Assembly: GCF_030160635.1 (NCBI RefSeq) | Contig: NZ_BSOS01000009.1 | Coordinates: forward strand, 1-54,139 | Direction of reading: 5' to 3' | Source: Acidocella aquatica | GTDB taxonomy: Bacteria > Pseudomonadota > Alphaproteobacteria > Acetobacterales > Acetobacteraceae | Length of the DNA: 54,139 nucleotides | Shown: piece after piece, positions 1-54,139 of the stretch | Position numbering within the stretch: the stretch's first letter is position 1 | Layout of the letters: every line of letters begins with the position of its first letter | The notes under the pieces: model-generated | Seen by the model: the letters and a program-made list of their open reading frames with translations, nothing else | Told to the model about the DNA's origin: nothing | Database searches by the model: none | Translations under genes and position numbers: made by a program

Positions 1-172
1 ACCTGGGCTAAGGCAACGCCATCAACACATGCACCAATCCCGCGAAGCGGGTTCGTTCCACGGCCCGACCCTGCCGTACTCTACCCTTCATCTCCGCGTC
101 CAACCCAGTCGCCAACGAGTCAGGATAGGATAATATGATATGCCAGGCCAGCCGGGATGTTTGGTTCGCGGT

Positions 173-1732
173 TTACTGCCATAGATGCTGAAGGGATACG
201 TGAGGTTTTACTCCAGCTAAAAACAACCGGGCTTCATCGGCGCTGAGGTCTCTGCCATAACCTGCCCCGACCTTCCCGCTGGAATGCCCAAAAATTTTAT
301 CGCACAATTCGTCGCCTATATTTCCCGCTCGCAACATTTGTCGGAAACTATGCCGCAATGAGTACAAGGCGAGTGTGGGGTCCTTCGTGACGGTCTTATC
401 CAAATACCGGTTTAAAAATTTGGACCATGCAGGCGCGCTCTTTTGCTTAACATCCGGTTGAACCAGGGTGAACCCTCGGGCGGACTGCTTGGCAGCCCAT
501 TCGACTATACCCATCTTCAGAAGGTCTCCAAGAAGTGGGATCAACCGGGGTGCGGCAGGAGTTTTGGTGCCAACCTTACGAAGATCCATACAAAGAACGT
601 CGTCTACCCATACGAACTGCGAAGGCGCCATTGCGATTTCCTCTGTTCGAGCACCTGTTAGAGCTGCAATAGCTAAAAACCAACGGGTTGCTTCCTCGCT
701 TGGACTACATTCTTCCGTAAAGAGTCGGCTGTGAAACAACATTGACACTTCGCTCTGGGTGAAAGCCCGACGATCTTCATCGCCCATCCGTTCTTCCTTC
801 GTTAAGCTTCGGATGCTCACCTTTTCAAAACCATCGTCCTCCACACTGCCTGCAGCAACCGCCCAGCTCATGAACGTCTTAATATGCCCGACGCTGCGTT
901 GGATTGTTGCATGACTTAACTTCCCGCCACGGGGATTTTCCTTATCACGCAGAAAGTCCGCGAAAACCTTGACGTCTCCCCGACGAATGTCCCTAATGGC
1001 TTTATCGCCGATTAGCTTGATCCATATGTCAAACGCCTGATCATAGCTCCAAATTGTTTTTTTCTCGAGATCGGGTTTATCGCGCATGAACGCTGTGCGA
1101 AGGGTATGCCAAACAGGAGAGGATGGGATTAAATTCCTGGGACGTGCTTCCTCCACGGTATGCGTTGATATGATCGAAGGTGGCATTTCGACCGAGACAG
1201 TTTCATTTGTCATTTGTGTATAGTGTGGGTGGTCTACCTGCCTTGTTAACATGGGAGCAGGCTGTGGCGCGGATGCCATCTCCCAGACTGCCGTATCGCC
1301 GGGAACCATCTGAGCCTGAACACTTGTGACCATCGCTTTGAGCTTGAGATTGAATTCTATGCGGAGTTCTTCGACACCCATTTGATATTGGCGCCCCAAC
1401 TCAAACGCTCCCAGCGCCAGCAATTCTGCCGGGCTTTGATCCGTTCGATCAGTGTTGAGTTCGTGTGTCATCCTAAGACGCAGTGTCTCAAGAAAACATG
1501 CAAGTGAGAAAAACAATCTCGATGCGTTTATTTTTGCATTATGAGCATCACTGGTACCAAGTGATGCAATTAAATGAGTTCGACGTAAAATCAGGCCCAG
1601 ATCGGTCGGCAACCGCATACGGAAGTAGTACCGGTTTCGCCTCTTCACGACGTATGAACAACACCCCATTTTTGGCTTCCCGCGTGTGCACAAGTGAGTG
1701 TCACAAGCGCGGGACGACACAAAAATAACCAT
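173..1732 (-). CDS. Tyrosine recombinase/integrase (outside the tRNA-Glu element)
   Basis: A phage-type tyrosine site-specific recombinase of up to 519 residues. The N-terminal part has the pattern YVVKRRNRYYFRMRLP, typical of integrases with a short DUF6538-like N-terminal domain. A SAM-like core-binding domain spans roughly 200-300 and the catalytic domain 320-510. Visible catalytic residues are R362 (TGARTEEI), H461 and R464 (SLRHSFR), H483 (FGHSSG) and Tyr492. The ATG at 1732 is the farthest start; the ATG at 1669 (MGCCSYVV) sits directly before the conserved N-terminal pattern and is an equally good start. The gene begins 22 bp left of the att repeat at 1755 and reads away from it. A small CCCGC-GAA-GCGGG hairpin lies downstream at 39-51. 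It probably belongs to a second element or remnant at the same tRNA site (inference). Confidence 0.9.
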   Translation of the reverse strand: MVIFVSSRACDTHLCTRGKPKMGCCSYVVKRRNRYYFRMRLPTDLGLILRRTHLIASLGTSDAHNAKINASRLFFSLACFLETLRLRMTHELNTDRTDQSPAELLALGAFELGRQYQMGVEELRIEFNLKLKAMVTSVQAQMVPGDTAVWEMASAPQPAPMLTRQVDHPHYTQMTNETVSVEMPPSIISTHTVEEARPRNLIPSSPVWHTLRTAFMRDKPDLEKKTIWSYDQAFDIWIKLIGDKAIRDIRRGDVKVFADFLRDKENPRGGKLSHATIQRSVGHIKTFMSWAVAAGSVEDDGFEKVSIRSLTKEERMGDEDRRAFTQSEVSMLFHSRLFTEECSPSEEATRWFLAIAALTGARTEEIAMAPSQFVWVDDVLCMDLRKVGTKTPAAPRLIPLLGDLLKMGIVEWAAKQSARGFTLVQPDVKQKSAPAWSKFLNRYLDKTVTKDPTLALYSLRHSFRQMLRAGNIGDELCDKIFGHSSGKVGAGYGRDLSADEARLFLAGVKPHVSLQHLWQ

Positions 1733-1754
1733 GGCTTTTCAATTGGTTGCAAGC

Positions 1755-1800
1755 CTTGGCGTCCCGTAGGGGATTCGAACCCCTGTCGCCGCCGTGAAAG
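1755..1800. repeat. attL: 46-bp displaced copy of the tRNA-Glu 3' end
   Basis: This stretch is identical to 10322-10367 and contains the anticodon loop, T arm, acceptor 3' strand and CCA of tRNA-Glu in minus-strand sense. The sequence just right of it (1801-1825) still loosely resembles the 5' half of the tRNA, sharing CTCTAG and a pairing anticodon-stem strand, but it is no longer a functional tRNA gene. Confidence 0.92.
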
Positions 1801-1898
1801 AGCGGTATCTAGCGTCCTCTAGCGTTCCATACTGTTCAATAAAGCGTTGTAAACCCTAAAGTTTAATCCCCTATTATCCCGTTGCGTTCTGTACCGTA

Positions 1899-1916
1899 TA
1901 TCCCGTATATATCCCG
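1899..1916 (+). repeat. End-proximal 18-bp repeat, candidate integrase arm-type site
   Basis: The 18-mer TATCCCGTATATATCCCG occurs here, 24 bp before the integrase start, and again in the same orientation at 10255-10272, about 50 bp inside the right att repeat. Related CCCGTTNCGT sequence precedes both copies. Paired repeats just inside att sites are typical of arm-type binding sites for tyrosine integrases; that role is inferred. The left copy also lies where the integrase promoter should be, so it could allow autoregulation. Confidence 0.55.
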
Positions 1917-1940
1917 CACGGCATATTTTAGGGCGGTGAC

Positions 1941-3233
1941 ATGGCGCGCAAGAGTAGGGATGAGGTTTTAGACAACAGATCGGCGCGGCTGCGGTTGCCG
2001 GTGCGGAAGGAGCCGTTCTGGCGCAACATTCAGGAGGGGCGCGCGCTGGGCTACCGGCGGATTGCAGGCGGGAAGTCTGGCACCTGGATTGCCCGCCATT
2101 ATGTAAAAGGCAGAACCCCCCGCAATCTGTTTCAGGCTTTGGGCAGCGCCGATGACTACCTAGACGCCGACGGCGACGGCACCTTGAGCTATCAGCAAGC
2201 CTATGACGCGGCGGGAGCTTGGTTTGCCACGCTCTCCAAGAAAGAGCCGGTGAGACAGATCACCGTTGCCGAGGCGATGACGCACTATATGACGCACTAC
2301 CGCGCCAAGGGCGGGAAGGCCGAGCGGGAAACGCAATTCACGGTTGATGCTCATATCCTGCCAAGCCTGGGCAAGCGGCTGGTTGACGATCTCACGGCTG
2401 GAATCATTAAAGCCTGGCGTGACAAGCTGGCGACGGCACCGGCACGGCTTAGAGCCAGCGCCGACGGCACCCCCAAGAGCCGGGCAACGCTAGATGCAGC
2501 CGGGAAACGGGCAAGGCGCAGCACGGCAAACCGAATCATGACCACGCTCAAGGCGGCGCTAAATTTGGCGTATCGCGACGGGCTGGCGCAATCGGATGAC
2601 GCATGGCGGCGCGTTCAACCGTTTCATGGCGTGGACGCTGCAAAGGTGCGCTGGCTGACCGATGACGAAGCCGCCCGCCTGGTGAACGCCACGCAAGGCG
2701 CTTTCCGCAACCTGGTTGTGGCGGCGCTGCTGACCGGATGCCGCTATGGCGAATTGTGCAATCTTCGCGTGGCCGATCTGGACCTTGTGGGCGGACGTGC
2801 CACGGTTCGGGAAGCCAAGGCAGGCAAGCCCCGCGTCGTCACCTTAACCGCTGAGGCGGTGCAGCTATTCACCACGGCCAGCGCAGGCAAGCCCCGCAAT
2901 GCTTTGGTGCTGCCCCGTGACGACGGCGAGCAATGGCTTAAAAGTCATCAATCCCGCCGCCTATCAGATGCCTGCAAGCTGGCTGGCATTGCCCCCGCAA
3001 TCGGGTTTCATATCCTCCGCCACACCCACGCCAGCCGCCTAGCACAAGCCGGGGTGAGCATGAGCGTAATCGCCGCGCAGCTAGGCAACAGTGAAGCCAT
3101 ATGCAGCAAACACTATGCACACCTCGCCCCCTCATATCTGGCCGAGGCTATGCGCGCCGGGTTCGCCGATACGGGCTTAGTCCCGCAATCAAATGTAACG
3201 CCGCTGGCTAAATCCACAATGAAAGGTAAGTAA
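1941..3233 (+). CDS. int: Tyrosine integrase of the tRNA-Glu element
   Basis: A 430-residue tyrosine recombinase that should catalyse insertion into and excision from the tRNA-Glu 3' end. The first 100 residues form an N-terminal region that is probably arm-binding, residues about 110-235 the core-binding SAM-like domain, and 240-420 the catalytic domain. Catalytic residues seen are R268 (TGCRYGEL), H357 and R360 (HILRHTH) and Tyr392 (KHYAHL). It is the first gene inside attL and reads into the element. The upstream 140 bp contain a CCCGTATAT repeat cluster that may bind the protein. The spacing to attL fits an integrase serving this att pair. The ATG at 1941 follows GGGCGGTGAC, a weak ribosome-binding site. 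Confidence 0.93.
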   Translation: MARKSRDEVLDNRSARLRLPVRKEPFWRNIQEGRALGYRRIAGGKSGTWIARHYVKGRTPRNLFQALGSADDYLDADGDGTLSYQQAYDAAGAWFATLSKKEPVRQITVAEAMTHYMTHYRAKGGKAERETQFTVDAHILPSLGKRLVDDLTAGIIKAWRDKLATAPARLRASADGTPKSRATLDAAGKRARRSTANRIMTTLKAALNLAYRDGLAQSDDAWRRVQPFHGVDAAKVRWLTDDEAARLVNATQGAFRNLVVAALLTGCRYGELCNLRVADLDLVGGRATVREAKAGKPRVVTLTAEAVQLFTTASAGKPRNALVLPRDDGEQWLKSHQSRRLSDACKLAGIAPAIGFHILRHTHASRLAQAGVSMSVIAAQLGNSEAICSKHYAHLAPSYLAEAMRAGFADTGLVPQSNVTPLAKSTMKGK

Positions 3234-3272
3234 TGCTGACCTATTTTTCAAAGCCGGAAACATCTTCTTTGT

Positions 3273-3384
3273 GGTGTTTGAGGTGTTTGAAGTGTTTGAA
3301 CACAAATAAACGGCGGCTTTCTGCGGTTTTTGGGGGAATAAATTTCAAACACCTTAAATATGGACAGGTGTTTGAGGTGTTTGA
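3273..3384. repeat. Left iteron array, 9-bp GGTGTTTGA units
   Basis: Six copies of a 9-bp unit lie in the gap after the integrase. Three are tandem (3273-3281, 3282-3290, and 3291-3299 with A at position 1), one is inverted (TCAAACACC, 3345-3353) and two are tandem (3367-3375, 3376-3384). The gap is AT-richer than its flanks. An array of the same unit in reverse layout lies at 9928-10064. Tandem short repeats beside a primase/helicase gene fit iterons of a replication origin; a role in excision or transcription control is also possible. Confidence 0.8.
3312..3331 (+). repeat. 20-bp direct repeat, copy 1 of 2 (second copy 3420-3439)
   Basis: The 20-mer GGCGGCTTTCTGCGGTTTTT recurs exactly at 3420-3439, 108 bp downstream. 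The two copies alternate with the 9-bp iterons, so this region looks like two roughly 108-bp modules, each with iterons followed by or preceding this motif and ending in a T-run. It may be part of an origin or a duplicated regulatory module. Confidence 0.7.
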
Positions 3385-3462
3385 AAACAAGATTGCGGAA
3401 CTTCTTAACCGTCAAAACTGGCGGCTTTCTGCGGTTTTTTATGATTGTGGAGGTGAAACACC

Positions 3463-4242
3463 ATGCCGGTGAACCGCGCAGGGCCAAGCCCAAAACGCAA
3501 AAGGCCGGGAGGTGCAGCGAACACCAGCCCGGCCAAAGAAAACCCCGAACCACTGGAAGGAACGAAGATGAATCACGATACCACGCCCGCCGAATCCGTC
3601 AAAACCGTTTTCCGCGCATTAAGGCCGGAGTTTGACGCGCCGGAACTGAGTGAATGGGCGAGGCTTTGCACCTCGTTAATCACCTCCCATCAACATCATG
3701 AGGCGGGGGTTGAATATGACGGCGCGCCTTCTGGCTTCGCCGCCGCTGAGCAATCCCTTGGTGCGGTTATCGAGTACCTGAGTAACGCGCCGGGACTGCT
3801 TCAGGCGGGCGCGCTTCTTCCGTTGGGGCGGCTATTAGAGGCGCTGCGCGATCTTGATGAGGGCCGGAAAGTACCGCTTTTGGCAACCCGTACCGCCAGC
3901 AAACGACCGACAACAGCCCGCCGACGTGCCGCAATGATCGGGATGGCAGCGCGGTGCATGACCGAGCTTGTGGATAGTGGCGACACTGTTCCGTTGGCCG
4001 CAAAGAAAGTTTGCGCCGCCCTGAAAGCTGGCGAGGCAATCGACTGGAAAAAACTCACAGTGCAAACTGTCCAAAACTGGCGCGCGCGGTGCGAGGAAGG
4101 AGAAGGGGCCGACATCGCCCCTCATGCGCTGCTGCGCTACCGCGAGCCTTTGCCCCCCGGAATGGGCGACACGCCCGCGCTACGGGCAAAGAGTCTCTTG
4201 CTGGTTTTGTCAGAAGCTAAACGGCGAGGGCTTGGGGAATAA
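3463..4242 (+). CDS. Hypothetical protein of the integrative element
   Basis: A 259-residue protein from the ATG at 3463, which follows GGAGGTG. A second ATG at 3568 follows GGAAGGAACGAAG, so a 224-residue form starting MNHDTTPAE is just as plausible. The first 35 residues are rich in Pro, Lys and Arg and look disordered. The body is helical and alanine-rich with no catalytic motif, signal peptide or membrane span that I recognise. A stretch near 150-215 (RRRAAMIGMAARCM, then AAKKVCAALKAGE and VQNWRARCEEG) resembles the helix-turn-helix-like segments of phage or plasmid accessory proteins. It lies between the left iteron array and the AlpA-like gene, where replication or regulatory proteins are usual. 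Function unknown. Confidence 0.75.
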   Translation: MPVNRAGPSPKRKRPGGAANTSPAKENPEPLEGTKMNHDTTPAESVKTVFRALRPEFDAPELSEWARLCTSLITSHQHHEAGVEYDGAPSGFAAAEQSLGAVIEYLSNAPGLLQAGALLPLGRLLEALRDLDEGRKVPLLATRTASKRPTTARRRAAMIGMAARCMTELVDSGDTVPLAAKKVCAALKAGEAIDWKKLTVQTVQNWRARCEEGEGADIAPHALLRYREPLPPGMGDTPALRAKSLLLVLSEAKRRGLGE

Positions 4243-4317
4243 ATCTCGGAAACCCCCCATGTTTTCGCGTGATGTACCGCGGGACAACCGGGGAACCAAC
4301 CAGACAGGAGCCACCCC

Positions 4318-4512
4318 ATGCCCATCGCCCTAACGATTGAAAACGCAACTGAACAATCAGGACTTTCCCGCAGCCGCCTCTATCTTTTGATTGCGGAAGG
4401 GAAACTGGAAGCCCGCAAGGCCGGGAAAAGAACCCTCATTCTTGGCGAATCATTGCGGCAATATATCGAGAGCCTGCCCGCTGCCCCCATTACCGCCCGC
4501 GCCGCCGCCTGA
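4318..4512 (+). CDS. AlpA/excisionase-family helix-turn-helix protein
   Basis: A 64-residue DNA-binding protein. The motif order LTIENATEQSGLSRSRLYLL, then IAEGKLEARKAGKRTLI, then LRQYIESLP is the winged-helix MerR-like fold shared by excisionase-type and AlpA regulators: a helix-turn-helix at residues 6-25, a wing with a basic turn at 30-42, and a C-terminal helix. In P4-like satellites such proteins control integrase expression or excision. Ribosome-binding site ACAGGAG sits 7 bp before the ATG. It is the most likely recombination directionality factor or master regulator of this element (inference from family). Confidence 0.85.
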   Translation: MPIALTIENATEQSGLSRSRLYLLIAEGKLEARKAGKRTLILGESLRQYIESLPAAPITARAAA

Positions 4513-4525
4513 CTCCCAAACAAAG

Positions 4526-4554
4526 AAAAACCGCCCCGTTTTCCCCCGAGGCGG
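4526..4554 (-). terminator. Possible leftward-reading terminator hairpin
   Basis: On the minus strand, CCGCC...GGCGG arms (4550-4554 and 4531-4535, with inner CG/CG pairs) are followed by five T residues (the A-run at 4526-4530). No leftward gene is recognised upstream of it, so it may protect the early region from antisense transcription or simply be a hairpin in the mRNA. Confidence 0.4.
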
Positions 4555-4574
4555 CTTAGAAAGGCTTATCGAAC

Positions 4575-4778
4575 ATGCCCAAATTACCCCAAACCCCCGC
4601 CGATAACAAGCGCAATCTTCGCCCCCTAGACCTAAAACGCGCCGCCGCGCATCTGCTTTCCCGCGCCGAGTGGCTGCGCCGCCGCCGTGAGCCTGACCCC
4701 CGATGCCGCGCCGTTCAACTGGCCGATGCCGCCGAGTGTTGCCGCCTGGCCGCAGCTCTCACGGGAGGCAAAAAATGA
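4575..4778 (+). CDS. Small hypothetical protein
   Basis: A 67-residue, Arg/Ala-rich helical protein (AAAHLLSRAEWLRRRREPDPRCRAVQLADAAECCRLAAALTG) of unknown function. It carries three Cys residues in the second half but no clear metal-binding spacing. The start at 4575 follows GAAAGG. Its stop overlaps the next start in an ATGA arrangement at 4775-4778, so it is co-translated with the primase-like genes. Confidence 0.65.
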   Translation: MPKLPQTPADNKRNLRPLDLKRAAAHLLSRAEWLRRRREPDPRCRAVQLADAAECCRLAAALTGGKK

Positions 4779-5080
4779 GCGATACCGTAGACTTCTCCGC
4801 CGTCAACCGCGCCGCATTGGCGAACTTCCCTGCCATCGTCTCGCGCTGGTTGCCGGGCGGCCGCTTTGCCGGTCAAGAATACACCGCCCGCAACCCGCGC
4901 CGGAATGACCGGACGGAAGGCAGTTTCCGCATAAACGCCAATACCGGGGCTTGGTCTGACTTTGCGACCGGCGACAAGGGGGGCGACCCCGTGAGCCTCG
5001 CGGCGTATCTGTTCAGCATGAACCAGCCGGACGCGGCGCGAAAAATGGCCGTAATGCTTGGTTTGGAGGCCGTAAAATGA
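4775..5080 (+). CDS. CHC2-like primase N-terminal domain protein
   Basis: A 101-residue protein starting at the ATG at 4775, four bases overlapped with the preceding stop and preceded by GGGAGG. The segment GSFRINANTGAWSDFATGD followed by KGGDPVSLAAYL matches the DNA-binding N-terminal region of phage and plasmid primases (the part after the zinc knuckle of CHC2-type domains). No complete zinc ligand set is visible. It overlaps by four bases with the TOPRIM-DUF927 gene, so the two probably form a split primase: this subunit for template recognition, the next for catalysis and unwinding. The role is inferred from sequence pattern and context. Confidence 0.75.
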   Translation: MSDTVDFSAVNRAALANFPAIVSRWLPGGRFAGQEYTARNPRRNDRTEGSFRINANTGAWSDFATGDKGGDPVSLAAYLFSMNQPDAARKMAVMLGLEAVK

Positions 5081-7617
5081 ACGAGCTTTCCGCCGACGGC
5101 ATTACGCCGGACCCCTTCGCACCGTTTACAGAGGCCCCGAAAACCAGCGGCTTCCCCGACTTCACCGCCGCCGTTGCGGCGGTTGCTGAACGCCTCGCCA
5201 TGCCGGAAATTTGGGAGCCGCAATGCCCGGCACCGGCTGAACCGCCCGAGAGCGTGAAACATTGGCAGCACGGGGATTCCGTGGCGCGCTGGGACTATCG
5301 CACCGCCGACGGCGCGCCGATCTTCTCGGTGTATCGGTTCAATACCGCCGATGGCGGCAAGCAAACCCTCCCCTACACCTACGGGCGGCGCGCATGGACC
5401 GACAAAAATGGGTTGCGGCGAGACGCCACCGGCTGGCACTGGAAACGCCCATTGCCCCCGCTGCCACTCTACGGCCTGGACCGGCTGGCTGCGCGCCCCG
5501 AAGACCCGGTGTTGATTGCGGAAGGTGAAAAATCAGCCGATGCAGCGGCAAAGCTGTTTCCTAGTTATGTGGCGATCACTTCATGCGGCGGGAGTAATTC
5601 GGCCGGCAAAGCTGACTGGACGCCATTAGCTGACCGCATGGTGACGATCTGGCCGGACCATGACGACGCCGGAACCGATTATGCCCGCGCCGTTACGCGC
5701 CTTGCCGGAGAAGCTGGCGCGGCTGAAATCCGCATTGTGAGCGTGCCGGAACTGTTTCCGCCCGGCTGGGATGTGGCCGATGATCTGCCCGAAGGCGAAG
5801 GCCCGGACGTGCTGGCCGAGTTGCTGGCCGGTGCGGCGCTGGCTGAACCGCCGTTCAAAATGCCGGACGGGTATTCCTGGGAAAAAGGGCAGCTATGGTT
5901 TCAGCCGGGTCAACAAAAGGATCGTTCATGGCCTGAGAAGGTTTTTGTCTGCGGTCAGTTTGACGTTTTGGGCGAGGCGCGAACATCAAACGGCACCGGC
6001 TGGAGCGTGTTTCTGCGCTGGCTCGACCGCGATGGACGGCGGCATGAATGGGCCATGCCTAAAAGTTTGCTGCATCGTGAGGGCAATTTAATTGCGGAAA
6101 CGCTGACCGATGCCGGGCTTGTGTGCGGTATCGGCCAAGCGCACGGGCTGCTTAAAGACTTCCTGGCGCGGGTTTATTCTTCACGCCGGTTTGAATGTGT
6201 GGACCGCACCGGCTGGCACGAAGCCGAGGGAAAGCCGGTTTTTGTCGCGCCTTGGGGCAAAGTTTACGGCGAAGGCGCGGCGAACATCGTTTTACAGTCT
6301 GAGCGGATAGTTAGCGCCGAGAGCTTCAAAACCGCTGGCACGCTGAAACAGTGGCAGGATGAGCTTGCACAATTCGCAATCGGCAATGATCGAGTGGCGC
6401 TGTTCATGGCAGCGGGGTTTGCAGGCCCGCTTCTGGAATTCATGGGCCAGGACTCGGGCGGCTTGCACCTGGTTGGCGCTTCACAATGCGGCAAAACAAC
6501 ATGCGCCCTTGCTGCTGGTTCAGAATGGGGGCCTGGCACGCGACGCAACGGACAGGTGCGGTCCTGGAAAACCACCGCGAACGGCTTGGAAGGAGTGGCG
6601 GCGGAAACAAGCGATTGCTTGTTGATTCTAGATGAAATCGGGCAGGCGGATTCTAAAGAGGTTGGCGATACTACCTATATGCTTGCAAACGAGACCGGCA
6701 AAGGCCGCGCCGGGCGAGGCGGTGAAGCCCGCCGTCGTCAAACCTGGCGCAGCCTGTTTCTTTCAACTGGTGAACTCACTCTCGCGGCGAAAATTGGCGA
6801 GGCAGGCAAGCGCACAATGGCCGGGCTTGAAGTGCGGCTTGTCAATCTGCCTGCCGATGCCGGGGCCGGGTATGGCGTGTTTCAAGAGCTTCACGGCTTC
6901 GACAACGCCCGCGATCTGGCGACACAAATCAGCGGCGCGGCGGCAAAGTATTACGGCACGGCGGCGCGGGCTTTCCTGGCGAAGTTGACGGATAATCGGG
7001 CGAAAGATGAAGGCGGTCTGACTGCCGATCTTAAGGGGCTACGCGACAAATTCATGAAAGACAATTGCCCCGCCGACGCCGACGGCCAGGTTAAATCCGT
7101 TTGCAGCCGGTTTGCACTGATAGGCGTGGCGGGTGAACTGGCGCGGGTTTATGGTGTGCTGCCCTGGCCCAAAAACGAGGCGTTGCGGGCGGCTGGCGCG
7201 TGTTTCAAGGCATGGCTGGCCGAGCGCGGCGGTAGTGGCGCGGGTGAAGATTCGGCGGCGCTGGCGCAGGTTCGCGCGTTCCTGGAAGCGCACGGGGCAA
7301 GCCGGTTTGAGCGGTTGCATGAGACCAATTCCAAAACCGGCGAAAATTACTATCCGCCCGGTGAAATTCGTATTCTGAACCGCGCGGGATTCTCGCGGCT
7401 TGTGGGTGACGAACTGCAATTCCTTATCATGCCCGAGGCGTGGCGCAATGAGGTTTGCAAAGGCATGAACTACAAGCAAGTAGCGGCGGTGTTGCGCGAC
7501 AAGGGGTATTTGAAAGAATCCGCCGACGGCAAAAACTCGCAATCAATCCATATTGGCGGGCATGGTCAAATGAGGTTTTACGTCGTCACCGCTGATATTA
7601 TGGGCGGTGACGCATGA
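5077..7617 (+). CDS. TOPRIM-DUF927 primase/helicase-like protein
   Basis: An 846-residue replication protein. Residues about 60-140 form a region common before mobile-element TOPRIM domains. A TOPRIM-like domain spans about 143-245, with the acidic motif EGEKSADA (E149) and DHDD (194-197) that bind metal. The DUF927 ATPase region covers about 275-600, with Walker A GASQCGKT (467-474) and Walker B LILDE (515-519). The C-terminal 200 residues are variable. DUF927 proteins are the primase-helicases of many satellites and plasmids; together with the CHC2-like protein just upstream (ATGA overlap) this gives a full replication initiator, comparable in role to P4 alpha. It likely acts at the iteron arrays at 3.3 and 10.0 kb (inference). 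Confidence 0.88.
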   Translation: MNELSADGITPDPFAPFTEAPKTSGFPDFTAAVAAVAERLAMPEIWEPQCPAPAEPPESVKHWQHGDSVARWDYRTADGAPIFSVYRFNTADGGKQTLPYTYGRRAWTDKNGLRRDATGWHWKRPLPPLPLYGLDRLAARPEDPVLIAEGEKSADAAAKLFPSYVAITSCGGSNSAGKADWTPLADRMVTIWPDHDDAGTDYARAVTRLAGEAGAAEIRIVSVPELFPPGWDVADDLPEGEGPDVLAELLAGAALAEPPFKMPDGYSWEKGQLWFQPGQQKDRSWPEKVFVCGQFDVLGEARTSNGTGWSVFLRWLDRDGRRHEWAMPKSLLHREGNLIAETLTDAGLVCGIGQAHGLLKDFLARVYSSRRFECVDRTGWHEAEGKPVFVAPWGKVYGEGAANIVLQSERIVSAESFKTAGTLKQWQDELAQFAIGNDRVALFMAAGFAGPLLEFMGQDSGGLHLVGASQCGKTTCALAAGSEWGPGTRRNGQVRSWKTTANGLEGVAAETSDCLLILDEIGQADSKEVGDTTYMLANETGKGRAGRGGEARRRQTWRSLFLSTGELTLAAKIGEAGKRTMAGLEVRLVNLPADAGAGYGVFQELHGFDNARDLATQISGAAAKYYGTAARAFLAKLTDNRAKDEGGLTADLKGLRDKFMKDNCPADADGQVKSVCSRFALIGVAGELARVYGVLPWPKNEALRAAGACFKAWLAERGGSGAGEDSAALAQVRAFLEAHGASRFERLHETNSKTGENYYPPGEIRILNRAGFSRLVGDELQFLIMPEAWRNEVCKGMNYKQVAAVLRDKGYLKESADGKNSQSIHIGGHGQMRFYVVTADIMGGDA

Positions 7618-7656
7618 CCCACGCCCGCAACGTTGCAAACTCAATGTTAGTTTTGC

Positions 7657-7685
7657 TTGTGTATTTGGGGCAATTCGGTTATTAT
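7657..7685 (+). promoter_or_regulatory. Candidate promoter with leaderless start
   Basis: TTGTGT (7657-7662) is separated by 17 bp from TATTAT (7680-7685, five of six matches to the -10 consensus) in an unusually AT-rich patch of this GC-rich element. The predicted transcription start would fall on or next to the ATG at 7692. No Shine-Dalgarno sequence precedes that ATG. Confidence 0.4.
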
Positions 7686-7691
7686 TGTTAA

Positions 7692-7853
7692 ATGATCGAA
7701 TCGGCCCCTACATCCCTGAATCTCCCCCGCGACCTGGTGCAGCGCATTGACGAAACCGCCGCCCGCGCGGGGGTTAGCCGTTCCGCCCTGGTGCGGAAAA
7801 TTCTTGCAGTTGCCATTAACCCCATCCCGCCAAAGAAAGCCGCCAAAAAATGA
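7692..7853 (+). CDS. Ribbon-helix-helix (CopG/Arc-like) DNA-binding protein
   Basis: A 53-residue protein. Residues 7-43 fit the ribbon-helix-helix pattern: a beta strand (TSLNLP), helix A (RDLVQRIDETAARAG) and helix B starting with the typical VSRSALVRKIL. Such proteins repress their own operon or control copy number. The tail is Lys/Pro-rich. The stop overlaps the start of the next gene by four bases. No ribosome-binding site is seen, while a good -10 element lies immediately upstream, so it may be translated from a leaderless mRNA. It heads the second transcription unit of the element. Confidence 0.75.
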   Translation: MIESAPTSLNLPRDLVQRIDETAARAGVSRSALVRKILAVAINPIPPKKAAKK

Positions 7854-8215
7854 GCAAGCCCCCGCGCCTTGGATATGATGACAAGCACGCCTTTGATGCC
7901 GCCGCGTTAGGCATCGCCGTTGACCGCGCCGCCAAAAACGCAACCCGCGCGATGGAAGCCCGCCGGGTGGCCCTGAACGAAGTCTCGCGCGTTGTCGCCC
8001 CGATGGCGCTGGATGGCGCAAAGAGCGCAGAGGATATTTACGGCATCGGTTTGGACGCGCTGGGGGCAGACCTGCGCGGCGTTCCCCGCGATGGCTACGG
8101 CGGCCTTTTCCGGGCAATTCGCCGGGCTGGCACCCCGTCCCCCGCCGCGACAGCTGCCGGTGCTGCTGCGCTGGCCGCAGTGGCACCATCTACTGCCCGT
8201 ATTCGGAAAGGCTGA
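7850..8215 (+). CDS. Hypothetical protein, paralogue of the next gene
   Basis: A 121-residue helical protein of unknown function. Its second half shares a layout with the following 106-residue protein: GADLRGVPRDGYGGLFRAI here against GVDLAGIPPDHYRSMLRLI there, and both end in RIRK plus one small residue. They therefore look like an ancient tandem duplication. The region 117-121 (RIRKG) is encoded by codons that contain GGAAAGG, which serves as the ribosome-binding site for the next gene. It is translationally coupled to the ribbon-helix-helix gene by an ATGA overlap. Confidence 0.7.
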   Translation: MSKPPRLGYDDKHAFDAAALGIAVDRAAKNATRAMEARRVALNEVSRVVAPMALDGAKSAEDIYGIGLDALGADLRGVPRDGYGGLFRAIRRAGTPSPAATAAGAAALAAVAPSTARIRKG

Positions 8216-8218
8216 GCC

Positions 8219-8539
8219 ATGCGCTACGGTTTGGACGAACTGACCGAGACGTTAACCAAGGCCGCAATGGCGAAGGCGCTGGAAGCTGAAACCGCGCGGC
8301 GTGAAGTGTTGCCGTTTCTGGGCGAGACTTTTGGCGGGGATGCCGAGGCCCTTTATAAAGAGGCGCTGGAATCGTGCGGCGTTGACCTGGCCGGGATCCC
8401 GCCGGACCATTACCGCAGCATGTTGCGCCTGATTACGCCCGAGGGGAACTTAGCGAAACCGTCATTCGCGCAAGATTCCGCCGCACGGAAAACCCTGGCC
8501 GCACAATGCCCGGCAACATCACGAATCAGAAAGGCTTAA
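8219..8539 (+). CDS. Hypothetical protein, paralogue of the previous gene
   Basis: A 106-residue acidic-to-neutral helical protein. The conserved block at about 54-73 (GVDLAGIPPDHYRSMLRLI) and the terminal RIRKA align with the preceding gene. The codons of the last residues contain AGAAAGG, placed to act as the ribosome-binding site of the gene at 8542. No known domain is recognised. Location downstream of the replication genes suggests a satellite-specific role such as packaging interference or structure, but nothing in the sequence proves it. Confidence 0.7.
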   Translation: MRYGLDELTETLTKAAMAKALEAETARREVLPFLGETFGGDAEALYKEALESCGVDLAGIPPDHYRSMLRLITPEGNLAKPSFAQDSAARKTLAAQCPATSRIRKA

Positions 8540-8541
8540 CG

Positions 8542-9168
8542 ATGGCAAAAGACCCCGCACGCGAAAAACTCCGCCAAGCCATCGCCGCACGGAAGGTGAA
8601 GATTGCCCGCCGTGACCAACTCGAAGCCGCGCAAACCCGCGCAACTGCTGCAATCCGCGATGCCGATATTAAAATCACCCAAGCGCAGCGCGAGATAGGC
8701 GAAGCGCGCGAGGGCCGGGCAAAAGCCGCAGTTGACGCAATGGTAGCCGGTGGCGACCATGTGGCAGTCATGCCGAGCATCACCCGCCAGCGCGCCGCAA
8801 TCACGGAGATCGAGGATGCAAAACTTATTGCCGAGCGCGCTCTCGAAAAAATCCGGGATGAGCTGGAGGATATTGAGCAAAGCCTGATTTATAAAATGGC
8901 GATTGACGAAGGCATGGCCGAGGTGCTGGCCCCGCATGTTGTGCGGTTGATTGAGCGCACCGATGAGATTGAGCGGATGCAGATTCAAAACCGCGCTGAA
9001 TTGAATCTGTTTTCCCGCTTCGCGCCTGAGTCCCATCAACATCGGTTAGCCGTGGCCCGAGGGCTGCAATACCGCACTACCCCATTGCCGACACCGGACC
9101 TTGCGCCGTGGAAAAAGCTGATTGCGGACCTCGAAAACAACGCCGATGCACCGCTTCCAAAAATCTAA
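8542..9168 (+). CDS. Coiled-coil hypothetical protein
   Basis: A 208-residue protein from the ATG at 8542 (MAKDPAREKL), preceded by AGAAAGG; an in-frame ATG at 8506 is less likely because it lies within the previous gene and lacks a ribosome-binding site. Residues about 5-130 are heptad-like, rich in Ala, Arg, Glu and Lys, predicting a long coiled coil. The C-terminal third is more globular (LNLFSRFAPESHQHR). Such proteins sit near packaging or scaffold genes in phages, but no family is recognised. The 3' end overlaps a possible 36-codon ORF by 23 bp. Confidence 0.75.
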   Translation: MAKDPAREKLRQAIAARKVKIARRDQLEAAQTRATAAIRDADIKITQAQREIGEAREGRAKAAVDAMVAGGDHVAVMPSITRQRAAITEIEDAKLIAERALEKIRDELEDIEQSLIYKMAIDEGMAEVLAPHVVRLIERTDEIERMQIQNRAELNLFSRFAPESHQHRLAVARGLQYRTTPLPTPDLAPWKKLIADLENNADAPLPKI

Positions 9169-9256
9169 ATCGGGCAGGCCAGACCCCCTGGCCGCGATCC
9201 CGCCGCCGCTGGGGAACCTTTCGCCCTGGCGGCGGCAATACGGGGGCCGCGCATGA
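9146..9256 (+). CDS. Possible 36-residue peptide coupled to the DUF5681 gene
   Basis: A short ORF (MHRFQKSKSGRPDPLAAIP...) begins inside the end of the coiled-coil gene and stops with a four-base ATGA overlap at the DUF5681 start (9253-9256). It fills the otherwise empty 84-bp gap and could couple translation across it. Its middle is Pro-rich and its composition basic. There is no clear ribosome-binding site and no family match, so it could be fortuitous. Confidence 0.35.
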   Translation: MHRFQKSKSGRPDPLAAIPPPLGNLSPWRRQYGGRA

Positions 9257-9684
9257 CTGATAATTCTGGCCCCAAGCAGGCGGGGCGATTTAAGCCCGGC
9301 CAGAGTGGCAACCCGGCTGGGCGACCTAAAGGCGTGCGCCACAAGGCGGTTGAAGCCCTGGACCTGCTGGGCCGGAACGCTTCTGAGGAAATCCTTCTCG
9401 CGGTCATCAATTCGGCTAAATCCGGCGATGCCCGAAGCGCCGAGCTGGTGTTGCGGCGTATCTGGCCCGAGGTGAAGAGCCGCCCCGTGGTGCTGCCGCT
9501 GGAGCCTGTCACGGATGCCGCCAGCGCCCTTGAAGCCCTGGGCGCGATCACCGCAGCCGCCGCCGATGGCGTCATCACCATAGACGAAGCGCAGGGGCTG
9601 GCCGGGCTGATAGAGACCACGCGCCGCACCATCGAGACCGCCGAACTCGAAACCAGAATCGCAGCATTGGAAGCCAAAAAATGA
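9253..9684 (+). CDS. DUF5681 domain protein
   Basis: A 143-residue protein with the DUF5681 signature GRFKPGQSGNPAGRPKG near residues 12-28 followed by a helical region (HKAVEALDLLGRNASEEIL, AKSGDARSAELVLRRIWP). The GRFKPGQSGNPAGRP motif is found in small proteins encoded beside phage terminase and DNA-packaging genes. No large terminase is present here, so it could redirect a helper phage's packaging, as satellite small-terminase-like proteins do; this is inference. The C-terminal 35 residues are a short coiled coil. The gene overlaps the next by ATGA at 9681. Confidence 0.85.
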   Translation: MTDNSGPKQAGRFKPGQSGNPAGRPKGVRHKAVEALDLLGRNASEEILLAVINSAKSGDARSAELVLRRIWPEVKSRPVVLPLEPVTDAASALEALGAITAAAADGVITIDEAQGLAGLIETTRRTIETAELETRIAALEAKK

Positions 9685-9878
9685 AACCCCTTGAGCGCCG
9701 CCTAGCCGCCCTTGAAGCCGCTCTCGCCCCCGCCAGCGCGCCGCTTGTCATCCGCCGAACGATCGTTGACCGGACGCCCGATGGCACGCTGGTTGAAACG
9801 CTGTGTTACGAAATAACCGTTGGCAATGTCCGGGTGACGCTCCCCGATAATGGGCGCGATGAACTGCCCCCTGACTGA
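9681..9878 (+). CDS. Small hypothetical protein at the end of the element operon
   Basis: A 65-residue protein: an N-terminal helix (LERRLAALEAALA) followed by beta-rich segments (PLVIRRTIVDR, TLVETLCYEITVGNVRVTLP). Genes of this pattern often follow DUF5681 genes in prophages, which supports it being real, but the function is unknown. It is translationally coupled to DUF5681 and is the last gene before a strong terminator at 9905-9928. Confidence 0.65.
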   Translation: MKPLERRLAALEAALAPASAPLVIRRTIVDRTPDGTLVETLCYEITVGNVRVTLPDNGRDELPPD

Positions 9879-9904
9879 TTGACGCCCCCATATCCGCCAA
9901 CCAG

Positions 9905-9928
9905 CCCGGCCATCGTGCCGGGTTTTTT
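9905..9928 (+). terminator. Rho-independent terminator of the element operon
   Basis: CCCGGC (9905-9910) pairs with GCCGGG (9917-9922) across a 6-nt loop and is followed directly by six T residues (9923-9928). It lies 27 bp after the last gene of the element and immediately before the right iteron array. Confidence 0.85.
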
Positions 9929-10064
9929 GTGTTTGAAGGGTAAAACACCGGGTTTCAAACACCTCAAACACCTGCCAGAAAACGTGTTTGAAAAAAGTGT
10001 TTGGATTTTTTGCAGTAAATATCTGCATCTTTCAATTTCAAACACCTCAAACACCTCAAACACC
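9928..10064. repeat. Right iteron array, 9-bp units in mirror layout
   Basis: Copies of the same 9-bp unit as at 3273-3384: one degenerate forward (9928-9936), two tandem inverted TCAAACACC (9955-9963, 9964-9972), one forward with C at position 1 (9983-9991), a further degenerate forward copy near 9996-10004, and three tandem inverted (10038-10046, 10047-10055, 10056-10064). Read from the right end inwards this gives three, then opposite-sense copies, then two, the same plan as the left array read from the left. Confidence 0.8.
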
Positions 10065-10254
10065 GTTTTTGCAGCGGGTCCGGCTGAGGTTTGGGAAACA
10101 CCCCCTTGAGACCGGCATGACCGGCGGCAAGTTGCCCGCGATGGTTGCAACCGGCAATCATGTTGTGGAGGTGCAGCCGGTGAAGGGCTGGCCGGTCACG
10201 GGAGCGTGAAAACAGGGGCTTGTCCCGGTCTATTCTAGGCGGTCCCGTTACGTC

Positions 10255-10272
10255 TATCCCGTATATATCCCG
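10255..10272 (+). repeat. Right copy of the 18-bp end repeat
   Basis: This is an exact copy of 1899-1916, located 49 bp inside attR. See the left copy for the proposed arm-type integrase-binding role. The rest of 10065-10321 holds no convincing gene; it includes CTTGTGGATAACC, similar to a DnaA-box-like TTGTGGATAA sequence at about 10289-10300. Confidence 0.55.
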
Positions 10273-10321
10273 TATCGCCCTAAACGAGCTTGTGGATAAC
10301 CTTGCTAAGCTGTTGAAATTG

Positions 10322-10367
10322 CTTGGCGTCCCGTAGGGGATTCGAACCCCTGTCGCCGCCGTGAAAG
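10322..10367. repeat. attR: 46-bp repeat within tRNA-Glu
   Basis: Perfect match to 1755-1800. It contains the 3' part of the functional tRNA-Glu gene, so the element restores the gene on insertion. Confidence 0.92.
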
Positions 10368-10399
10368 GGCAGTGTCCTAGGCCTCTAGACGAACGGGAC
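10324..10399 (-). tRNA. tRNA-Glu (anticodon TTC), CCA encoded
   Basis: The minus strand gives a 76-nt cloverleaf: acceptor GTCCCGT/ACGGGAC, D arm containing CTAGAGGCCTAG, anticodon stem CTGCC/GGCGG with loop CTTTCAC (anticodon TTC), T arm CAGGG-GTTCGAA-CCCCTG, discriminator G and encoded CCA. It is the integration target of the element on its left. Confidence 0.97.
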
Positions 10400-10495
10400 G
10401 AGGCACGAGCGCATTAAGCCAGGGGGATAATTTTTACAAGCCATGCGGTGGAATTTTTCGTCCCCTCCACAAAAACACCCCAACAGCCCGCCTTT

Positions 10496-10837
10496 TCAGC
10501 GGGTTGCGCTCAACGCCACGCTCACCCGCCCGCTGGCCGGGTCGACCAGCAGCAGCCGGTCTCCGCCTGGGCCGTTCACCCAAACTGCCACATCGCCCCC
10601 TGCCCCGGCGATGCCCGCGATGTGTTCGCCCGGTGCCAGCGCGCCAGCAACCGTGGCCGCCACAGGCGCCCCTGGCGTGGTCAAGGGCGCCACCACCATC
10701 GACGCCGCGGGCTTCCTGGCATAGATGCGGTGGATGACTGTCCCAATGACCAGCGCGGTGCCCAGCACAATGAGCAGCCCCATGCCGCCCACCAGCGCCT
10801 TCAGCCCCCGTAAATCCGCCTGTGGTTGATCGCGCAT
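10496..10837 (-). CDS. DUF6476-like small membrane protein
   Basis: A 113-residue inner-membrane protein from the ATG at 10837. The N-terminus MRDQPQADLRGLKALVGGMG is followed by one hydrophobic span (LLIVLGTALVIGTVIH, about 20-37) and a soluble C-terminal part with a beta-rich pattern (VAVWVNGPGGDRLLLVDPASGRV). This matches the small alphaproteobacterial family DUF6476, usually found divergent from an RluD-family gene, as here. Function unknown; likely a single-span protein with a periplasmic tail. Its start overlaps the divergent RluD gene by 16 bp if the GTG start of the latter is used. Confidence 0.75.
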   Translation of the reverse strand: MRDQPQADLRGLKALVGGMGLLIVLGTALVIGTVIHRIYARKPAASMVVAPLTTPGAPVAATVAGALAPGEHIAGIAGAGGDVAVWVNGPGGDRLLLVDPASGRVSVALSATR

Positions 10838-11808
10838 ACCCACTCCCTGAAATAACCGTCCACGCCACGCCGGAAGATGCCGGCATCCGGCTCGACACCT
10901 TCCTGGCAAAAGCCATCGGCACCATCTCGCGCTCCCGCGTCAAGGGCATGATCCTGGAGGGCCTGCTCACGCGCGACGGCGCCATCACCACCGACGCCTC
11001 CGAGCCCGTGCGCCCTGGCGCGCTCTACCGTCTCACCCCTCCCGCCCCCGCGCCCGCCACGCCGCAGGGCGAAGCCATCGCGCTCTCCATCCTCTTTGAG
11101 GACGAACACCTCCTGGTGCTCAACAAACCCGCCGGCATGGTGGTCCACCCCGCCCCCGGCAACCCGGACGGCACCCTGGTCAACGCCCTCATCGCCCATT
11201 GCGGCGAGAGCCTCACCGGCATCGGCGGCGAGCGCCGCCCCGGCATCGTCCACCGGCTCGACAAGGACACCTCCGGCGTCATGGTTGCCGCCAAAACCGA
11301 GCTGGCCCACACCCGCCTCTCCGCCGCCTTCGCCGCGCGTGACCTGGAGCGCGAGTACAAGGCCATCTGCTGGGGCGTGCCCAACCCCGCCAGCGGCGCC
11401 ATCCACGGCGACATCGGCCGCGACCCGCGTGAGCGCAAGCGCATGGCCGTGGTCACCCGCAACGGCAAGCACGCGCTCACCAACTACCGCACCCTGCGCA
11501 GCTTCGGCACCGCCGCCGCCCTGCTCGCCTGCCGCCTGGCCACCGGGCGCACACACCAAATCCGCGTGCACCTCGCCCATATCGGCCACCCCCTGGTCGG
11601 CGACCCGGTCTATCTCCGCCGCCGCCCGGCCGTCGCCAAAACGCTCAGCCAACCCGCGCTGGACCTCGCCCTAGACTTCCCCCGCCAGGCGCTACACGCT
11701 GAAACCCTGGGCTTCACCCACCCCATCACCGGCGTTCCCCTGCGCTTTACCGTCCCGCCCCCGGCCGATTTCCAGACCCTTGCGGATGCATTGCTCGCAT
11801 GCAGTTGA
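10822..11808 (+). CDS. rluD: Pseudouridine synthase, RluD/RluA family
   Basis: A 328-residue RNA pseudouridine synthase. An S4 RNA-binding domain lies at about 20-75 (IRLDTFLAKAIGTISRSRVKG) and the RluA catalytic domain at 85-310. The active-site motif GIVHRLDKDTSGVM holds the catalytic Asp; the later RTHQIRVHLAHIGHPLVGD motif is also intact. RluD family members modify 23S rRNA helix 69 (U1911/1915/1917 in E. coli); family-level assignment is safe, the exact target is inferred. The only upstream start is the GTG at 10822, overlapping the divergent gene. It precedes rpoH, a common arrangement in Acetobacteraceae and relatives. Confidence 0.9.
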   Translation: MVDRAYPLPEITVHATPEDAGIRLDTFLAKAIGTISRSRVKGMILEGLLTRDGAITTDASEPVRPGALYRLTPPAPAPATPQGEAIALSILFEDEHLLVLNKPAGMVVHPAPGNPDGTLVNALIAHCGESLTGIGGERRPGIVHRLDKDTSGVMVAAKTELAHTRLSAAFAARDLEREYKAICWGVPNPASGAIHGDIGRDPRERKRMAVVTRNGKHALTNYRTLRSFGTAAALLACRLATGRTHQIRVHLAHIGHPLVGDPVYLRRRPAVAKTLSQPALDLALDFPRQALHAETLGFTHPITGVPLRFTVPPPADFQTLADALLACS

Positions 11809-11812
11809 AACA

Positions 11813-11827
11813 GGACTAAACCAGTCC
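11813..11827 (+). terminator. Weak hairpin after the pseudouridine synthase gene
   Basis: GGACT-AAACC-AGTCC followed by ATTTTAATT starts 5 bp after the rluD stop. The stem is only 5 bp, so termination is uncertain. The following region to 12055 (about 230 bp) contains TTGACG (11835-11840) with CATAGA 16 bp on, a possible rpoH promoter, but no additional gene is seen. Confidence 0.35.
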
Positions 11828-12055
11828 ATTTTAATTGACGAACCTCTCCGCCGCCCCATAGACTGCCTTATCAAGCCGCCAAACGGTCATCTATCTGGCC
11901 GGAGGATTACTGCCTTTTAAGGGGTATCTCCGGTGAATACTGATAAGGATATGTGATCCAGACGGCAGCGATACAACGTATGAAGTATTCAGTTGCCTGC
12001 CACGCCGAATTCCTTGGGTGGCACAAACTGAGAAAATTTTAGGAGAATCCACTTT

Positions 12056-12955
12056 ATGGCCTCCATCTCGGCTATCGGCCCCGACACCAGCCTGACCCGG
12101 TATATGCAGGAAATCCGCAAATACCCGATGCTGGCGCATGAGGAAGAAGAACGTCTGGCCCGTGCCTGGCGCGAGCGCGGCGACCAAAAGGCCGCGCATA
12201 CGCTGGTGAACTCGCACCTGCGCCTGGTCGCCAAAATCGCCATGGGCTACCGCGGCTACGGCCTGCCGGTCGGCGAACTCATCTCCGAGGGCAACGTCGG
12301 CATGATGCAGGCGGTGAAACGCTTCGACCCCGATCGCGGCTTCCGCCTCTCCACTTATGCGATGTGGTGGATCCGCGCGGCCATTCAGGAATACATCCTG
12401 CATTCCTGGTCGCTGGTTAAAATGGGCACCACCGCGGCGCAGAAAAAACTGTTCTTCAACCTGCGCCGCCTCAAAGGCCAGATGCAGGCGATTGACGATG
12501 GCGATCTGCAACCCGACCAGGTGGCCAAAATCGCGCATCTGCTCGACGTCCCCGAGCAGGACGTGGTAAACATGAACCGCCGCCTCTCCTCGGCGGACAG
12601 CAGCCTGAACGCGCCGATCAAAATGGACGGTGAAGGCGAATGGCAGGACTGGCTGGTTGATGACAGCGAAGGCCAGGAGTCCGAACTCGCCGAACGCGAG
12701 GAGCTGACCGGCCGCAAGGCCCTGCTCGCCAACGCGCTCAAAACCCTCTCCGAGCGCGAACGCCACATCCTCTCCGAACGCCGCCTGAAGGACAACCCAA
12801 CCACGCTGGAAGACCTCTCCCAGCACTACAACGTCTCGCGTGAGCGGGTGCGCCAGATCGAGGTCCGCGCCTTCGAGAAGTTGCAAAAATCGATGAGAAC
12901 CCAGGTCGCCGAACAGCGCCAGGCGGTGCGGGCCGTGCAGGCGCGGATGGCCTGA
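12056..12955 (+). CDS. rpoH: RNA polymerase sigma-32 factor (heat shock)
   Basis: A 299-residue sigma factor of the RpoH group. Region 1.2/2.1 is at 10-70, region 2.2-2.4 at 75-120 (ELISEGNVGMMQAVKRFDP, STYAMWWIRAAIQEYI), and the RpoH box QKKLFFNLRR, diagnostic for sigma-32, at 129-138. Region 4 with its helix-turn-helix (LEDLSQHYNVSRERVRQIEVRAF) is at 245-285. It directs transcription of chaperone and protease genes after heat or envelope stress. Length is normal for the family. The ATG at 12056 follows TTTTAGGAGAATCC, a strong ribosome-binding site. The approximately 230-bp leader could fold as the RNA thermosensor known for rpoH genes, but I cannot confirm a structure. Confidence 0.97.
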   Translation: MASISAIGPDTSLTRYMQEIRKYPMLAHEEEERLARAWRERGDQKAAHTLVNSHLRLVAKIAMGYRGYGLPVGELISEGNVGMMQAVKRFDPDRGFRLSTYAMWWIRAAIQEYILHSWSLVKMGTTAAQKKLFFNLRRLKGQMQAIDDGDLQPDQVAKIAHLLDVPEQDVVNMNRRLSSADSSLNAPIKMDGEGEWQDWLVDDSEGQESELAEREELTGRKALLANALKTLSERERHILSERRLKDNPTTLEDLSQHYNVSRERVRQIEVRAFEKLQKSMRTQVAEQRQAVRAVQARMA

Positions 12956-13011
12956 GCCCCAGGCGCCCGGCCGCGCCGCACTCCAGCTTTTTATCACAGA
13001 CCCGTATAAAC

Positions 13012-13025
13012 GTGATCTAAATCAA
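13012..13025. promoter_or_regulatory. FNR/FixK-type binding site upstream of the Hint protein
   Basis: GTGATCTAAATCAA matches the FNR/FixK consensus TTGAT-N4-ATCAA at nine of ten defined positions. Its centre lies 72 bp before the ATG at 13091. Together with the AT-rich TATCTGTTAACA stretch at 13042-13053 this suggests oxygen- or redox-dependent control of the long surface protein gene. The binding factor is inferred. Confidence 0.45.
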
Positions 13026-13090
13026 TGGAATTCGCCCCCCGTATCTGTTAACAAACCGATAAGGATTGCACAGAAGCGGGGGGCTTATTC

Positions 13091-16000
13091 ATGTCTCAAA
13101 CGATCACCGGGTATCACAACGTTACCCAAACCCTGAGCGCGGGGACGCCGAATGTAACCATCACGGGTACAATCAACGCCTACGGCCCCGCCGGCACCTA
13201 CAGCGTCAACGTCGGTAACGGGCCAACGCTCATACCCTTCGCGGGCGCCGTGTTCGGCCCCTCCACCGGGAATTTCACCATCACCAATACCGGGTTGATC
13301 GAAACCCATGGCACGAATGCCTCCAACCCCTTCGCCGGGGGCATTCTGCTGGGCGCCTCGGGCGCCGTGCTCAATTCCGGCACAATCCAAGGCGCCAGCG
13401 GCATTGCGGTCTTCGGCACCGGCTCGTCCTATATCGAGAACAGCAAGCAGATCGACGGCTCGATCGGCGTTGGCGTGGTGCTGTTCAGCGGCAGCGGCAC
13501 GGTGGTTAATTCCGGCACCATCTATGGCGCCAGATATGGCGCGGTGGCGCTGTTCGGCGGCGGCGTGGTCTCCAACACCAGCACCGGGCTGTTGAGCAGC
13601 GGCACGTTGAAAGGGGACCAATACGCGGTGACCGGGCAGAAAAATTCGCACCCCGTCACGGTGCAAAATGCCGGGACCATCATCGGATACTCCGGCGGCA
13701 TAAACCTCGGCAGCGGCGGGCTTGTCAGCAATTCGGGCGATATCCGCGCCGTTGGCACCAACACCGCTGGAACCGGCAATAAATATACGAATTTTTACGG
13801 CGGGGTCCAGCTCAACGATGGCGGCACCCTCATCAACAGCGGCACCATCACCGGGCAGAACGGCGTTTATCTGCATTATTACAACCCAACCACCCACAGC
13901 AACACGCCGCCCCCCGGCCTCGCCGGCTATGTAAAAAACAGCGGCCTGATCGCGGCCAGCAGCACCGCGGGATTGCAGATCAGGACGACAAGCAGCACCT
14001 ACGGCCTGTTTGGCACCGGCATCGCCCTGGAGCTTCCTGGCACGGCGGTGAACAACGGAATGATCAGCGCCAGCAATGTCGGCGTCTTCATCCAGGCGCA
14101 GGGCACAAATGCCGAGACGATGACCGTCGTGAACAACGGCACGATCACCGGGGTACGCTACGCCGGGATAGAGGCGCAGAACGGTACCGCCATTATTCAC
14201 AATTCCGGCACCATCCAGCAGACCGGCAGCGGCGGCGGCACCCTCGCCGCCTATGCCGGAGTTTACCTGCAACAATCCGGCCAGGTGTTTAACAGCCTGA
14301 GCAGCGTTATTTCCGGCCGCTCAGGTATTCGTATGAACAGCTCCGGCTATGTCGATAACGCCGGCAGCATCGCCGGGAACCATGGCGCGGGCGTATATTT
14401 CGCTAACGCTGGCACGATGGTTAATACCGGCACTGTCACGGGTGTGCATGAAGGCATTGTCACTGGCGCGACCGGGGCGGGGGCGGGTGAGATTTCCAAT
14501 ACCGGGCTGATTACCGCGGGCAACACCATATTTATTAATAATGGCGTTACTCTGGGTGACACCGGCATGGCGCTGCTCTCCGGCGGCCACGCGACGAACC
14601 AGTCGGGGGGGACGATCAGCGCCGGTATTGGCGTCTATCTGCGTGACGCAGGAGAGATAATAAACCAAGCCGGCGGCCGCATTATCGGCGGTACTTATCT
14701 GGGTGTTTACGCGGCAAATACGCTGGGCCTGACCGCCGGGCTGAACAATAACGGGTATATCTACGGTAAGCAGATAGGTGCGTACTTCAAGGATGGCGGA
14801 AATGTCAGCAACGCATCCGGCGGCACCATCACCGGCGGCCGGATCGGGGTGGACGTAACAGCCTCCTCTGGCATCCTCGCGACAATCGACAACGCCGGGC
14901 AGCTGACCGCCACGGGCACCACCTTTGTTTTCAACGGCAAAACCTATGATGCGACCGGTGTGGTTCTCTCCGGCGGCGGCACATTCGACAACGCCGCGAC
15001 CGGCACGGTATCTGGCGTTGGCGGCGCGGCGCTGCTTGGCTCCAACGGCACACTCATCAACGCCGGGCTGATCCAGGGCGCGCCCGGCGGATCGGCGGTT
15101 TATTTCGGCGGCACCGGTGACCGCCTCATCCTCGATACCGGGGCCCGTTTCACCGGCAGCATCGGCGACGCCGCAAACAATGGCGTCCTGGAGCTCGCCT
15201 CCGGCAGCTCCGCCGGGTCGTTTGACATGGGCGGCACAGTCAGCGGCTTTAACAGCATCACCTTCGACAATGGCGCCGCCTGGACGCTGGAGGGCAACTA
15301 CGCCGAGCTGGGCAGCATCGCCGCCGCGATCAACGGCTTCACCATTGGCGATACGCTGGTCCTCGATGGCTTCACCGCCACCTCCGATACATTCGCAGGC
15401 GGCGTGCTGACACTCTCGAACGGAACGTCCACCGAGCTGTTGAGTCTGCCGGGCGTGCCCCCCGCCACCGCCTTCACCATCACGGATGTGACCGCTGGCA
15501 CGCAGATCACCGAGGTGACCTGCTACGCACGCGGCACGCGCATCGCCACCGCGCGCGGCGAGGTGGCAGTCGAGGAGCTGCAAATCGGCGACGAGGTGCA
15601 AACCCTCCATGCCGGGCTGCAAAAAATAAAATGGATCGGCACCCGCAGCTACGCCGCCCCCTTCGCCAACCACGCCAAGGTGTTGCCCATCCACATCAAA
15701 CCCGGCGCGCTGGCCGAGAACATTCCAGCCCGTGACCTCTTCGTCTCCCCCGGCCACGCCATTTGCATCGACGGTGCGCTGGTCCATGCCGCGCGGCTGG
15801 TCAACGGCGTGTCCATCACCCAGCTTCCGCGCGTCGAGGAGGTCACCTATTTCCACATCGAACTGGAAAACCACGAAATCATCTTCGCCGAGAACTGCCC
15901 GGCCGAGACCTTCATGGGCGAATCTTTCCGGCCGCAGTTCCACAACGCGGAAAGCTTCCACACCCTCTACCCGCAGGGCAGCGCCCCGGAACACATGTGC

Positions 16001-16387
16001 CTGCCCCGCCTGGACAGCGGCTTCCAGCTCGAAGCCATCCGCCACCGCCTCAAAGGCCGCGCCGGCATCGCCTCCCCCTCGGCCAGCGGCCCGCTGCGCG
16101 GCTATGTCGACTCCGCCGGGCCGCAAATCTGCGCCGGCTGGGCGCAGGACACCGCATCACCCGAAACCCCCGTCTGCCTGGACATTTTCAGCGCGGGCCA
16201 GCGCGTCGGCCGGGTGCTGGCCAATTTCTACCGCGAGGACGTGCGCGACGCCGGTTTCGGCAGCGGCAACCACGGCTTCGAATTTACCCTGCCGGAGGGG
16301 ATTGTGACGCCGGTGGAAGTCCGCCGCAGCACTGACTCCAGCCTCCTCGCCCAGACTGACGCCGCCGCGAACGCCGCCGCCGCCTGA
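13091..16387 (+). CDS. Large beta-helix repeat protein with C-terminal Hint domain
   Basis: A 1098-residue protein. Residues about 1-790 are degenerate repeats of the type V-N-SGTI-x-G/A-x-x-G (NSGTI, NAGTI, NNGTI, NTGLI), predicting a long right-handed beta-helix as in adhesins. A Hint_2 domain (hedgehog/intein fold) starts at Cys811 (CYARGTRIATARGEV) and runs to about 955, with ELQIGDEV, WIGTR and SPGHAI motifs; Cys811 is the expected self-cleavage nucleophile. The last 110 residues (GYVDSAGPQICAGWAQD...YREDVRDAGFGSGNHGFEF) form a domain often attached to Hint proteins and O-antigen enzymes. No N-terminal signal peptide is visible, so export would need another route. This architecture recurs in Acetobacteraceae. 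Role (adhesion, self-processing surface display) is inferred. An FNR-like site lies upstream. Confidence 0.85.
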   Translation: MSQTITGYHNVTQTLSAGTPNVTITGTINAYGPAGTYSVNVGNGPTLIPFAGAVFGPSTGNFTITNTGLIETHGTNASNPFAGGILLGASGAVLNSGTIQGASGIAVFGTGSSYIENSKQIDGSIGVGVVLFSGSGTVVNSGTIYGARYGAVALFGGGVVSNTSTGLLSSGTLKGDQYAVTGQKNSHPVTVQNAGTIIGYSGGINLGSGGLVSNSGDIRAVGTNTAGTGNKYTNFYGGVQLNDGGTLINSGTITGQNGVYLHYYNPTTHSNTPPPGLAGYVKNSGLIAASSTAGLQIRTTSSTYGLFGTGIALELPGTAVNNGMISASNVGVFIQAQGTNAETMTVVNNGTITGVRYAGIEAQNGTAIIHNSGTIQQTGSGGGTLAAYAGVYLQQSGQVFNSLSSVISGRSGIRMNSSGYVDNAGSIAGNHGAGVYFANAGTMVNTGTVTGVHEGIVTGATGAGAGEISNTGLITAGNTIFINNGVTLGDTGMALLSGGHATNQSGGTISAGIGVYLRDAGEIINQAGGRIIGGTYLGVYAANTLGLTAGLNNNGYIYGKQIGAYFKDGGNVSNASGGTITGGRIGVDVTASSGILATIDNAGQLTATGTTFVFNGKTYDATGVVLSGGGTFDNAATGTVSGVGGAALLGSNGTLINAGLIQGAPGGSAVYFGGTGDRLILDTGARFTGSIGDAANNGVLELASGSSAGSFDMGGTVSGFNSITFDNGAAWTLEGNYAELGSIAAAINGFTIGDTLVLDGFTATSDTFAGGVLTLSNGTSTELLSLPGVPPATAFTITDVTAGTQITEVTCYARGTRIATARGEVAVEELQIGDEVQTLHAGLQKIKWIGTRSYAAPFANHAKVLPIHIKPGALAENIPARDLFVSPGHAICIDGALVHAARLVNGVSITQLPRVEEVTYFHIELENHEIIFAENCPAETFMGESFRPQFHNAESFHTLYPQGSAPEHMCLPRLDSGFQLEAIRHRLKGRAGIASPSASGPLRGYVDSAGPQICAGWAQDTASPETPVCLDIFSAGQRVGRVLANFYREDVRDAGFGSGNHGFEFTLPEGIVTPVEVRRSTDSSLLAQTDAAANAAAA

Positions 16388-16443
16388 AACCACCCCGGCG
16401 GGGAAATTTGGGTAATGCCGAGGCGCGCCTTATAACGCCCCGC

Positions 16444-17850
16444 ATGAGCACACTTGACCCCGCCGGCTGGTCCGGCCTGCGCGCCCTGGGCCACCAGATG
16501 ATGGACGACATGATCGACCATCTCTCCGGCATCGCCACGCAACCCGTCTGGCGCCCCCTGCCCGATGACATCCGCGCAGGTTTCACAGCCCCCCTGCCCG
16601 CCCACGGCACGGCGCCGGAGCGCCTCTACGAATCCTTCACCACCAACATAAAGCCCTATGTCACCGGCAACACCCACCCGCGTTTCATGGGCTGGGTCCA
16701 TGGCGGCGGCAATCCGGTCTCCATGCTGGCCGAACTCCTCGCCGGGGCGATGAACGCCAATTGCGGCGGTCGCGACCATGTGGGCATCGTGGTGGAGCGC
16801 CAGGTCATCGCCTGGGCGGCCGAGATGCTGGGCCTGCCCGCGCAGACCAGCGGCGTGCTGCTCACCGGCTCCTCCATGGCCAATTTCATCGCGGTGCTCT
16901 GCGCCCGCTTCAAGGCCCTGGGCGCCGATGCCCGCGCCAACGGGCTCCAGGGCGCGCGCCTCACCGCCTATGCCAGCGCCGGGGTCCACCGCTGCGTGCC
17001 CAGCGCGCTGGACATGGCGGGTCTCGGCCTGCAGGCACTGCGCAAAATCCCGGTCGATGCCGATTTCCGCATGGACCTTAACGCCCTGCGCGCCGCCATC
17101 GCCGCCGACAAGGCCGCAGGCTGCACGCCCTTCCTCATCGTCGGCACCGCAGGCACCGTGGATGTCGGCGCGTTTGACGACCTCACCGCCCTGGCCGAAA
17201 TCGCGCATGAACATAACGCCTGGTTCCATGCCGACGCCGCCTTTGGCGCCCTCGCCGCCCTTTCGCCCAACCGCAAACACTTCCTCACCGGCATCGAGCG
17301 CGCCGACTCCGTGGCGTTTGACTTCCATAAATGGGCGCAGGTCACCTATGACGCCGGCTGCGTCCTCATCCGCGATCCCGAACTCCACAACGCCACCTTC
17401 GCCCAGGCCACCAGCTACCTCGCCGCCGCCCCGCGCGGCCTGGCCGGCGGCCACCCCTGGCCGTGCGACCTCGGGCCGGACCTCTCCCGCGGCTTCCGCG
17501 CCTTAAAAGTGTGGATGACCCTGAGCGCCTACGGCAGCGAGGCCCTCGGCGCCGTGGTAGACACCACCTGCACCCTGGCCCAGCACCTCGCCGCGCGCAT
17601 CACCGCCAGCAACCGGCTGGAACTCCTGGCCCCGGTCAAGCTCAACATCGTCTGCTTTGCCATCACCGGCTACACAGATGCGCAAACCGCCGATCTGGTG
17701 GCGGACCTGCAGGAATCCGGCCTTTTCGCCCCTTCCACCACCATCATCGGCGGCCGCATGGCCATCCGCGCCGCCATCGTCAACCACCGCACGCAACAAA
17801 GCGACATCGACGCCCTGGCCGAGGAGATCCTGCGCCGCATCGCGCTTTGA
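16444..17850 (+). CDS. PLP-dependent group II amino-acid decarboxylase
   Basis: A 468-residue enzyme of the aromatic-L-amino-acid/glutamate decarboxylase family, normal in length. The N-terminal segment (LGHQMMDDMIDHLSGI) and HPRFMGWVHGGGNPVSMLAE fit the family, with PLP-phosphate and ring contacts in the central part (GTAGTVDVGAFDDL, WFHADAAFG). The Schiff-base lysine is K296 in VAFDFHKWAQV. The natural substrate cannot be told: tyrosine, tryptophan, phenylalanine, glutamate and related acids are all possible. The start is uncertain; a TTG at 16408 after GGCGGGG would add 12 residues. It is followed by a 16-bp tandem repeat and the UbiH-type gene. Confidence 0.88.
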   Translation: MSTLDPAGWSGLRALGHQMMDDMIDHLSGIATQPVWRPLPDDIRAGFTAPLPAHGTAPERLYESFTTNIKPYVTGNTHPRFMGWVHGGGNPVSMLAELLAGAMNANCGGRDHVGIVVERQVIAWAAEMLGLPAQTSGVLLTGSSMANFIAVLCARFKALGADARANGLQGARLTAYASAGVHRCVPSALDMAGLGLQALRKIPVDADFRMDLNALRAAIAADKAAGCTPFLIVGTAGTVDVGAFDDLTALAEIAHEHNAWFHADAAFGALAALSPNRKHFLTGIERADSVAFDFHKWAQVTYDAGCVLIRDPELHNATFAQATSYLAAAPRGLAGGHPWPCDLGPDLSRGFRALKVWMTLSAYGSEALGAVVDTTCTLAQHLAARITASNRLELLAPVKLNIVCFAITGYTDAQTADLVADLQESGLFAPSTTIIGGRMAIRAAIVNHRTQQSDIDALAEEILRRIAL

Positions 17851-17851
17851 G

Positions 17852-17912
17852 CTGAATCCACTTTGGCCTGAATCCGCTTTGACCTGAATCCGCTTTGACC
17901 TGAATCAATGAC
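17852..17912 (+). repeat. 16-bp tandem repeat, three and a half copies
   Basis: Units CTGAATCCACTTTGGC (17852-17867), CTGAATCCGCTTTGAC (17868-17883 and 17884-17899) and a partial CTGAATCAATGAC (17900-17912) follow the decarboxylase stop directly; the gene's last codons (CGCTTTGAG) look like a fragment of another unit. Copy number could vary by slippage. Confidence 0.9.
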
Positions 17913-17960
17913 GCCCCCCGCCGGGCTGCTAACCGCTAACCCGGTTTTCAGGGGATCATC

Positions 17961-19196
17961 ATGGCCGCCAGCGCGCAAGATTACGACGTCATCATCATCG
18001 GCGCGGGGCCTGCTGGCCTCAGCCTCGCAGGCTCGCTCGCCGCCCAGGGCCGCAAAATCGCCCTGGTGGAAAAATGCCCCCGCGAGTCGCTGGAATCCCC
18101 CGCGTTCGACGGGCGCGACATCGCCCTCACCCACCGCTCGGTGGAATTATTGCGCGGCCTCGGCGCCTGGGCGCACATCCCGGCGGCCGAGATCTCCCCC
18201 CTGGGCGAGGCCCAGGTCCGCAACGGCAATTCCCCCCGCTCCCTGCGTTTCGCCCCGCCGCGCGCGCAAGCGGGCATGCTGGGGCAACTGGTCCCCAATC
18301 ATCTGATCCGCCGCGCCCTCTTCGCCGCCAGCGCCAACCACCCCAACATCCACCTGCTGGCCAACACCGCCGCCAGCGCCATCCACACCAGCGCGGACTC
18401 CGCCAGCCTCACCCTGGCTGACGGCACCACCCTCACCGCCCCCCTCATCGCGGCCGCCGACACGCGCTTCTCCGAAATGCGCCGCCGCATGGGCATCCCG
18501 GCGCGCATACAGGATTTCGGTAAAACCATGCTGGTCTGCCGCATGGCGCATGAGCAGCCGCACCATGGCGTCGCCACCGAGTGGTTCGGCTTTGGCCAGA
18601 CCATCGCCACCCTGCCGCTCAACGGCACCGAATCCCAGCCCAACATGTGCTCCCTGGTGGTCACCTTGCCCACAAGCCAGGCCGAGGCGCTCATGGCCCT
18701 CACGCCCGAGACCTTCGCCGCGGAAATGAGCGAACGCTACCAGCACCAGCTCGGCGCCATGCAACTGGTGAGCACCCGCCACGCCTACCCCCTGGCCGCC
18801 GCCTATGCCGGGCGCTTCGTGGCCGGCCGTTTCGCCCTGGTGGGCGACGCCGCCGTCGGCATGCACCCCGTCACCGCGCATGGTTTCAACTTCGGCCTCT
18901 CCGGCCAGCATATTCTCGCCACCCTCATCGCCGGAGCCGCCGGCCAGGACATCGGCGCCCCAGCCTTGCTGCGCCGCTATGAGAGCCGCCACCGCCGCGC
19001 CACCCTGCCGCTCTACCTCGCCACCAACGCCACCGCCCTGCTCTACACCGACGATCGCCCCCCCGCCCGCGCCCTGCGCGGCGCCGTCATCAGCGCTGGC
19101 GCGCACCTGCCGCTCGTGCGCCGCATCCTCTCCTCCGGCCTGATGAAAGGCGCCCCCCGCCCGCTCACCGCCGCGCGCGCCCTGATACATTCATAA
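17961..19196 (+). CDS. ubiH: FAD-dependent ubiquinone-type hydroxylase (UbiH/UbiF/COQ6 family)
   Basis: A 411-residue class A flavin monooxygenase. The FAD-binding GxGxxG motif is in YDVIIIGAGPAGLSLAGSL at the N-terminus, the UbiH-type segment GRDIALTHRSVELL at about 55, and the GD motif FALVGDAAVGMHPVTAHGFNFGL at about 290 contacts the flavin. Members hydroxylate the quinone ring during ubiquinone synthesis; the position hydroxylated here is not determinable. The ATG at 17961 follows GGGGATCATC. It is separated from the decarboxylase by the tandem repeat and from the next gene by a palindromic repeat. Confidence 0.88.
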   Translation: MAASAQDYDVIIIGAGPAGLSLAGSLAAQGRKIALVEKCPRESLESPAFDGRDIALTHRSVELLRGLGAWAHIPAAEISPLGEAQVRNGNSPRSLRFAPPRAQAGMLGQLVPNHLIRRALFAASANHPNIHLLANTAASAIHTSADSASLTLADGTTLTAPLIAAADTRFSEMRRRMGIPARIQDFGKTMLVCRMAHEQPHHGVATEWFGFGQTIATLPLNGTESQPNMCSLVVTLPTSQAEALMALTPETFAAEMSERYQHQLGAMQLVSTRHAYPLAAAYAGRFVAGRFALVGDAAVGMHPVTAHGFNFGLSGQHILATLIAGAAGQDIGAPALLRRYESRHRRATLPLYLATNATALLYTDDRPPARALRGAVISAGAHLPLVRRILSSGLMKGAPRPLTAARALIHS

Positions 19197-19259
19197 ACAC
19201 CCTGGCACGGCCCGGAGCCTGTTCGTTTAAGGCGCGTATCGCCCCCGAAAAAATGGCGG

Positions 19260-19290
19260 GAGCATGATCGCCCTCAAAGCGATCATGCTC
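19260..19290. repeat. Dispersed palindromic repeat, copy A
   Basis: Perfect 12-bp arms GAGCATGATCGC (19260-19271) and GCGATCATGCTC (19279-19290) with a 7-nt loop. It closely resembles the 16-bp-arm palindrome at 20427-20465. It lies between ubiH and the TetR gene and ends 13 bp before the latter's ATG, so it could act as terminator, operator or an inert mobile repeat. Confidence 0.8.
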
Positions 19291-19303
19291 TAAAGTAACC
19301 AGC

Positions 19304-20023
19304 ATGGACTCTCCCCCAGCCCCACAAAAGCGCAAAGGCGGCCCGCGCCGCGACCTTATGGAGCGCGAGCTGCTGGACTGCGCCGCCGAGCTTTTCGCCG
19401 AAAAGGGCTTTTCCGGCACCAGCCTGCAAGACATCGCCAACGCCGCCGGTGTCGGCCGCACCACGCTCTACCATTATTTCGGCAGCAAGGATGATTTCCT
19501 CACCGCCCTGGTTGAAGACGTCACCGTCGCCGCCTCCAGCGAGCTGCGCAAGCTCACCCACGAGCCCGGCGCCAGCTTCCAGGCCCAGCTGCTCAAGGCG
19601 GCGGAAACCCTGGTCACCCGCCAGCTCGCCCGCGCCGTGCGCTTCAAGGTGCTGGACCGTGAGGAAAACCACCTCCCCGCCCCGCTGTTCGAGCGCCACC
19701 AGGCCGGCAAACGCGAAGTCCTGGCCAAAATCTCCGGCCTCATCAAATCGGGCATCCGCGCCGGCGAGTTCCGCCCGGTGGACGCCAACATCGCCGCGCT
19801 GAGCTTCATCGGCATGTGCAACTGGACCGCCTGGTGGTTCAACCCGGCCGCCAACAAATCCGCCGCCGAGGTTGCCGCCATCGTGGCGGGACTCGGCGTC
19901 GCCTCGCTGCTCAACCAGAACGCCCCCAGCGGCAGCGCCACCCCGCACGAAATCGTCACCGGCATCCGCTCAGAGCTGGACCGGCTGGATCAACTGCTCA
20001 CTGGCACCGGCTCCCGCAACTGA
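19304..20023 (+). CDS. TetR-family transcriptional regulator
   Basis: A 239-residue repressor-type protein. The N-terminal helix-turn-helix is intact (ELFAEKGFSGTSLQDIANAAGVGRTTLYHYF at about 28-60); the ligand-binding C-terminal part is variable (family TetR_C). The ligand is unknown. The ATG at 19304 directly follows a palindromic repeat at 19260-19290, which could serve as its operator. Its 3' end overlaps the convergent thioesterase remnant by 34 bp. The extended C-terminus from about 215 is rich in polar residues. Confidence 0.88.
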   Translation: MDSPPAPQKRKGGPRRDLMERELLDCAAELFAEKGFSGTSLQDIANAAGVGRTTLYHYFGSKDDFLTALVEDVTVAASSELRKLTHEPGASFQAQLLKAAETLVTRQLARAVRFKVLDREENHLPAPLFERHQAGKREVLAKISGLIKSGIRAGEFRPVDANIAALSFIGMCNWTAWWFNPAANKSAAEVAAIVAGLGVASLLNQNAPSGSATPHEIVTGIRSELDRLDQLLTGTGSRN

Positions 20024-20376
20024 TATTCCTCCAATTTGCGCCGCAGAACATCAGGAACCGGCACCGCGCGGCGCACCCCCGCGCTGATGCAAACCGGTGA
20101 GAGCATGGCGGTGAAATACCTATGCCCCTCATCATCCTTGCCCGTCACGATCAGATCAAAACCGCGCACGCGCACCGCCGCCACATGCACCTCCATGAAA
20201 AACACCCGATCCGGCCATAATGATTGATGAAACTCAAAGCTCATCGCCCGCATCGGCGTGCCCAGCCCCAGCGCGTCCAGATGCTTATGCAGCGGCCGCC
20301 CCAGCAGCTCGCCCATAAAATAATGAAACGCCTCGACGGCATAATCAGCAAAGCGCGGCTTAGCGCGATCGTTTGA
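19990..20376 (-). pseudogene. 5'-truncated acyl-CoA thioesterase (4HBT hotdog)
   Basis: The reading frame encodes the hotdog-fold middle and end of a FadM-like acyl-CoA thioesterase (FADYAVEAFHYFMGELLG, FEFHQSLWPD, GFDLIVTGKDDEG, VPDVLRRKLEEY). The N-terminal strand with the usual GDCDPAGIV-type catalytic segment is absent: upstream of FADYAVEAF the frame runs into hairpin DNA at 20377-20398 and a stop, with no ATG, GTG or TTG except the internal ATG at 20316. If translated from that ATG the product is 108 residues and lacks the active-site Asp. The break coincides with the palindromic repeats, so insertion or recombination at the repeat probably removed the start. Confidence 0.6.
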
Positions 20377-20398
20377 GGTTCGCTCAACCGAGCGAGCC
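20377..20398. repeat. Hairpin at the truncated thioesterase start
   Basis: GGTTCGCTC and GAGCGAGCC form a 9-bp stem (one G-T wobble) with an AACC loop. It adjoins the larger palindrome at 20427-20465 and marks the point where the thioesterase coding sequence is lost. Confidence 0.6.
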
Positions 20399-20426
20399 GA
20401 AAACGTGAATCGCCCTCAGAAAAGCG

Positions 20427-20465
20427 GCCAGAGCCTGATCGCACTTAAAGCGATCAGGCTCTGGC
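20427..20465. repeat. Dispersed palindromic repeat, copy B
   Basis: Perfect 16-bp arms GCCAGAGCCTGATCGC (20427-20442) and GCGATCAGGCTCTGGC (20450-20465) with loop ACTTAAA. The core GAGC[A/C]TGATCGC and loop xCTxAAA are shared with copy A at 19260-19290, about 1.2 kb away. On the minus strand it follows the tamB stop by 8 bp and is followed by CGCTTTTC, so it may also terminate the tamAB transcript. Confidence 0.85.
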
Positions 20466-20473
20466 GCCCCGGC

Positions 20474-23400
20474 TCAATAGTTGAACTGGTAGGTCAGCCC
20501 CACGCTGCTGCTGTTGCCGGTGCGGCTGGTGCCTGTTGAGGATTGCAGTTTCAGCCCCTTGGTAAGGTTGATCTCCACGGTCGCCTGCGTGCCCTGACCA
20601 TTGGTTGCCTGTGTCGCGCCGAGATAAACCCCCGGCGCGACATAGCGCCCGGCCTCCACCGAGGGGGGGCCGCTGGCGTTGCTGCTGAGGGAGAGCTCGT
20701 TCAGGCCCAGCGCATCGCGCACCGAGTCGAGCGGATTGGGCAGACCACCGCCCAGCCCGGCGATCTGCGCCAGCGCCGCCGCCAGCGAGGCCGTCTGGAA
20801 CGGTGAGAGGCTTGTGGCGCTTTGCCCGAACAGCAATTGCGCCAGAATTTCATCCGAGGGCAATGGCGGCGTGCTGCTCAACGTGATCACCGGCTTGGCC
20901 GCCGTGCCACCCACGATCAATGTGGCGGTGACGTTGCTGGTGCTCGTGCTGGTGGCTTCCAGGTCGAGCGCCGGCATGAACCCGGCGCCGTTGAAGCTCA
21001 CGCTGCCTTTGGTGAAATTGAGATTTTTGCCGGTCAGCGAGACATAACCGCGGATCAGCTCGAAGCCTCCTTCGGGGATCGGGGCGGCCAGCGTGCCGGT
21101 AATATGCGCGTCTCCGCCAAGTTCGGCGAAAATGCCGTTGCCGCGCACAAAAATCTGGTTGCGGCCGGTCACCCGCAGGTCAAGCCCGATATCTGGCGGC
21201 GGCGTTGACGGCGGGGGGGGCGGCTCGCCGGCATTCGTGATCGGCAGATCAGCGACACTGGGCGGCAAAGACTGCGCAATGTTGATGTTCGCCTTTTTGA
21301 TATTCACATTGCCCGCCAGCAGCATGTTTCCCTGTAGCGCCCCGGTCAGGGACAGCGCGGCATCAACGCTTCCACTCAGAATATCCGAGGAGATGGGGCT
21401 GGCGTTGGTGGCGGTGAGAATAATATCGAGCGGCATATCGGGCGTGCCCAGATCAACCGTGCCGTGGCCGGTGAGCTGACCTGCCCCGGCGGTGGCCTGA
21501 AAGCTTTGCAGCGTCAGCAGCGTCCCCGCCGCCTGCATCCGCGCTGCCATGTGTGTAAGGTTCAGCCCCGTGCCGATGTCCTGAACGCTGCCATCAGCCA
21601 GCGTGGCGCTGCCGCTGGCCAGCGGCGTGGCCGGAGTGCCGGTCAGCGTCATATCCGCCGTAACCATTCCGCGCACCATGGTTTCATGCGCCGCCAGCAA
21701 CGGGTCAAGCAACCGCAGATCCCCCCGCCCGTTGACATGCAGGTTCAGAGCGCCGGTTGCGGTGAGCGGCACCAGCCCATCGGCGGCAAGGTCCATATCC
21801 GAACCGGCGGTCAATGCCGCCTTCACGCGTGCGCTCGCCCCCGCCACCGTGGCGCTGCCGCTGAACGCCACCGCCGGCATGGCGGCGGCCGGGCCCGCAT
21901 GCAGCTTGATGTTTTGCGCGTTGAACGTGATCTGGCCGGCCGGCTCGGCCAGGCTGCCGCTGAGGGTGGCACTGGCCGCAAGCGTGCCGGTGGCTTTCAG
22001 GCCCGGCACGAACAGGCTGGCCAGGCTGGCGGGAAGGTTCTGTATGTTCAACTTCGCATCATCCAGCCGGGGCGTGAGCGTGCCATCCAGCGCAACCCGC
22101 CCGCCGTTCACCTCCAGCGCGAGGTGGCGCAATGTTATCCCGGACTGCGCCGAGAGCTGCGCAGGGCCTTGCAGCACGGCGTTCATCTGCTGCCAGGCCG
22201 CGGTGAACGCCGCCAGCGTGGCGGTGCGTGTCTCCAGATTGACCACCCCGGCCAGCGCCATTTGCGCCGGGGCCGAACCCGGTTTGCGCGTGCTGGCCTG
22301 CCCCCGCACGGCAAGCGCGGCGGCGGGGCCGGTGGCGCTGAGCGTGGCATTCACGGCGCCGAGGCGCGGCGCGGTCACCAGGTTTTGCGCGTCGATTTTC
22401 AGCTTGAGGATGTTGGCCGCGGAATATGAGAAATCAGCCGCCACGCGGCCGCTGAGCGGCAGCGGCGAGAAACGGGCGAAATCATCCAGCCGCCCGATGC
22501 TGAGCTGCGCGGTGCCGTTGGGCAGCGTGGCGCCCGGAGCCATCGCAAGGTCCGCCTGTGCATTCAACGAGCGCCATGTGGCCTTGTTGATGGTGAACAC
22601 CGCAGCACCCTTCGCGTCTCGCGAGAACGCGGCGTCGAGCGTCAGCGGCGCATTTTCCAGCGCGCCGGAGGCGGTGAGCGTGCCCTCCGGCAGGCGCGGC
22701 AGATGCCGGGCGTCAAGTACGATGCTGAAGGGGCCGGAGGGAATGTTTTTCTCGGCGGCATTGCCGGTCAGCACAGCCTTGGCGGCATAGTCTCCGGGCG
22801 CGCCGGTGATGCTGCCGGTGCCCGTGGCGCTGCCGGAAATTCCGGGGAAGAACGCGCCCAGCCGGGGGAGAGCGAGCTGCATTTGCAGGTTTACCGCCGC
22901 TGGCGCCAGGCGGCCGGTGGCGGACATCTGGAATGATGCACCGGAAGCATCGAACTGCCGGATATTCAGAACCCGGCCGCGCAGATCCGCGGCGAGTGAG
23001 AAATGCCCGGCCGGGCCGGTGAGTTTCGCAAGTCCGTAAGGTCCGGCGGTGAGCGTGGTGCCGCCGGAGAATGCAATGCGGGTGACGCCATTTTGCGCGG
23101 CCAGAACAAGATGCAGGGTGGCGCTGCCTGCCACGGTTTGTCCGGCCAGCGCGCCCATGGGGGCCAGGGCGGGGAGATTGAATACCACATCGGCGCTCGG
23201 ATTTCGGGGATTTAGCCCGAGCGTGCCGGTGCCGTTCAGCCGCGCCGCGCCCAGCGCCATGTCAAACGTCAGCGCCGCCGCGCCGCGCGGCCCGGCCAGG
23301 GCGGCATTCAGCACAAACGGCCCCTGCCCTTGCGTGCCCGCCAGATGCGCGAGCAGGCCATCGGGCGGCTCGGCTATATGCAGCTTGGCGGAGACGGTTT

Positions 23401-23980
23401 GCGGGTCGATCGCGCCGTCCAGCGTGTAATCCGCGCCGCCTTGCTGCGCCGTGGCTTTGAGTGTGACGCCGCCGCGCGTGTTACCCTGGAAATGCGCGGC
23501 GCCGGTGAGGGTGAGCGTGGTGGGCGTGCCCGCCAGCGCGGGGCCGAGGTTGAGTGCTGGTACGCTCAGCCGGGCGACATCCAGGCGCCATGCGGGCAGG
23601 CCGCCCGCCGTGGTGCTGGTGCTGGTGCTCTGCCCGGTCACCGGCAGGCGGGCAATGTCAAGCGCCGCCGCGCTCAGCGAGGTTACGGCAATGCCGCCGC
23701 GCAGAATTGCGGCCGGTTGCCAGCGCAGTTCCAGGTTCTGGCCGCTTAGCCAGACGCCTGTGCTGTCCGCCAGGGTGAGGGTTGTGAGCTTGATATCCGC
23801 TGGAAAATGCCCCGACAGGCCGGAAATGCTGATGCCAGGAGCCAGAAAATGGTTGATCTGCCGTTCGGCGAAGGCCCGCCCGCCGCCGGTGTTGAGCCCT
23901 ACGCAGACCCCGCCCAGCACCAGCAGCGGCAGCCCGGCGGCCACCAGCAAGAGGATGAAAAAGCTACGGAGCCAGCGCAT
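20474..23980 (-). CDS. tamB: Translocation and assembly module inner-membrane protein TamB
   Basis: A 1168-residue AsmA-like/TamB protein. An N-terminal membrane anchor (RSFFILLLVAAGLPLLVLGGV) is followed by about 1000 residues of beta-strand-rich sequence expected to form a long hydrophobic groove across the periplasm. The C-terminal TamB domain (DUF490) includes the typical end pattern DEILAQLLFGQSATSLSPFQ and a final LTYQFNY. It works with TamA in outer-membrane biogenesis and lipid transport. The start overlaps the tamA stop by ATGA (23980), so both are made from one transcript. The length is within the usual 1000-1400 range. Confidence 0.93.
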   Translation of the reverse strand: MRWLRSFFILLLVAAGLPLLVLGGVCVGLNTGGGRAFAERQINHFLAPGISISGLSGHFPADIKLTTLTLADSTGVWLSGQNLELRWQPAAILRGGIAVTSLSAAALDIARLPVTGQSTSTSTTAGGLPAWRLDVARLSVPALNLGPALAGTPTTLTLTGAAHFQGNTRGGVTLKATAQQGGADYTLDGAIDPQTVSAKLHIAEPPDGLLAHLAGTQGQGPFVLNAALAGPRGAAALTFDMALGAARLNGTGTLGLNPRNPSADVVFNLPALAPMGALAGQTVAGSATLHLVLAAQNGVTRIAFSGGTTLTAGPYGLAKLTGPAGHFSLAADLRGRVLNIRQFDASGASFQMSATGRLAPAAVNLQMQLALPRLGAFFPGISGSATGTGSITGAPGDYAAKAVLTGNAAEKNIPSGPFSIVLDARHLPRLPEGTLTASGALENAPLTLDAAFSRDAKGAAVFTINKATWRSLNAQADLAMAPGATLPNGTAQLSIGRLDDFARFSPLPLSGRVAADFSYSAANILKLKIDAQNLVTAPRLGAVNATLSATGPAAALAVRGQASTRKPGSAPAQMALAGVVNLETRTATLAAFTAAWQQMNAVLQGPAQLSAQSGITLRHLALEVNGGRVALDGTLTPRLDDAKLNIQNLPASLASLFVPGLKATGTLAASATLSGSLAEPAGQITFNAQNIKLHAGPAAAMPAVAFSGSATVAGASARVKAALTAGSDMDLAADGLVPLTATGALNLHVNGRGDLRLLDPLLAAHETMVRGMVTADMTLTGTPATPLASGSATLADGSVQDIGTGLNLTHMAARMQAAGTLLTLQSFQATAGAGQLTGHGTVDLGTPDMPLDIILTATNASPISSDILSGSVDAALSLTGALQGNMLLAGNVNIKKANINIAQSLPPSVADLPITNAGEPPPPPSTPPPDIGLDLRVTGRNQIFVRGNGIFAELGGDAHITGTLAAPIPEGGFELIRGYVSLTGKNLNFTKGSVSFNGAGFMPALDLEATSTSTSNVTATLIVGGTAAKPVITLSSTPPLPSDEILAQLLFGQSATSLSPFQTASLAAALAQIAGLGGGLPNPLDSVRDALGLNELSLSSNASGPPSVEAGRYVAPGVYLGATQATNGQGTQATVEINLTKGLKLQSSTGTSRTGNSSSVGLTYQFNY

Positions 23981-25800
23981 CAGAACGCCTCGCCAAAGCC
24001 GACATAGAGCGCGAAGGCGGCGCTGCCTGCCACGCGGGTGAAGGGAAAGGCGAGGTCCAGCCGGATCGGCCCGATGCTTGTATAATAGCGCACCCCCAGA
24101 CCCGCCCCGGCTCGCAGCGTGCCGGCAAACGGCCGGCTGCCGGTGTTCACCTGCCCGGCATCGATAAAGGGCACCAGGCCAAAACTCTTGCCCACCCGCT
24201 GACGGAACTCCAGGCTCACCGCGTCCATCGCCAAGCCACCCTCCGGGGCGTCATCGGGGAACAGCGGCCCGATTGTCTGATAGGTGTAGCCGCGCACCGT
24301 GCCGGAGCCGCCTGCGTAGAACCGCTGGTCCGGCGGCACCTGGAATATGGATGCACCCTCGATACTGCCGGCCTGGCCATGCAGCGCCACCACGCCGCGC
24401 CCGGCCGGCTCCACGGGAACATAAACCGCCACCGATGCCTGCCCTATGACAAACGGTTTGCCAGCGCCCGCCGTCGGCAGCGTCGGCGTCACCGTGACGC
24501 TGGCATTCATGCCCTGGGTAGGTTCCAGCAGATTATCGGCTGTGGAATAGATGAAGCTGACGGGCAATTGCGCCAGCGCGTAGTCACGGTTGACGCCCTG
24601 CTGGCGCACGGCCTCGGCGATGAATTGCGGCCCGTAGGTGAGGCTGAGATGCGCGCCGAGCGGGCGGGAGAGCGCAAGCCCGGCCAGCAGCGCCTTGCGG
24701 CTATAGGCGGTGAGGGATTCATTCAACGCCTCCAGCGAGACGCTAAGCATTTGCCCCCTGGCGGCAAAATCGGGCTTGGCGAAAACGGCCTTGAGGTCAT
24801 AGCCCGGCGCCCTGGTGCCGGTGGCGGCCAGTCCGTTTCCGGCGGCGGTAAACTTCAGGCGCTCGGCATGGGTGAAAACATCGCGGTCCTCCCAGGAGGT
24901 GCCCAGTGTCAGCCCGGTGTCGGTGGCGTAGAGCGCGCTCAGGGTCACGGCATGGCGTTTTTGCGGCACGACGCGGAAGGTCACCGGCACCGCGCCGTCC
25001 GCCGTGGCCTTGGCCGCGGGCAGCGGCGTGACGGAGGCGAAAACGCCCAGGCCCAGAAGCGAGTCCCGCGCCAGGGCGAGCGAGGTGTCAGAGAATGGCT
25101 GGCCAGGTTTCAGCGCGATATGCGCCCGCAGAAAATCAGGGTTGGTGCGGGTGAGCCCCTCGAAGCTGACCGGCCCGATGCTGACCCGCGGGCCGGGGGT
25201 CACGGTGTAGGTAACATCCAGCCGTTGCGTGGCCTGCTGCGCCACGGCCAGCGGCTGGCTTACCTCGGCAAAGGCATAGCCCGCATTGTGCAAGGCGGTG
25301 CGCAGCGCCGGGGTGACAGCCAGGATCGGCGCCGCCAGGGCTGGCTGGCCGGGCTGCACCATGGGTGGCGGGATGAAGCCGGGCGGCAGGCCGGGGGTTT
25401 GCACCTTGCCCAGCCGGAACACCGGGCCCTGATGCGGCGTTACCCGCACCGCCACGGTCTGATTGGCCGGCAACGTGTTCAACATGTCCAGCAGCGCCGG
25501 GTCGGCCAGCGCATCGCCGCCGATGGTGATCTCCACGTTCCCGCCATCATAGCCCAGGCTGTGCAGCACCACGGAGAATTGCCGCGCGTCCGCCCGCGCG
25601 CGGCCGATGAGCGCAAACGGCCCGGCGGGGAGTTTTTTCTGAACCGAGACAAGCGCTGAGGTCTGCCGCAACAGACTGTCCAGCGCGGGATCGCCGCTGG
25701 GGGTGAAGCTGACCGTATAGCTCACCGGATCGGCGGCGGATGCCGCCTGCCCGATGAAAACAGCCATGCCGGCCAACCAAAGAAGTTTGCAGCGCCGCAT
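23980..25800 (-). CDS. tamA: Outer-membrane protein TamA (Omp85 family)
   Basis: A 606-residue protein from the ATG at 25800 (MRRCKLLWLAGMAVFIGQAASAA), which begins with a clear signal peptide cut after ASA; longer in-frame extension to 26007 lacks that feature and overlaps the oxyR coding region. POTRA domains occupy about 30-260 and a 16-stranded Omp85 barrel follows, with DQRFYAGGSGTVRGYTYQ, the lid-lock motif region (xRGY), and the terminal strand ending in F. It pairs with the downstream TamB to insert or lipidate outer-membrane components. The neighbour upstream is oxyR, separated by 79 bp. Confidence 0.92.
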   Translation of the reverse strand: MRRCKLLWLAGMAVFIGQAASAADPVSYTVSFTPSGDPALDSLLRQTSALVSVQKKLPAGPFALIGRARADARQFSVVLHSLGYDGGNVEITIGGDALADPALLDMLNTLPANQTVAVRVTPHQGPVFRLGKVQTPGLPPGFIPPPMVQPGQPALAAPILAVTPALRTALHNAGYAFAEVSQPLAVAQQATQRLDVTYTVTPGPRVSIGPVSFEGLTRTNPDFLRAHIALKPGQPFSDTSLALARDSLLGLGVFASVTPLPAAKATADGAVPVTFRVVPQKRHAVTLSALYATDTGLTLGTSWEDRDVFTHAERLKFTAAGNGLAATGTRAPGYDLKAVFAKPDFAARGQMLSVSLEALNESLTAYSRKALLAGLALSRPLGAHLSLTYGPQFIAEAVRQQGVNRDYALAQLPVSFIYSTADNLLEPTQGMNASVTVTPTLPTAGAGKPFVIGQASVAVYVPVEPAGRGVVALHGQAGSIEGASIFQVPPDQRFYAGGSGTVRGYTYQTIGPLFPDDAPEGGLAMDAVSLEFRQRVGKSFGLVPFIDAGQVNTGSRPFAGTLRAGAGLGVRYYTSIGPIRLDLAFPFTRVAGSAAFALYVGFGEAF

Positions 25801-25879
25801 TGCGGGAGGTTGCCACGTCCACGCCCGCGGGCCAAGACGCGGCGGGATTACAGGGCAGCCATGCGCCGGGCCAAGGATT

Positions 25880-26779
25880 TCAGGCGCAGGCCGAAGCGAG
25901 CAATGGCGCAAGCGCCCGGTATTCGGCCGCATGCGGGCTGTTGGGGCGCCAGGCCAGCGATATGCTGCGCCAGCCGCCCGCTCCTTCCAGCCGCCGCAGC
26001 TCAACATCAGCGCCTTCGGTGATCCCCGCCAGCACCGCGAGGCGCGGCACCAGCGTCAGCCCCAGACCTCCGGCGACCATCTGGATGAGCGTGTGCAGCG
26101 AGGTCGCGGCGAACTCGGAGCTGCGCCCAACCCCCGCGCCGCAGGTGTTGAGCACCTGGTCGCGCAGACAATGCCCTTCCTCGAGCAGCAGAAACGGCTC
26201 CGCCGCCAGCGCGGCCACGGCCACGCTCTCACGCGCGGCCAGGGGGTGGCCCTTGGGCAGGGCGACCAGAAACTCGTCGCGCTGCACCGCCAGTGTCTCC
26301 GCCCCGCCGCAAGGGCAAGGCTCCGCCAGCACCAGCACGTCGAGATGCCCGCCCTCAAGCTGGTCGAGCAGCCGCTCGGTCTGGTCCTCCCGCAAAAAGA
26401 GTTTCAGCCCCGGATAGGCCTCGCGCAGCGCGGGCATGAAGCGGGGGAGCAGAAACGGGCCGATGGTGGGGATGATCCCCAGGCGCAGCGGCCCGGTCAT
26501 CGGGGCGCGCGCGGCGTCCGACGCTTCCGCCAGGGCCGCCAGCGCGCTCAGCGCCGTGCGGGCCTTGGCCACCAGCTCCAGCCCCAGCGGCGTGAACACC
26601 GCATGCTTGGTGGCGCTGCGGTCAAGGATCGCCGCATCGAGCTGGCGTTCCAGCGCCAGAATCCCGGCCGAGAGCGTGGACTGCGACACCGCGCAGGCCG
26701 CCGCCGCGCGGCTGAAATGCCCGGTCTCCGCCAGGGTGACCAGATAGCGCAGCTGCTGCGGCGTCGGCAGATAGACCAT
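25880..26779 (-). CDS. oxyR: Hydrogen-peroxide sensor OxyR (LysR family)
   Basis: A 299-residue LysR-type regulator. The N-terminal winged helix-turn-helix (residues 5-65, HFSRAAAACAVSQSTLSAGI) is followed by the effector domain. The segment EEGHCLRDQVLNTCGAG contains Cys204 and Cys213 nine residues apart, exactly the spacing of the redox pair C199/C208 of E. coli OxyR, so disulphide sensing of peroxide is likely. It lies 20 bp downstream of ahpF on the same strand, so peroxide genes and their regulator form one unit. Distinguished from ordinary LysR genes by that cysteine motif. Confidence 0.9.
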   Translation of the reverse strand: MVYLPTPQQLRYLVTLAETGHFSRAAAACAVSQSTLSAGILALERQLDAAILDRSATKHAVFTPLGLELVAKARTALSALAALAEASDAARAPMTGPLRLGIIPTIGPFLLPRFMPALREAYPGLKLFLREDQTERLLDQLEGGHLDVLVLAEPCPCGGAETLAVQRDEFLVALPKGHPLAARESVAVAALAAEPFLLLEEGHCLRDQVLNTCGAGVGRSSEFAATSLHTLIQMVAGGLGLTLVPRLAVLAGITEGADVELRRLEGAGGWRSISLAWRPNSPHAAEYRALAPLLASACA

Positions 26780-26799
26780 TGGTTCCCCCGGTCAGACTT

Positions 26800-28365
26800 T
26801 CACGCCGCGGGCGCGAGGCGGATGAGATAATCAAACGCCGAGAGCGCTGCCTTCGCCCCGTCGCCCGCCGCGATGACGATCTGCTTATAGGGCACTGTGG
26901 TGGCATCGCCGGCGGCGAACACCCCCGGCACCGAGGTCTCGCCGCGGGCGTCGATCTCGATCTCGCCGCGCGGGGAGAGCGCCACCGTGCCCTTCAGCCA
27001 TTCGGTGTTGGGAACCAGGCCGATCTGCACGAAGATGCCATCCAGATCGAGCCGGTGCATCGCCTCGCTCACGCGGTCCTTATAGCTCAGGCCGATGACC
27101 TTGCTGCCATCGCCATGAACCTCGGTGCTGAGCGCGGAGGTGATGACCGTTGCGTTGGCCAGGCTGGCCAGCTTGCGCTGCAACACCGCATCGGCGCGCA
27201 GCTGGGCATCGAACTCGATCAGGGTGACATGGGCCACAATCCCCGCCAGATCGATCGCCGCCTCCACCCCGGAGTTGCCGCCGCCAATCACCGCCACGCG
27301 CTTGCCCTTGAACAGCGGGCCGTCGCAATGCGGGCAATAGGCCACGCCCTTGTTGCGGTATTCATCCTCGCCCGGCACGTTCATCTGCCGCCAGCGTGCG
27401 CCCGGCGAAAGAATGAGCGATTTCGTCTGCAACGCCGCGCCGCTGGCCAGTTGCACGCTCATCAATCCGCCCGGCGCCGCCGCCGGGGTGATGCCGGTGG
27501 CGCGTTGCAGGTTGATGATGTCCACCCCGTAGCCGCGCACATGCTGCTCCAGCGCGGCGGCGAATTTCGGCCCTTCAGTATGCGGCACGGAGATGAAATT
27601 CTCGATCGCCATGGTGTCGAGCACCTGGCCGCCGAAACGCTCGGCCAGCAGGCCGGTGCGAATGCCCTTGCGCGCCGCATAGACCGCCGCCGCCGCACCC
27701 GCCGGGCCGCCGCCGAGGATCAACACGTCATACGCCGCGCGCGCCGCGATCGCCGCGGTTTCCCGCTCGGCCGCGCCGGTGTCGAGCTTGGCGAGAATTT
27801 CCTCCAGGGTGATCCGCCCCTGGCTGAACTCGGCGCCGTTCAACAGCACGGTGGGTACCGCCATCACCTTGCGCGCCTCGACCTCGGCCTGGAACAAGGC
27901 GCCGTCGATCGCGACATGGGTGATACGCGGGTTGATGACGCTGAGCAGGTTGAGCGCCTGCACCACATCCGGGCAAAGCTGGCAGGATTGCGAGAAATAC
28001 GTCTCGAAGTGATAATCGCCCGGCAATGCCTTGATCTGGGCGATGACCTCCGGGGTGATTTTTGGCGGATGGCCTCCCACCTGCAGCAGCGCCAGCACCA
28101 GGGATGTGAATTCATGGCCCATCGGCAGCCCGGCGAAGCGCACGCTCACATCGCTGCCCACGCGGTTGATCGCGAAGGAGGGGATACGCGCATCCTGCCC
28201 GTCGAGCTTCAGGGTGATCTTGTCCGATTGCGCCGCGACATCGCGCAGCAGGCCGAGCAGCTCCTGGGATTTGGCGCTGCCGTCAAGCGCCGCCACCAGC
28301 TCAATCGGCATTGTGACGCGCTCAAGATAGGCCTTCAACTGGCCTTTAAGGCTGTTGTCCAACAT
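26800..28365 (-). CDS. ahpF: Alkyl hydroperoxide reductase subunit F
   Basis: A 521-residue flavoprotein that passes electrons from NADH to AhpC. The N-terminal thioredoxin-like domains contain [11 protein letters not shown] (Cys128 and Cys131), the C-terminal part has FAD ([18 protein letters not shown]) and NADH ([17 protein letters not shown]) Rossmann motifs and the second redox pair [11 protein letters not shown]. Length and domain order are typical of AhpF rather than plain thioredoxin reductase. It is second in the ahpC-ahpF-oxyR group and is separated from ahpC by 131 bp with a strong hairpin. Confidence 0.95.
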
Positions 28366-28456
28366 AAAACCGCTCCAATGGGAAAATTCACGCCTCTACC
28401 CGCGGGGCCAGCGTATCTGGCGGGGTGGGGGAGGCTTATTTTGGGTCTTTAAGGGT

Positions 28457-28483
28457 CTCCACCGCCGCAAACCGGCGGTGGAG
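28457..28483. terminator. Hairpin between ahpC and ahpF
   Basis: CTCCACCGCCG (28457-28467) and CGGCGGTGGAG (28473-28483) form an 11-bp perfect stem with a CAAAC loop, 13 bp after the ahpC stop. On the transcribed (minus) strand no long T-run follows, so it is better read as an attenuator or mRNA-stabilising hairpin that keeps ahpF expression below ahpC. Confidence 0.5.
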
Positions 28484-28496
28484 ATTTGTCGGGTAT

Positions 28497-29060
28497 TTAG
28501 ATTTTGCCGACCAGGTCGAGCGAGGGCGCGAGGGTTGCATCACCCTCATGCCAATGCGCCGGGCAGACCTCGCCGGGGTGCGAGGCGACATATTGCGCGG
28601 CTTTCACCTTGCGCAGCAACTCGCTGGCATCGCGGCCGATGCCGCCGGCATTGATTTCAACGATTTGAATCTTGCCGTCCGGGTCGATCACGAAGGTGCC
28701 GCGGTCGGCCAGGCCGGCGTCCTCGATCAGCACTTCGAAATTACGGCAGATGGCGTGCGTCGGGTCGCCGACCATGAAGTAGTCGATCTTCTTCACGGCT
28801 TCGGAGGTGTCGTGCCAGGCCTTGTGGGAGAAATGCGTGTCGGTCGAAACCGCGTAAATCTCGACGCCCAGCTTCTTGAATTCGGCATAGTTGTTGGCGA
28901 GGTCTTCCAGCTCGGTCGGGCAGACAAAGGTGAAATCCGCCGGGTAGAAGAACACCACGGACCACTTGCCCTTGAGGTCGGCATCGCTCACCGGCACGAA
29001 TTTGCCGCTCTTGAATGCCTGGGCCGAGAACGGTTTGACGACGGTATTGATCAACGACAT
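28497..29060 (-). CDS. ahpC: Alkyl hydroperoxide reductase subunit C (peroxiredoxin)
   Basis: A 187-residue typical 2-Cys peroxiredoxin that reduces peroxides. The peroxidatic Cys47 sits in [13 protein letters not shown], the resolving Cys166 in PGEVCPAHW. The length matches AhpC exactly. It is the first gene of the group and the only one with an obvious long upstream region (29061-29224), which contains palindromic AATC/GATT sequences suitable for OxyR. It forms decamers reduced by AhpF. Confidence 0.96.
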
Positions 29061-29112
29061 ATTTTTTTCGCTCCTGCGGATTGGTGTTAACGAGGGCTAT
29101 CTAAGCCCAATT

Positions 29113-29156
29113 CAATCATTTAGGAAATTGATTTTATTCGTCAACGCAATCGATTG
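29113..29156. promoter_or_regulatory. Candidate OxyR-binding and promoter region of ahpC
   Basis: Within an AT-rich stretch, ATCA (29115-29118) and TGAT (29129-29132) are separated by 10 bp, and CAATCGATTG (29147-29156) is a perfect 10-bp palindrome followed by GATTG. On the minus strand TTGACG (29139-29144) could be a -35 element. The location upstream of ahpC, near oxyR, fits an OxyR site; the match to the ATAG-N7-CTAT pattern is poor. Confidence 0.35.
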
Positions 29157-29224
29157 AAGCGATTGACGGCCCGGGTCAGGCAGACGCTACTGACCCTGGG
29201 CCTGAAGCGGAAGCTATGCCTTTG

Positions 29225-29545
29225 TCAGGTTTGTTGTTCGGGGGTGGTAACAACCATTCCGTCGAGCGCCGCGGTCAGCGTAATCTGGCACGATAGCCGC
29301 GAATTGCCGCGCACGCTGTTGGTGAAGCCCAGCATCGCCTGTTCGTCCTCCGCCGGGGCACCGGTTTTCGCGAACCATTCATCCGCAACATACACCTGGC
29401 ATGTGGCGCAGGCGCAGGCGCCCCCGCAATCGGCGCTGATGCCGTTCACGCCGTTATCCACCGCCGCGCGCATCAGGGAAACGCCGGGCTGGGCGTCCAC
29501 GATCTGGGATGCACCGCTATTGTCGACAAAAGTAATTTTCACCAT
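29225..29545 (-). CDS. [2Fe-2S] ferredoxin, partner of the P450
   Basis: A 106-residue adrenodoxin-type ferredoxin. Cluster ligands are Cys40, Cys46, Cys49 (CGGACACATC, CX5CX2C) and Cys86 (RLSCQI). The start at the ATG at 29545 gives the normal MVKITFVDNSG beginning; in-frame ATGs up to 29590 are possible but not needed. It lies 56 bp downstream of the CYP153-type gene on the same strand and should deliver electrons to it. A ferredoxin reductase is not in this window, so it must be shared with another system. Confidence 0.92.
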   Translation of the reverse strand: MVKITFVDNSGASQIVDAQPGVSLMRAAVDNGVNGISADCGGACACATCQVYVADEWFAKTGAPAEDEQAMLGFTNSVRGNSRLSCQITLTAALDGMVVTTPEQQT

Positions 29546-29601
29546 TTGCAATCCACTCATCATGTTTCTACGTCTGGAAATTTCCGGCACGGGCAGAGGG
29601 C

Positions 29602-30855
29602 TTAGCCGCGGATGCGTACCATCACCTCGGTATACCCGTTGATCTGGTTGGACATTGTGCGCACCGGCGGCTTGAGCATTTCAATGAATTCAAAACGATC
29701 CAGCATTTCCTCCCAGAGAATCCGCAACTGCAGCTTGGCGATGTTCATGCCCATGCACCGGTGGATACCAAAACCGAATGACAATTGCCGGCTGACATTG
29801 GGACGGTTGACATTCACGCTATCGCCGTCGGGGAACACCTCCTCATCGCGGTTGCCCGAGTAATACCACATCGCCACCTTGTCTCCCTTGCGGATCAGCT
29901 TGCCGCGCAGCTGGAAATCTTCCAGCGCGGTACGGCGCATATGCGGAATCGGGGTCTGCCAGCGGATGATCTCATCGACCATGGCGGGGATCAGCTTGCG
30001 GTCTTCGCGGACTTTGCGATATTCATCCGGGAACAGATTGATCGCGTTGATCGTGGCTGACATCGTGTTGCGCGTCGTATCGTTGCCGCCGACGATCAGC
30101 ACGAGGATTTGGCTGAGATAGTCAATTGGGGTCATGTTGCGCGTGTTGGGGTCATGCGCCAGCATCGACACCAGATCGAACTTTGGCGGCGCGTTGACGC
30201 GATCGTTCCATAATTTCATGAAATAATGCAGACATTCGGTCAGCTTCGCGATGCGGTTTTCATGGCCGATGAAGCCGTCCATGCCTTCGAGCGTCGCGGT
30301 AACGTCAGACCATTCACGGAGCAGATGCCGGTCCTCGACCGGGACGTCGAACAATGTGGCCAGCAGCAGCGTCGTCAGCTCGATTGAAACCAGATCGACC
30401 CAGTTGAACACCTGGTCCCGGGGCAGACTGTCAAGCACTTTTTTCGTGCGGGTGCGCACCAGGTCTTCCAGGCTGCGCAGGCTATCGGCGGAGACAATCG
30501 GCTGCACCGCGCGGCGGTATACGCCGTGGCGCGGCTCATCGAGCGCGATGAACGCGGAGATCACGAAATCCTTCACCGGGGGGATTGCCTGCGCGTCATC
30601 CAGCACAATGCCGCCATTTTCCCAGGAGGAGGAAAACACCTTGGGGTTGGTGTCCACCTTCATGATGTCCTCATGCTTGGTCACGGACCAGTAGGGACCG
30701 TTCTGGCTCTGCGCGCAGTAATGCACCGGGTCTTCCCGCCGCAACCGCGCAAACAGCGGCAGCACCTCGCCGGTGCGGAAGAGATGGTGCTGGGAAACAT
30801 CCAGCCGGTCGAGTGGTATATCCAAAAGTCCTGAATTCTGCATCACGGTGTCCAT
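29602..30855 (-). CDS. Cytochrome P450, CYP153-type alkane/fatty-acid terminal hydroxylase
   Basis: A 417-residue soluble class I P450. The haem loop FGFGIHRCMG carries Cys367, the I-helix has GGNDTTRN (256-263), the K-helix ExxR is E295/R298. The stretches EIIRWQTPIPHMRRTALED, KGDKVAMWYYSGNRDEE and LSFGFGIHRCMG-x-LQLRILWEEML are characteristic of CYP153, whose members hydroxylate the end of medium-chain alkanes, alcohols and fatty acids. The ferredoxin gene follows directly and a TetR gene is divergent, with palindromic operators in the shared intergenic region. The substrate is inferred from family; an altered preference cannot be excluded. Confidence 0.9.
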   Translation of the reverse strand: MDTVMQNSGLLDIPLDRLDVSQHHLFRTGEVLPLFARLRREDPVHYCAQSQNGPYWSVTKHEDIMKVDTNPKVFSSSWENGGIVLDDAQAIPPVKDFVISAFIALDEPRHGVYRRAVQPIVSADSLRSLEDLVRTRTKKVLDSLPRDQVFNWVDLVSIELTTLLLATLFDVPVEDRHLLREWSDVTATLEGMDGFIGHENRIAKLTECLHYFMKLWNDRVNAPPKFDLVSMLAHDPNTRNMTPIDYLSQILVLIVGGNDTTRNTMSATINAINLFPDEYRKVREDRKLIPAMVDEIIRWQTPIPHMRRTALEDFQLRGKLIRKGDKVAMWYYSGNRDEEVFPDGDSVNVNRPNVSRQLSFGFGIHRCMGMNIAKLQLRILWEEMLDRFEFIEMLKPPVRTMSNQINGYTEVMVRIRG

Positions 30856-30934
30856 GGTTGATCCCCCTTGCTTGTCACGCTCGGGCGGCCCGTGTTCCGG
30901 CCCAGCCCGCGTCCTTGCGCCTCAGGCAGCTCTA

Positions 30935-30970
30935 TTATATGAGCTTATGCTCACATAATACTCGTATTAT
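30935..30970. promoter_or_regulatory. Two overlapping palindromic operators between P450 and TetR genes
   Basis: First palindrome, 30935-30958: TTAT-A-TGAGC, TTAT spacer, GCTCA-C-ATAA (10 of 11 arm positions pair). Second, 30955-30970: ATAATAC-TC-GTATTAT, perfect 7-bp arms. Both lie in the AT-rich middle of the divergent gap and would overlap promoters of both genes. They are the best candidates for the TetR protein's operator. Confidence 0.65.
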
Positions 30971-30989
30971 TATTCCAGGATCACCGGCA

Positions 30990-31646
30990 ATGCCCGCCAC
31001 TGCCCTCTCCCCCCGTTTTGCCGCCCGCAAACGGCCCCGCCAGAAGCGCTCGCAAATTGTGGTAGACCGGATCATCACCACGGCGGCCTCCCTGTTTCAG
31101 CAGGATGGCTATGCCTATGTCAGCACGAACCGGATCGCCGAGACCGCCAATGTGAGCATCGGCTCGATTTACCAATATTTCGCGAACCGGGAATCGATTG
31201 CCCTGGCCATTTATGAAGCGGCCAGCTCGCGTGCCGCGCTGGCGGTGAAGCGTCAGGCCATTGAGCTGATGGGCCTGCCGCTCGAAGCCGCCATTCGCGC
31301 GCATATGCGTCTGCTTTTCGACGTCTCCGAGAAGGACCGCTACGCGCTGTTCCAGATTTTGAACGAGGTGCCCGAGCTGCGTGACGCGGCGCAGCCGATC
31401 TCCTTCGACCGGCTGATCCATCAGGCGCATTTTATGTTCATCCAGCAGCATTTCAGCACCGCCGACCCGCTCGCCATTTCCCGCAAGTGTTATTTTATTG
31501 AAAAGACGGTGATAAGCGCGGTCGGCCAGTATTTGGACGAGCATCCCGATTTTTTATCCCGCGAGGAGGCGATCGCCGAGGTCGCAGAGTTCGTTTACCG
31601 CTATGTAACAAGCCTGCAACCCGGCGGGTTCAGGATAAGCACCTGA
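30990..31646 (+). CDS. TetR-family regulator divergent from the P450
   Basis: A 218-residue TetR/AcrR protein from the ATG at 30990. The DNA-binding part is ITTAASLFQQDGYAYVSTNRIAETANVSIGSIYQYFANRE (about 22-60); the C-terminal ligand domain is of the TetR_C type found in alkane or fatty-acid regulators. It faces the CYP153 gene across 134 bp containing two palindromes, so it probably represses that operon and senses its substrate or product. It also lies 255 bp before the pigment cluster and could affect that instead. Upstream in-frame extension to 30813 would run through the operators and is unlikely. Confidence 0.88.
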   Translation: MPATALSPRFAARKRPRQKRSQIVVDRIITTAASLFQQDGYAYVSTNRIAETANVSIGSIYQYFANRESIALAIYEAASSRAALAVKRQAIELMGLPLEAAIRAHMRLLFDVSEKDRYALFQILNEVPELRDAAQPISFDRLIHQAHFMFIQQHFSTADPLAISRKCYFIEKTVISAVGQYLDEHPDFLSREEAIAEVAEFVYRYVTSLQPGGFRIST

Positions 31647-31901
31647 AATTACCCTATCCCGCGGCGCCCCTGGCGGAGGGCCGGACCGCAATTGATGCGG
31701 CGCGGCCATGATCCAGCCCTGTTCTGGTGAACCCCTGCAGGGCCCGGGCGAATCCCCGCGCGATCTGGCAGACAACCATAACGCTCTAACCACTTAATAA
31801 ATATAAATATTTTTCCCCTACACGGCCTTGCGGGTTAATTTCATTGTACACGCGCTTCGTTCTAACTTGACTGGACCAACCTCGCCGCCCCAGATAGCCG
31901 C

Positions 31902-32180
31902 ATGAAGGCCGACAACACGACTCAAACCCCCCAGGAAGCCGAACTTGCGCGCCTGCTCGTCGATACCCTCAACCTTGAGGCCGTTGCGAGCGAGATCGAC
32001 CCTGAGATGCCACTTTACGGCGAAGGCCTCGGGCTGGATTCGATCGACATGCTTGAGATTTCGCTCGTCGTGTCACAGCAGTTTGGTGTGAAGCTGCGTG
32101 CGGACGATAGGGACAACGTCAGGATATTCAGCTCGCTGCGTAGCCTCAATGCGTATATCCAAAGCCATCGAGAGCTTTAA
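31902..32180 (+). CDS. Acyl carrier protein of the aryl-polyene cluster
   Basis: A 92-residue acyl carrier protein; the phosphopantetheine serine is Ser47 in GLGLDSIDMLE. Helix II and surrounding acidic residues are normal for carriers of type II polyketide/fatty-acid systems, and the motif closely resembles ApeF/XanC-type carriers of aryl-polyene clusters. It is the first gene of the cluster and its stop is directly followed by the next ATG (32181). Only one carrier is seen here whereas many aryl-polyene clusters have two. No phosphopantetheinyl transferase gene is present in the window. Confidence 0.9.
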   Translation: MKADNTTQTPQEAELARLLVDTLNLEAVASEIDPEMPLYGEGLGLDSIDMLEISLVVSQQFGVKLRADDRDNVRIFSSLRSLNAYIQSHREL

Positions 32181-32759
32181 ATGCGTGCCTTGACCGCCGC
32201 CCGCACGCCTCTTTCGGCGGTAGTGGGCTTATGTATCGTTTCGCTATCGTTTCATATTGCCATCGTCGCGACAAACCATGTCCACCTCACATTGGCGCTG
32301 GGCTTCGGGGAATTGTTCAAGCTGGGCCTGATCACCTTCTCGGCGCTCACGCATTGGGGGCTTTATGGCAGCCTCCTGCTCACATTCGCACTGACACTGC
32401 GGCCGGGCCGCGAGGCCCTCATCACCGGCATGGCGCGCAGGCTGCAGGGGGATGTCTCCGGCGAATTGGCGCTTTACACGCGCCGCGTCACATTCGCCTG
32501 GTGCTGCTTTTTCGCGGCGCAGCTCACAATGTCGATCACCCTGTTTTGCTTTGCCCCGCTGGTCGTATGGTCGGTTTTCGTCAATATCCTCGATATCCCT
32601 TTGGTCGTGGCAATGTTTGCCGCCGAATACATGTGCCGGCTCCGCTGCCTGCGTAACCCGCCCCGGCATTCGCTCGCCATGATCCTGGACATGGTTGCCA
32701 ACTCCAGGCGGGATGTGGGCACATGGCCAGCTCTCTCCGATGCCGCGCGGCCGGACTGA
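32181..32759 (+). CDS. COG4648-type membrane protein of aryl-polyene cluster
   Basis: A 192-residue integral membrane protein with about four hydrophobic segments (near 12-30, 48-70, 103-125, 130-150). The patterns RPGREALITGMARRLQG, YTRRVTFAWCCFFAAQ and FVNILDIPLVVAMFAAEY are those of COG4648 proteins, which occur almost only in aryl-polyene clusters between the carrier and the ligase genes. The exact function is unknown; it is thought to be needed for the pathway at the inner membrane. It starts immediately after the ACP stop and overlaps the ligase gene. Confidence 0.8.
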   Translation: MRALTAARTPLSAVVGLCIVSLSFHIAIVATNHVHLTLALGFGELFKLGLITFSALTHWGLYGSLLLTFALTLRPGREALITGMARRLQGDVSGELALYTRRVTFAWCCFFAAQLTMSITLFCFAPLVVWSVFVNILDIPLVVAMFAAEYMCRLRCLRNPPRHSLAMILDMVANSRRDVGTWPALSDAARPD

Positions 32760-34119
32760 TTATATCGTGAATTGCGCATCGCCGTTGGCCGGTAATGCAG
32801 GCTATGCCATTGCGCGGCATGCGGACGATAACGCCATCGTCGCGGTACGCGCCGGAAGGCCGATCCGCCGGGCTGAATTACGCAGGGATATCGCGGCCCT
32901 CGCGTCCAGGTTGCCCGCGCATCGATATATCCTCAATCTCTGCACCGACCGCTACCGGTTCATGGTCGGTGTGGCCGCCGCGCTGCGGCGCCAGCAGATC
33001 AGCCTGATGCCGCCTAGCACCGCGCCAGGTGTCCTGCGGGCGCTGGCGGAGGATTATCCCGATCTTTATGCGCTCACCGACACCACGCCCCCGCCGCTCA
33101 CCAGTTTTATCTACCCCGGCACGTTTGATGACGCTGGCGCGGCGGCGGAGATGGAGGACGTGCCCCGCGATCAGCCGGCGCTTATTTTGTTCACCTCCGG
33201 TTCGACCGGCAAGCCAAAGCCGGTGCCAAAAACATGGTCCACGCTGGTGCATAGCGCGCGGGCTGCCGGTGATCGGCTTGGGCTCTCGCGGCTGCGTGGC
33301 GGCACGGTCATCGCTACAGTGCCGCATCAGCATAGTTATGGGCTTGAATCGGCAATCCTGCTCGGGCTCCAGCATGGTCTGACCATCGACACCGGCTGGC
33401 CGCTTTATCCGGCCGATATCCGCGCGGCGCTTGAACGAACGGCCGGGCCGCGCATCCTGGTCACCACGCCGGTGCATCTGCGCGCCCTTGTCGCCGAGCC
33501 GGGGGGGATGCCCCGTGCCGATCTTATCCTCTCGGCGACGGCGCCGCTGCCGGTATCGCTCGCGGCCCAGGCCGAGGCCTGTTTCGGCGCGCCCCTCATC
33601 GAAATTTACGGCTGCACGGAGGCGGGACAAGTCGCGACCCGGCGGACCGCACAGGAAACCCAGTGGCAATGCTTCGATGGCGTCGCGTTAAGCCAGAACG
33701 AGCACGGCACCTGGGCCAGCGGTGCCGCGGTGGAGGGGGTGGCGCCGCTGCAGGACGTGATCGAGCTGACTGGCCCCGGGTTGTTTCTGCTGGGTGGCCG
33801 CTCGGCCGATCTCATAGATATTGCCGGCAAGCGCACCTCCTTGACGCATCTCAACCACCAGCTCCAGAGCATCCCAGGTGTAGAGGATGGCGTCTTTTTC
33901 ATGGGGGAAGCGAACGGCTCGCACGTTTCACGCCTGACGGCTCTGGTGGTGGCGCCGGCACTGCGGCCCGAGACGATTTTGCAGGCGCTGCGCGAGCGGA
34001 TTGACCCGGCGTTTCTGCCGCGCCCCCTTATCTTCACCGATGCATTGCCGCGCAACGAGCTCGGCAAATTGCCGCGTGAGGCGCTGCTGCGGCTTGCGGG
34101 CCGCGCGCAGGACGCTTAA
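32740..34119 (+). CDS. AMP-dependent acyl/aryl ligase (aryl-polyene starter activation)
   Basis: A 459-residue ANL-superfamily adenylating enzyme from the ATG at 32740. The P-loop FTSGSTGKPKPVPKTW, the A5-type motif EIYGCTEAGQVATRR and the LFLLGGRSADLIDIAGKRT segment (A8) are intact. It is expected to activate 3- or 4-hydroxybenzoate and load it on the ACP, as ApeH-like ligases do. It overlaps the preceding gene by 20 bp; a GTG at 32766 is a possible alternative start. The position between COG4648 and dehydratase genes is the usual aryl-polyene order. Confidence 0.87.
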   Translation: MPRGRTDYIVNCASPLAGNAGYAIARHADDNAIVAVRAGRPIRRAELRRDIAALASRLPAHRYILNLCTDRYRFMVGVAAALRRQQISLMPPSTAPGVLRALAEDYPDLYALTDTTPPPLTSFIYPGTFDDAGAAAEMEDVPRDQPALILFTSGSTGKPKPVPKTWSTLVHSARAAGDRLGLSRLRGGTVIATVPHQHSYGLESAILLGLQHGLTIDTGWPLYPADIRAALERTAGPRILVTTPVHLRALVAEPGGMPRADLILSATAPLPVSLAAQAEACFGAPLIEIYGCTEAGQVATRRTAQETQWQCFDGVALSQNEHGTWASGAAVEGVAPLQDVIELTGPGLFLLGGRSADLIDIAGKRTSLTHLNHQLQSIPGVEDGVFFMGEANGSHVSRLTALVVAPALRPETILQALRERIDPAFLPRPLIFTDALPRNELGKLPREALLRLAGRAQDA

Positions 34120-34121
34120 CC

Positions 34122-34424
34122 GTGTGGCAATCAATGGAACTTCATTTTGCCAGCGACCACCCGGCCATGGCGGGCCACTTCCCCTCCAACCCGATTGTTC
34201 CCGGCGCGCTGATGCTTGATTGCGTGGTAGCGGCCGTTGCCGGAGGGGTAGCCGGTGGCGCGGCCGTCATCCGTGCCGCGAAATTCCTGCATCCTGTCCG
34301 CCCCGGCGAGAGGCTGGACCTGCGGTGGCAAACACAGGTCAACGGCGCGATCAAGTTCGAATGCAGGCTGGCCGGTGGGGGCGCTTTGGCGCTGACAGGC
34401 ACACTCGAGATCAGCCGGCCATGA
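34122..34424 (+). CDS. FabA/FabZ-like hotdog dehydratase (ApeI type)
   Basis: A 100-residue hotdog protein. The sequence HFASDHPAMAGHFPSNPIVPGALMLD contains the H-x-x-x-GHFP-x-x-P-x-x-PG pattern of (3R)-hydroxyacyl-ACP dehydratases. It probably removes water from the beta-hydroxyacyl intermediates to make the conjugated double bonds, possibly together with the second dehydratase at 42237. The start is GTG at 34122 (after AGGA) or ATG at 34134. It overlaps the next gene by four bases. Confidence 0.85.
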   Translation: MWQSMELHFASDHPAMAGHFPSNPIVPGALMLDCVVAAVAGGVAGGAAVIRAAKFLHPVRPGERLDLRWQTQVNGAIKFECRLAGGGALALTGTLEISRP

Positions 34425-35323
34425 CCCAGAAGCTGCTCGTGCAGGAATGGGCGGCCCGGCGCGAGCGCGGGTCTTTGCCGCTGATCAAGCTCGGGGTGTG
34501 GGTCGCCTTGCGCCTCCACCGGCGGGTGGCCCGGCTGTTTCTTTACCCGATCTGCATCTTCTTCCTCGCATCTTCGCCCGCGGCGGCGCGCGGCTCGCGG
34601 GCTTATCTGGCGCGGGTGCTTGGCCGCAAGCCGCGTCTCGCCGATATTTTTTCACATTTTTTAACATTCGCGTCCTGCGTGCTCGACCGCGTCTTCCTCC
34701 TCAATGAGCAACTCGACCAATTTGATATCCGCGTGCACGGCGAGGAGATCGTGCGCGCAATTGAGCAGCGCGGGGGCGGGTGCATCCTGTTGGGCGCGCA
34801 TTTCGGCAGCTTTGAAGTCGCGCGCGCGGTTGGCCGCAACCATGCGGACTTGCCGATCAGCCTTCTCATGTATGAGGAAAATGCGAAGAAAATCCGCGCG
34901 GCGCTGGCGGCCATCAATCCACGCCTGGCGACGGAGGTCATCGGCCTGGGCCGGATGGATTCGCTGATTTCAGTGGCGGAGCGCCTCCGGCAAGGACATT
35001 TCATCGGTGTGCTCGCGGACCGCAATATCAATGGCAAGGACATGGTGAGCTATCCGTTCCTGGGCGCGCCCGCCAAATTTCCGCAAGGGCCGTTCCGTGT
35101 GGCCATGCTTCTGCAGTGCCCGGTTGTGATGATGGTTGGCGTCTACCGGGGCGGGCGGACCTATGACGTGTTTTTTGAAACCCTGGCCGAAGCCCCCGAA
35201 TCGCGGCCAAAGGACAGCGATGCGTGGCTTGATGGCATCATGCGCCAATATGCCGCCCGGCTTGAGCATCATTGCCGCGAGGCGCCGTTCAACTGGTTCA
35301 ACTTCTATGATTTCTGGGCATGA
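34421..35323 (+). CDS. LPLAT-type acyltransferase (lipid A acyltransferase-like)
   Basis: A 300-residue membrane-associated acyltransferase resembling LpxL/HtrB. A hydrophobic stretch at about 38-52 (RLFLYPICIFFLASS) anchors it and the H-x4-E motif is HFGSFE (H127, E132) in CILLGAHFGSFEVARAV. In xanthomonadin and aryl-polyene clusters such enzymes attach the polyene to a lipid. It starts at the ATG at 34421, overlapping the dehydratase stop by ATGA, and is followed by lolA-like and MMPL genes for transport. The acyl acceptor is unknown. Confidence 0.87.
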   Translation: MTQKLLVQEWAARRERGSLPLIKLGVWVALRLHRRVARLFLYPICIFFLASSPAAARGSRAYLARVLGRKPRLADIFSHFLTFASCVLDRVFLLNEQLDQFDIRVHGEEIVRAIEQRGGGCILLGAHFGSFEVARAVGRNHADLPISLLMYEENAKKIRAALAAINPRLATEVIGLGRMDSLISVAERLRQGHFIGVLADRNINGKDMVSYPFLGAPAKFPQGPFRVAMLLQCPVVMMVGVYRGGRTYDVFFETLAEAPESRPKDSDAWLDGIMRQYAARLEHHCREAPFNWFNFYDFWA

Positions 35324-35324
35324 G

Positions 35325-35930
35325 ATGCGGATAATCCGGCTATTGCCCTGGCTTTGCGCGCTCTGCATCGCGAGCGCGCCCTTGGCCCTGGCGCAGCCTG
35401 CCACCGCGAACTGGGGGCTGGCGCAATTGATGCAAGAGCTTGCGCAGGTCCACTCGGCCTCCGCCAGCTTCACCGAACGCAAGACCGTGCAGGTGTTGAG
35501 CACGCCGCTGGTGGCATCAGGCTCCCTGAGCTACGTGGCGCCTGATTATATACGCAAGGCGACGTTGTTGCCGGTGCCGGAAAATTTTGTTCTCGACCAT
35601 GACCAGATCACCATAAGCGGCGGCCCGGACCAGCAAACTCATGTTTTTTCGCTGAATGCCGATCCGCGGATCGGCGGGTTGGTCGAAGGGATCCGCGCCA
35701 CGCTCGCAGGTGACCTGCCAGCGCTTGACCATTATTATATCGTACGGCTCAGCGGTGATGCCGCCAATTGGCAGCTTCTGCTGCAGCCCAAAAATCCCGG
35801 CGCCGCCCGTATGATCAAATGGATCATCATTCGCGGCAAACAGAATCATCTTGACGGCCTTGATACCGCGAGCGGCAATGGCGACCATTCGGAGATGAGC
35901 ATTGCCGAAGATGTGAGCGATGCCCAATAA
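35325..35930 (+). CDS. LolA-like periplasmic carrier of the pigment cluster
   Basis: A 201-residue secreted protein. The N-terminal signal peptide (MRIIRLLPWLCALCIASAPLALAQ) is followed by a LolA-like beta-sheet protein (SASFTERKTVQVLSTPLVAS, GSLSYVAPDYIRKATL). LolA-like proteins in aryl-polyene clusters are thought to move the lipid-linked polyene through the periplasm. It begins one base after the acyltransferase stop (ATG at 35325) and overlaps the MMPL exporter start by 11 bp. Confidence 0.87.
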   Translation: MRIIRLLPWLCALCIASAPLALAQPATANWGLAQLMQELAQVHSASASFTERKTVQVLSTPLVASGSLSYVAPDYIRKATLLPVPENFVLDHDQITISGGPDQQTHVFSLNADPRIGGLVEGIRATLAGDLPALDHYYIVRLSGDAANWQLLLQPKNPGAARMIKWIIIRGKQNHLDGLDTASGNGDHSEMSIAEDVSDAQ

Positions 35931-38247
35931 GCGCCGCGCGCTCGGCTTCTGGCTGGTTCTGTTGGTCGCATGTGCCGGTATCATCGCCCGGACCCAGTTT
36001 CGCACCGATATGGGGGCTTTCCTGCCCCAATCGGCGCCGATGGCACAGCAGGTTCTCACCGAGCAGGCGACGAGCGGCGCGGCGTCACATCTGATCGTGC
36101 TGGCGCTCACCGGCGCGCCGGCACCCATACTCGCAGCGATGAGCGAGACCTTGGCCGGGCAACTCCGGCAACGGGCGGAATTCATTGACGTCATCAACGG
36201 CGATGACCAATCCTTCGCCGGGGTGCAGGGTTTTGTCTGGGCCAACCGCTATCTGCTCAGCGCGGATATAACCGCCGATCGTTTCACGGCAACCGGGCTG
36301 CATGCCGCGCTGCTGAATGATCTTGGGCTGCTTGGCTCGGATCTGGGCGGGATGATCCAGCAAACCCTGCCCGGCGACCCAACCGGCGAAGCCCTGACGC
36401 TGCTGCGCCAGCTCGGCCAAGCCCAAGGCCCGGCCAGCATCGGCAATGTGTGGTTTTCAAGCGATGGCGCGCGCGCGCTGTTGCTGGTTCATACCAGCGC
36501 TCCTGGTTTTGACATCGACTCGCAGCAGCAGGCGTTGACGCTGATCAACGGTGATTTCGGCAAGGCCCGCCGTGCGGTGCCGGGTGCGGCGGGGGTGCGC
36601 CTGATTGAAAGCGGGCCGGGGGTGTTCGCCATTCATATTCGCGATACCACCAAGCGCGATGTTACCCGGCTATCATTGCTCGCGATGGCTGGTGCCGTCA
36701 GCCTGTTAAGCTTCGCCTATCGTTCGCCGCGCGTGTTGCTGCTGGGCATTCTGCCCATCGCCAGCGGCGTGCTCGCGGCCATCGCCACGGTGTCGCTGAC
36801 TTTTGGGTTTGTCCACGGCGTTACGCTGGGCTTTGGGGTGACGCTGATCGGCGAATCGATTGATTACGCGATCTATCTGTTTACCCAGACGGCGCGCGGC
36901 GAGACGGCCAGCGACACGATCGCGCGCATCTGGCCGACGCTGCGTCTCGGCATGCTCACCTCGACCGTTGGGTTCAGCGCCATGCTGTTCTCAAGCTTCA
37001 CCGGCTTCGCGCAGCTCGGGTTGTTTTCAATCGCGGGGCTGATTGTCGCGGCCGGTGTTACCCGCTTTGTCCTGCCGCATCTTGTGCCGCAAGGGTTTTG
37101 CGCGGCGGGCGCGGATTCCATATCGCGGCCGCTGCGCGCGGCCATCCGCCAGCGGCGGCGCCTGCGCTGGCTCGTCGCCGCCGGGGTGCTTGCGTCCATC
37201 TTCGCGCTGACGATGCACCGCGGTGCGCTCTGGGATAATAATCTGGAGAATTTGAGCCCGATCCCCGCCAGGGACCAGGCACAGGACCAGATGCTCCGCC
37301 GTGACCTCGGCGTGCCGGATGTCCGCTATTTCGCGGTGTTCAAGGCTGCTGACAAAGAAGGGGCGCTGGAGAAAAGCGAGGACCTGACAGCGAGTCTGAA
37401 CAGCCTTGTGGCGCGCGGGAAGCTTGGCGGGTTCGATGTGCCGAGTATGATTTTGCCCAGCTTAAGGACGCAGCGGGCCCGGCAGGCGGCGTTGCCCGGC
37501 GCGGCCCTGTTACGCGAGCGCTTCACCCAGGCACAGGCCGGCCTGCCGTTCCGCGCGGATGCGTTCGAACCGTTTTTCCGTGATGTGGCCGCAACGAAAA
37601 CCGGCCCGCTCCTGAGCGCCGGCAGCCTGCCGCCGCCGCTGGCGCTCCAGCTCGGATCCATGCTGGTCCGCAGAGACAATGGCTGGGTTGTGATGGCGCC
37701 GCTGCATGATGTCGCCGACCCGGCGGGCGTGGCCCGGGCAATCGCGCTGGCCGGATTGCCTGGCGTGAGGTTCGTTGACCTGAACCATGAATCGGACCAG
37801 CTCCTGCAAACGTTCCAGCGAGAGGCCGTGCTGCTTGCCGTCACCGGCAGCCTTGCCGTTGTGCTCCTTCTGCTCGCCGGGTTGCGCTCCGTGGCGCGCG
37901 TTATCACCGTCGTGGCGCCGCTCGCCGCCGCGGTGATCATGACAGCGGCCCTGCTCACGCTTGGCGGTGGCAAAGTCTCGATTTTCATGGTTGTCGGCTT
38001 CCTGCTCATCGTCGCCGTCGGTTCCAATTATTGTCTCTTCTTCGAACGATCGGCGCCCGATGCCGAGACATGGCACCGATCGATCGCCTCCATCGTCCTG
38101 GCTAATCTCTGCACCGTGTCAGCCTATGGGCTGATGGCCTTATCGAGCATTCCAGTGCTGCACGATATCGGCATGACGGTTGCGATGGGCACGTTTCTGA
38201 GCCTCGTCTGCGCTGCCTTGCTCAAGGCACCGGGACTGGAGGCATGA
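35920..38247 (+). CDS. MMPL/RND-family exporter
   Basis: A 775-residue transporter of the MMPL family with about 12 membrane segments in two halves, each with a large periplasmic loop. An N-terminal anchor is followed by LHAALLNDLGLLG-type loop sequence, the SSD-like block at about 245-400 (GVTLIGESIDYAIYLF is the proton-relay type motif) and a second at about 640-770 (VGSNYCLFFERS). It likely extrudes the finished aryl polyene from the inner membrane. It is co-translated with the LolA-like gene upstream and with the hydrolase downstream (ATGA at 38244). Confidence 0.88.
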   Translation: MPNKRRALGFWLVLLVACAGIIARTQFRTDMGAFLPQSAPMAQQVLTEQATSGAASHLIVLALTGAPAPILAAMSETLAGQLRQRAEFIDVINGDDQSFAGVQGFVWANRYLLSADITADRFTATGLHAALLNDLGLLGSDLGGMIQQTLPGDPTGEALTLLRQLGQAQGPASIGNVWFSSDGARALLLVHTSAPGFDIDSQQQALTLINGDFGKARRAVPGAAGVRLIESGPGVFAIHIRDTTKRDVTRLSLLAMAGAVSLLSFAYRSPRVLLLGILPIASGVLAAIATVSLTFGFVHGVTLGFGVTLIGESIDYAIYLFTQTARGETASDTIARIWPTLRLGMLTSTVGFSAMLFSSFTGFAQLGLFSIAGLIVAAGVTRFVLPHLVPQGFCAAGADSISRPLRAAIRQRRRLRWLVAAGVLASIFALTMHRGALWDNNLENLSPIPARDQAQDQMLRRDLGVPDVRYFAVFKAADKEGALEKSEDLTASLNSLVARGKLGGFDVPSMILPSLRTQRARQAALPGAALLRERFTQAQAGLPFRADAFEPFFRDVAATKTGPLLSAGSLPPPLALQLGSMLVRRDNGWVVMAPLHDVADPAGVARAIALAGLPGVRFVDLNHESDQLLQTFQREAVLLAVTGSLAVVLLLLAGLRSVARVITVVAPLAAAVIMTAALLTLGGGKVSIFMVVGFLLIVAVGSNYCLFFERSAPDAETWHRSIASIVLANLCTVSAYGLMALSSIPVLHDIGMTVAMGTFLSLVCAALLKAPGLEA

Positions 38248-38954
38248 TCACCCAAATCCTCCACAAGGCGCCGGGCGCCGGGGGCGATCGCGTTTTGCTG
38301 GTCATGCTGCCGGGTGCGGGGATCAAGGCAAGCGCGTTCGTGGAGCATGGCATGGCCGACGCCGTGCATGCGCGCGGGCTGGCCGTGGATATCATCATCG
38401 CGCAGCCGGATCTGGACCTCTATCTTGATGGCGATGTCGCCGCCGCGCTGCATCGCGCGGTTGTCGAACCGGCGCGCGCGCAGGGCTATGCGCGGGTCTG
38501 GCTGCTGGGTATCTCGCTGGGCTGCATGGGCGCGCTGCTCTACGCGAGCGCGCACGCCGCCGCGTTGGAAGGCATGGTGTTGCTGGCACCGTTTCTGGGC
38601 ACAAAAGGCACTGTTGCCGAGCTGGGCCGGGCCGGGGGGCTGGCGGCATGGCCCGCCGCGCGCTCCGCCGCCACGGCGCCGGAACAGCGCATGCTGGTTT
38701 GGCTGCGGGATTTTCTCGTTCAGCGGGCGGTATCTCCGGCGCTCTATCTCGGGTATGGGCGCGAAGACCGTTTTGCCCGTGGGCACCGGCTGCTCGCGGA
38801 CGCGCTGCCCGCCGCGCGCGTTGTAACCGCCGCTGGCGGCCATGATTGGGATACCTGGCGCACGCTCTGGCGGCTTGTGCTGGACACCTCGCCCTTTCTC
38901 CCGGCTGGTGAGGCCACGGCGGCGGAACTGGACGATGCGGCACACGGTGAATAA
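38244..38954 (+). CDS. Alpha/beta hydrolase of the pigment cluster
   Basis: A 236-residue alpha/beta-hydrolase-fold protein. The nucleophile elbow is GISLG (Ser91), followed by the acidic residue region GYGREDRF (Asp175) and His200 (AGGHDWDTW). It lacks signal peptide and membrane spans. Its location between exporter and ketosynthase indicates a pathway role such as thioester editing or ester hydrolysis of the pigment; no specific family assignment is possible. It overlaps the exporter by ATGA and ends 1 bp before the next start. Confidence 0.8.
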   Translation: MITQILHKAPGAGGDRVLLVMLPGAGIKASAFVEHGMADAVHARGLAVDIIIAQPDLDLYLDGDVAAALHRAVVEPARAQGYARVWLLGISLGCMGALLYASAHAAALEGMVLLAPFLGTKGTVAELGRAGGLAAWPAARSAATAPEQRMLVWLRDFLVQRAVSPALYLGYGREDRFARGHRLLADALPAARVVTAAGGHDWDTWRTLWRLVLDTSPFLPAGEATAAELDDAAHGE

Positions 38955-38955
38955 G

Positions 38956-40218
38956 ATGACCAAACGAAAAGGAATGGCCGCGGGAGTCATGAGCAATGAT
39001 GGCGATGATCGTGCCAGCCAGGAAAATTGCGCCATGAAGGGCACGGGCGGCGCGGCCTATGAACAATTCTACCCATATTACGCCGAACTTTGCGCATTGT
39101 CGGAGCTGCGCAAGAAGCCCGGTTTTGGCATTCCGTTGCGCAGCGGCATGGGCGGGCATTCGCTGCTCTACCTGAACGGCGTGCGCCTCGACCGGACACA
39201 GGGATACCCTGTGCTTGAACTCTGCGCGCCGGACGCCTCGCCAGGCTCGCAAGGCGTGGGCATCAGCGTGAACTCGCACTACAAAAACGCCAATTGGGTT
39301 GCCGCCGAAGGGCGCGATTTTTTATGGCGCGGCGCGCTTAAGCCTGGCGAACCCCTGACGCGCGAAGCCTATGAGCGGACGCAGCACCACGCCAAGGCGA
39401 TGGGCGTGCTCGACGGCGTGCAATTCCATGACCATCTGTTCCGCGACAAACCAAGCGGCATGACGGAGCGGGATTATATGTATGAAATCTCCGTCGCGAC
39501 CGATTATGCGGCCCAGTTCGGCCGCGACACCTTTCGCACGCGAATACCGCTGGACCATGCAAGGATGTCGGCGATCGTCGATTTCCTCAACGGCATCAAT
39601 GCGCCCTATCGCGACGGCACCCGCGTGTATAACTGGCGGCTGTTCAACGATAATTGCGGCCATGTGGCGCATAATGCGCTCGCGGCGGCGGGAGTCTGGG
39701 CGCCTTGGCCGACCGGGCAGTTCTTCGCGCTCGCGGCGTTCAATTTCCCGGTGCCGAAGAACGAGCTGGTGGATCTCGCCCTGCGCACAAATGATCTGCC
39801 GATCCAAAATCCAAAAGCAATTTACAAGGACAGACAGGCGCGGCAGGCATTCCTTACAACCGGCTTCCTCCCGACGGCGCCGGGAGCTCTGGCGGCCGCC
39901 GCGCCAGCCGTGGCGGATAATGAAGTTTATGATATCAATCGCTTGCGGCTGATTTTCTATGACAATCCGTTTTGGGGGCCTTACCGTCACCGCTTCGCCC
40001 GCATATTCACCGAGCCGAGATACCTCGATCTGCGGGCCAATCTGCGGCATTTTGAAAAATTATATGCCACGGCGCTGAAATCGCGCGGCGCCACCGGCCA
40101 GGGCGCCGGCTTCCAAATGCGCTATAACGAATATGCCGCGCGGGAAGCCGCGAAAGTCCGCGGACAGCTGGCGTGCCTTGAACAATCCGGCGCATTACCG
40201 GTGGAGGTCCTGCCATGA
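38956..40218 (+). CDS. Unrecognised protein with NC motif (papain-like fold candidate)
   Basis: A 420-residue soluble protein of no named family that I recognise. From the ATG at 38956 (alternatively 38989) it has a conserved-looking central part: YMYEISVATDYAAQF, RIPLDHARMSAIVDFLNGI, and YNWRLFNDNCGHVAHNALAAAG. The last block (Cys234, His236) resembles the N-C-x-x-x-A-x-x-x-L-x-x-x-G pattern of permuted papain-like (NlpC/P60-, DUF4105-like) enzymes, where the Cys is the nucleophile; other active-site residues are unassigned. A hydrolytic or transferase role on the lipid or aryl group is a guess. It overlaps the ketosynthase gene by four bases, so it is certainly co-expressed with the cluster. 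Confidence 0.7.
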   Translation: MTKRKGMAAGVMSNDGDDRASQENCAMKGTGGAAYEQFYPYYAELCALSELRKKPGFGIPLRSGMGGHSLLYLNGVRLDRTQGYPVLELCAPDASPGSQGVGISVNSHYKNANWVAAEGRDFLWRGALKPGEPLTREAYERTQHHAKAMGVLDGVQFHDHLFRDKPSGMTERDYMYEISVATDYAAQFGRDTFRTRIPLDHARMSAIVDFLNGINAPYRDGTRVYNWRLFNDNCGHVAHNALAAAGVWAPWPTGQFFALAAFNFPVPKNELVDLALRTNDLPIQNPKAIYKDRQARQAFLTTGFLPTAPGALAAAAPAVADNEVYDINRLRLIFYDNPFWGPYRHRFARIFTEPRYLDLRANLRHFEKLYATALKSRGATGQGAGFQMRYNEYAAREAAKVRGQLACLEQSGALPVEVLP

Positions 40219-41411
40219 GCGGGCCGTTGGCATTGAGCAATTTTTCCATCGTGACCAGCCTCGGCGCGGGCCGTGAGCAGACCATGGCGGCGCTGCGGGA
40301 AGGCCGCAGCGCCCTCGCCCCCTGCGCGTTCGATTCGATTCCGTTCCAGACATATGCCGGTGAGATCACCGGCCTTGATGACACCCCCCTGCAGCCCGGG
40401 CTGGCTGGTTTTGATTGCCGCAATAACCGGCTCGCCGCGCTGGCGCTGCGCCAGGACGGTTTTCTGGATACGGTTGCGGCGGCGCGAGAGCGCTACGGCG
40501 CCGGGCGCATCGGTGTCTTTGCTGGTACGAGTACCTCGGGCATACTGCAGACGGAAGGCGCGTACCGCCTGCGCGACCCCGCAAGCGGCATATTGCCCCC
40601 CGGGTTTGACTATGCGCGCACGCACAACACCTATTCACTCGCGCGGTTTGTCCGCGAAATGCTTGGCCTCGCCGGACCGGCTTTCACCGTGTCCACTGCC
40701 TGCGCGGCAACCTCCAAAGTTTTTGCCAGCGCGGCGCGGATGATCGCCACCGGCATCTGCGACGCCGCCATCGTCGGTGGCGCCGACACGCTTTGCGCCA
40801 CCACGCTCTTTGGCTTCCACGCGCTGGGCGTTATGGCGGATGAGCCGTGCCGGCCGTTCGACCCTGAGCGCCGCGGGATTTCACTTGGCGAGGCGGCGGG
40901 CTTCATCCTGCTCGAACGGCCCAGCGAACGGTTGAGCGCGGATACTGTCCTGCTGTTGGGTGCCGGCGAAAGCTCTGATGCCTACCATATGTCATCGCCG
41001 CACCCCGAGGGGAGCGGGGCGCGGTTGGCGATGGAGCGGGCATTAAACGCCGCGGGGCTCGAACCGGCGGCGATTGACTATATCAACCTGCACGGCACGG
41101 CGACGCTGGTTGGCGACGCGGCGGAGGATCGTGCCGTATCAGACCTGTTCGGCGGCGCCGTGCCCTGCAGCTCGACCAAAGGCTTCACCGGGCACACGCT
41201 TGGCGCCTCCGGCGTGGCCGAGGCAATCATCAGCGCGCTGGCGATCCAGCATGGTTTTCTACCTGGCAGCCCGCATACGCGCGCGCTCGATCCCGGTTTC
41301 AAAAGCCGGTATGTGCTGGAGGGCCACGTTGCCAGGATCGATCGGGTGGTTAGCAACTCCTTCGGCTTTGGCGGCGTAAATTGCAGTCTGATACTGGGCC
41401 GCTCCGCGTGA
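40215..41411 (+). CDS. Beta-ketoacyl-ACP synthase (aryl-polyene ketosynthase)
   Basis: A 398-residue thiolase-fold ketosynthase of the FabF/KS-alpha group. The active-site cysteine is Cys163 (TVSTACAATS), the histidines His293 (NLHGTATLVG) and His327 (GFTGHTLGAS) with Lys322 (STKG). It should catalyse repeated condensation of malonyl-ACP onto the aryl starter. It is overlapped by the following KS-like gene with a GTGA, typical of a KS and chain-length-factor pair. Confidence 0.92.
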   Translation: MSGPLALSNFSIVTSLGAGREQTMAALREGRSALAPCAFDSIPFQTYAGEITGLDDTPLQPGLAGFDCRNNRLAALALRQDGFLDTVAAARERYGAGRIGVFAGTSTSGILQTEGAYRLRDPASGILPPGFDYARTHNTYSLARFVREMLGLAGPAFTVSTACAATSKVFASAARMIATGICDAAIVGGADTLCATTLFGFHALGVMADEPCRPFDPERRGISLGEAAGFILLERPSERLSADTVLLLGAGESSDAYHMSSPHPEGSGARLAMERALNAAGLEPAAIDYINLHGTATLVGDAAEDRAVSDLFGGAVPCSSTKGFTGHTLGASGVAEAIISALAIQHGFLPGSPHTRALDPGFKSRYVLEGHVARIDRVVSNSFGFGGVNCSLILGRSA

Positions 41412-42235
41412 TCCGCATTTATATCGAAGGGATCGGCCTATGCGGCCCCGGGCTGAATGGCTGGGAGGCAAGCCGCCCGGTGCTGGCCGGCACGGATGAT
41501 TACGAAGCATCACCAATCTGCGTGCCGGCGAGCATGCTGCTGCCGGCCAATGAACGCCGCCGCGCGCCCCAGATCGTGAAAATTGCGCTTGCCATTGGCG
41601 CCGAGGCCTTCGCCATGGCGGGGCGCGATCCGGCTGGAACGGCGGCGGTCTTCGCGTCCTCCGGCGGTGACGGCGATACGATCCACGAAATCCTGCATGT
41701 TCTGGCGTCGCCGAACCGTGAACTTTCACCGACGCGGTTCCATAATTCGGTCCATAATGCCGCTGCCGGGTATTGGAGTATCGCCACCCACTCCCGGGCC
41801 GCCTCAACCAGCCTTTGCTGTTACAATGACAGCTTTGCCGCGGGGCTGCTTGAGGCTGCTGTGCAGGCGGCGGCAACGCGGGAATCTGTCGCGCTGATCG
41901 CCTATGACGTGCAATATCCATCTCCGCTCCGCGACGCGCGGCCGCTCGCCGCGGCCTTTGGCATAGCGCTGGTGCTGTCCCCGGCGCCGGGAGCGGCCTC
42001 CATCGCATGTATCGAACTGGAGCTGCGGCCAGGGACTCTCACCTCGCCCGCCTCTGACTCGCCACCGGAGCTTGAGTGGTTGCGCCAGGGCACTCCCGCG
42101 GCGCGGAGCCTGCCGCTGCTGGCGGCGCTGGCGCGCCGGGAGGAGAGCAGCATCAGCCTGAATTATCTGGATGATATGGTCCTCGCGTTGCGCATCACGC
42201 CGCTTCCGGCATCGCCCAATCCGCGTGGAGCCTGA
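41408..42235 (+). CDS. Ketosynthase-like chain-length factor (ketoacyl-synt_2 type)
   Basis: A 275-residue thiolase-like protein starting at the GTG at 41408 in a GTGA overlap with the ketosynthase. It matches the N-terminal half of ketosynthases (FHNSVHNAAAGYWSIATHSRAASTSLCCYNDSFAAGLLEAA) but the catalytic Cys of a KS is not in the standard position, and no C-terminal catalytic His motif is present. Such proteins pair with the ketosynthase as a chain-length factor in aryl-polyene clusters (ApeC-like). The number of elongation rounds it sets cannot be predicted. Confidence 0.85.
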   Translation: MIRIYIEGIGLCGPGLNGWEASRPVLAGTDDYEASPICVPASMLLPANERRRAPQIVKIALAIGAEAFAMAGRDPAGTAAVFASSGGDGDTIHEILHVLASPNRELSPTRFHNSVHNAAAGYWSIATHSRAASTSLCCYNDSFAAGLLEAAVQAAATRESVALIAYDVQYPSPLRDARPLAAAFGIALVLSPAPGAASIACIELELRPGTLTSPASDSPPELEWLRQGTPAARSLPLLAALARREESSISLNYLDDMVLALRITPLPASPNPRGA

Positions 42236-42236
42236 C

Positions 42237-42677
42237 ATGACCATCATTAACCGCGAACAGATCCTCACGATGATCCCCCATTGCGGCGCCATGTGCCTGC
42301 TCGACGAGGTGCTGAGCTGGAACGATGTTTCGGTGCGATGCCTCTCGCGCCGCTACCAGGACCAGGACAACCCGATGCGGCGCGCGAATGGCGAGTTGGG
42401 GGTGGCGTGCGGCATCGAGATTGCGGCTCAGGCCATGGCGGTTCAAGGCCGGCTCAGCGCTGGAAATAGCGGCCCGCCTCGCCGTGGTTATCTGGTTAGC
42501 CTGCGCGACGTCGCGTTGCGAACCGGACTCCTCGATGCTGCAAGTGGCGATCTCATCATCGAGGCGGAGCGCCTGCTGGGTGATGCCGATGGCGCGACCT
42601 ACCGCTTTCGTCTCGCGCGCCACGACACTGAACTCCTCAGCGGCCGCGCCACCGTTGTTTTCGAGGCGGGGGAATGA
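42237..42677 (+). CDS. Second hotdog dehydratase (ApeP type)
   Basis: A 146-residue hotdog protein. The N-terminal IPHCGAMCLLDEVLSWNDVSVRC and the middle DNPMRRANGELG, CGIEIAAQAMAV, RRGYLVSLRDVAL are the pattern of ApeP-type dehydratases, a companion of ApeI. It may stabilise or support dehydration of the polyene intermediates. The ATG at 42237 follows GTGGAGCCTGAC. It ends in an ATGA overlap with the ketoreductase gene (42674). Confidence 0.87.
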   Translation: MTIINREQILTMIPHCGAMCLLDEVLSWNDVSVRCLSRRYQDQDNPMRRANGELGVACGIEIAAQAMAVQGRLSAGNSGPPRRGYLVSLRDVALRTGLLDAASGDLIIEAERLLGDADGATYRFRLARHDTELLSGRATVVFEAGE

Positions 42678-43393
42678 GCCGCGCCCTGGTCACTGGCGGG
42701 AGCGGCACCATCGGCGCCGCCATCGCGCGCGCGCTGGCGGCGGCGGGGCATCATGTCCATGTGCATGCACACTGCCAGCCTGGCCGCGCGGAAGATCTGG
42801 CGGCGGAGATCGCGGCTGGCGGCGGCGCGGCGGAGGCCGTGCGGTTCGATGTCACCAATGCGGAGGAAACACAGCGCGCGCTCACGCGGTTGCTTGAGGC
42901 CGGTCCGATCCAAATTCTGGTGAATAACGCGGGGATCCATGATGACGCGGTGATGCCGGGGATGCGCCCTGAACAATGGTCCAACGTCATAGACGTGTCG
43001 CTGAACGGATTTTTCAACGTCACGCAGCCGCTCCTGATGCCGATGATCCGCACGCGGTGGGGGCGGATCATCAACATCTCCTCGGTTGCGGCCATCATGG
43101 GCAATCGCGGCCAGGCCAATTATGCGGCGGCGAAGGCGGGGCTGCACGGGGCCACGCGGTCGCTGGCGCTGGAACTCGCCAGCCGGGGCATCACGGTCAA
43201 CACCGTCGCGCCGGGGATTATCGCCTCACCCGCGATCGAAGATGTGTTCCCCAAGGAGGCGATCGACCGGCTGGTGCCGATGAAACGGGCCGGCCGGCCG
43301 GAGGAAGTCGCCGATCTGGTGGCGTTTCTCGCATCGGAACGTGCCGGTTACATCTCCGGGCAGCAGATTTCCATCAATGGTGGAATGATTTAG
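42674..43393 (+). CDS. 3-ketoacyl-ACP reductase (SDR, FabG-like)
   Basis: A 239-residue short-chain dehydrogenase/reductase. The cofactor motif TGGSGTIGAAIA is at 7-18, the catalytic triad Ser137, Tyr150 and Lys154 (INISSVAAIMG, QANYAAAKAG) is complete. It reduces the beta-ketoacyl-ACP to the beta-hydroxy form, as ApeQ does in aryl-polyene synthesis. It is the last of the right-pointing biosynthetic run and overlaps the convergent glycosyltransferase by 20 bp. Confidence 0.92.
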   Translation: MSRALVTGGSGTIGAAIARALAAAGHHVHVHAHCQPGRAEDLAAEIAAGGGAAEAVRFDVTNAEETQRALTRLLEAGPIQILVNNAGIHDDAVMPGMRPEQWSNVIDVSLNGFFNVTQPLLMPMIRTRWGRIINISSVAAIMGNRGQANYAAAKAGLHGATRSLALELASRGITVNTVAPGIIASPAIEDVFPKEAIDRLVPMKRAGRPEEVADLVAFLASERAGYISGQQISINGGMI

Positions 43394-44168
43394 AGGATGA
43401 TCGATTAAGCAGCCGCGCCACCAACCACGGCAGGCGGGGGAGGAATCCACCGATCAGGCGCAGGTGCATCGCGGCCAGCGCGATGTTGTCGCGGACGTAG
43501 CGAAAATGCGAGACACCGCCATCCGCGGCCCGGAAATACCGCACGGGGACAGGCTGATTTATGGCTGGCACGCCGCGCCACGAAAGCCGGACCACGGCTT
43601 CGGTGTCAAAATCGAACCGGCGCATCCAGCGGCTGGACTCCATGATGGTTCTCAACGCTGCCAGTGGATAGACACGAAACCCAAACAGAACATCGCCAAT
43701 TCCGCTCAGTGTCTCGAGCCTGGCGAGGGCGTTCGACACGCGCCGCCCGATGACGCGGATGCGCGGCGCATTGTGGTCGAAAACCGGCGTGCCAAGAATC
43801 ATCGCCTGAGGGTTGCGCTGCGAAAGCTGCATGAATGCGGGGATCATGGATGCCGGATGCTGGCCATCGGCATCCATGACCAGAACATGGGTGAAACCCG
43901 CCGTGGCCGCCGCCCGGATACCATCAAGCACGGCGGCACCCTTGCCGCCATTGCGGCTTCGGCGGATCACCCGCACCCCGCGTTGGTTTGCGCTCAACGC
44001 CGCAAGCGCCTCGCCGGTTCCGTCAGTGCTGCCGTCGATCACCACCCACACAGGCAGCCAATGGCTTCGCGCGTCCGCGACGGTCTCGAAGAGTTTTTCG
44101 CCGGTGTTGTAGCTGGGGATCAGAACGAGATGGGTATTCTCCGCGTGATCCGCATTTCGCGCCGGCAT
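43374..44168 (-). CDS. Family 2 glycosyltransferase
   Basis: A 264-residue GT2 enzyme from the ATG at 44168. The GT-A fold motifs are present: LVLIPSYNTGE, VVIDGSTDGTGEAL, SRNGGKGAAVLDGIRAA and the DxD motif DADGQHP, then VFGFRVYP-like segments and FDTEAVVRLSWRGV. No signal peptide is visible; the C-terminus is hydrophobic or basic and may bind the membrane. It may glycosylate the polyene or a carrier lipid. It begins 5 bp after the halogenase-like gene stops, so the two form an operon on the minus strand. Confidence 0.87.
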   Translation of the reverse strand: MPARNADHAENTHLVLIPSYNTGEKLFETVADARSHWLPVWVVIDGSTDGTGEALAALSANQRGVRVIRRSRNGGKGAAVLDGIRAAATAGFTHVLVMDADGQHPASMIPAFMQLSQRNPQAMILGTPVFDHNAPRIRVIGRRVSNALARLETLSGIGDVLFGFRVYPLAALRTIMESSRWMRRFDFDTEAVVRLSWRGVPAINQPVPVRYFRAADGGVSHFRYVRDNIALAAMHLRLIGGFLPRLPWLVARLLNRSSSKSFHH

Positions 44169-44173
44169 CGCCG

Positions 44174-45580
44174 CTACCCAACTGTTGACCCAGCTTGCGC
44201 GGGGGCGGGGCGGCGGGCAAAAACGCGATGCCGCAGATGGGCGAATTTTGTTATGTAGTAGATCGTTCTGAACATATAGAGGCGCGCGCGGATCGGCCAT
44301 CCATCAAAAATGCCGCCGGCGAGCAAGGAGAGAACAGCTTCCTCCATGCGGAACCAGTTGCGCGGCGACATGAACAGGTTGCGCATCGCCGGTTCGCGGA
44401 TGCGATAGATGAACCAGGTGAACGCCGCCAGAACCTTGCGCGTCTCGGCATCGTAGCGGCGGAGCGCGCGTGCCGCGCGAGGCGGTGAACGCAGGCAGGC
44501 ATCCACCGCGTCAGCGGCCCAGAACGCCGTGGTCATCGCGAGGTATACGCCGCTGGAAAACACTGGATCGATAAAGGCGCAGGCGTCACCAACCAGGATG
44601 AAGTTCTGGCCGCTGGTGCGTTTGACGCCATAGGAATAATTGCCGGTTGCGGTCACCTCACCGGCGAGCTGAGCATCCTTGAGGCGGTCCGCGATCTCGG
44701 GACAGGAAGCGATGACGCTCATGAAGAAGCTCTTCAAGTCCGCGCCGCGGTTTTTAAGAAATGGCGCCTGGCAGACGGCGCCGATGCTGGTTGTGCCATC
44801 AGAGAGCGGGATGAACCAGAACCAGCCATGGTCAAACCAGACGATGCTGATATTGCCCTCGGCTTTTCCTGGCAGACGGCGCGCGCCGGTAAAATGCCCG
44901 AAGATGGCCGCGCTGTTGTTCCTGGGGTTGCGCTCCTTCATCTCCAGCTGCGCCGCCAATAGCGTGTCACGGCCTGAGGCATCGACGACGAAGGCAGCTG
45001 TCCATTGCCGCGTGCTTGCGTCCTCGCCGCGGCCGGTAATAAGCGGATGACCGCCGTCTGGAAACTCAATCGAGGTGATGCGGCAGCCCTCGATCACCTC
45101 GGCGCCCTTTGCCGCGGCATTTTTTAACAGGATGTGATCGAAGGCCGAGCGGCGGACCTGGAAAGAGTAGGGGAAGCGTTTGTCCCAGGCATTCGCGAAA
45201 TCATATCTGACGCTTTTGCCGTGATAGGGCGAGACGAATTCGATTCCATGTTTTTGGATCGAGGATGTCTCAATTTTCTCACGAACGCCCAGACGGTCAA
45301 ATAACGGCAGGTTATGCGGCAGCAACGACTCACCGATATGGAAACGCGGATGCCGGTCTTTCTCGCCCAAAATCACGCGGTGGCCCCGTTCCGCCAGCAA
45401 CGCCGCGATTGTGGACCCCGCAGGGCCGCCGCCAACAACAAACACATCACAATCCGTTTGTGCTGCGGGAAGCTCACTCTGCTGAAGCTGCGGCAATCTC
45501 GGTCCCCTCCCTGTACCGGCGGACAGGTTGCAGAGCATTGACCCCGATACTGTATTCGCCGATGAACGATTCAGTAACAT
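44174..45580 (-). CDS. Flavin-dependent halogenase-like oxidoreductase
   Basis: A 468-residue FAD enzyme. The dinucleotide motif VVGGGPAGSTIAALL is at 47-62, FHIGESLLP at about 80. The halogenase signature W-x-W-x-I-P is in GWFWFIPL (252-259), and F-x-x-P-x-x-S-x-G is in FIDPVFSSG (336-344). Together they indicate a carrier-tethered halogenase rather than a plain monooxygenase. Xanthomonadins are brominated aryl polyenes, so this gene is the probable brominase or chlorinase; a hydroxylase cannot be ruled out. No flavin reductase is in the window. The start at 45580 is the farthest; ATG 45538 is an alternative. It is divergent from the methyltransferase. Confidence 0.85.
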   Translation of the reverse strand: MLLNRSSANTVSGSMLCNLSAGTGRGPRLPQLQQSELPAAQTDCDVFVVGGGPAGSTIAALLAERGHRVILGEKDRHPRFHIGESLLPHNLPLFDRLGVREKIETSSIQKHGIEFVSPYHGKSVRYDFANAWDKRFPYSFQVRRSAFDHILLKNAAAKGAEVIEGCRITSIEFPDGGHPLITGRGEDASTRQWTAAFVVDASGRDTLLAAQLEMKERNPRNNSAAIFGHFTGARRLPGKAEGNISIVWFDHGWFWFIPLSDGTTSIGAVCQAPFLKNRGADLKSFFMSVIASCPEIADRLKDAQLAGEVTATGNYSYGVKRTSGQNFILVGDACAFIDPVFSSGVYLAMTTAFWAADAVDACLRSPPRAARALRRYDAETRKVLAAFTWFIYRIREPAMRNLFMSPRNWFRMEEAVLSLLAGGIFDGWPIRARLYMFRTIYYITKFAHLRHRVFARRPAPAQAGSTVG

Positions 45581-45600
45581 TAAGCCACAGGTACGCCTCT

Positions 45601-46374
45601 ATGTCTAATCATCAGGAGCGCCCAGAGGTTACACAACCGCCGTTGGTTGCCTCGGCGTACTTCGCGGATCCGGCGCGGCGGCTGTCCTTTGTGCGCGATT
45701 TATTCAACCGCTCGGCGCAGCATTACGACGGGGTCAACCGGCTGTTTTCATTGGGCTCCGGCGCCTGGTACCGCCGCACCAGCCTGCGCAAGGCCGGCGT
45801 GCGCCCTGGTGTGAAAATTGTGGACGTTGCCGTTGGAACCGGCCTGCTGGCGCGCGAAGCGATCACGCTCACCGGCGATCTGGGTGCGGTCATCGGTGTT
45901 GACGTCAGCGAAGCCATGCTCGCCATTGCACGCAAGAACCTTGGTATCCGCCTGATCCAGGCCACCGCCGAGGCGCTGCCCCTGGCGCCTGACATCGCCG
46001 ATTTCGTGACCATGGGCTACGCGCTCCGGCATCTTGCGGATATCGAGGCGGCATTGCGCGAAGCGATGCGGATATTGCGGCCTGGCGGCACCATCCTGCT
46101 GCTGGAAATCAGCGCGCCGCGCAAACGGCTGAGCCGAATACTGGCGGCGGCTTATATCGGCGGTATTCTGCCGCTGCTCTCCTTGCTGATGACCCGCGAG
46201 CGAGGCTCGCGGGCACTCATGCGTTATCATTGGAAAACGATCGCCAACTGCATGCCGCCCGATGCAATTATGCGGGTCTTGACCGAGAGCGGATTTCTCA
46301 ATGTGCGATGCGTGAACGAGTTTGATCTGTTCCAGCGATACACGGCCCAAAAACCAGACCATGAGCCTGCATGA
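45601..46374 (+). CDS. Class I SAM-dependent methyltransferase (UbiE/MenG-like)
   Basis: A 257-residue methyltransferase from the ATG at 45601, which follows ACAGG; the ATG at 45562 is possible. SAM-binding motif I is DVAVGTGLLAREA, followed by GVDVSEAMLAIARKN and motif IV-like RPGGTILLLEIS. UbiE-type enzymes methylate quinone or aromatic rings; here the likely target is the aryl head of the polyene (C- or O-methylation). It is co-translated with the antiporter downstream by an ATGA overlap (46371). Confidence 0.88.
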   Translation: MSNHQERPEVTQPPLVASAYFADPARRLSFVRDLFNRSAQHYDGVNRLFSLGSGAWYRRTSLRKAGVRPGVKIVDVAVGTGLLAREAITLTGDLGAVIGVDVSEAMLAIARKNLGIRLIQATAEALPLAPDIADFVTMGYALRHLADIEAALREAMRILRPGGTILLLEISAPRKRLSRILAAAYIGGILPLLSLLMTRERGSRALMRYHWKTIANCMPPDAIMRVLTESGFLNVRCVNEFDLFQRYTAQKPDHEPA

Positions 46375-47669
46375 CGCTCGCCGCCCCAATGATTACCTCC
46401 ACCCAGCAGACGGAGACATTGCTCTTCTCCATTCTTATTCAGCTGGTGATCATGATCGGCGCCGCGCGGATCATGAACTTGGTCTTCCGGCGGTTCGGGC
46501 AGCCGGGCGTGGTTGGCGAAATCATGGCCGGGCTGCTGCTTGGCCCATCTTTTTTTGGCCATTTCTTTCCAGCCTTTTCCGCGAGCGTATTTGGCGCCAA
46601 GCCGGCGGCGCCGATCGTGATCCTGTCACAGATCGGCCTCATATTGCTGATGTGTCAGATCGGGATGAGCTTTGAGTTCAATCATCTGCGTGAGGCGCGG
46701 GCACGCAGGGGATTGTTGCCGCTCGCGGCTGTATCGGTCATGGTCCCCTTCGGTCTTGGCGTCTGGCTCGGCCATCTCTCCGCGCCGGTTTTTGCGGGGC
46801 AGATTCCCGTAACCCTATATTCGCTCTTTTGCGGCGTCGCGATGGCGATCACCGCCGTGCCCATCCTTGGACGCATCCTCGCCGAATACGGGATGCTCCG
46901 GCATGAACTTGGCGCCCTCGCCATCTCAGCCGCCGCCATCAACGATGTTGCGGGCTGGGTGCTCCTCGCGGGCGTATCCGCCGCTGCCACGGCAACATTC
47001 TCACCCCAAAAATCCGCACTTCAGGTCGGTCTCATACTGTGTTTCGTGCTGGTCTGCGTGCTGGTGCTCCGGCCCGCCGCACGCGCCCTGCTCCGGAAAT
47101 TTCCAATCATCAACGGTGAAATTTCTCTATCGCTGATGGCAATCGCCCTCATTTGCATATTCCTGCTCGGCATGTGCACCTTCAGACTCGGCATCTTCAC
47201 GATCTTCGGCGGCTTTGCCGCCGGGCTGCTGGTCCATCATGATCGCGCCTTCGTCGAAGCCTGGCGCCGCCAGGTCGGCGGTTTCGTACTGGTATTCTTC
47301 CTGCCGGTGTTCTTCACCTTCACGGGCCTTCGCACCAACCTGCTCGGCCTGACCTCCGCCACCGATTGGCTCTGGCTGCTGGCGTTCGTCGCGGCAGGAA
47401 CCTTGGGCAAGGTCGTTCCGGTCTTCATCGCCGGCCGGCTGGCCGGCTACAACAGCCCGGCGGCGCTCCTCATTGGCGTATTGATGAACACGCGCGCACT
47501 CATGGAACTGATCGTCCTCAACATCGGCCTGGAAACCGGATTTCTTCCCGAGAAGGTCTTCACCATGCTCGTAATCCTGGCTGTGGCAACAACACTGATG
47601 ACCGGCCCTCTTTTGCAAATCCTGATGCCGAAGCTTAGTCTGGCGGTGACACGCAGCAGCGCGGCCTGA
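46371..47669 (+). CDS. CPA2 family cation:proton antiporter
   Basis: A 432-residue membrane protein with about 12 hydrophobic segments of the NhaP/KefB monovalent cation antiporter-2 type. GVVGEIMAGLLLGPSFFG lies in segment 2; the AINDVAGWVLLAG and MELIVLNIGLETGFL parts fit the transport core, including an acidic residue pair region. It has no C-terminal RCK/TrkA-N domain, so regulation differs from KefB. It lies inside the pigment cluster. It may maintain ion gradients for pigment export or merely share the promoter (inference). Confidence 0.87.
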   Translation: MTLAAPMITSTQQTETLLFSILIQLVIMIGAARIMNLVFRRFGQPGVVGEIMAGLLLGPSFFGHFFPAFSASVFGAKPAAPIVILSQIGLILLMCQIGMSFEFNHLREARARRGLLPLAAVSVMVPFGLGVWLGHLSAPVFAGQIPVTLYSLFCGVAMAITAVPILGRILAEYGMLRHELGALAISAAAINDVAGWVLLAGVSAAATATFSPQKSALQVGLILCFVLVCVLVLRPAARALLRKFPIINGEISLSLMAIALICIFLLGMCTFRLGIFTIFGGFAAGLLVHHDRAFVEAWRRQVGGFVLVFFLPVFFTFTGLRTNLLGLTSATDWLWLLAFVAAGTLGKVVPVFIAGRLAGYNSPAALLIGVLMNTRALMELIVLNIGLETGFLPEKVFTMLVILAVATTLMTGPLLQILMPKLSLAVTRSSAA

Positions 47670-47720
47670 GGCCGTGCATCACGCACGCTCTAAATTATAA
47701 GGATAGAGGACGATTCAGAG

Positions 47721-47753
47721 TTCAAATTGGCCGGCAAAGCGGACCAATTTGAA
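47721..47753. other. Inverted repeat between convergent genes
   Basis: TTCAAATTGG (47721-47730) and CCAATTTGAA (47744-47753) form a 10-bp perfect stem with a 13-nt loop, between the antiporter and the convergent chorismatase gene. It could work as a bidirectional terminator, although no T-run follows in either direction. Confidence 0.5.
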
Positions 47754-47764
47754 GTCATTGCATT

Positions 47765-48790
47765 CTAAGCCGAACGGCGGAAGGCCTCTATTTCCATCAG
47801 CAGATCGGATCGGCAGATGTCGCCGCGCAAATATAACCGCTCCGCATCTGCGCCAAAAACCGCGTCGACGGCGGGTTCAACCGCCGCGCAATCACCTGGG
47901 TCCTGTACATATATCTTTACCGACCAACGGCCGCTCAGCGGCGCTGTGGCGGCTTGCGCGGCCGCGCCGATCAGTGCGCGCAGATTAGCCGCCGTCTCCG
48001 CGATCTGGCCCGGGAGATCGCCGCGATGGCGCGTTTCGTGGCCAACGATACTGGCGGTGCCGGAGATAAACAACGATTCCGCGCTTGCGCGCGCGTAAAT
48101 CGATGCCCGTGAAAAGCTCGGGCTGCAGGGGCCATAAATTGGCGGATATGCATAGGCACTGACCTGGCGGGGATTTTCAATCGTCATCGCGGGCTCGCGC
48201 GCCGCCAGAAAATAGATCACCGGCGCACCCTGATGCCCGCCGACACCACTTGCAACCGGCGGAACCTGTTGGCGCAACCGGGCCGAGAATGCCCGGTGAC
48301 GGCCGATATTAAAACGCCTGTAGCGCTCTAACCCCTGATCGTGATCGGTGATCGAGGTCAGATAATTCCAGAACCGGATCGGCGTTTGAAAGCCAATGTC
48401 CTGCATGAAATCGAAAATATTCAAATAGGCCGCTTCGACCGCCGCCTCCAGCGAGGCTTTTCCGGTTTCGTCCAGCTTGATTGCACCGAAGGCGAGATCG
48501 TCGCTACAGGCTCCGATGACAGGCCCAACCTGACAAGGCCGGCACGGGGAGGCCGCCGTCCAGATTTCGAACATCGCGCCTCCAGCCGCGGGCAAGAGTG
48601 GCGCGGCCACGAACGGGCAGGCTGGAGGTAAGACGCCAGGCCGCTCAATACCGTAACCAACCACGCCGAGAATCCGGCTCGGTTGTGCCAGAAGCGCAAG
48701 GGCCGTGTGGAGGTTGGCATAGTGAACCGCGAAATTGGCCGCGGGCTCCCGCGAAATTGAAGAATCGGGGGATAAAAGAGATACTTGCAA
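47765..48790 (-). CDS. Chorismatase (XanB2/Hyg5/FkbO family)
   Basis: A 341-residue enzyme from the TTG at 48790, which follows GAAGGAG with good spacing; ATG starts farther upstream (to 48904) are possible but lack such a site. The stretches GLERYRRFNIGRHRAF, IENPRQVSAYAYPPIYGP, SPSFSRASIY and SLFISGTASIVGHETRHRGDL are hallmarks of chorismatases, which hydrolyse chorismate to a hydroxybenzoate (3-HBA by Hyg5, 3-HBA plus 4-HBA by XanB2) or to a dihydrodiol (FkbO). Fold is RidA-like trimeric. It supplies the aryl starter for the ligase in the pigment cluster. Which product type cannot be settled by eye. Confidence 0.92.
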   Translation of the reverse strand: MQVSLLSPDSSISREPAANFAVHYANLHTALALLAQPSRILGVVGYGIERPGVLPPACPFVAAPLLPAAGGAMFEIWTAASPCRPCQVGPVIGACSDDLAFGAIKLDETGKASLEAAVEAAYLNIFDFMQDIGFQTPIRFWNYLTSITDHDQGLERYRRFNIGRHRAFSARLRQQVPPVASGVGGHQGAPVIYFLAAREPAMTIENPRQVSAYAYPPIYGPCSPSFSRASIYARASAESLFISGTASIVGHETRHRGDLPGQIAETAANLRALIGAAAQAATAPLSGRWSVKIYVQDPGDCAAVEPAVDAVFGADAERLYLRGDICRSDLLMEIEAFRRSA

Positions 48791-49280
48791 AACGGCTCCT
48801 TCAACAATTGCCTGGGCTGACCCGCGGCGTGGTGCAGGAGCTTTGGATGCGTAAGCCTGCCGGAGAGCCCGGCTCCGGCGATCTGGCCAGTTCTCCGCGG
48901 GCATTGCCCCCTCAAACCCCGTTGCGGAAATATCCTCCGGCCAGCGAGGCCGGTCACAGGGTTAAGTAAGCCTCATCTGACATACATCGGTCAAGGCTTC
49001 ACTGGAGCACATGGCACCCTTGAACGGTGTTGAAAATCACGGACCGGCCGGGTCGTCTACGCGAGGGCGCCAAGAGCAAGAATGACGCCAGATTGACCCG
49101 CCGCGCGGCCGCCGCAAACTGCCCGAGCGGCTAGCGGAAATGTTGATTCTTAAGTCTGGGCAAGCAGATTGATTCAGGTCAAGGCCCGTACGATCGTCAT
49201 CGGCTAGTACCTCGGCACAGTGGTTTTGACGGGTTGAAGGTGGCTCGGCTGTAGTGGTGGCAGCGCCATTGGGTCGACGA
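48791..49280. other. Gap with no recognised gene
   Basis: About 490 bp between the chorismatase start and the RES remnant. Apart from the 38-codon possible N-terminal extension of the chorismatase frame (48791-48904) and GC-rich background, I see no gene, repeat array or clear terminator. Confidence 0.5.
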
Positions 49281-49361
49281 GCAGTCTGATGCTGCGCGCG
49301 CGGCTTGGTTCGCGCCAACCCAATGAACCGGCGAGACAGGTACGATCGACGGATCGATCAC
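49281..49361 (-). pseudogene. Remnant of a RES-domain toxin N-terminus
   Basis: A GTG at 49361 overlaps the antitoxin stop (GTGA), and the frame begins VIDPSIVPVSPVHW, the typical start of RES toxins encoded after MbcA/ParS antitoxins. After about 20 residues (GANQAARAASDC) it no longer resembles the family, and no full RES domain is found in any frame of 48905-49360. The similarity rests on a short segment. Confidence 0.42.
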
Positions 49362-49770
49362 CAGCCGCCACGCTCCGCATCCAAATAGTTCCGCACGCGC
49401 ATGAGGTCAGTCAACTCGCCATGGAGCATGACATCCAAAGCCGGGGCGCCCCCGAAAGCCGCGTTGGGGATTTTAATCCAGTCGTAGCCCCGCGCGGGCT
49501 CCTTGAAAATGATCCGCAAGGCTTTGTGGATTTCCATGAGGTTGGAGAGCCTGGCCTTGCCGTCACGGCCGATCCGGCCAATCTCTCCGGCTTTCCAGCG
49601 GCCGAAGGTCCGGCGTGGCAAATCGAGGATGGTTGCAGCCTGGTCGTCTGTTGCCCCCATAGGCGAAAGAGGTTGAGGGCCGCACGGAACATGGCGCCTG
49701 CCTCTTCATCGGTGATCGGATCCGGCGAAAATGGCTTTGGCTCAACGGTAATCTGGCTAAGCACTGACAT
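49358..49770 (-). pseudogene. MbcA/ParS/Xre-type antitoxin, frameshifted
   Basis: Two overlapping frames join into one typical antitoxin. Residues from the ATG at 49770 (MSVLSQITVEPKPF, then EEAGAMFRAALNLFRLW) continue, after a one-base shift, in GATDDQAATILDLPRRTFGRWKAGEIGRIGRD, and end in PNAAFGGAPALDVML and LTDLMRVRNYLDAERGGW, the toxin-binding domain. The frame is broken at the C-run 49654-49658 (five C; six would restore it). As seen, an ATG at 49660 could give only the last 100 residues. It is either a genuine pseudogene, a sequencing error or phase variation. Confidence 0.72.
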
Positions 49771-50050
49771 AGGCCGCTCCTGTCATATGGCTATTCCCAT
49801 CCTCTGACGGCAAAGCACAATGGCAATGAATGAGCCAGCCGCCCATTCCAGCGCCGGGCGATGCTTCATGCCGAAGATCAGCATCTTCGTTGTGGCTAAG
49901 ACATTGCATCGCAGCATGAACTTCGGTAAAGCCGGGTCATTAACCTGGACCCGGTGCAATTCCGGGTGGCTCTTCCGGCCGCCGATCCGCCGGACAATGC
50001 GATTGAAGTTCGTGGACAGCCGAATTTTTAGAATCGCTTTCCCTTGGATA

Positions 50051-51547
50051 ATGTTTTTGAAGAATTTTTCACCTGTTCTGGCCCGTGAGTGGCTGGGCAA
50101 TATTCGTGTTGACGTCCTCTCCGGCGTGGTCGTGGCCCTTGCCCTCATCCCTGAGGCGATCGGCTTCTCAGTGGTCGCAGGGGTTGACCCAAAGGTCGGG
50201 CTATATGCCTCCGTCGTCATTGCCTGCGTCATCGCCTTCACCGGCGGGCGGGTGGCCATGATCTCGGCCGCCACGGCATCCACCGCCGTGTTGATGGGTG
50301 GCCTGGTGCATGCCCATGGCGTGCAATATCTCTTCGCCGCGACCATTCTGATGGGATTGTTCCAGATCTTGGCCGGCATATTCAAGCTCGACCGGCTGAT
50401 GCGCTTTGTCTCCCGCTCAGTGATTACCGGGTTCGTCAACGCGCTCGCGATTTTAATCTTTCTCGCGCAAATGCCGCAACTCGTGCATGTGCCGATGGCC
50501 ACTTACGGGCTGATCGCGTTGGGCCTCGCGATTATCTATCTGTTTCCGCGGATCACGCGGGCGGTGCCCTCGGCGCTGGTAGCGGTGGTGGTGCTCACCA
50601 TCATCACGGCGGCAACGGGGCTGCATGTCCGCACAGTCGCCAACTTGGGCCAGCTGCCCTCTGCCCTGCCGCAGTTTGGCATTCCGCAGGTGCCGTACAC
50701 GCTGGAGACGCTCTGGCTGCTGTTGCCCCTGGCGCTCACCCTTGCCGCTGTCGGCCTGCTGGAGACGCAGCTGACCGCGCAAATTGTCGATGACATGACC
50801 GATACGCCAAGCAACCGGAGCCGGGAATCCGCCGGGCAAGGCATCGCCAATATCGCCGCCGCTTTTTTCGGCGGCATGGGCGGCTGTGCCATGATCGGCC
50901 AATCCGTCATCAATGTCTCCTCCGGCGGCCGGGGGCGGCTTTCCACTTTGGTCTCCGGCGCCTTTCTGCTCGTGCTGCTGGTCGCCATGCAGCACCTGCT
51001 CGCCTTGGTGCCGGTAGCGGCGCTGACGGCGGTGATGATCATGGTCTCGATCAACACCTTCTCCTGGCGTTCACTCGCACAATTGCGGACCAACCCGAAA
51101 ACGTCATCGGCGGTGATGCTGGCCACGGTCATCGTCGTCGTCTCAACGGGGAATTTGTCCGCAGGTGTGCTGGTGGGGGTGCTGATGTCGGGCGTCTTCT
51201 TCGCCAGCAAGGTCTCAAGGTTAAGCGGTGTGAACTCAGCACTTTCCGGCGATGGGGCAGTGCAGACTTTTCATGTGACCGGGCAAATCTTCTTCGCCTC
51301 CGCCGGCACGTTGACCAATGATATTCATGTGACCGAACCTTCCGTCCGGCGCATCGTCATCGACCTGACCCACGCTCATTTCTGGGATATTTCAGCCATT
51401 GGCGCGCTGGATACGGTGGTGATGAAAGAGCGCGGACGCGGGATCGAAGTTGAGGTGGTTGGCCTGAATGAGGCGAGCGCCACGATGGTGGAGCGCTATG
51501 GCGTGCATGACAAGGAAGGTGCCGAGGCATTGCAGATGGCACATTGA
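50051..51547 (+). CDS. SulP/SLC26-family anion transporter with STAS domain
   Basis: A 498-residue transporter from the ATG at 50051, giving the normal N-terminus ([40 protein letters not shown]). The transmembrane part (about 12-14 segments) includes the [27 protein letters not shown] and [33 protein letters not shown] motifs of the SulP core. A cytoplasmic STAS domain occupies about 395-495 ([26 protein letters not shown]). Substrates may be sulphate, bicarbonate or dicarboxylates. It is followed by a ClC channel gene 75 bp away. Confidence 0.92.
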
Positions 51548-51622
51548 GCCATTGCCGGTTCGCCGTGCATCAGAATTCGCCAAATTGACAGAAACCGCCA
51601 ACCGGGATTAGCGCCCTTGCCC

Positions 51623-53437
51623 ATGGATCATATTCTCTCGCAGGCCGACACGGCCCCATCCCCGGAACCGGCTGAGAACCGCCCCCTGACGCTTGGCTAT
51701 TTGTCAATGCTGGCGCTTGTGGTTGGCGTTGTCACCGGCTTTGGCGCGGTGATTTTCCGCGCGCTTATCGGGCTGATCCATAATATATTCTTTCTGGGCC
51801 GGTTTGCCGTTGCCTATGATTCCTCACAATTCACCACTGTGGGGCATTGGGGGGCGCTGGTCATTCTGGTGCCTGTCATCGGTGGGCTGGGGGTGACCTT
51901 CCTGGTTTCCAACTTCGCGCCCGAGGCCAAAGGCCACGGCGTGCCGGAGGTGATGGACGCGATTTATTACAAAGGCGGCAAAATCCGCCCCGTGGTGGCG
52001 GTGGTTAAATCCTTGGCCTCGGCGCTATCCATCGGCTCGGGCGCTGCGGTTGGGCGAGAAGGGCCGATTATCCAGATCGGCTCGGCGCTCGGCTCCACGC
52101 TGGGGCAGATGATTAAAATGCCCGCCGCGAGCCGCATCATCCTGGTTGCCGCTGGTGCCGGAGCGGGTATCGCCGCGACGTTCAATACGCCGATCGGCGG
52201 GGTTATGTTCGCCATCGAGCTGATGCTGCCCGAGGTGAGCGTGACCAGCTTCCTGCCCGTGGCGCTGGCCACCGGGGCCGCCACCTTCGTGGGACGATAT
52301 TTTTTCGGGCCCGCGGCTGCCTTCGCGGTGCCGCCGCTGGGTTCCACCAGCGCGGACCCGCAGGCGGCCATCTCGCTGCTGCTGTTTGTGGTGCTCGGCG
52401 CGGTGACCGGTGCGGCCGCGGCCCTGTTCGTGCGCAGCCTGCACTGGATGGAGGATTGGTTCGAGCTGATCCCCGGGCGTTACACGCGCCACGCTGCCGG
52501 CATGGTGCTGGTGGGCATGCTGATTTATGCGTTGCAGCTTGGGTTTGGGCATTATTACGTGGAGGGCGTGGGTTACGCCGCGATTGAGTCGATCCTGAAC
52601 GGGCAGCTCTCCGTCTGGCCGTTGCTGCTTCTGCTGTTCGCCGCCAAGCTCGCGGCCACGACCACCAGCCTGGGCTCAGGCGCCTCGGGAGGAATTTTTT
52701 CACCCTCGCTGTTCATGGGCGCGACCATTGGCGGCGGCTTTGCGGCTGTTCTGCAGGCGTTGCATCTGCCGCTGCCGGTCAGCGTGCCGGTGTTCGCCAT
52801 GGTGGGCATGGCGGCGATGGTGGGCGGCGGCACGGGTGCGGTGATGACCGCCGTGACGATGATATTCGAGATGACGCGCGACTATAACATCGTGATGCCG
52901 ATGATCGTTGCGGTGGCTGTGAGCGTGCAGGTGCGCCGGATGCTCTCGCCCGAGACGATGTACACGCTCAAGCTGGTGCGGCGCGGCCACCCGATTCCCA
53001 AAGCCCTGCATGCGAATATGTTTTTGGTGAAACGGGCGGCTGAGGTAATGAACAGCGCCATCGCCGTGCTGCCGGCGGAGATGAGCCTGGATGCATTTCT
53101 GCAACAGGTGGCTGATGATGAGGCCGTACAGCATGTGGTGGTGACGCGTGATGATCATATCGCCGGTGTTATGCGCCTTAATCCCGGCATGCGCCGCGGC
53201 CTGGCGCAAACCGATACGGGCCTTACCCTTGGCGATGCCGCGGGGCTGAAATTCACCATTGTGCGCGATACCACGATGGTGTTCGACGTCATCCGCCGCA
53301 TCTGGGCGAAGGATGCGGTGCTGGCCGTGGTGGTTGGCGGGCGGGGCGCGCCGCGCGGAGCTGACGTGCTTGGCATTATCGGCAAGGAGCAGGTCGCGGA
53401 TTCGGTTGCCGCCAGTGTGCAGAACTATCCTGACTAA
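51623..53437 (+). CDS. ClC chloride channel/antiporter with CBS domains
   Basis: A 604-residue ClC protein from the ATG at 51623; a TTG at 51617 is less likely. Selectivity-filter motifs are GHGVPEV (GxxxP), GREGP with the gating Glu146, and GGIFSPSLF (GxFxP). GGVMFAIE contains the internal proton-pathway Glu type residue, suggesting a chloride/proton exchanger rather than a channel. The C-terminal about 160 residues contain two CBS-like repeats that may bind nucleotide. Alongside the SulP gene it may handle anions at acid pH (inference). Confidence 0.92.
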   Translation: MDHILSQADTAPSPEPAENRPLTLGYLSMLALVVGVVTGFGAVIFRALIGLIHNIFFLGRFAVAYDSSQFTTVGHWGALVILVPVIGGLGVTFLVSNFAPEAKGHGVPEVMDAIYYKGGKIRPVVAVVKSLASALSIGSGAAVGREGPIIQIGSALGSTLGQMIKMPAASRIILVAAGAGAGIAATFNTPIGGVMFAIELMLPEVSVTSFLPVALATGAATFVGRYFFGPAAAFAVPPLGSTSADPQAAISLLLFVVLGAVTGAAAALFVRSLHWMEDWFELIPGRYTRHAAGMVLVGMLIYALQLGFGHYYVEGVGYAAIESILNGQLSVWPLLLLLFAAKLAATTTSLGSGASGGIFSPSLFMGATIGGGFAAVLQALHLPLPVSVPVFAMVGMAAMVGGGTGAVMTAVTMIFEMTRDYNIVMPMIVAVAVSVQVRRMLSPETMYTLKLVRRGHPIPKALHANMFLVKRAAEVMNSAIAVLPAEMSLDAFLQQVADDEAVQHVVVTRDDHIAGVMRLNPGMRRGLAQTDTGLTLGDAAGLKFTIVRDTTMVFDVIRRIWAKDAVLAVVVGGRGAPRGADVLGIIGKEQVADSVAASVQNYPD

Positions 53438-53526
53438 ACCACACGAAGTGAAGGCTTATTTTCAATTTATGCTCGTCAATATATAGATTTCTTAAATTCC
53501 CATATGACGCGCATGAATGGTCCCCG

Positions 53527-54009
53527 CTACAGGCCACTATCGGGGGGATCGCGTTTTTCAAAATGAATATCGCCATACCATGCCTCTCCATGTCCATGGG
53601 CATCATCACAATCAGACATGACAGCGACAGCACCAATAACATCATGCCCGGGCCCGAAAGCGCGGGCGAGATCCGTGCGCAGATCACGGTGTTCAGACAC
53701 CCATGAGCCGGCGCCCGCCGCACCTTGCCTGAGGGCCACGATTTCAGCCTGAGTTGTATAAGGATCAGGATAGAACGGCGTGCCATTCGGCCCGCGATGC
53801 GCCGCACTGACCGGGCCATTGGCCCAGACATAGACAAGGCTGCGCAATGTCGAGGGGAAAAACGGATTACCGGCAACAACATAGACGCGTGCCGGATAAT
53901 CATCGCCTGATTTCGCATGTGGATCCAGCCCCGGATACACCCGGCTGATTTTCCAGCTCCAATCTATCATCGGTGTTTTTATTAAATTTATCGTATGCTT
54001 CCAGACCAA
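53527..54009 (-). CDS. DUF3047 protein, N-terminus damaged
   Basis: Encodes the DUF3047 pattern: SASGLVWKHTINLIKTPMIDWSWKI, GDDYPARVYVVAGNPF, VYVWANG, WVSEHRDLRTD, AVMSDCDDAHGHGEAWYGDIHF. DUF3047 proteins are periplasmic and normally start with a signal peptide. Here the frame upstream of the TTG at 54009 carries further family-like residues (LYTLAAQGNTKFLHAVCQN, codons up to 54078) but these follow an in-frame TGA (54079-54081), preceded by ATG GAA. A full N-terminus is therefore absent, perhaps through a nonsense mutation. Function of the family is unknown. Confidence 0.7.
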   Translation of the reverse strand: MVWKHTINLIKTPMIDWSWKISRVYPGLDPHAKSGDDYPARVYVVAGNPFFPSTLRSLVYVWANGPVSAAHRGPNGTPFYPDPYTTQAEIVALRQGAAGAGSWVSEHRDLRTDLARAFGPGHDVIGAVAVMSDCDDAHGHGEAWYGDIHFEKRDPPDSGL

Positions 54010-54139
54010 ACCAGAGGCCGAATTCTGGCAGACGGCATGGAGAAATTTTGTGTTGCCCTGTGCTGCCAGCGTGTATAGTCATTCCATTTAAGAATGTGAC
54101 ATTATTAACTCATCCACGGATTTTCCGGAGAAGATTCTC

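Follow-up and report, generated by a model that had tools for sequence, protein, structure and literature searches.

Arcuflavin is the characterised product of a non-gammaproteobacterial relative of the locus described here, the arc system of the betaproteobacterium Azoarcus BH72, in which insertions in arcK and arcT are reported to abolish the pigment (PMC3949708). Excerpts of the same report describe ArcB as making 3-HBA and ArcT as showing ATP exchange with 3-HBA, and its gene table contains the run arcV-arcU-arcT (PMC3949708). A halogenase has been reported in the xanthomonadin clusters of two Xanthomonas species (PMC3691225). Within the Acetobacteraceae, under which Acidocella is listed (PMC7179689), aryl-polyene clusters were reported for 19 of 43 acidophilic and 28 of 96 acetous type strains, with a 'probable halogenase' among their genes (PMC8776678). 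Clusters of this kind have been known in the family since 2021, and the idea itself is not new. A literature search, in the partial texts retrieved, found no pigment report for the Acidocella organism analysed here.

Gene content and order of the Acidocella locus

The window is a 54,139-nucleotide stretch of Acidocella aquatica DNA. Pfam and NCBIfam profile searches placed every enzyme named in a preliminary description of this DNA within 31902-48904, the second dehydratase only below cut-off. The reading given there, of a xanthomonadin-like aryl-polyene cluster in a member of the Acetobacteraceae, is borne out by the domain content and by the arc gene set, which adds a likeness to arcuflavin; the starter supply claimed for it is represented by a chorismatase with Hyg5/XanB2-type residues, and the halogenase-like gene is present with its motifs intact.

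A type II ketosynthase (KS) and half-KS chain-length factor (CLF), a ketoreductase (KR), two dehydratases (the second matched weakly), an ACP and an AMP ligase are co-located. On the plus strand, the ACP (ArcV/ApeE-like, 31902..32180; PP-binding 1.8e-7, NF006617 above cut-off, Ser in GLDSIDM) is followed by a small membrane protein in the ArcU/ApeG position (32181..32759), which has no Pfam family and whose tblastn matches in many relatives adjoin the ACP and the AMP ligase. Next come the AMP ligase, the proposed hydroxybenzoate loader (ArcT/ApeH-like, 32695..34119, with an uncertain start codon at 32713 or 32740; AMP-binding 2.8e-25), and hotdog dehydratase 1 (ArcS/ApeI-like, 34122..34424; FabA 2.5e-6, ApeI-like 0.0025, below cut-off). 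The LPLAT acyltransferase (ArcR-like, about 34421..35323; Lip_A_acyltrans 4.2e-14), the LolA-like periplasmic carrier (about 35325..35930; LolA_3 7e-17, flexirubin LolA2 model 3e-10, below cut-off) and the MMPL/RND exporter (ArcP/ApeM-like, 35920..38247; MMPL 1.6e-7), with the glycosyltransferase described below, complete an anchoring and export set, as found by profiles and by tblastn in relatives. By eye, the N-terminus of the LolA-like carrier resembles a signal peptide.

An alpha/beta hydrolase (38244..38954; Hydrolase_4 6.7e-6, Abhydrolase_6 2.9e-4, both below cut-off), with tblastn matches in many Acidocella and some beta loci, is a candidate thioesterase for release from the ACP. It is followed, still on the plus strand, by u395 (39034..40218), to which no family was assigned, the KS (ArcK/ApeO-like, 40215..41411; Ketoacyl-synt 3.4e-24, Ketoacyl-synt_C 9e-30, NF006618 above cut-off, Cys-His-His) and the chain-length-factor-like half-KS (ArcJ/ApeC-like, about 41408..42235; Ketoacyl-synt_2 4.2e-28). 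Dehydratase 2 (ArcI/ApeP-like, 42237..42677) matched the ApeP-like model at 0.0038, with 17.3 bits against a Pfam cut-off of 27, and is identified despite this by its position and by tblastn matches in relatives. The KR (FabG-like, ArcH/ApeQ, 42674..43393; adh_short_C2 7.4e-55) follows. The minus strand carries the GT2 glycosyltransferase (ArcE-like, about 43374..44168, start codon 44168 or 44300; Glycos_transf_2 1.6e-20) and the halogenase-like gene. Divergent from the latter is a UbiE-type SAM methyltransferase on the plus strand (about 45562..46374, start 45562 or 45601; Ubie_methyltran 8.2e-32, or 3e-32 for the shortened frame), then a CPA2-type Na+/H+ antiporter (ArcG-like, 46371..47669, plus strand; Na_H_Exchanger 3e-44). 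The ArcU-like membrane protein, alpha/beta hydrolase, u395 and antiporter were unlisted in the preliminary description. A TetR gene (about 30990-31646) was rejected as cluster regulator, with no matches in 100 relative loci (80 named loci and 20 others; several contigs counted twice) and a 37% match in one distant relative (L192, L232).

The complete core of ten genes (ACP, AMP ligase, both dehydratases, LPLAT, LolA, MMPL, KS, CLF and KR) occurred in 38 of 80 named loci, 33 of which kept the window's core order on a single strand; such retention of set and order indicates that the cluster is more than a chance assembly. Within the genus, 20 of 37 genomes carried an aryl-polyene KS (identity ≥63%), among them Acidocella aromatica DSM 27026, with its KS at 111704 of its contig. 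In the KS tree (branch values in brackets), a starred clade (99) of 23 rows contains the window, and G050 (87) and L063 (96) attach to it. On the same side of the tree stands a clade of 35 rows, most of them betaproteobacterial, that includes Azoarcus, Azonexus, Zoogloea and Hydrogenophaga; a starred branch (98) separates Komagataeibacter and Acidisoma from the window. The tree suggests that the cluster has been shared horizontally.

The locus has in common with the arc genes of Azoarcus BH72 the chorismatase, AMP ligase, ACP, KS, half-KS, KR, two dehydratases, LPLAT, LolA, exporter, glycosyltransferase, halogenase, antiporter and ArcU-like protein; BH72 was compared by gene set, and the sequences compared were those of Azoarcus indigens and other relatives. 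Acidocella differs in having one locus rather than two, and in the additional u395 and UbiE-type methyltransferase. Beta-protein queries gave no ArcM or ArcN match in Acidocella-type loci; the ArcM query was chosen by place and by eye and had no NCBIfam match, and the ArcN query matched NodB-type models below cut-off. No DarB-like KAS III over cut-off was found in the draft genome either (DarB family, 43 of the 450 bits needed; PF08541 at four places, FabH alone over cut-off), so a dialkylresorcinol ester is probably not made, and this end product was rejected.

With the Xanthomonas xanthomonadin cluster the locus shares, by gene content rather than sequence to sequence, the XanB2-type chorismatase, KS/CLF and halogenase, here in an alphaproteobacterial host. 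The E. coli APE cluster (apeA-apeR), as reported in part, has the same core of ACP, AMP ligase, dehydratase, LolA, MMPL, KS and KR (PMC8253772), whereas Acidocella has its own chorismatase, halogenase and antiporter, and a single ACP. The aryl-polyene clusters of Komagataeibacter and Acidisoma share the core genes and a halogenase-like gene.

Taken with the observed gene content, order, conservation and active-site residues, we consider it highly probable that this is a horizontally shared xanthomonadin/arcuflavin-type aryl-polyene cluster, established in the genus Acidocella. The pigment and each step of its chemistry are inferred, as follows. The chorismatase would convert chorismate to 3-hydroxybenzoate, perhaps with some 4-hydroxybenzoate, and the AMP ligase would load 3-hydroxybenzoate onto the ACP. 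The KS/CLF pair would extend it with malonyl units, the KR and two dehydratases would yield a conjugated polyene, and the ring would be modified by the methyltransferase and the halogenase-like flavoenzyme. LPLAT and GT2 would release the chain and anchor it to a (glyco)lipid, for transport by LolA and MMPL to the outer membrane, where the pigment may screen light and quench radicals. The product is likely to be a 3-hydroxybenzoate-primed, lipid-anchored aryl polyene, a yellow membrane pigment of the sort made by Xanthomonas and Azoarcus.

Starter unit and possible halogenation

The chorismatase (Hyg5/XanB2 type, ArcB-like, 47765..48904, minus strand; FkbO_Hyg5-like_N 1.1e-29, PDB 5ag3 2.2e-45) scored 103 against a Pfam cut-off of 27, and 218 against an NCBIfam cut-off of 325 that none of the chorismatases of 61 genomes reached, the window's included. 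In this family a Cys and a Gly residue are taken to decide the product. Both residues of the 5ag3 chain are kept here, as are its motifs SGTAS and CRSDLL; FKBO has Ala at both positions, with SATAG and AREDLL. Among aligned rows, counting the window and leaving out short fragments L049 and L076, the Cys was present in 30 of 32 (two gaps) and the Gly in 32 of 32. Chorismatase products are reported not to be predictable from alignment alone (PMC3949708).

A chorismatase match accompanied the KS in 17 of 20 KS-bearing genus genomes, and was found in 4 of the 17 others. A role as general ubiquinone feed was rejected because 13 of the 37 genomes have neither a KS nor a chorismatase match; no UbiC was found in the host genome. 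Of the 22 Acidocella-type named loci, many on contigs that end early, 16 had the halogenase and 9 the chorismatase. Among ten 21-kb loci, the chorismatase was missing from L053, L064, L065 and L069, and in L065 the halogenase, GT2 and methyltransferase were missing as well. A chorismatase lies on another contig in G021 and G026, the source genomes of L065 and L069 respectively. In one further copy (L036, genome G004) no cluster genes were found upstream of LolA, and GT2 and halogenase were both missing within 20 kb. Such gaps count against the assignment.

The flavin-dependent halogenase-like protein (ArcA-like, 44174..45538, minus strand; Trp_halogenase 5.3e-30) contains GGGPAG, the Lys of KHG and GWFWFIP. 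Its best PDB chain was 7fco (ChlB4, 1.8e-58), with the Lys aligned to that of ChlB4. Counting the window and leaving out short fragment L063, the Lys occurred in 39 of 39 aligned proteins and GWxWxIP in 37 of 39. The chances appear about even that the protein is a halogenase-derived hydroxylase, or an enzyme silent without halide, and the pigment non-halogenated. Consistent with this, the pigment of BH72, C41H52O4, is reported to be non-brominated despite the arcA 'halogenase' (PMC3949708), and the protein resembles monooxygenase models: the NCBIfam models for CmlS, a halogenase (203 of 900 bits), and QhpG, a flavin monooxygenase (177 of 240 bits), both match and both fall below cut-off. Retention of Lys and GWxWxIP together in 37 of the 39 proteins argues instead for preserved halogenase-type chemistry. 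A working halogenase giving a brominated or chlorinated pigment, as in Xanthomonas, seems only slightly short of an even prospect; the intact motifs and the seven best PDB relatives, all named halogenases or an alkylhalidase, favour it. The arcuflavin precedent and the sub-cut-off matches to both models weigh against it, and motifs do not fix substrate or halide.

u395, a conserved protein of the probable pigment locus

An aryl-polyene KS was found in 29 of the 31 u395-bearing genomes of the order. The window member matched no Pfam or NCBIfam family. Across 53 rows of the homologue alignment, His42 and Asn207-Cys208 (counted from Met at 39034) were invariant. In a predicted model (pLDDT 87.5; 39031-based numbering) strand 43-49 begins at the invariant His and helix 209-219 at the Cys, a catalytic-type order, as modelled, of His before Cys at a helix start, as in permuted NlpC/P60 proteins. 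The invariant His followed by Asn-Cys suggests that u395 is an acyltransferase or amidase of the permuted NlpC/P60 (LRAT/Lnb-like) type, and it would most likely act in late attachment or trimming on an acyl or amide group.

The same residue order is found in Lnb/DUF4105 (Lnb_N), which we take to be a permuted NlpC/P60 family that includes the lipoprotein N-acyltransferase of Bacteroides. Lnb_N matched 14 of 23 u395 members at E up to 1 (best 7.2e-5), the window member not among them. Of 16 relatives scanned singly, 13 matched and one (L066, 22.9 bits) exceeded the Pfam cut-off of 22.2; the NCBIfam Lnb model weakly matched 4 of 23 (best 0.031). With hhalign, trimmed Lnb domains gave probability 51 (P 1.5e-4) and two controls 0.2; untrimmed Lnb proteins, some in wrong reading frames, gave 8. 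The u395 model had no fold match to solved permuted NlpC/P60 members: Foldseek returned no PDB match at E up to 0.001, and sequence searches against PDB none up to E 10. Viral models gave no useful match (best an uncharacterised Terrestrivirus protein, E 0.027, TM 0.31), and plasmid records contained no u395.

Komagataeibacter aryl-polyene clusters also carry u395, placed after the halogenase rather than before the KS and with a lipobox-like start. A tentative, on balance doubtful, proposal is that u395 founds a family of Cys-His enzymes dedicated to aryl polyenes, distant kin of Lnb and LRAT. Such enzymes would transfer the completed polyene acyl chain off its carrier and onto the outer-membrane anchor, or free an anchor amine to receive it; within Acetobacteraceae, two or more distinct aryl-polyene lineages would have acquired u395.

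That u395 is instead an analogous replacement of the ArcN polysaccharide deacetylase, performing the same step with another fold, is quite unlikely. Among 80 named loci u395 occurred in 23, ArcN in 36 and both in none; of the 68 with MMPL and KS, 20 had u395, 33 ArcN and 15 neither, and Acidocella u395 lies between exporter and KS, the spot of ArcN in several beta clusters. This exclusion, however, partly tracks taxonomy and was not a rule across 40 Acetobacteraceae neighbourhoods. In 20 sampled of 65 genomes without u395, ArcN was near the KS in 3 and neither gene was found there in 17; in 20 of 30 with u395, ArcN was near the KS in 2, which both belong to genus g319 and have u395 about 525-530 kb away from the KS.

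Implications for the pigment family

An ordinary fatty-acid cluster, the outcome that the preliminary description had named as fatal to its assignment, or a storage-lipid cluster, in either case making no pigment, is highly improbable: FabG-, FabF- and FabZ-like similarities would fit it, but the locus has an AMP ligase and chorismatase, half-KS CLF, LolA/MMPL export and halogenase, a separate FabH lies elsewhere in the genome, the reported arc gene set is matched (PMC3949708), and the relatives do not show such a cluster.

The cluster had also been expected to extend the xanthomonadin group. It does add an acidophile genus, although the reported Acetobacteraceae clusters (PMC8776678) and betaproteobacterial arcuflavin (PMC3949708) precede it. 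According to the portions available of the E. coli cluster paper, the anchor molecule of that pigment was still not known at publication, and the anchoring lipid in a Xenorhabdus relative was worked out while that paper was under revision (PMC8253772). As a conserved protein that accompanies the pigment genes in part of the Acetobacteraceae and carries a His and Asn-Cys signature like that of acyltransferases, u395 may offer a handle on pigment attachment. The known pigment family would be widened to take in a genus of acidophiles that has a cultured and sequenced strain, in which product and halogenation can be measured.

Layout and affinities of the aryl-polyene cluster

The window spans the whole of contig C9 in a draft genome of 4.03 Mb. 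The cluster was counted as 18 genes from 31902 to 48904, after adjustment of gene starts by eye. On the + strand these are, in order, an ACP, an ArcU-like membrane protein, an AMP ligase, a hotdog dehydratase, LPLAT, LolA, MMPL, an alpha/beta hydrolase, the unnamed protein u395, KS, a half-KS CLF, a second dehydratase and KR. A GT2 and a halogenase-like enzyme (both -), a UbiE-type methyltransferase and a CPA2 antiporter (both +) and a chorismatase (-) follow. Domain content between 31902 and 48904 confirmed the enzyme list of the preliminary description, whose title of a xanthomonadin-like aryl-polyene cluster in an alphaproteobacterium came close. Directly to the left lie a cytochrome P450 frame (29605-30921, -; 2.5e-24) and a TetR gene, the latter with no match in 100 relative loci.

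Elsewhere, the left end of the window has lower G+C (0.511 across the first 2 kb). It carries a phage-type integrase at 1932-3233 (Pfam, 1.5e-27), a DUF927 protein at 4960-7617 and tRNA-Glu at 10324-10399, and the integrase region is possibly a mobile element near the tRNA. A 1111-aa frame with a Hint domain (13052-16387, 5.4e-43) adjoins a PLP-dependent decarboxylase (16360-17850) and a FAD monooxygenase-like protein (17940-19196).

In the portion of PMC3949708 available to us, the arc cluster of Azoarcus BH72 comprises arcA (halogenase), arcB (chorismatase), arcE (GT), arcG (antiporter), arcH-K (KR, DH, half-KS and KS), arcP (exporter), arcQ (LolA), arcR (acyltransferase), arcS (DH), arcT (AMP ligase), arcU (hypothetical) and arcV (ACP). 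Each of these has a window counterpart, by domain or place. According to the accessible part of PMC8776678, 19 of the 43 acidophilic type strains of Acetobacteraceae carry aryl-polyene clusters, as do 28 of the 96 acetous ones, with linked genes that include a probable halogenase and others termed hypothetical; on that survey, the window cluster belongs to an already known kind, in variant form.

A KS tree was built by a quick method from the window plus 81 loci, 82 rows in all, unrooted and with SH-aLRT support only. The window fell inside a 23-row clade (99), which genome G050 (87) and locus L063 (96) join. One branch (98) split 60 rows from 22. The 60-row side held the window clade, G050, L063 and a clade of 35 rows to which Azoarcus, Azonexus, Zoogloea and Hydrogenophaga belong, and the 22-row side included Komagataeibacter and Acidisoma. 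By this split, Acetobacteraceae hold at least two aryl-polyene lineages, of which that of Acidocella is closer to the arc type. Such a reading differs from the broad congruence between KS and species trees described in the part of PMC8776678 at hand, where apparently fewer outside groups were included; the unrooted tree gives no direction of transfer.

Among 61 genomes searched, 37 (G000-G036) belong to a single genus, that of the window's genome, and the cluster KS occurred in 20 of these by the criterion of at least 63% identity to the window KS; one is Acidocella aromatica DSM 27026 (G034), with its KS at 111704 of NZ_JACHFJ010000010.1. All ten core genes, ACP through KR, were present in 38 named loci, 14 of them Acidocella-type, and 33 of the 38 kept their order. 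The tail (GT2, halogenase, methyltransferase, antiporter and chorismatase) was less constant than the core. Among the 22 loci of Acidocella type, many of which are short contigs, the halogenase was present in 16 and the chorismatase in nine; the 21 kb locus L065 had none of the five tail genes.

Starter, possible halogenation and pathway end

Against solved chorismatases, the window enzyme matched 5ag3 (2.2e-45) and the FKBO 4bps (4.1e-39). At two sites where 5ag3 and FKBO differ (SGTAS/SATAG and CRSDLL/AREDLL), it has the 5ag3 form. In cluster-relative chorismatases, excluding fragments L049 and L076, Gly occurred in all 32 aligned rows and Cys in 30, with gaps in the remaining two. In chorismatases, the residues at these two positions direct which product forms. 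Alignment alone does not settle the product of a chorismatase, as stated in the part of PMC3949708 available. The UbiC chorismate lyase had no match in the whole of genome G000.

The closest solved relatives of the halogenase-like enzyme are ChlB4 (7fco), halogenase 8zop, 5buk and PltA, several of which act on carrier-bound rings. The enzyme has GGGPAG, the Lys and GWFWFIP. All 39 aligned halogenase-like proteins, excluding fragment L063, have the Lys, and 37 have GWxWxIP; the exceptions, L125 and L129, have the lowest identities (31 and 26%). By the accessible text of PMC3691225, the pigment of Lysobacter, which lacks the halogenase gene, is non-brominated, and those of Xanthomonas, which has it, are brominated. 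Azoarcus speaks against a halogenated product: it carries arcA, yet its pigment is given as non-brominated in the available part of PMC3949708. The chances that the Acidocella pigment would be halogenated are close to evenly balanced.

A dialkylresorcinol ester is an unlikely end product, since the draft genome contained no DarB over cut-off (43 bits against 450). Four places in the genome matched the KAS III C-terminal family; FabH alone exceeded the cut-off, and the other three resembled a DpgA-like enzyme, an HMG-CoA-synthase-like enzyme and a thiolase. Several betaproteobacterial clusters carry a putative ArcN deacetylase between exporter and KS (NodB-type models, below cut-off) and a putative ArcM, which matched no NCBIfam model and was assigned from its position and by eye. 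Neither had a match in the Acidocella-type loci.

Probable family, company and possible role of u395

The window u395 (39034-40218) matched no Pfam or NCBIfam model. GGH(42) and Asn207-Cys208 never varied across 53 homologues, and His210 hardly did. Full conservation across 34 Lnb_N domains was limited to His, Tyr, Asn and Cys. Profile comparison of u395 with Lnb_N aligned Cys to Cys (probability 51, P 1.5e-4), and the control profiles, halogenase and chorismatase, gave 0.2. Pfam Lnb_N matched 14 of 23 u395 members (E up to 1), the window member being unmatched. Scanned singly, 13 of 16 relatives matched across the Cys-containing stretch, and L066 alone passed the cut-off (22.9 bits against 22.2, E 7.2e-5). 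In the AlphaFold2 model (pLDDT 87.5, pTM 0.89), His starts a strand and Cys a helix; neither the model nor the sequence found a match in the PDB. Permuted NlpC/P60 enzymes have His preceding a helix-borne Cys, and a hydrophobic pocket (PMC3142127, in part), and the DUF4105 family corresponds to Lnb, which N-acylates lipoproteins (PMC12994826, in part). Taken with the model, and despite the absence of PDB matches, which counts against it, these patterns suggest that u395 probably belongs to the permuted NlpC/P60 (Lnb-like) family. Among the papers listed from a limited open collection, none links an NlpC/P60, LRAT or DUF4105 protein with aryl polyenes.

Within the order (299 genomes), u395 occurred in 31, the aryl-polyene KS in 94 and both in 29 (Fisher p 2e-14, uncorrected for kinship, with genome lists compared by hand). 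The two u395 genomes outside the 29 were G775, whose KS (2e-80) narrowly missed the limit, and G773, with no KS at 1e-50 and with ACP and AMP-ligase matches adjoining u395. Read to 1.5 kb per side, 30 of 36 u395 loci had at least one aryl-polyene-type gene (ACP alone at three), and six had none (L135, L188, L191, L202, L203 and L205). In 20 KS neighbourhoods sampled from 30 genomes with both, u395 lay inside the stretch in 13 and was absent from it in seven. Because 65 of the 94 KS-bearing genomes have no u395, it is an accessory and does not belong to the core. It precedes KS in Acidocella-type clusters and follows the halogenase in Komagataeibacter-type ones. Komagataeibacter relatives (L116 and L117, 14457-15788) have a lipobox-like start, LAAC, whereas Acidocella members seemingly have no signal peptide (both by eye), so the family may act on different membrane sides.

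That u395 stands in for ArcN would fit its never occurring together with ArcN in 80 named loci, but a simple swap was not borne out in 40 Acetobacteraceae neighbourhoods. A part for u395 in anchoring the pigment is conceivable, if rather doubtful. Among 289 genomes of the class, u395 was found in seven, the window's own included, and adjoined aryl-polyene genes in six. The exception, G096, had no aryl-polyene KS at 1e-50, and the role of u395 at its locus, L141, may reveal the basic reaction of the protein.
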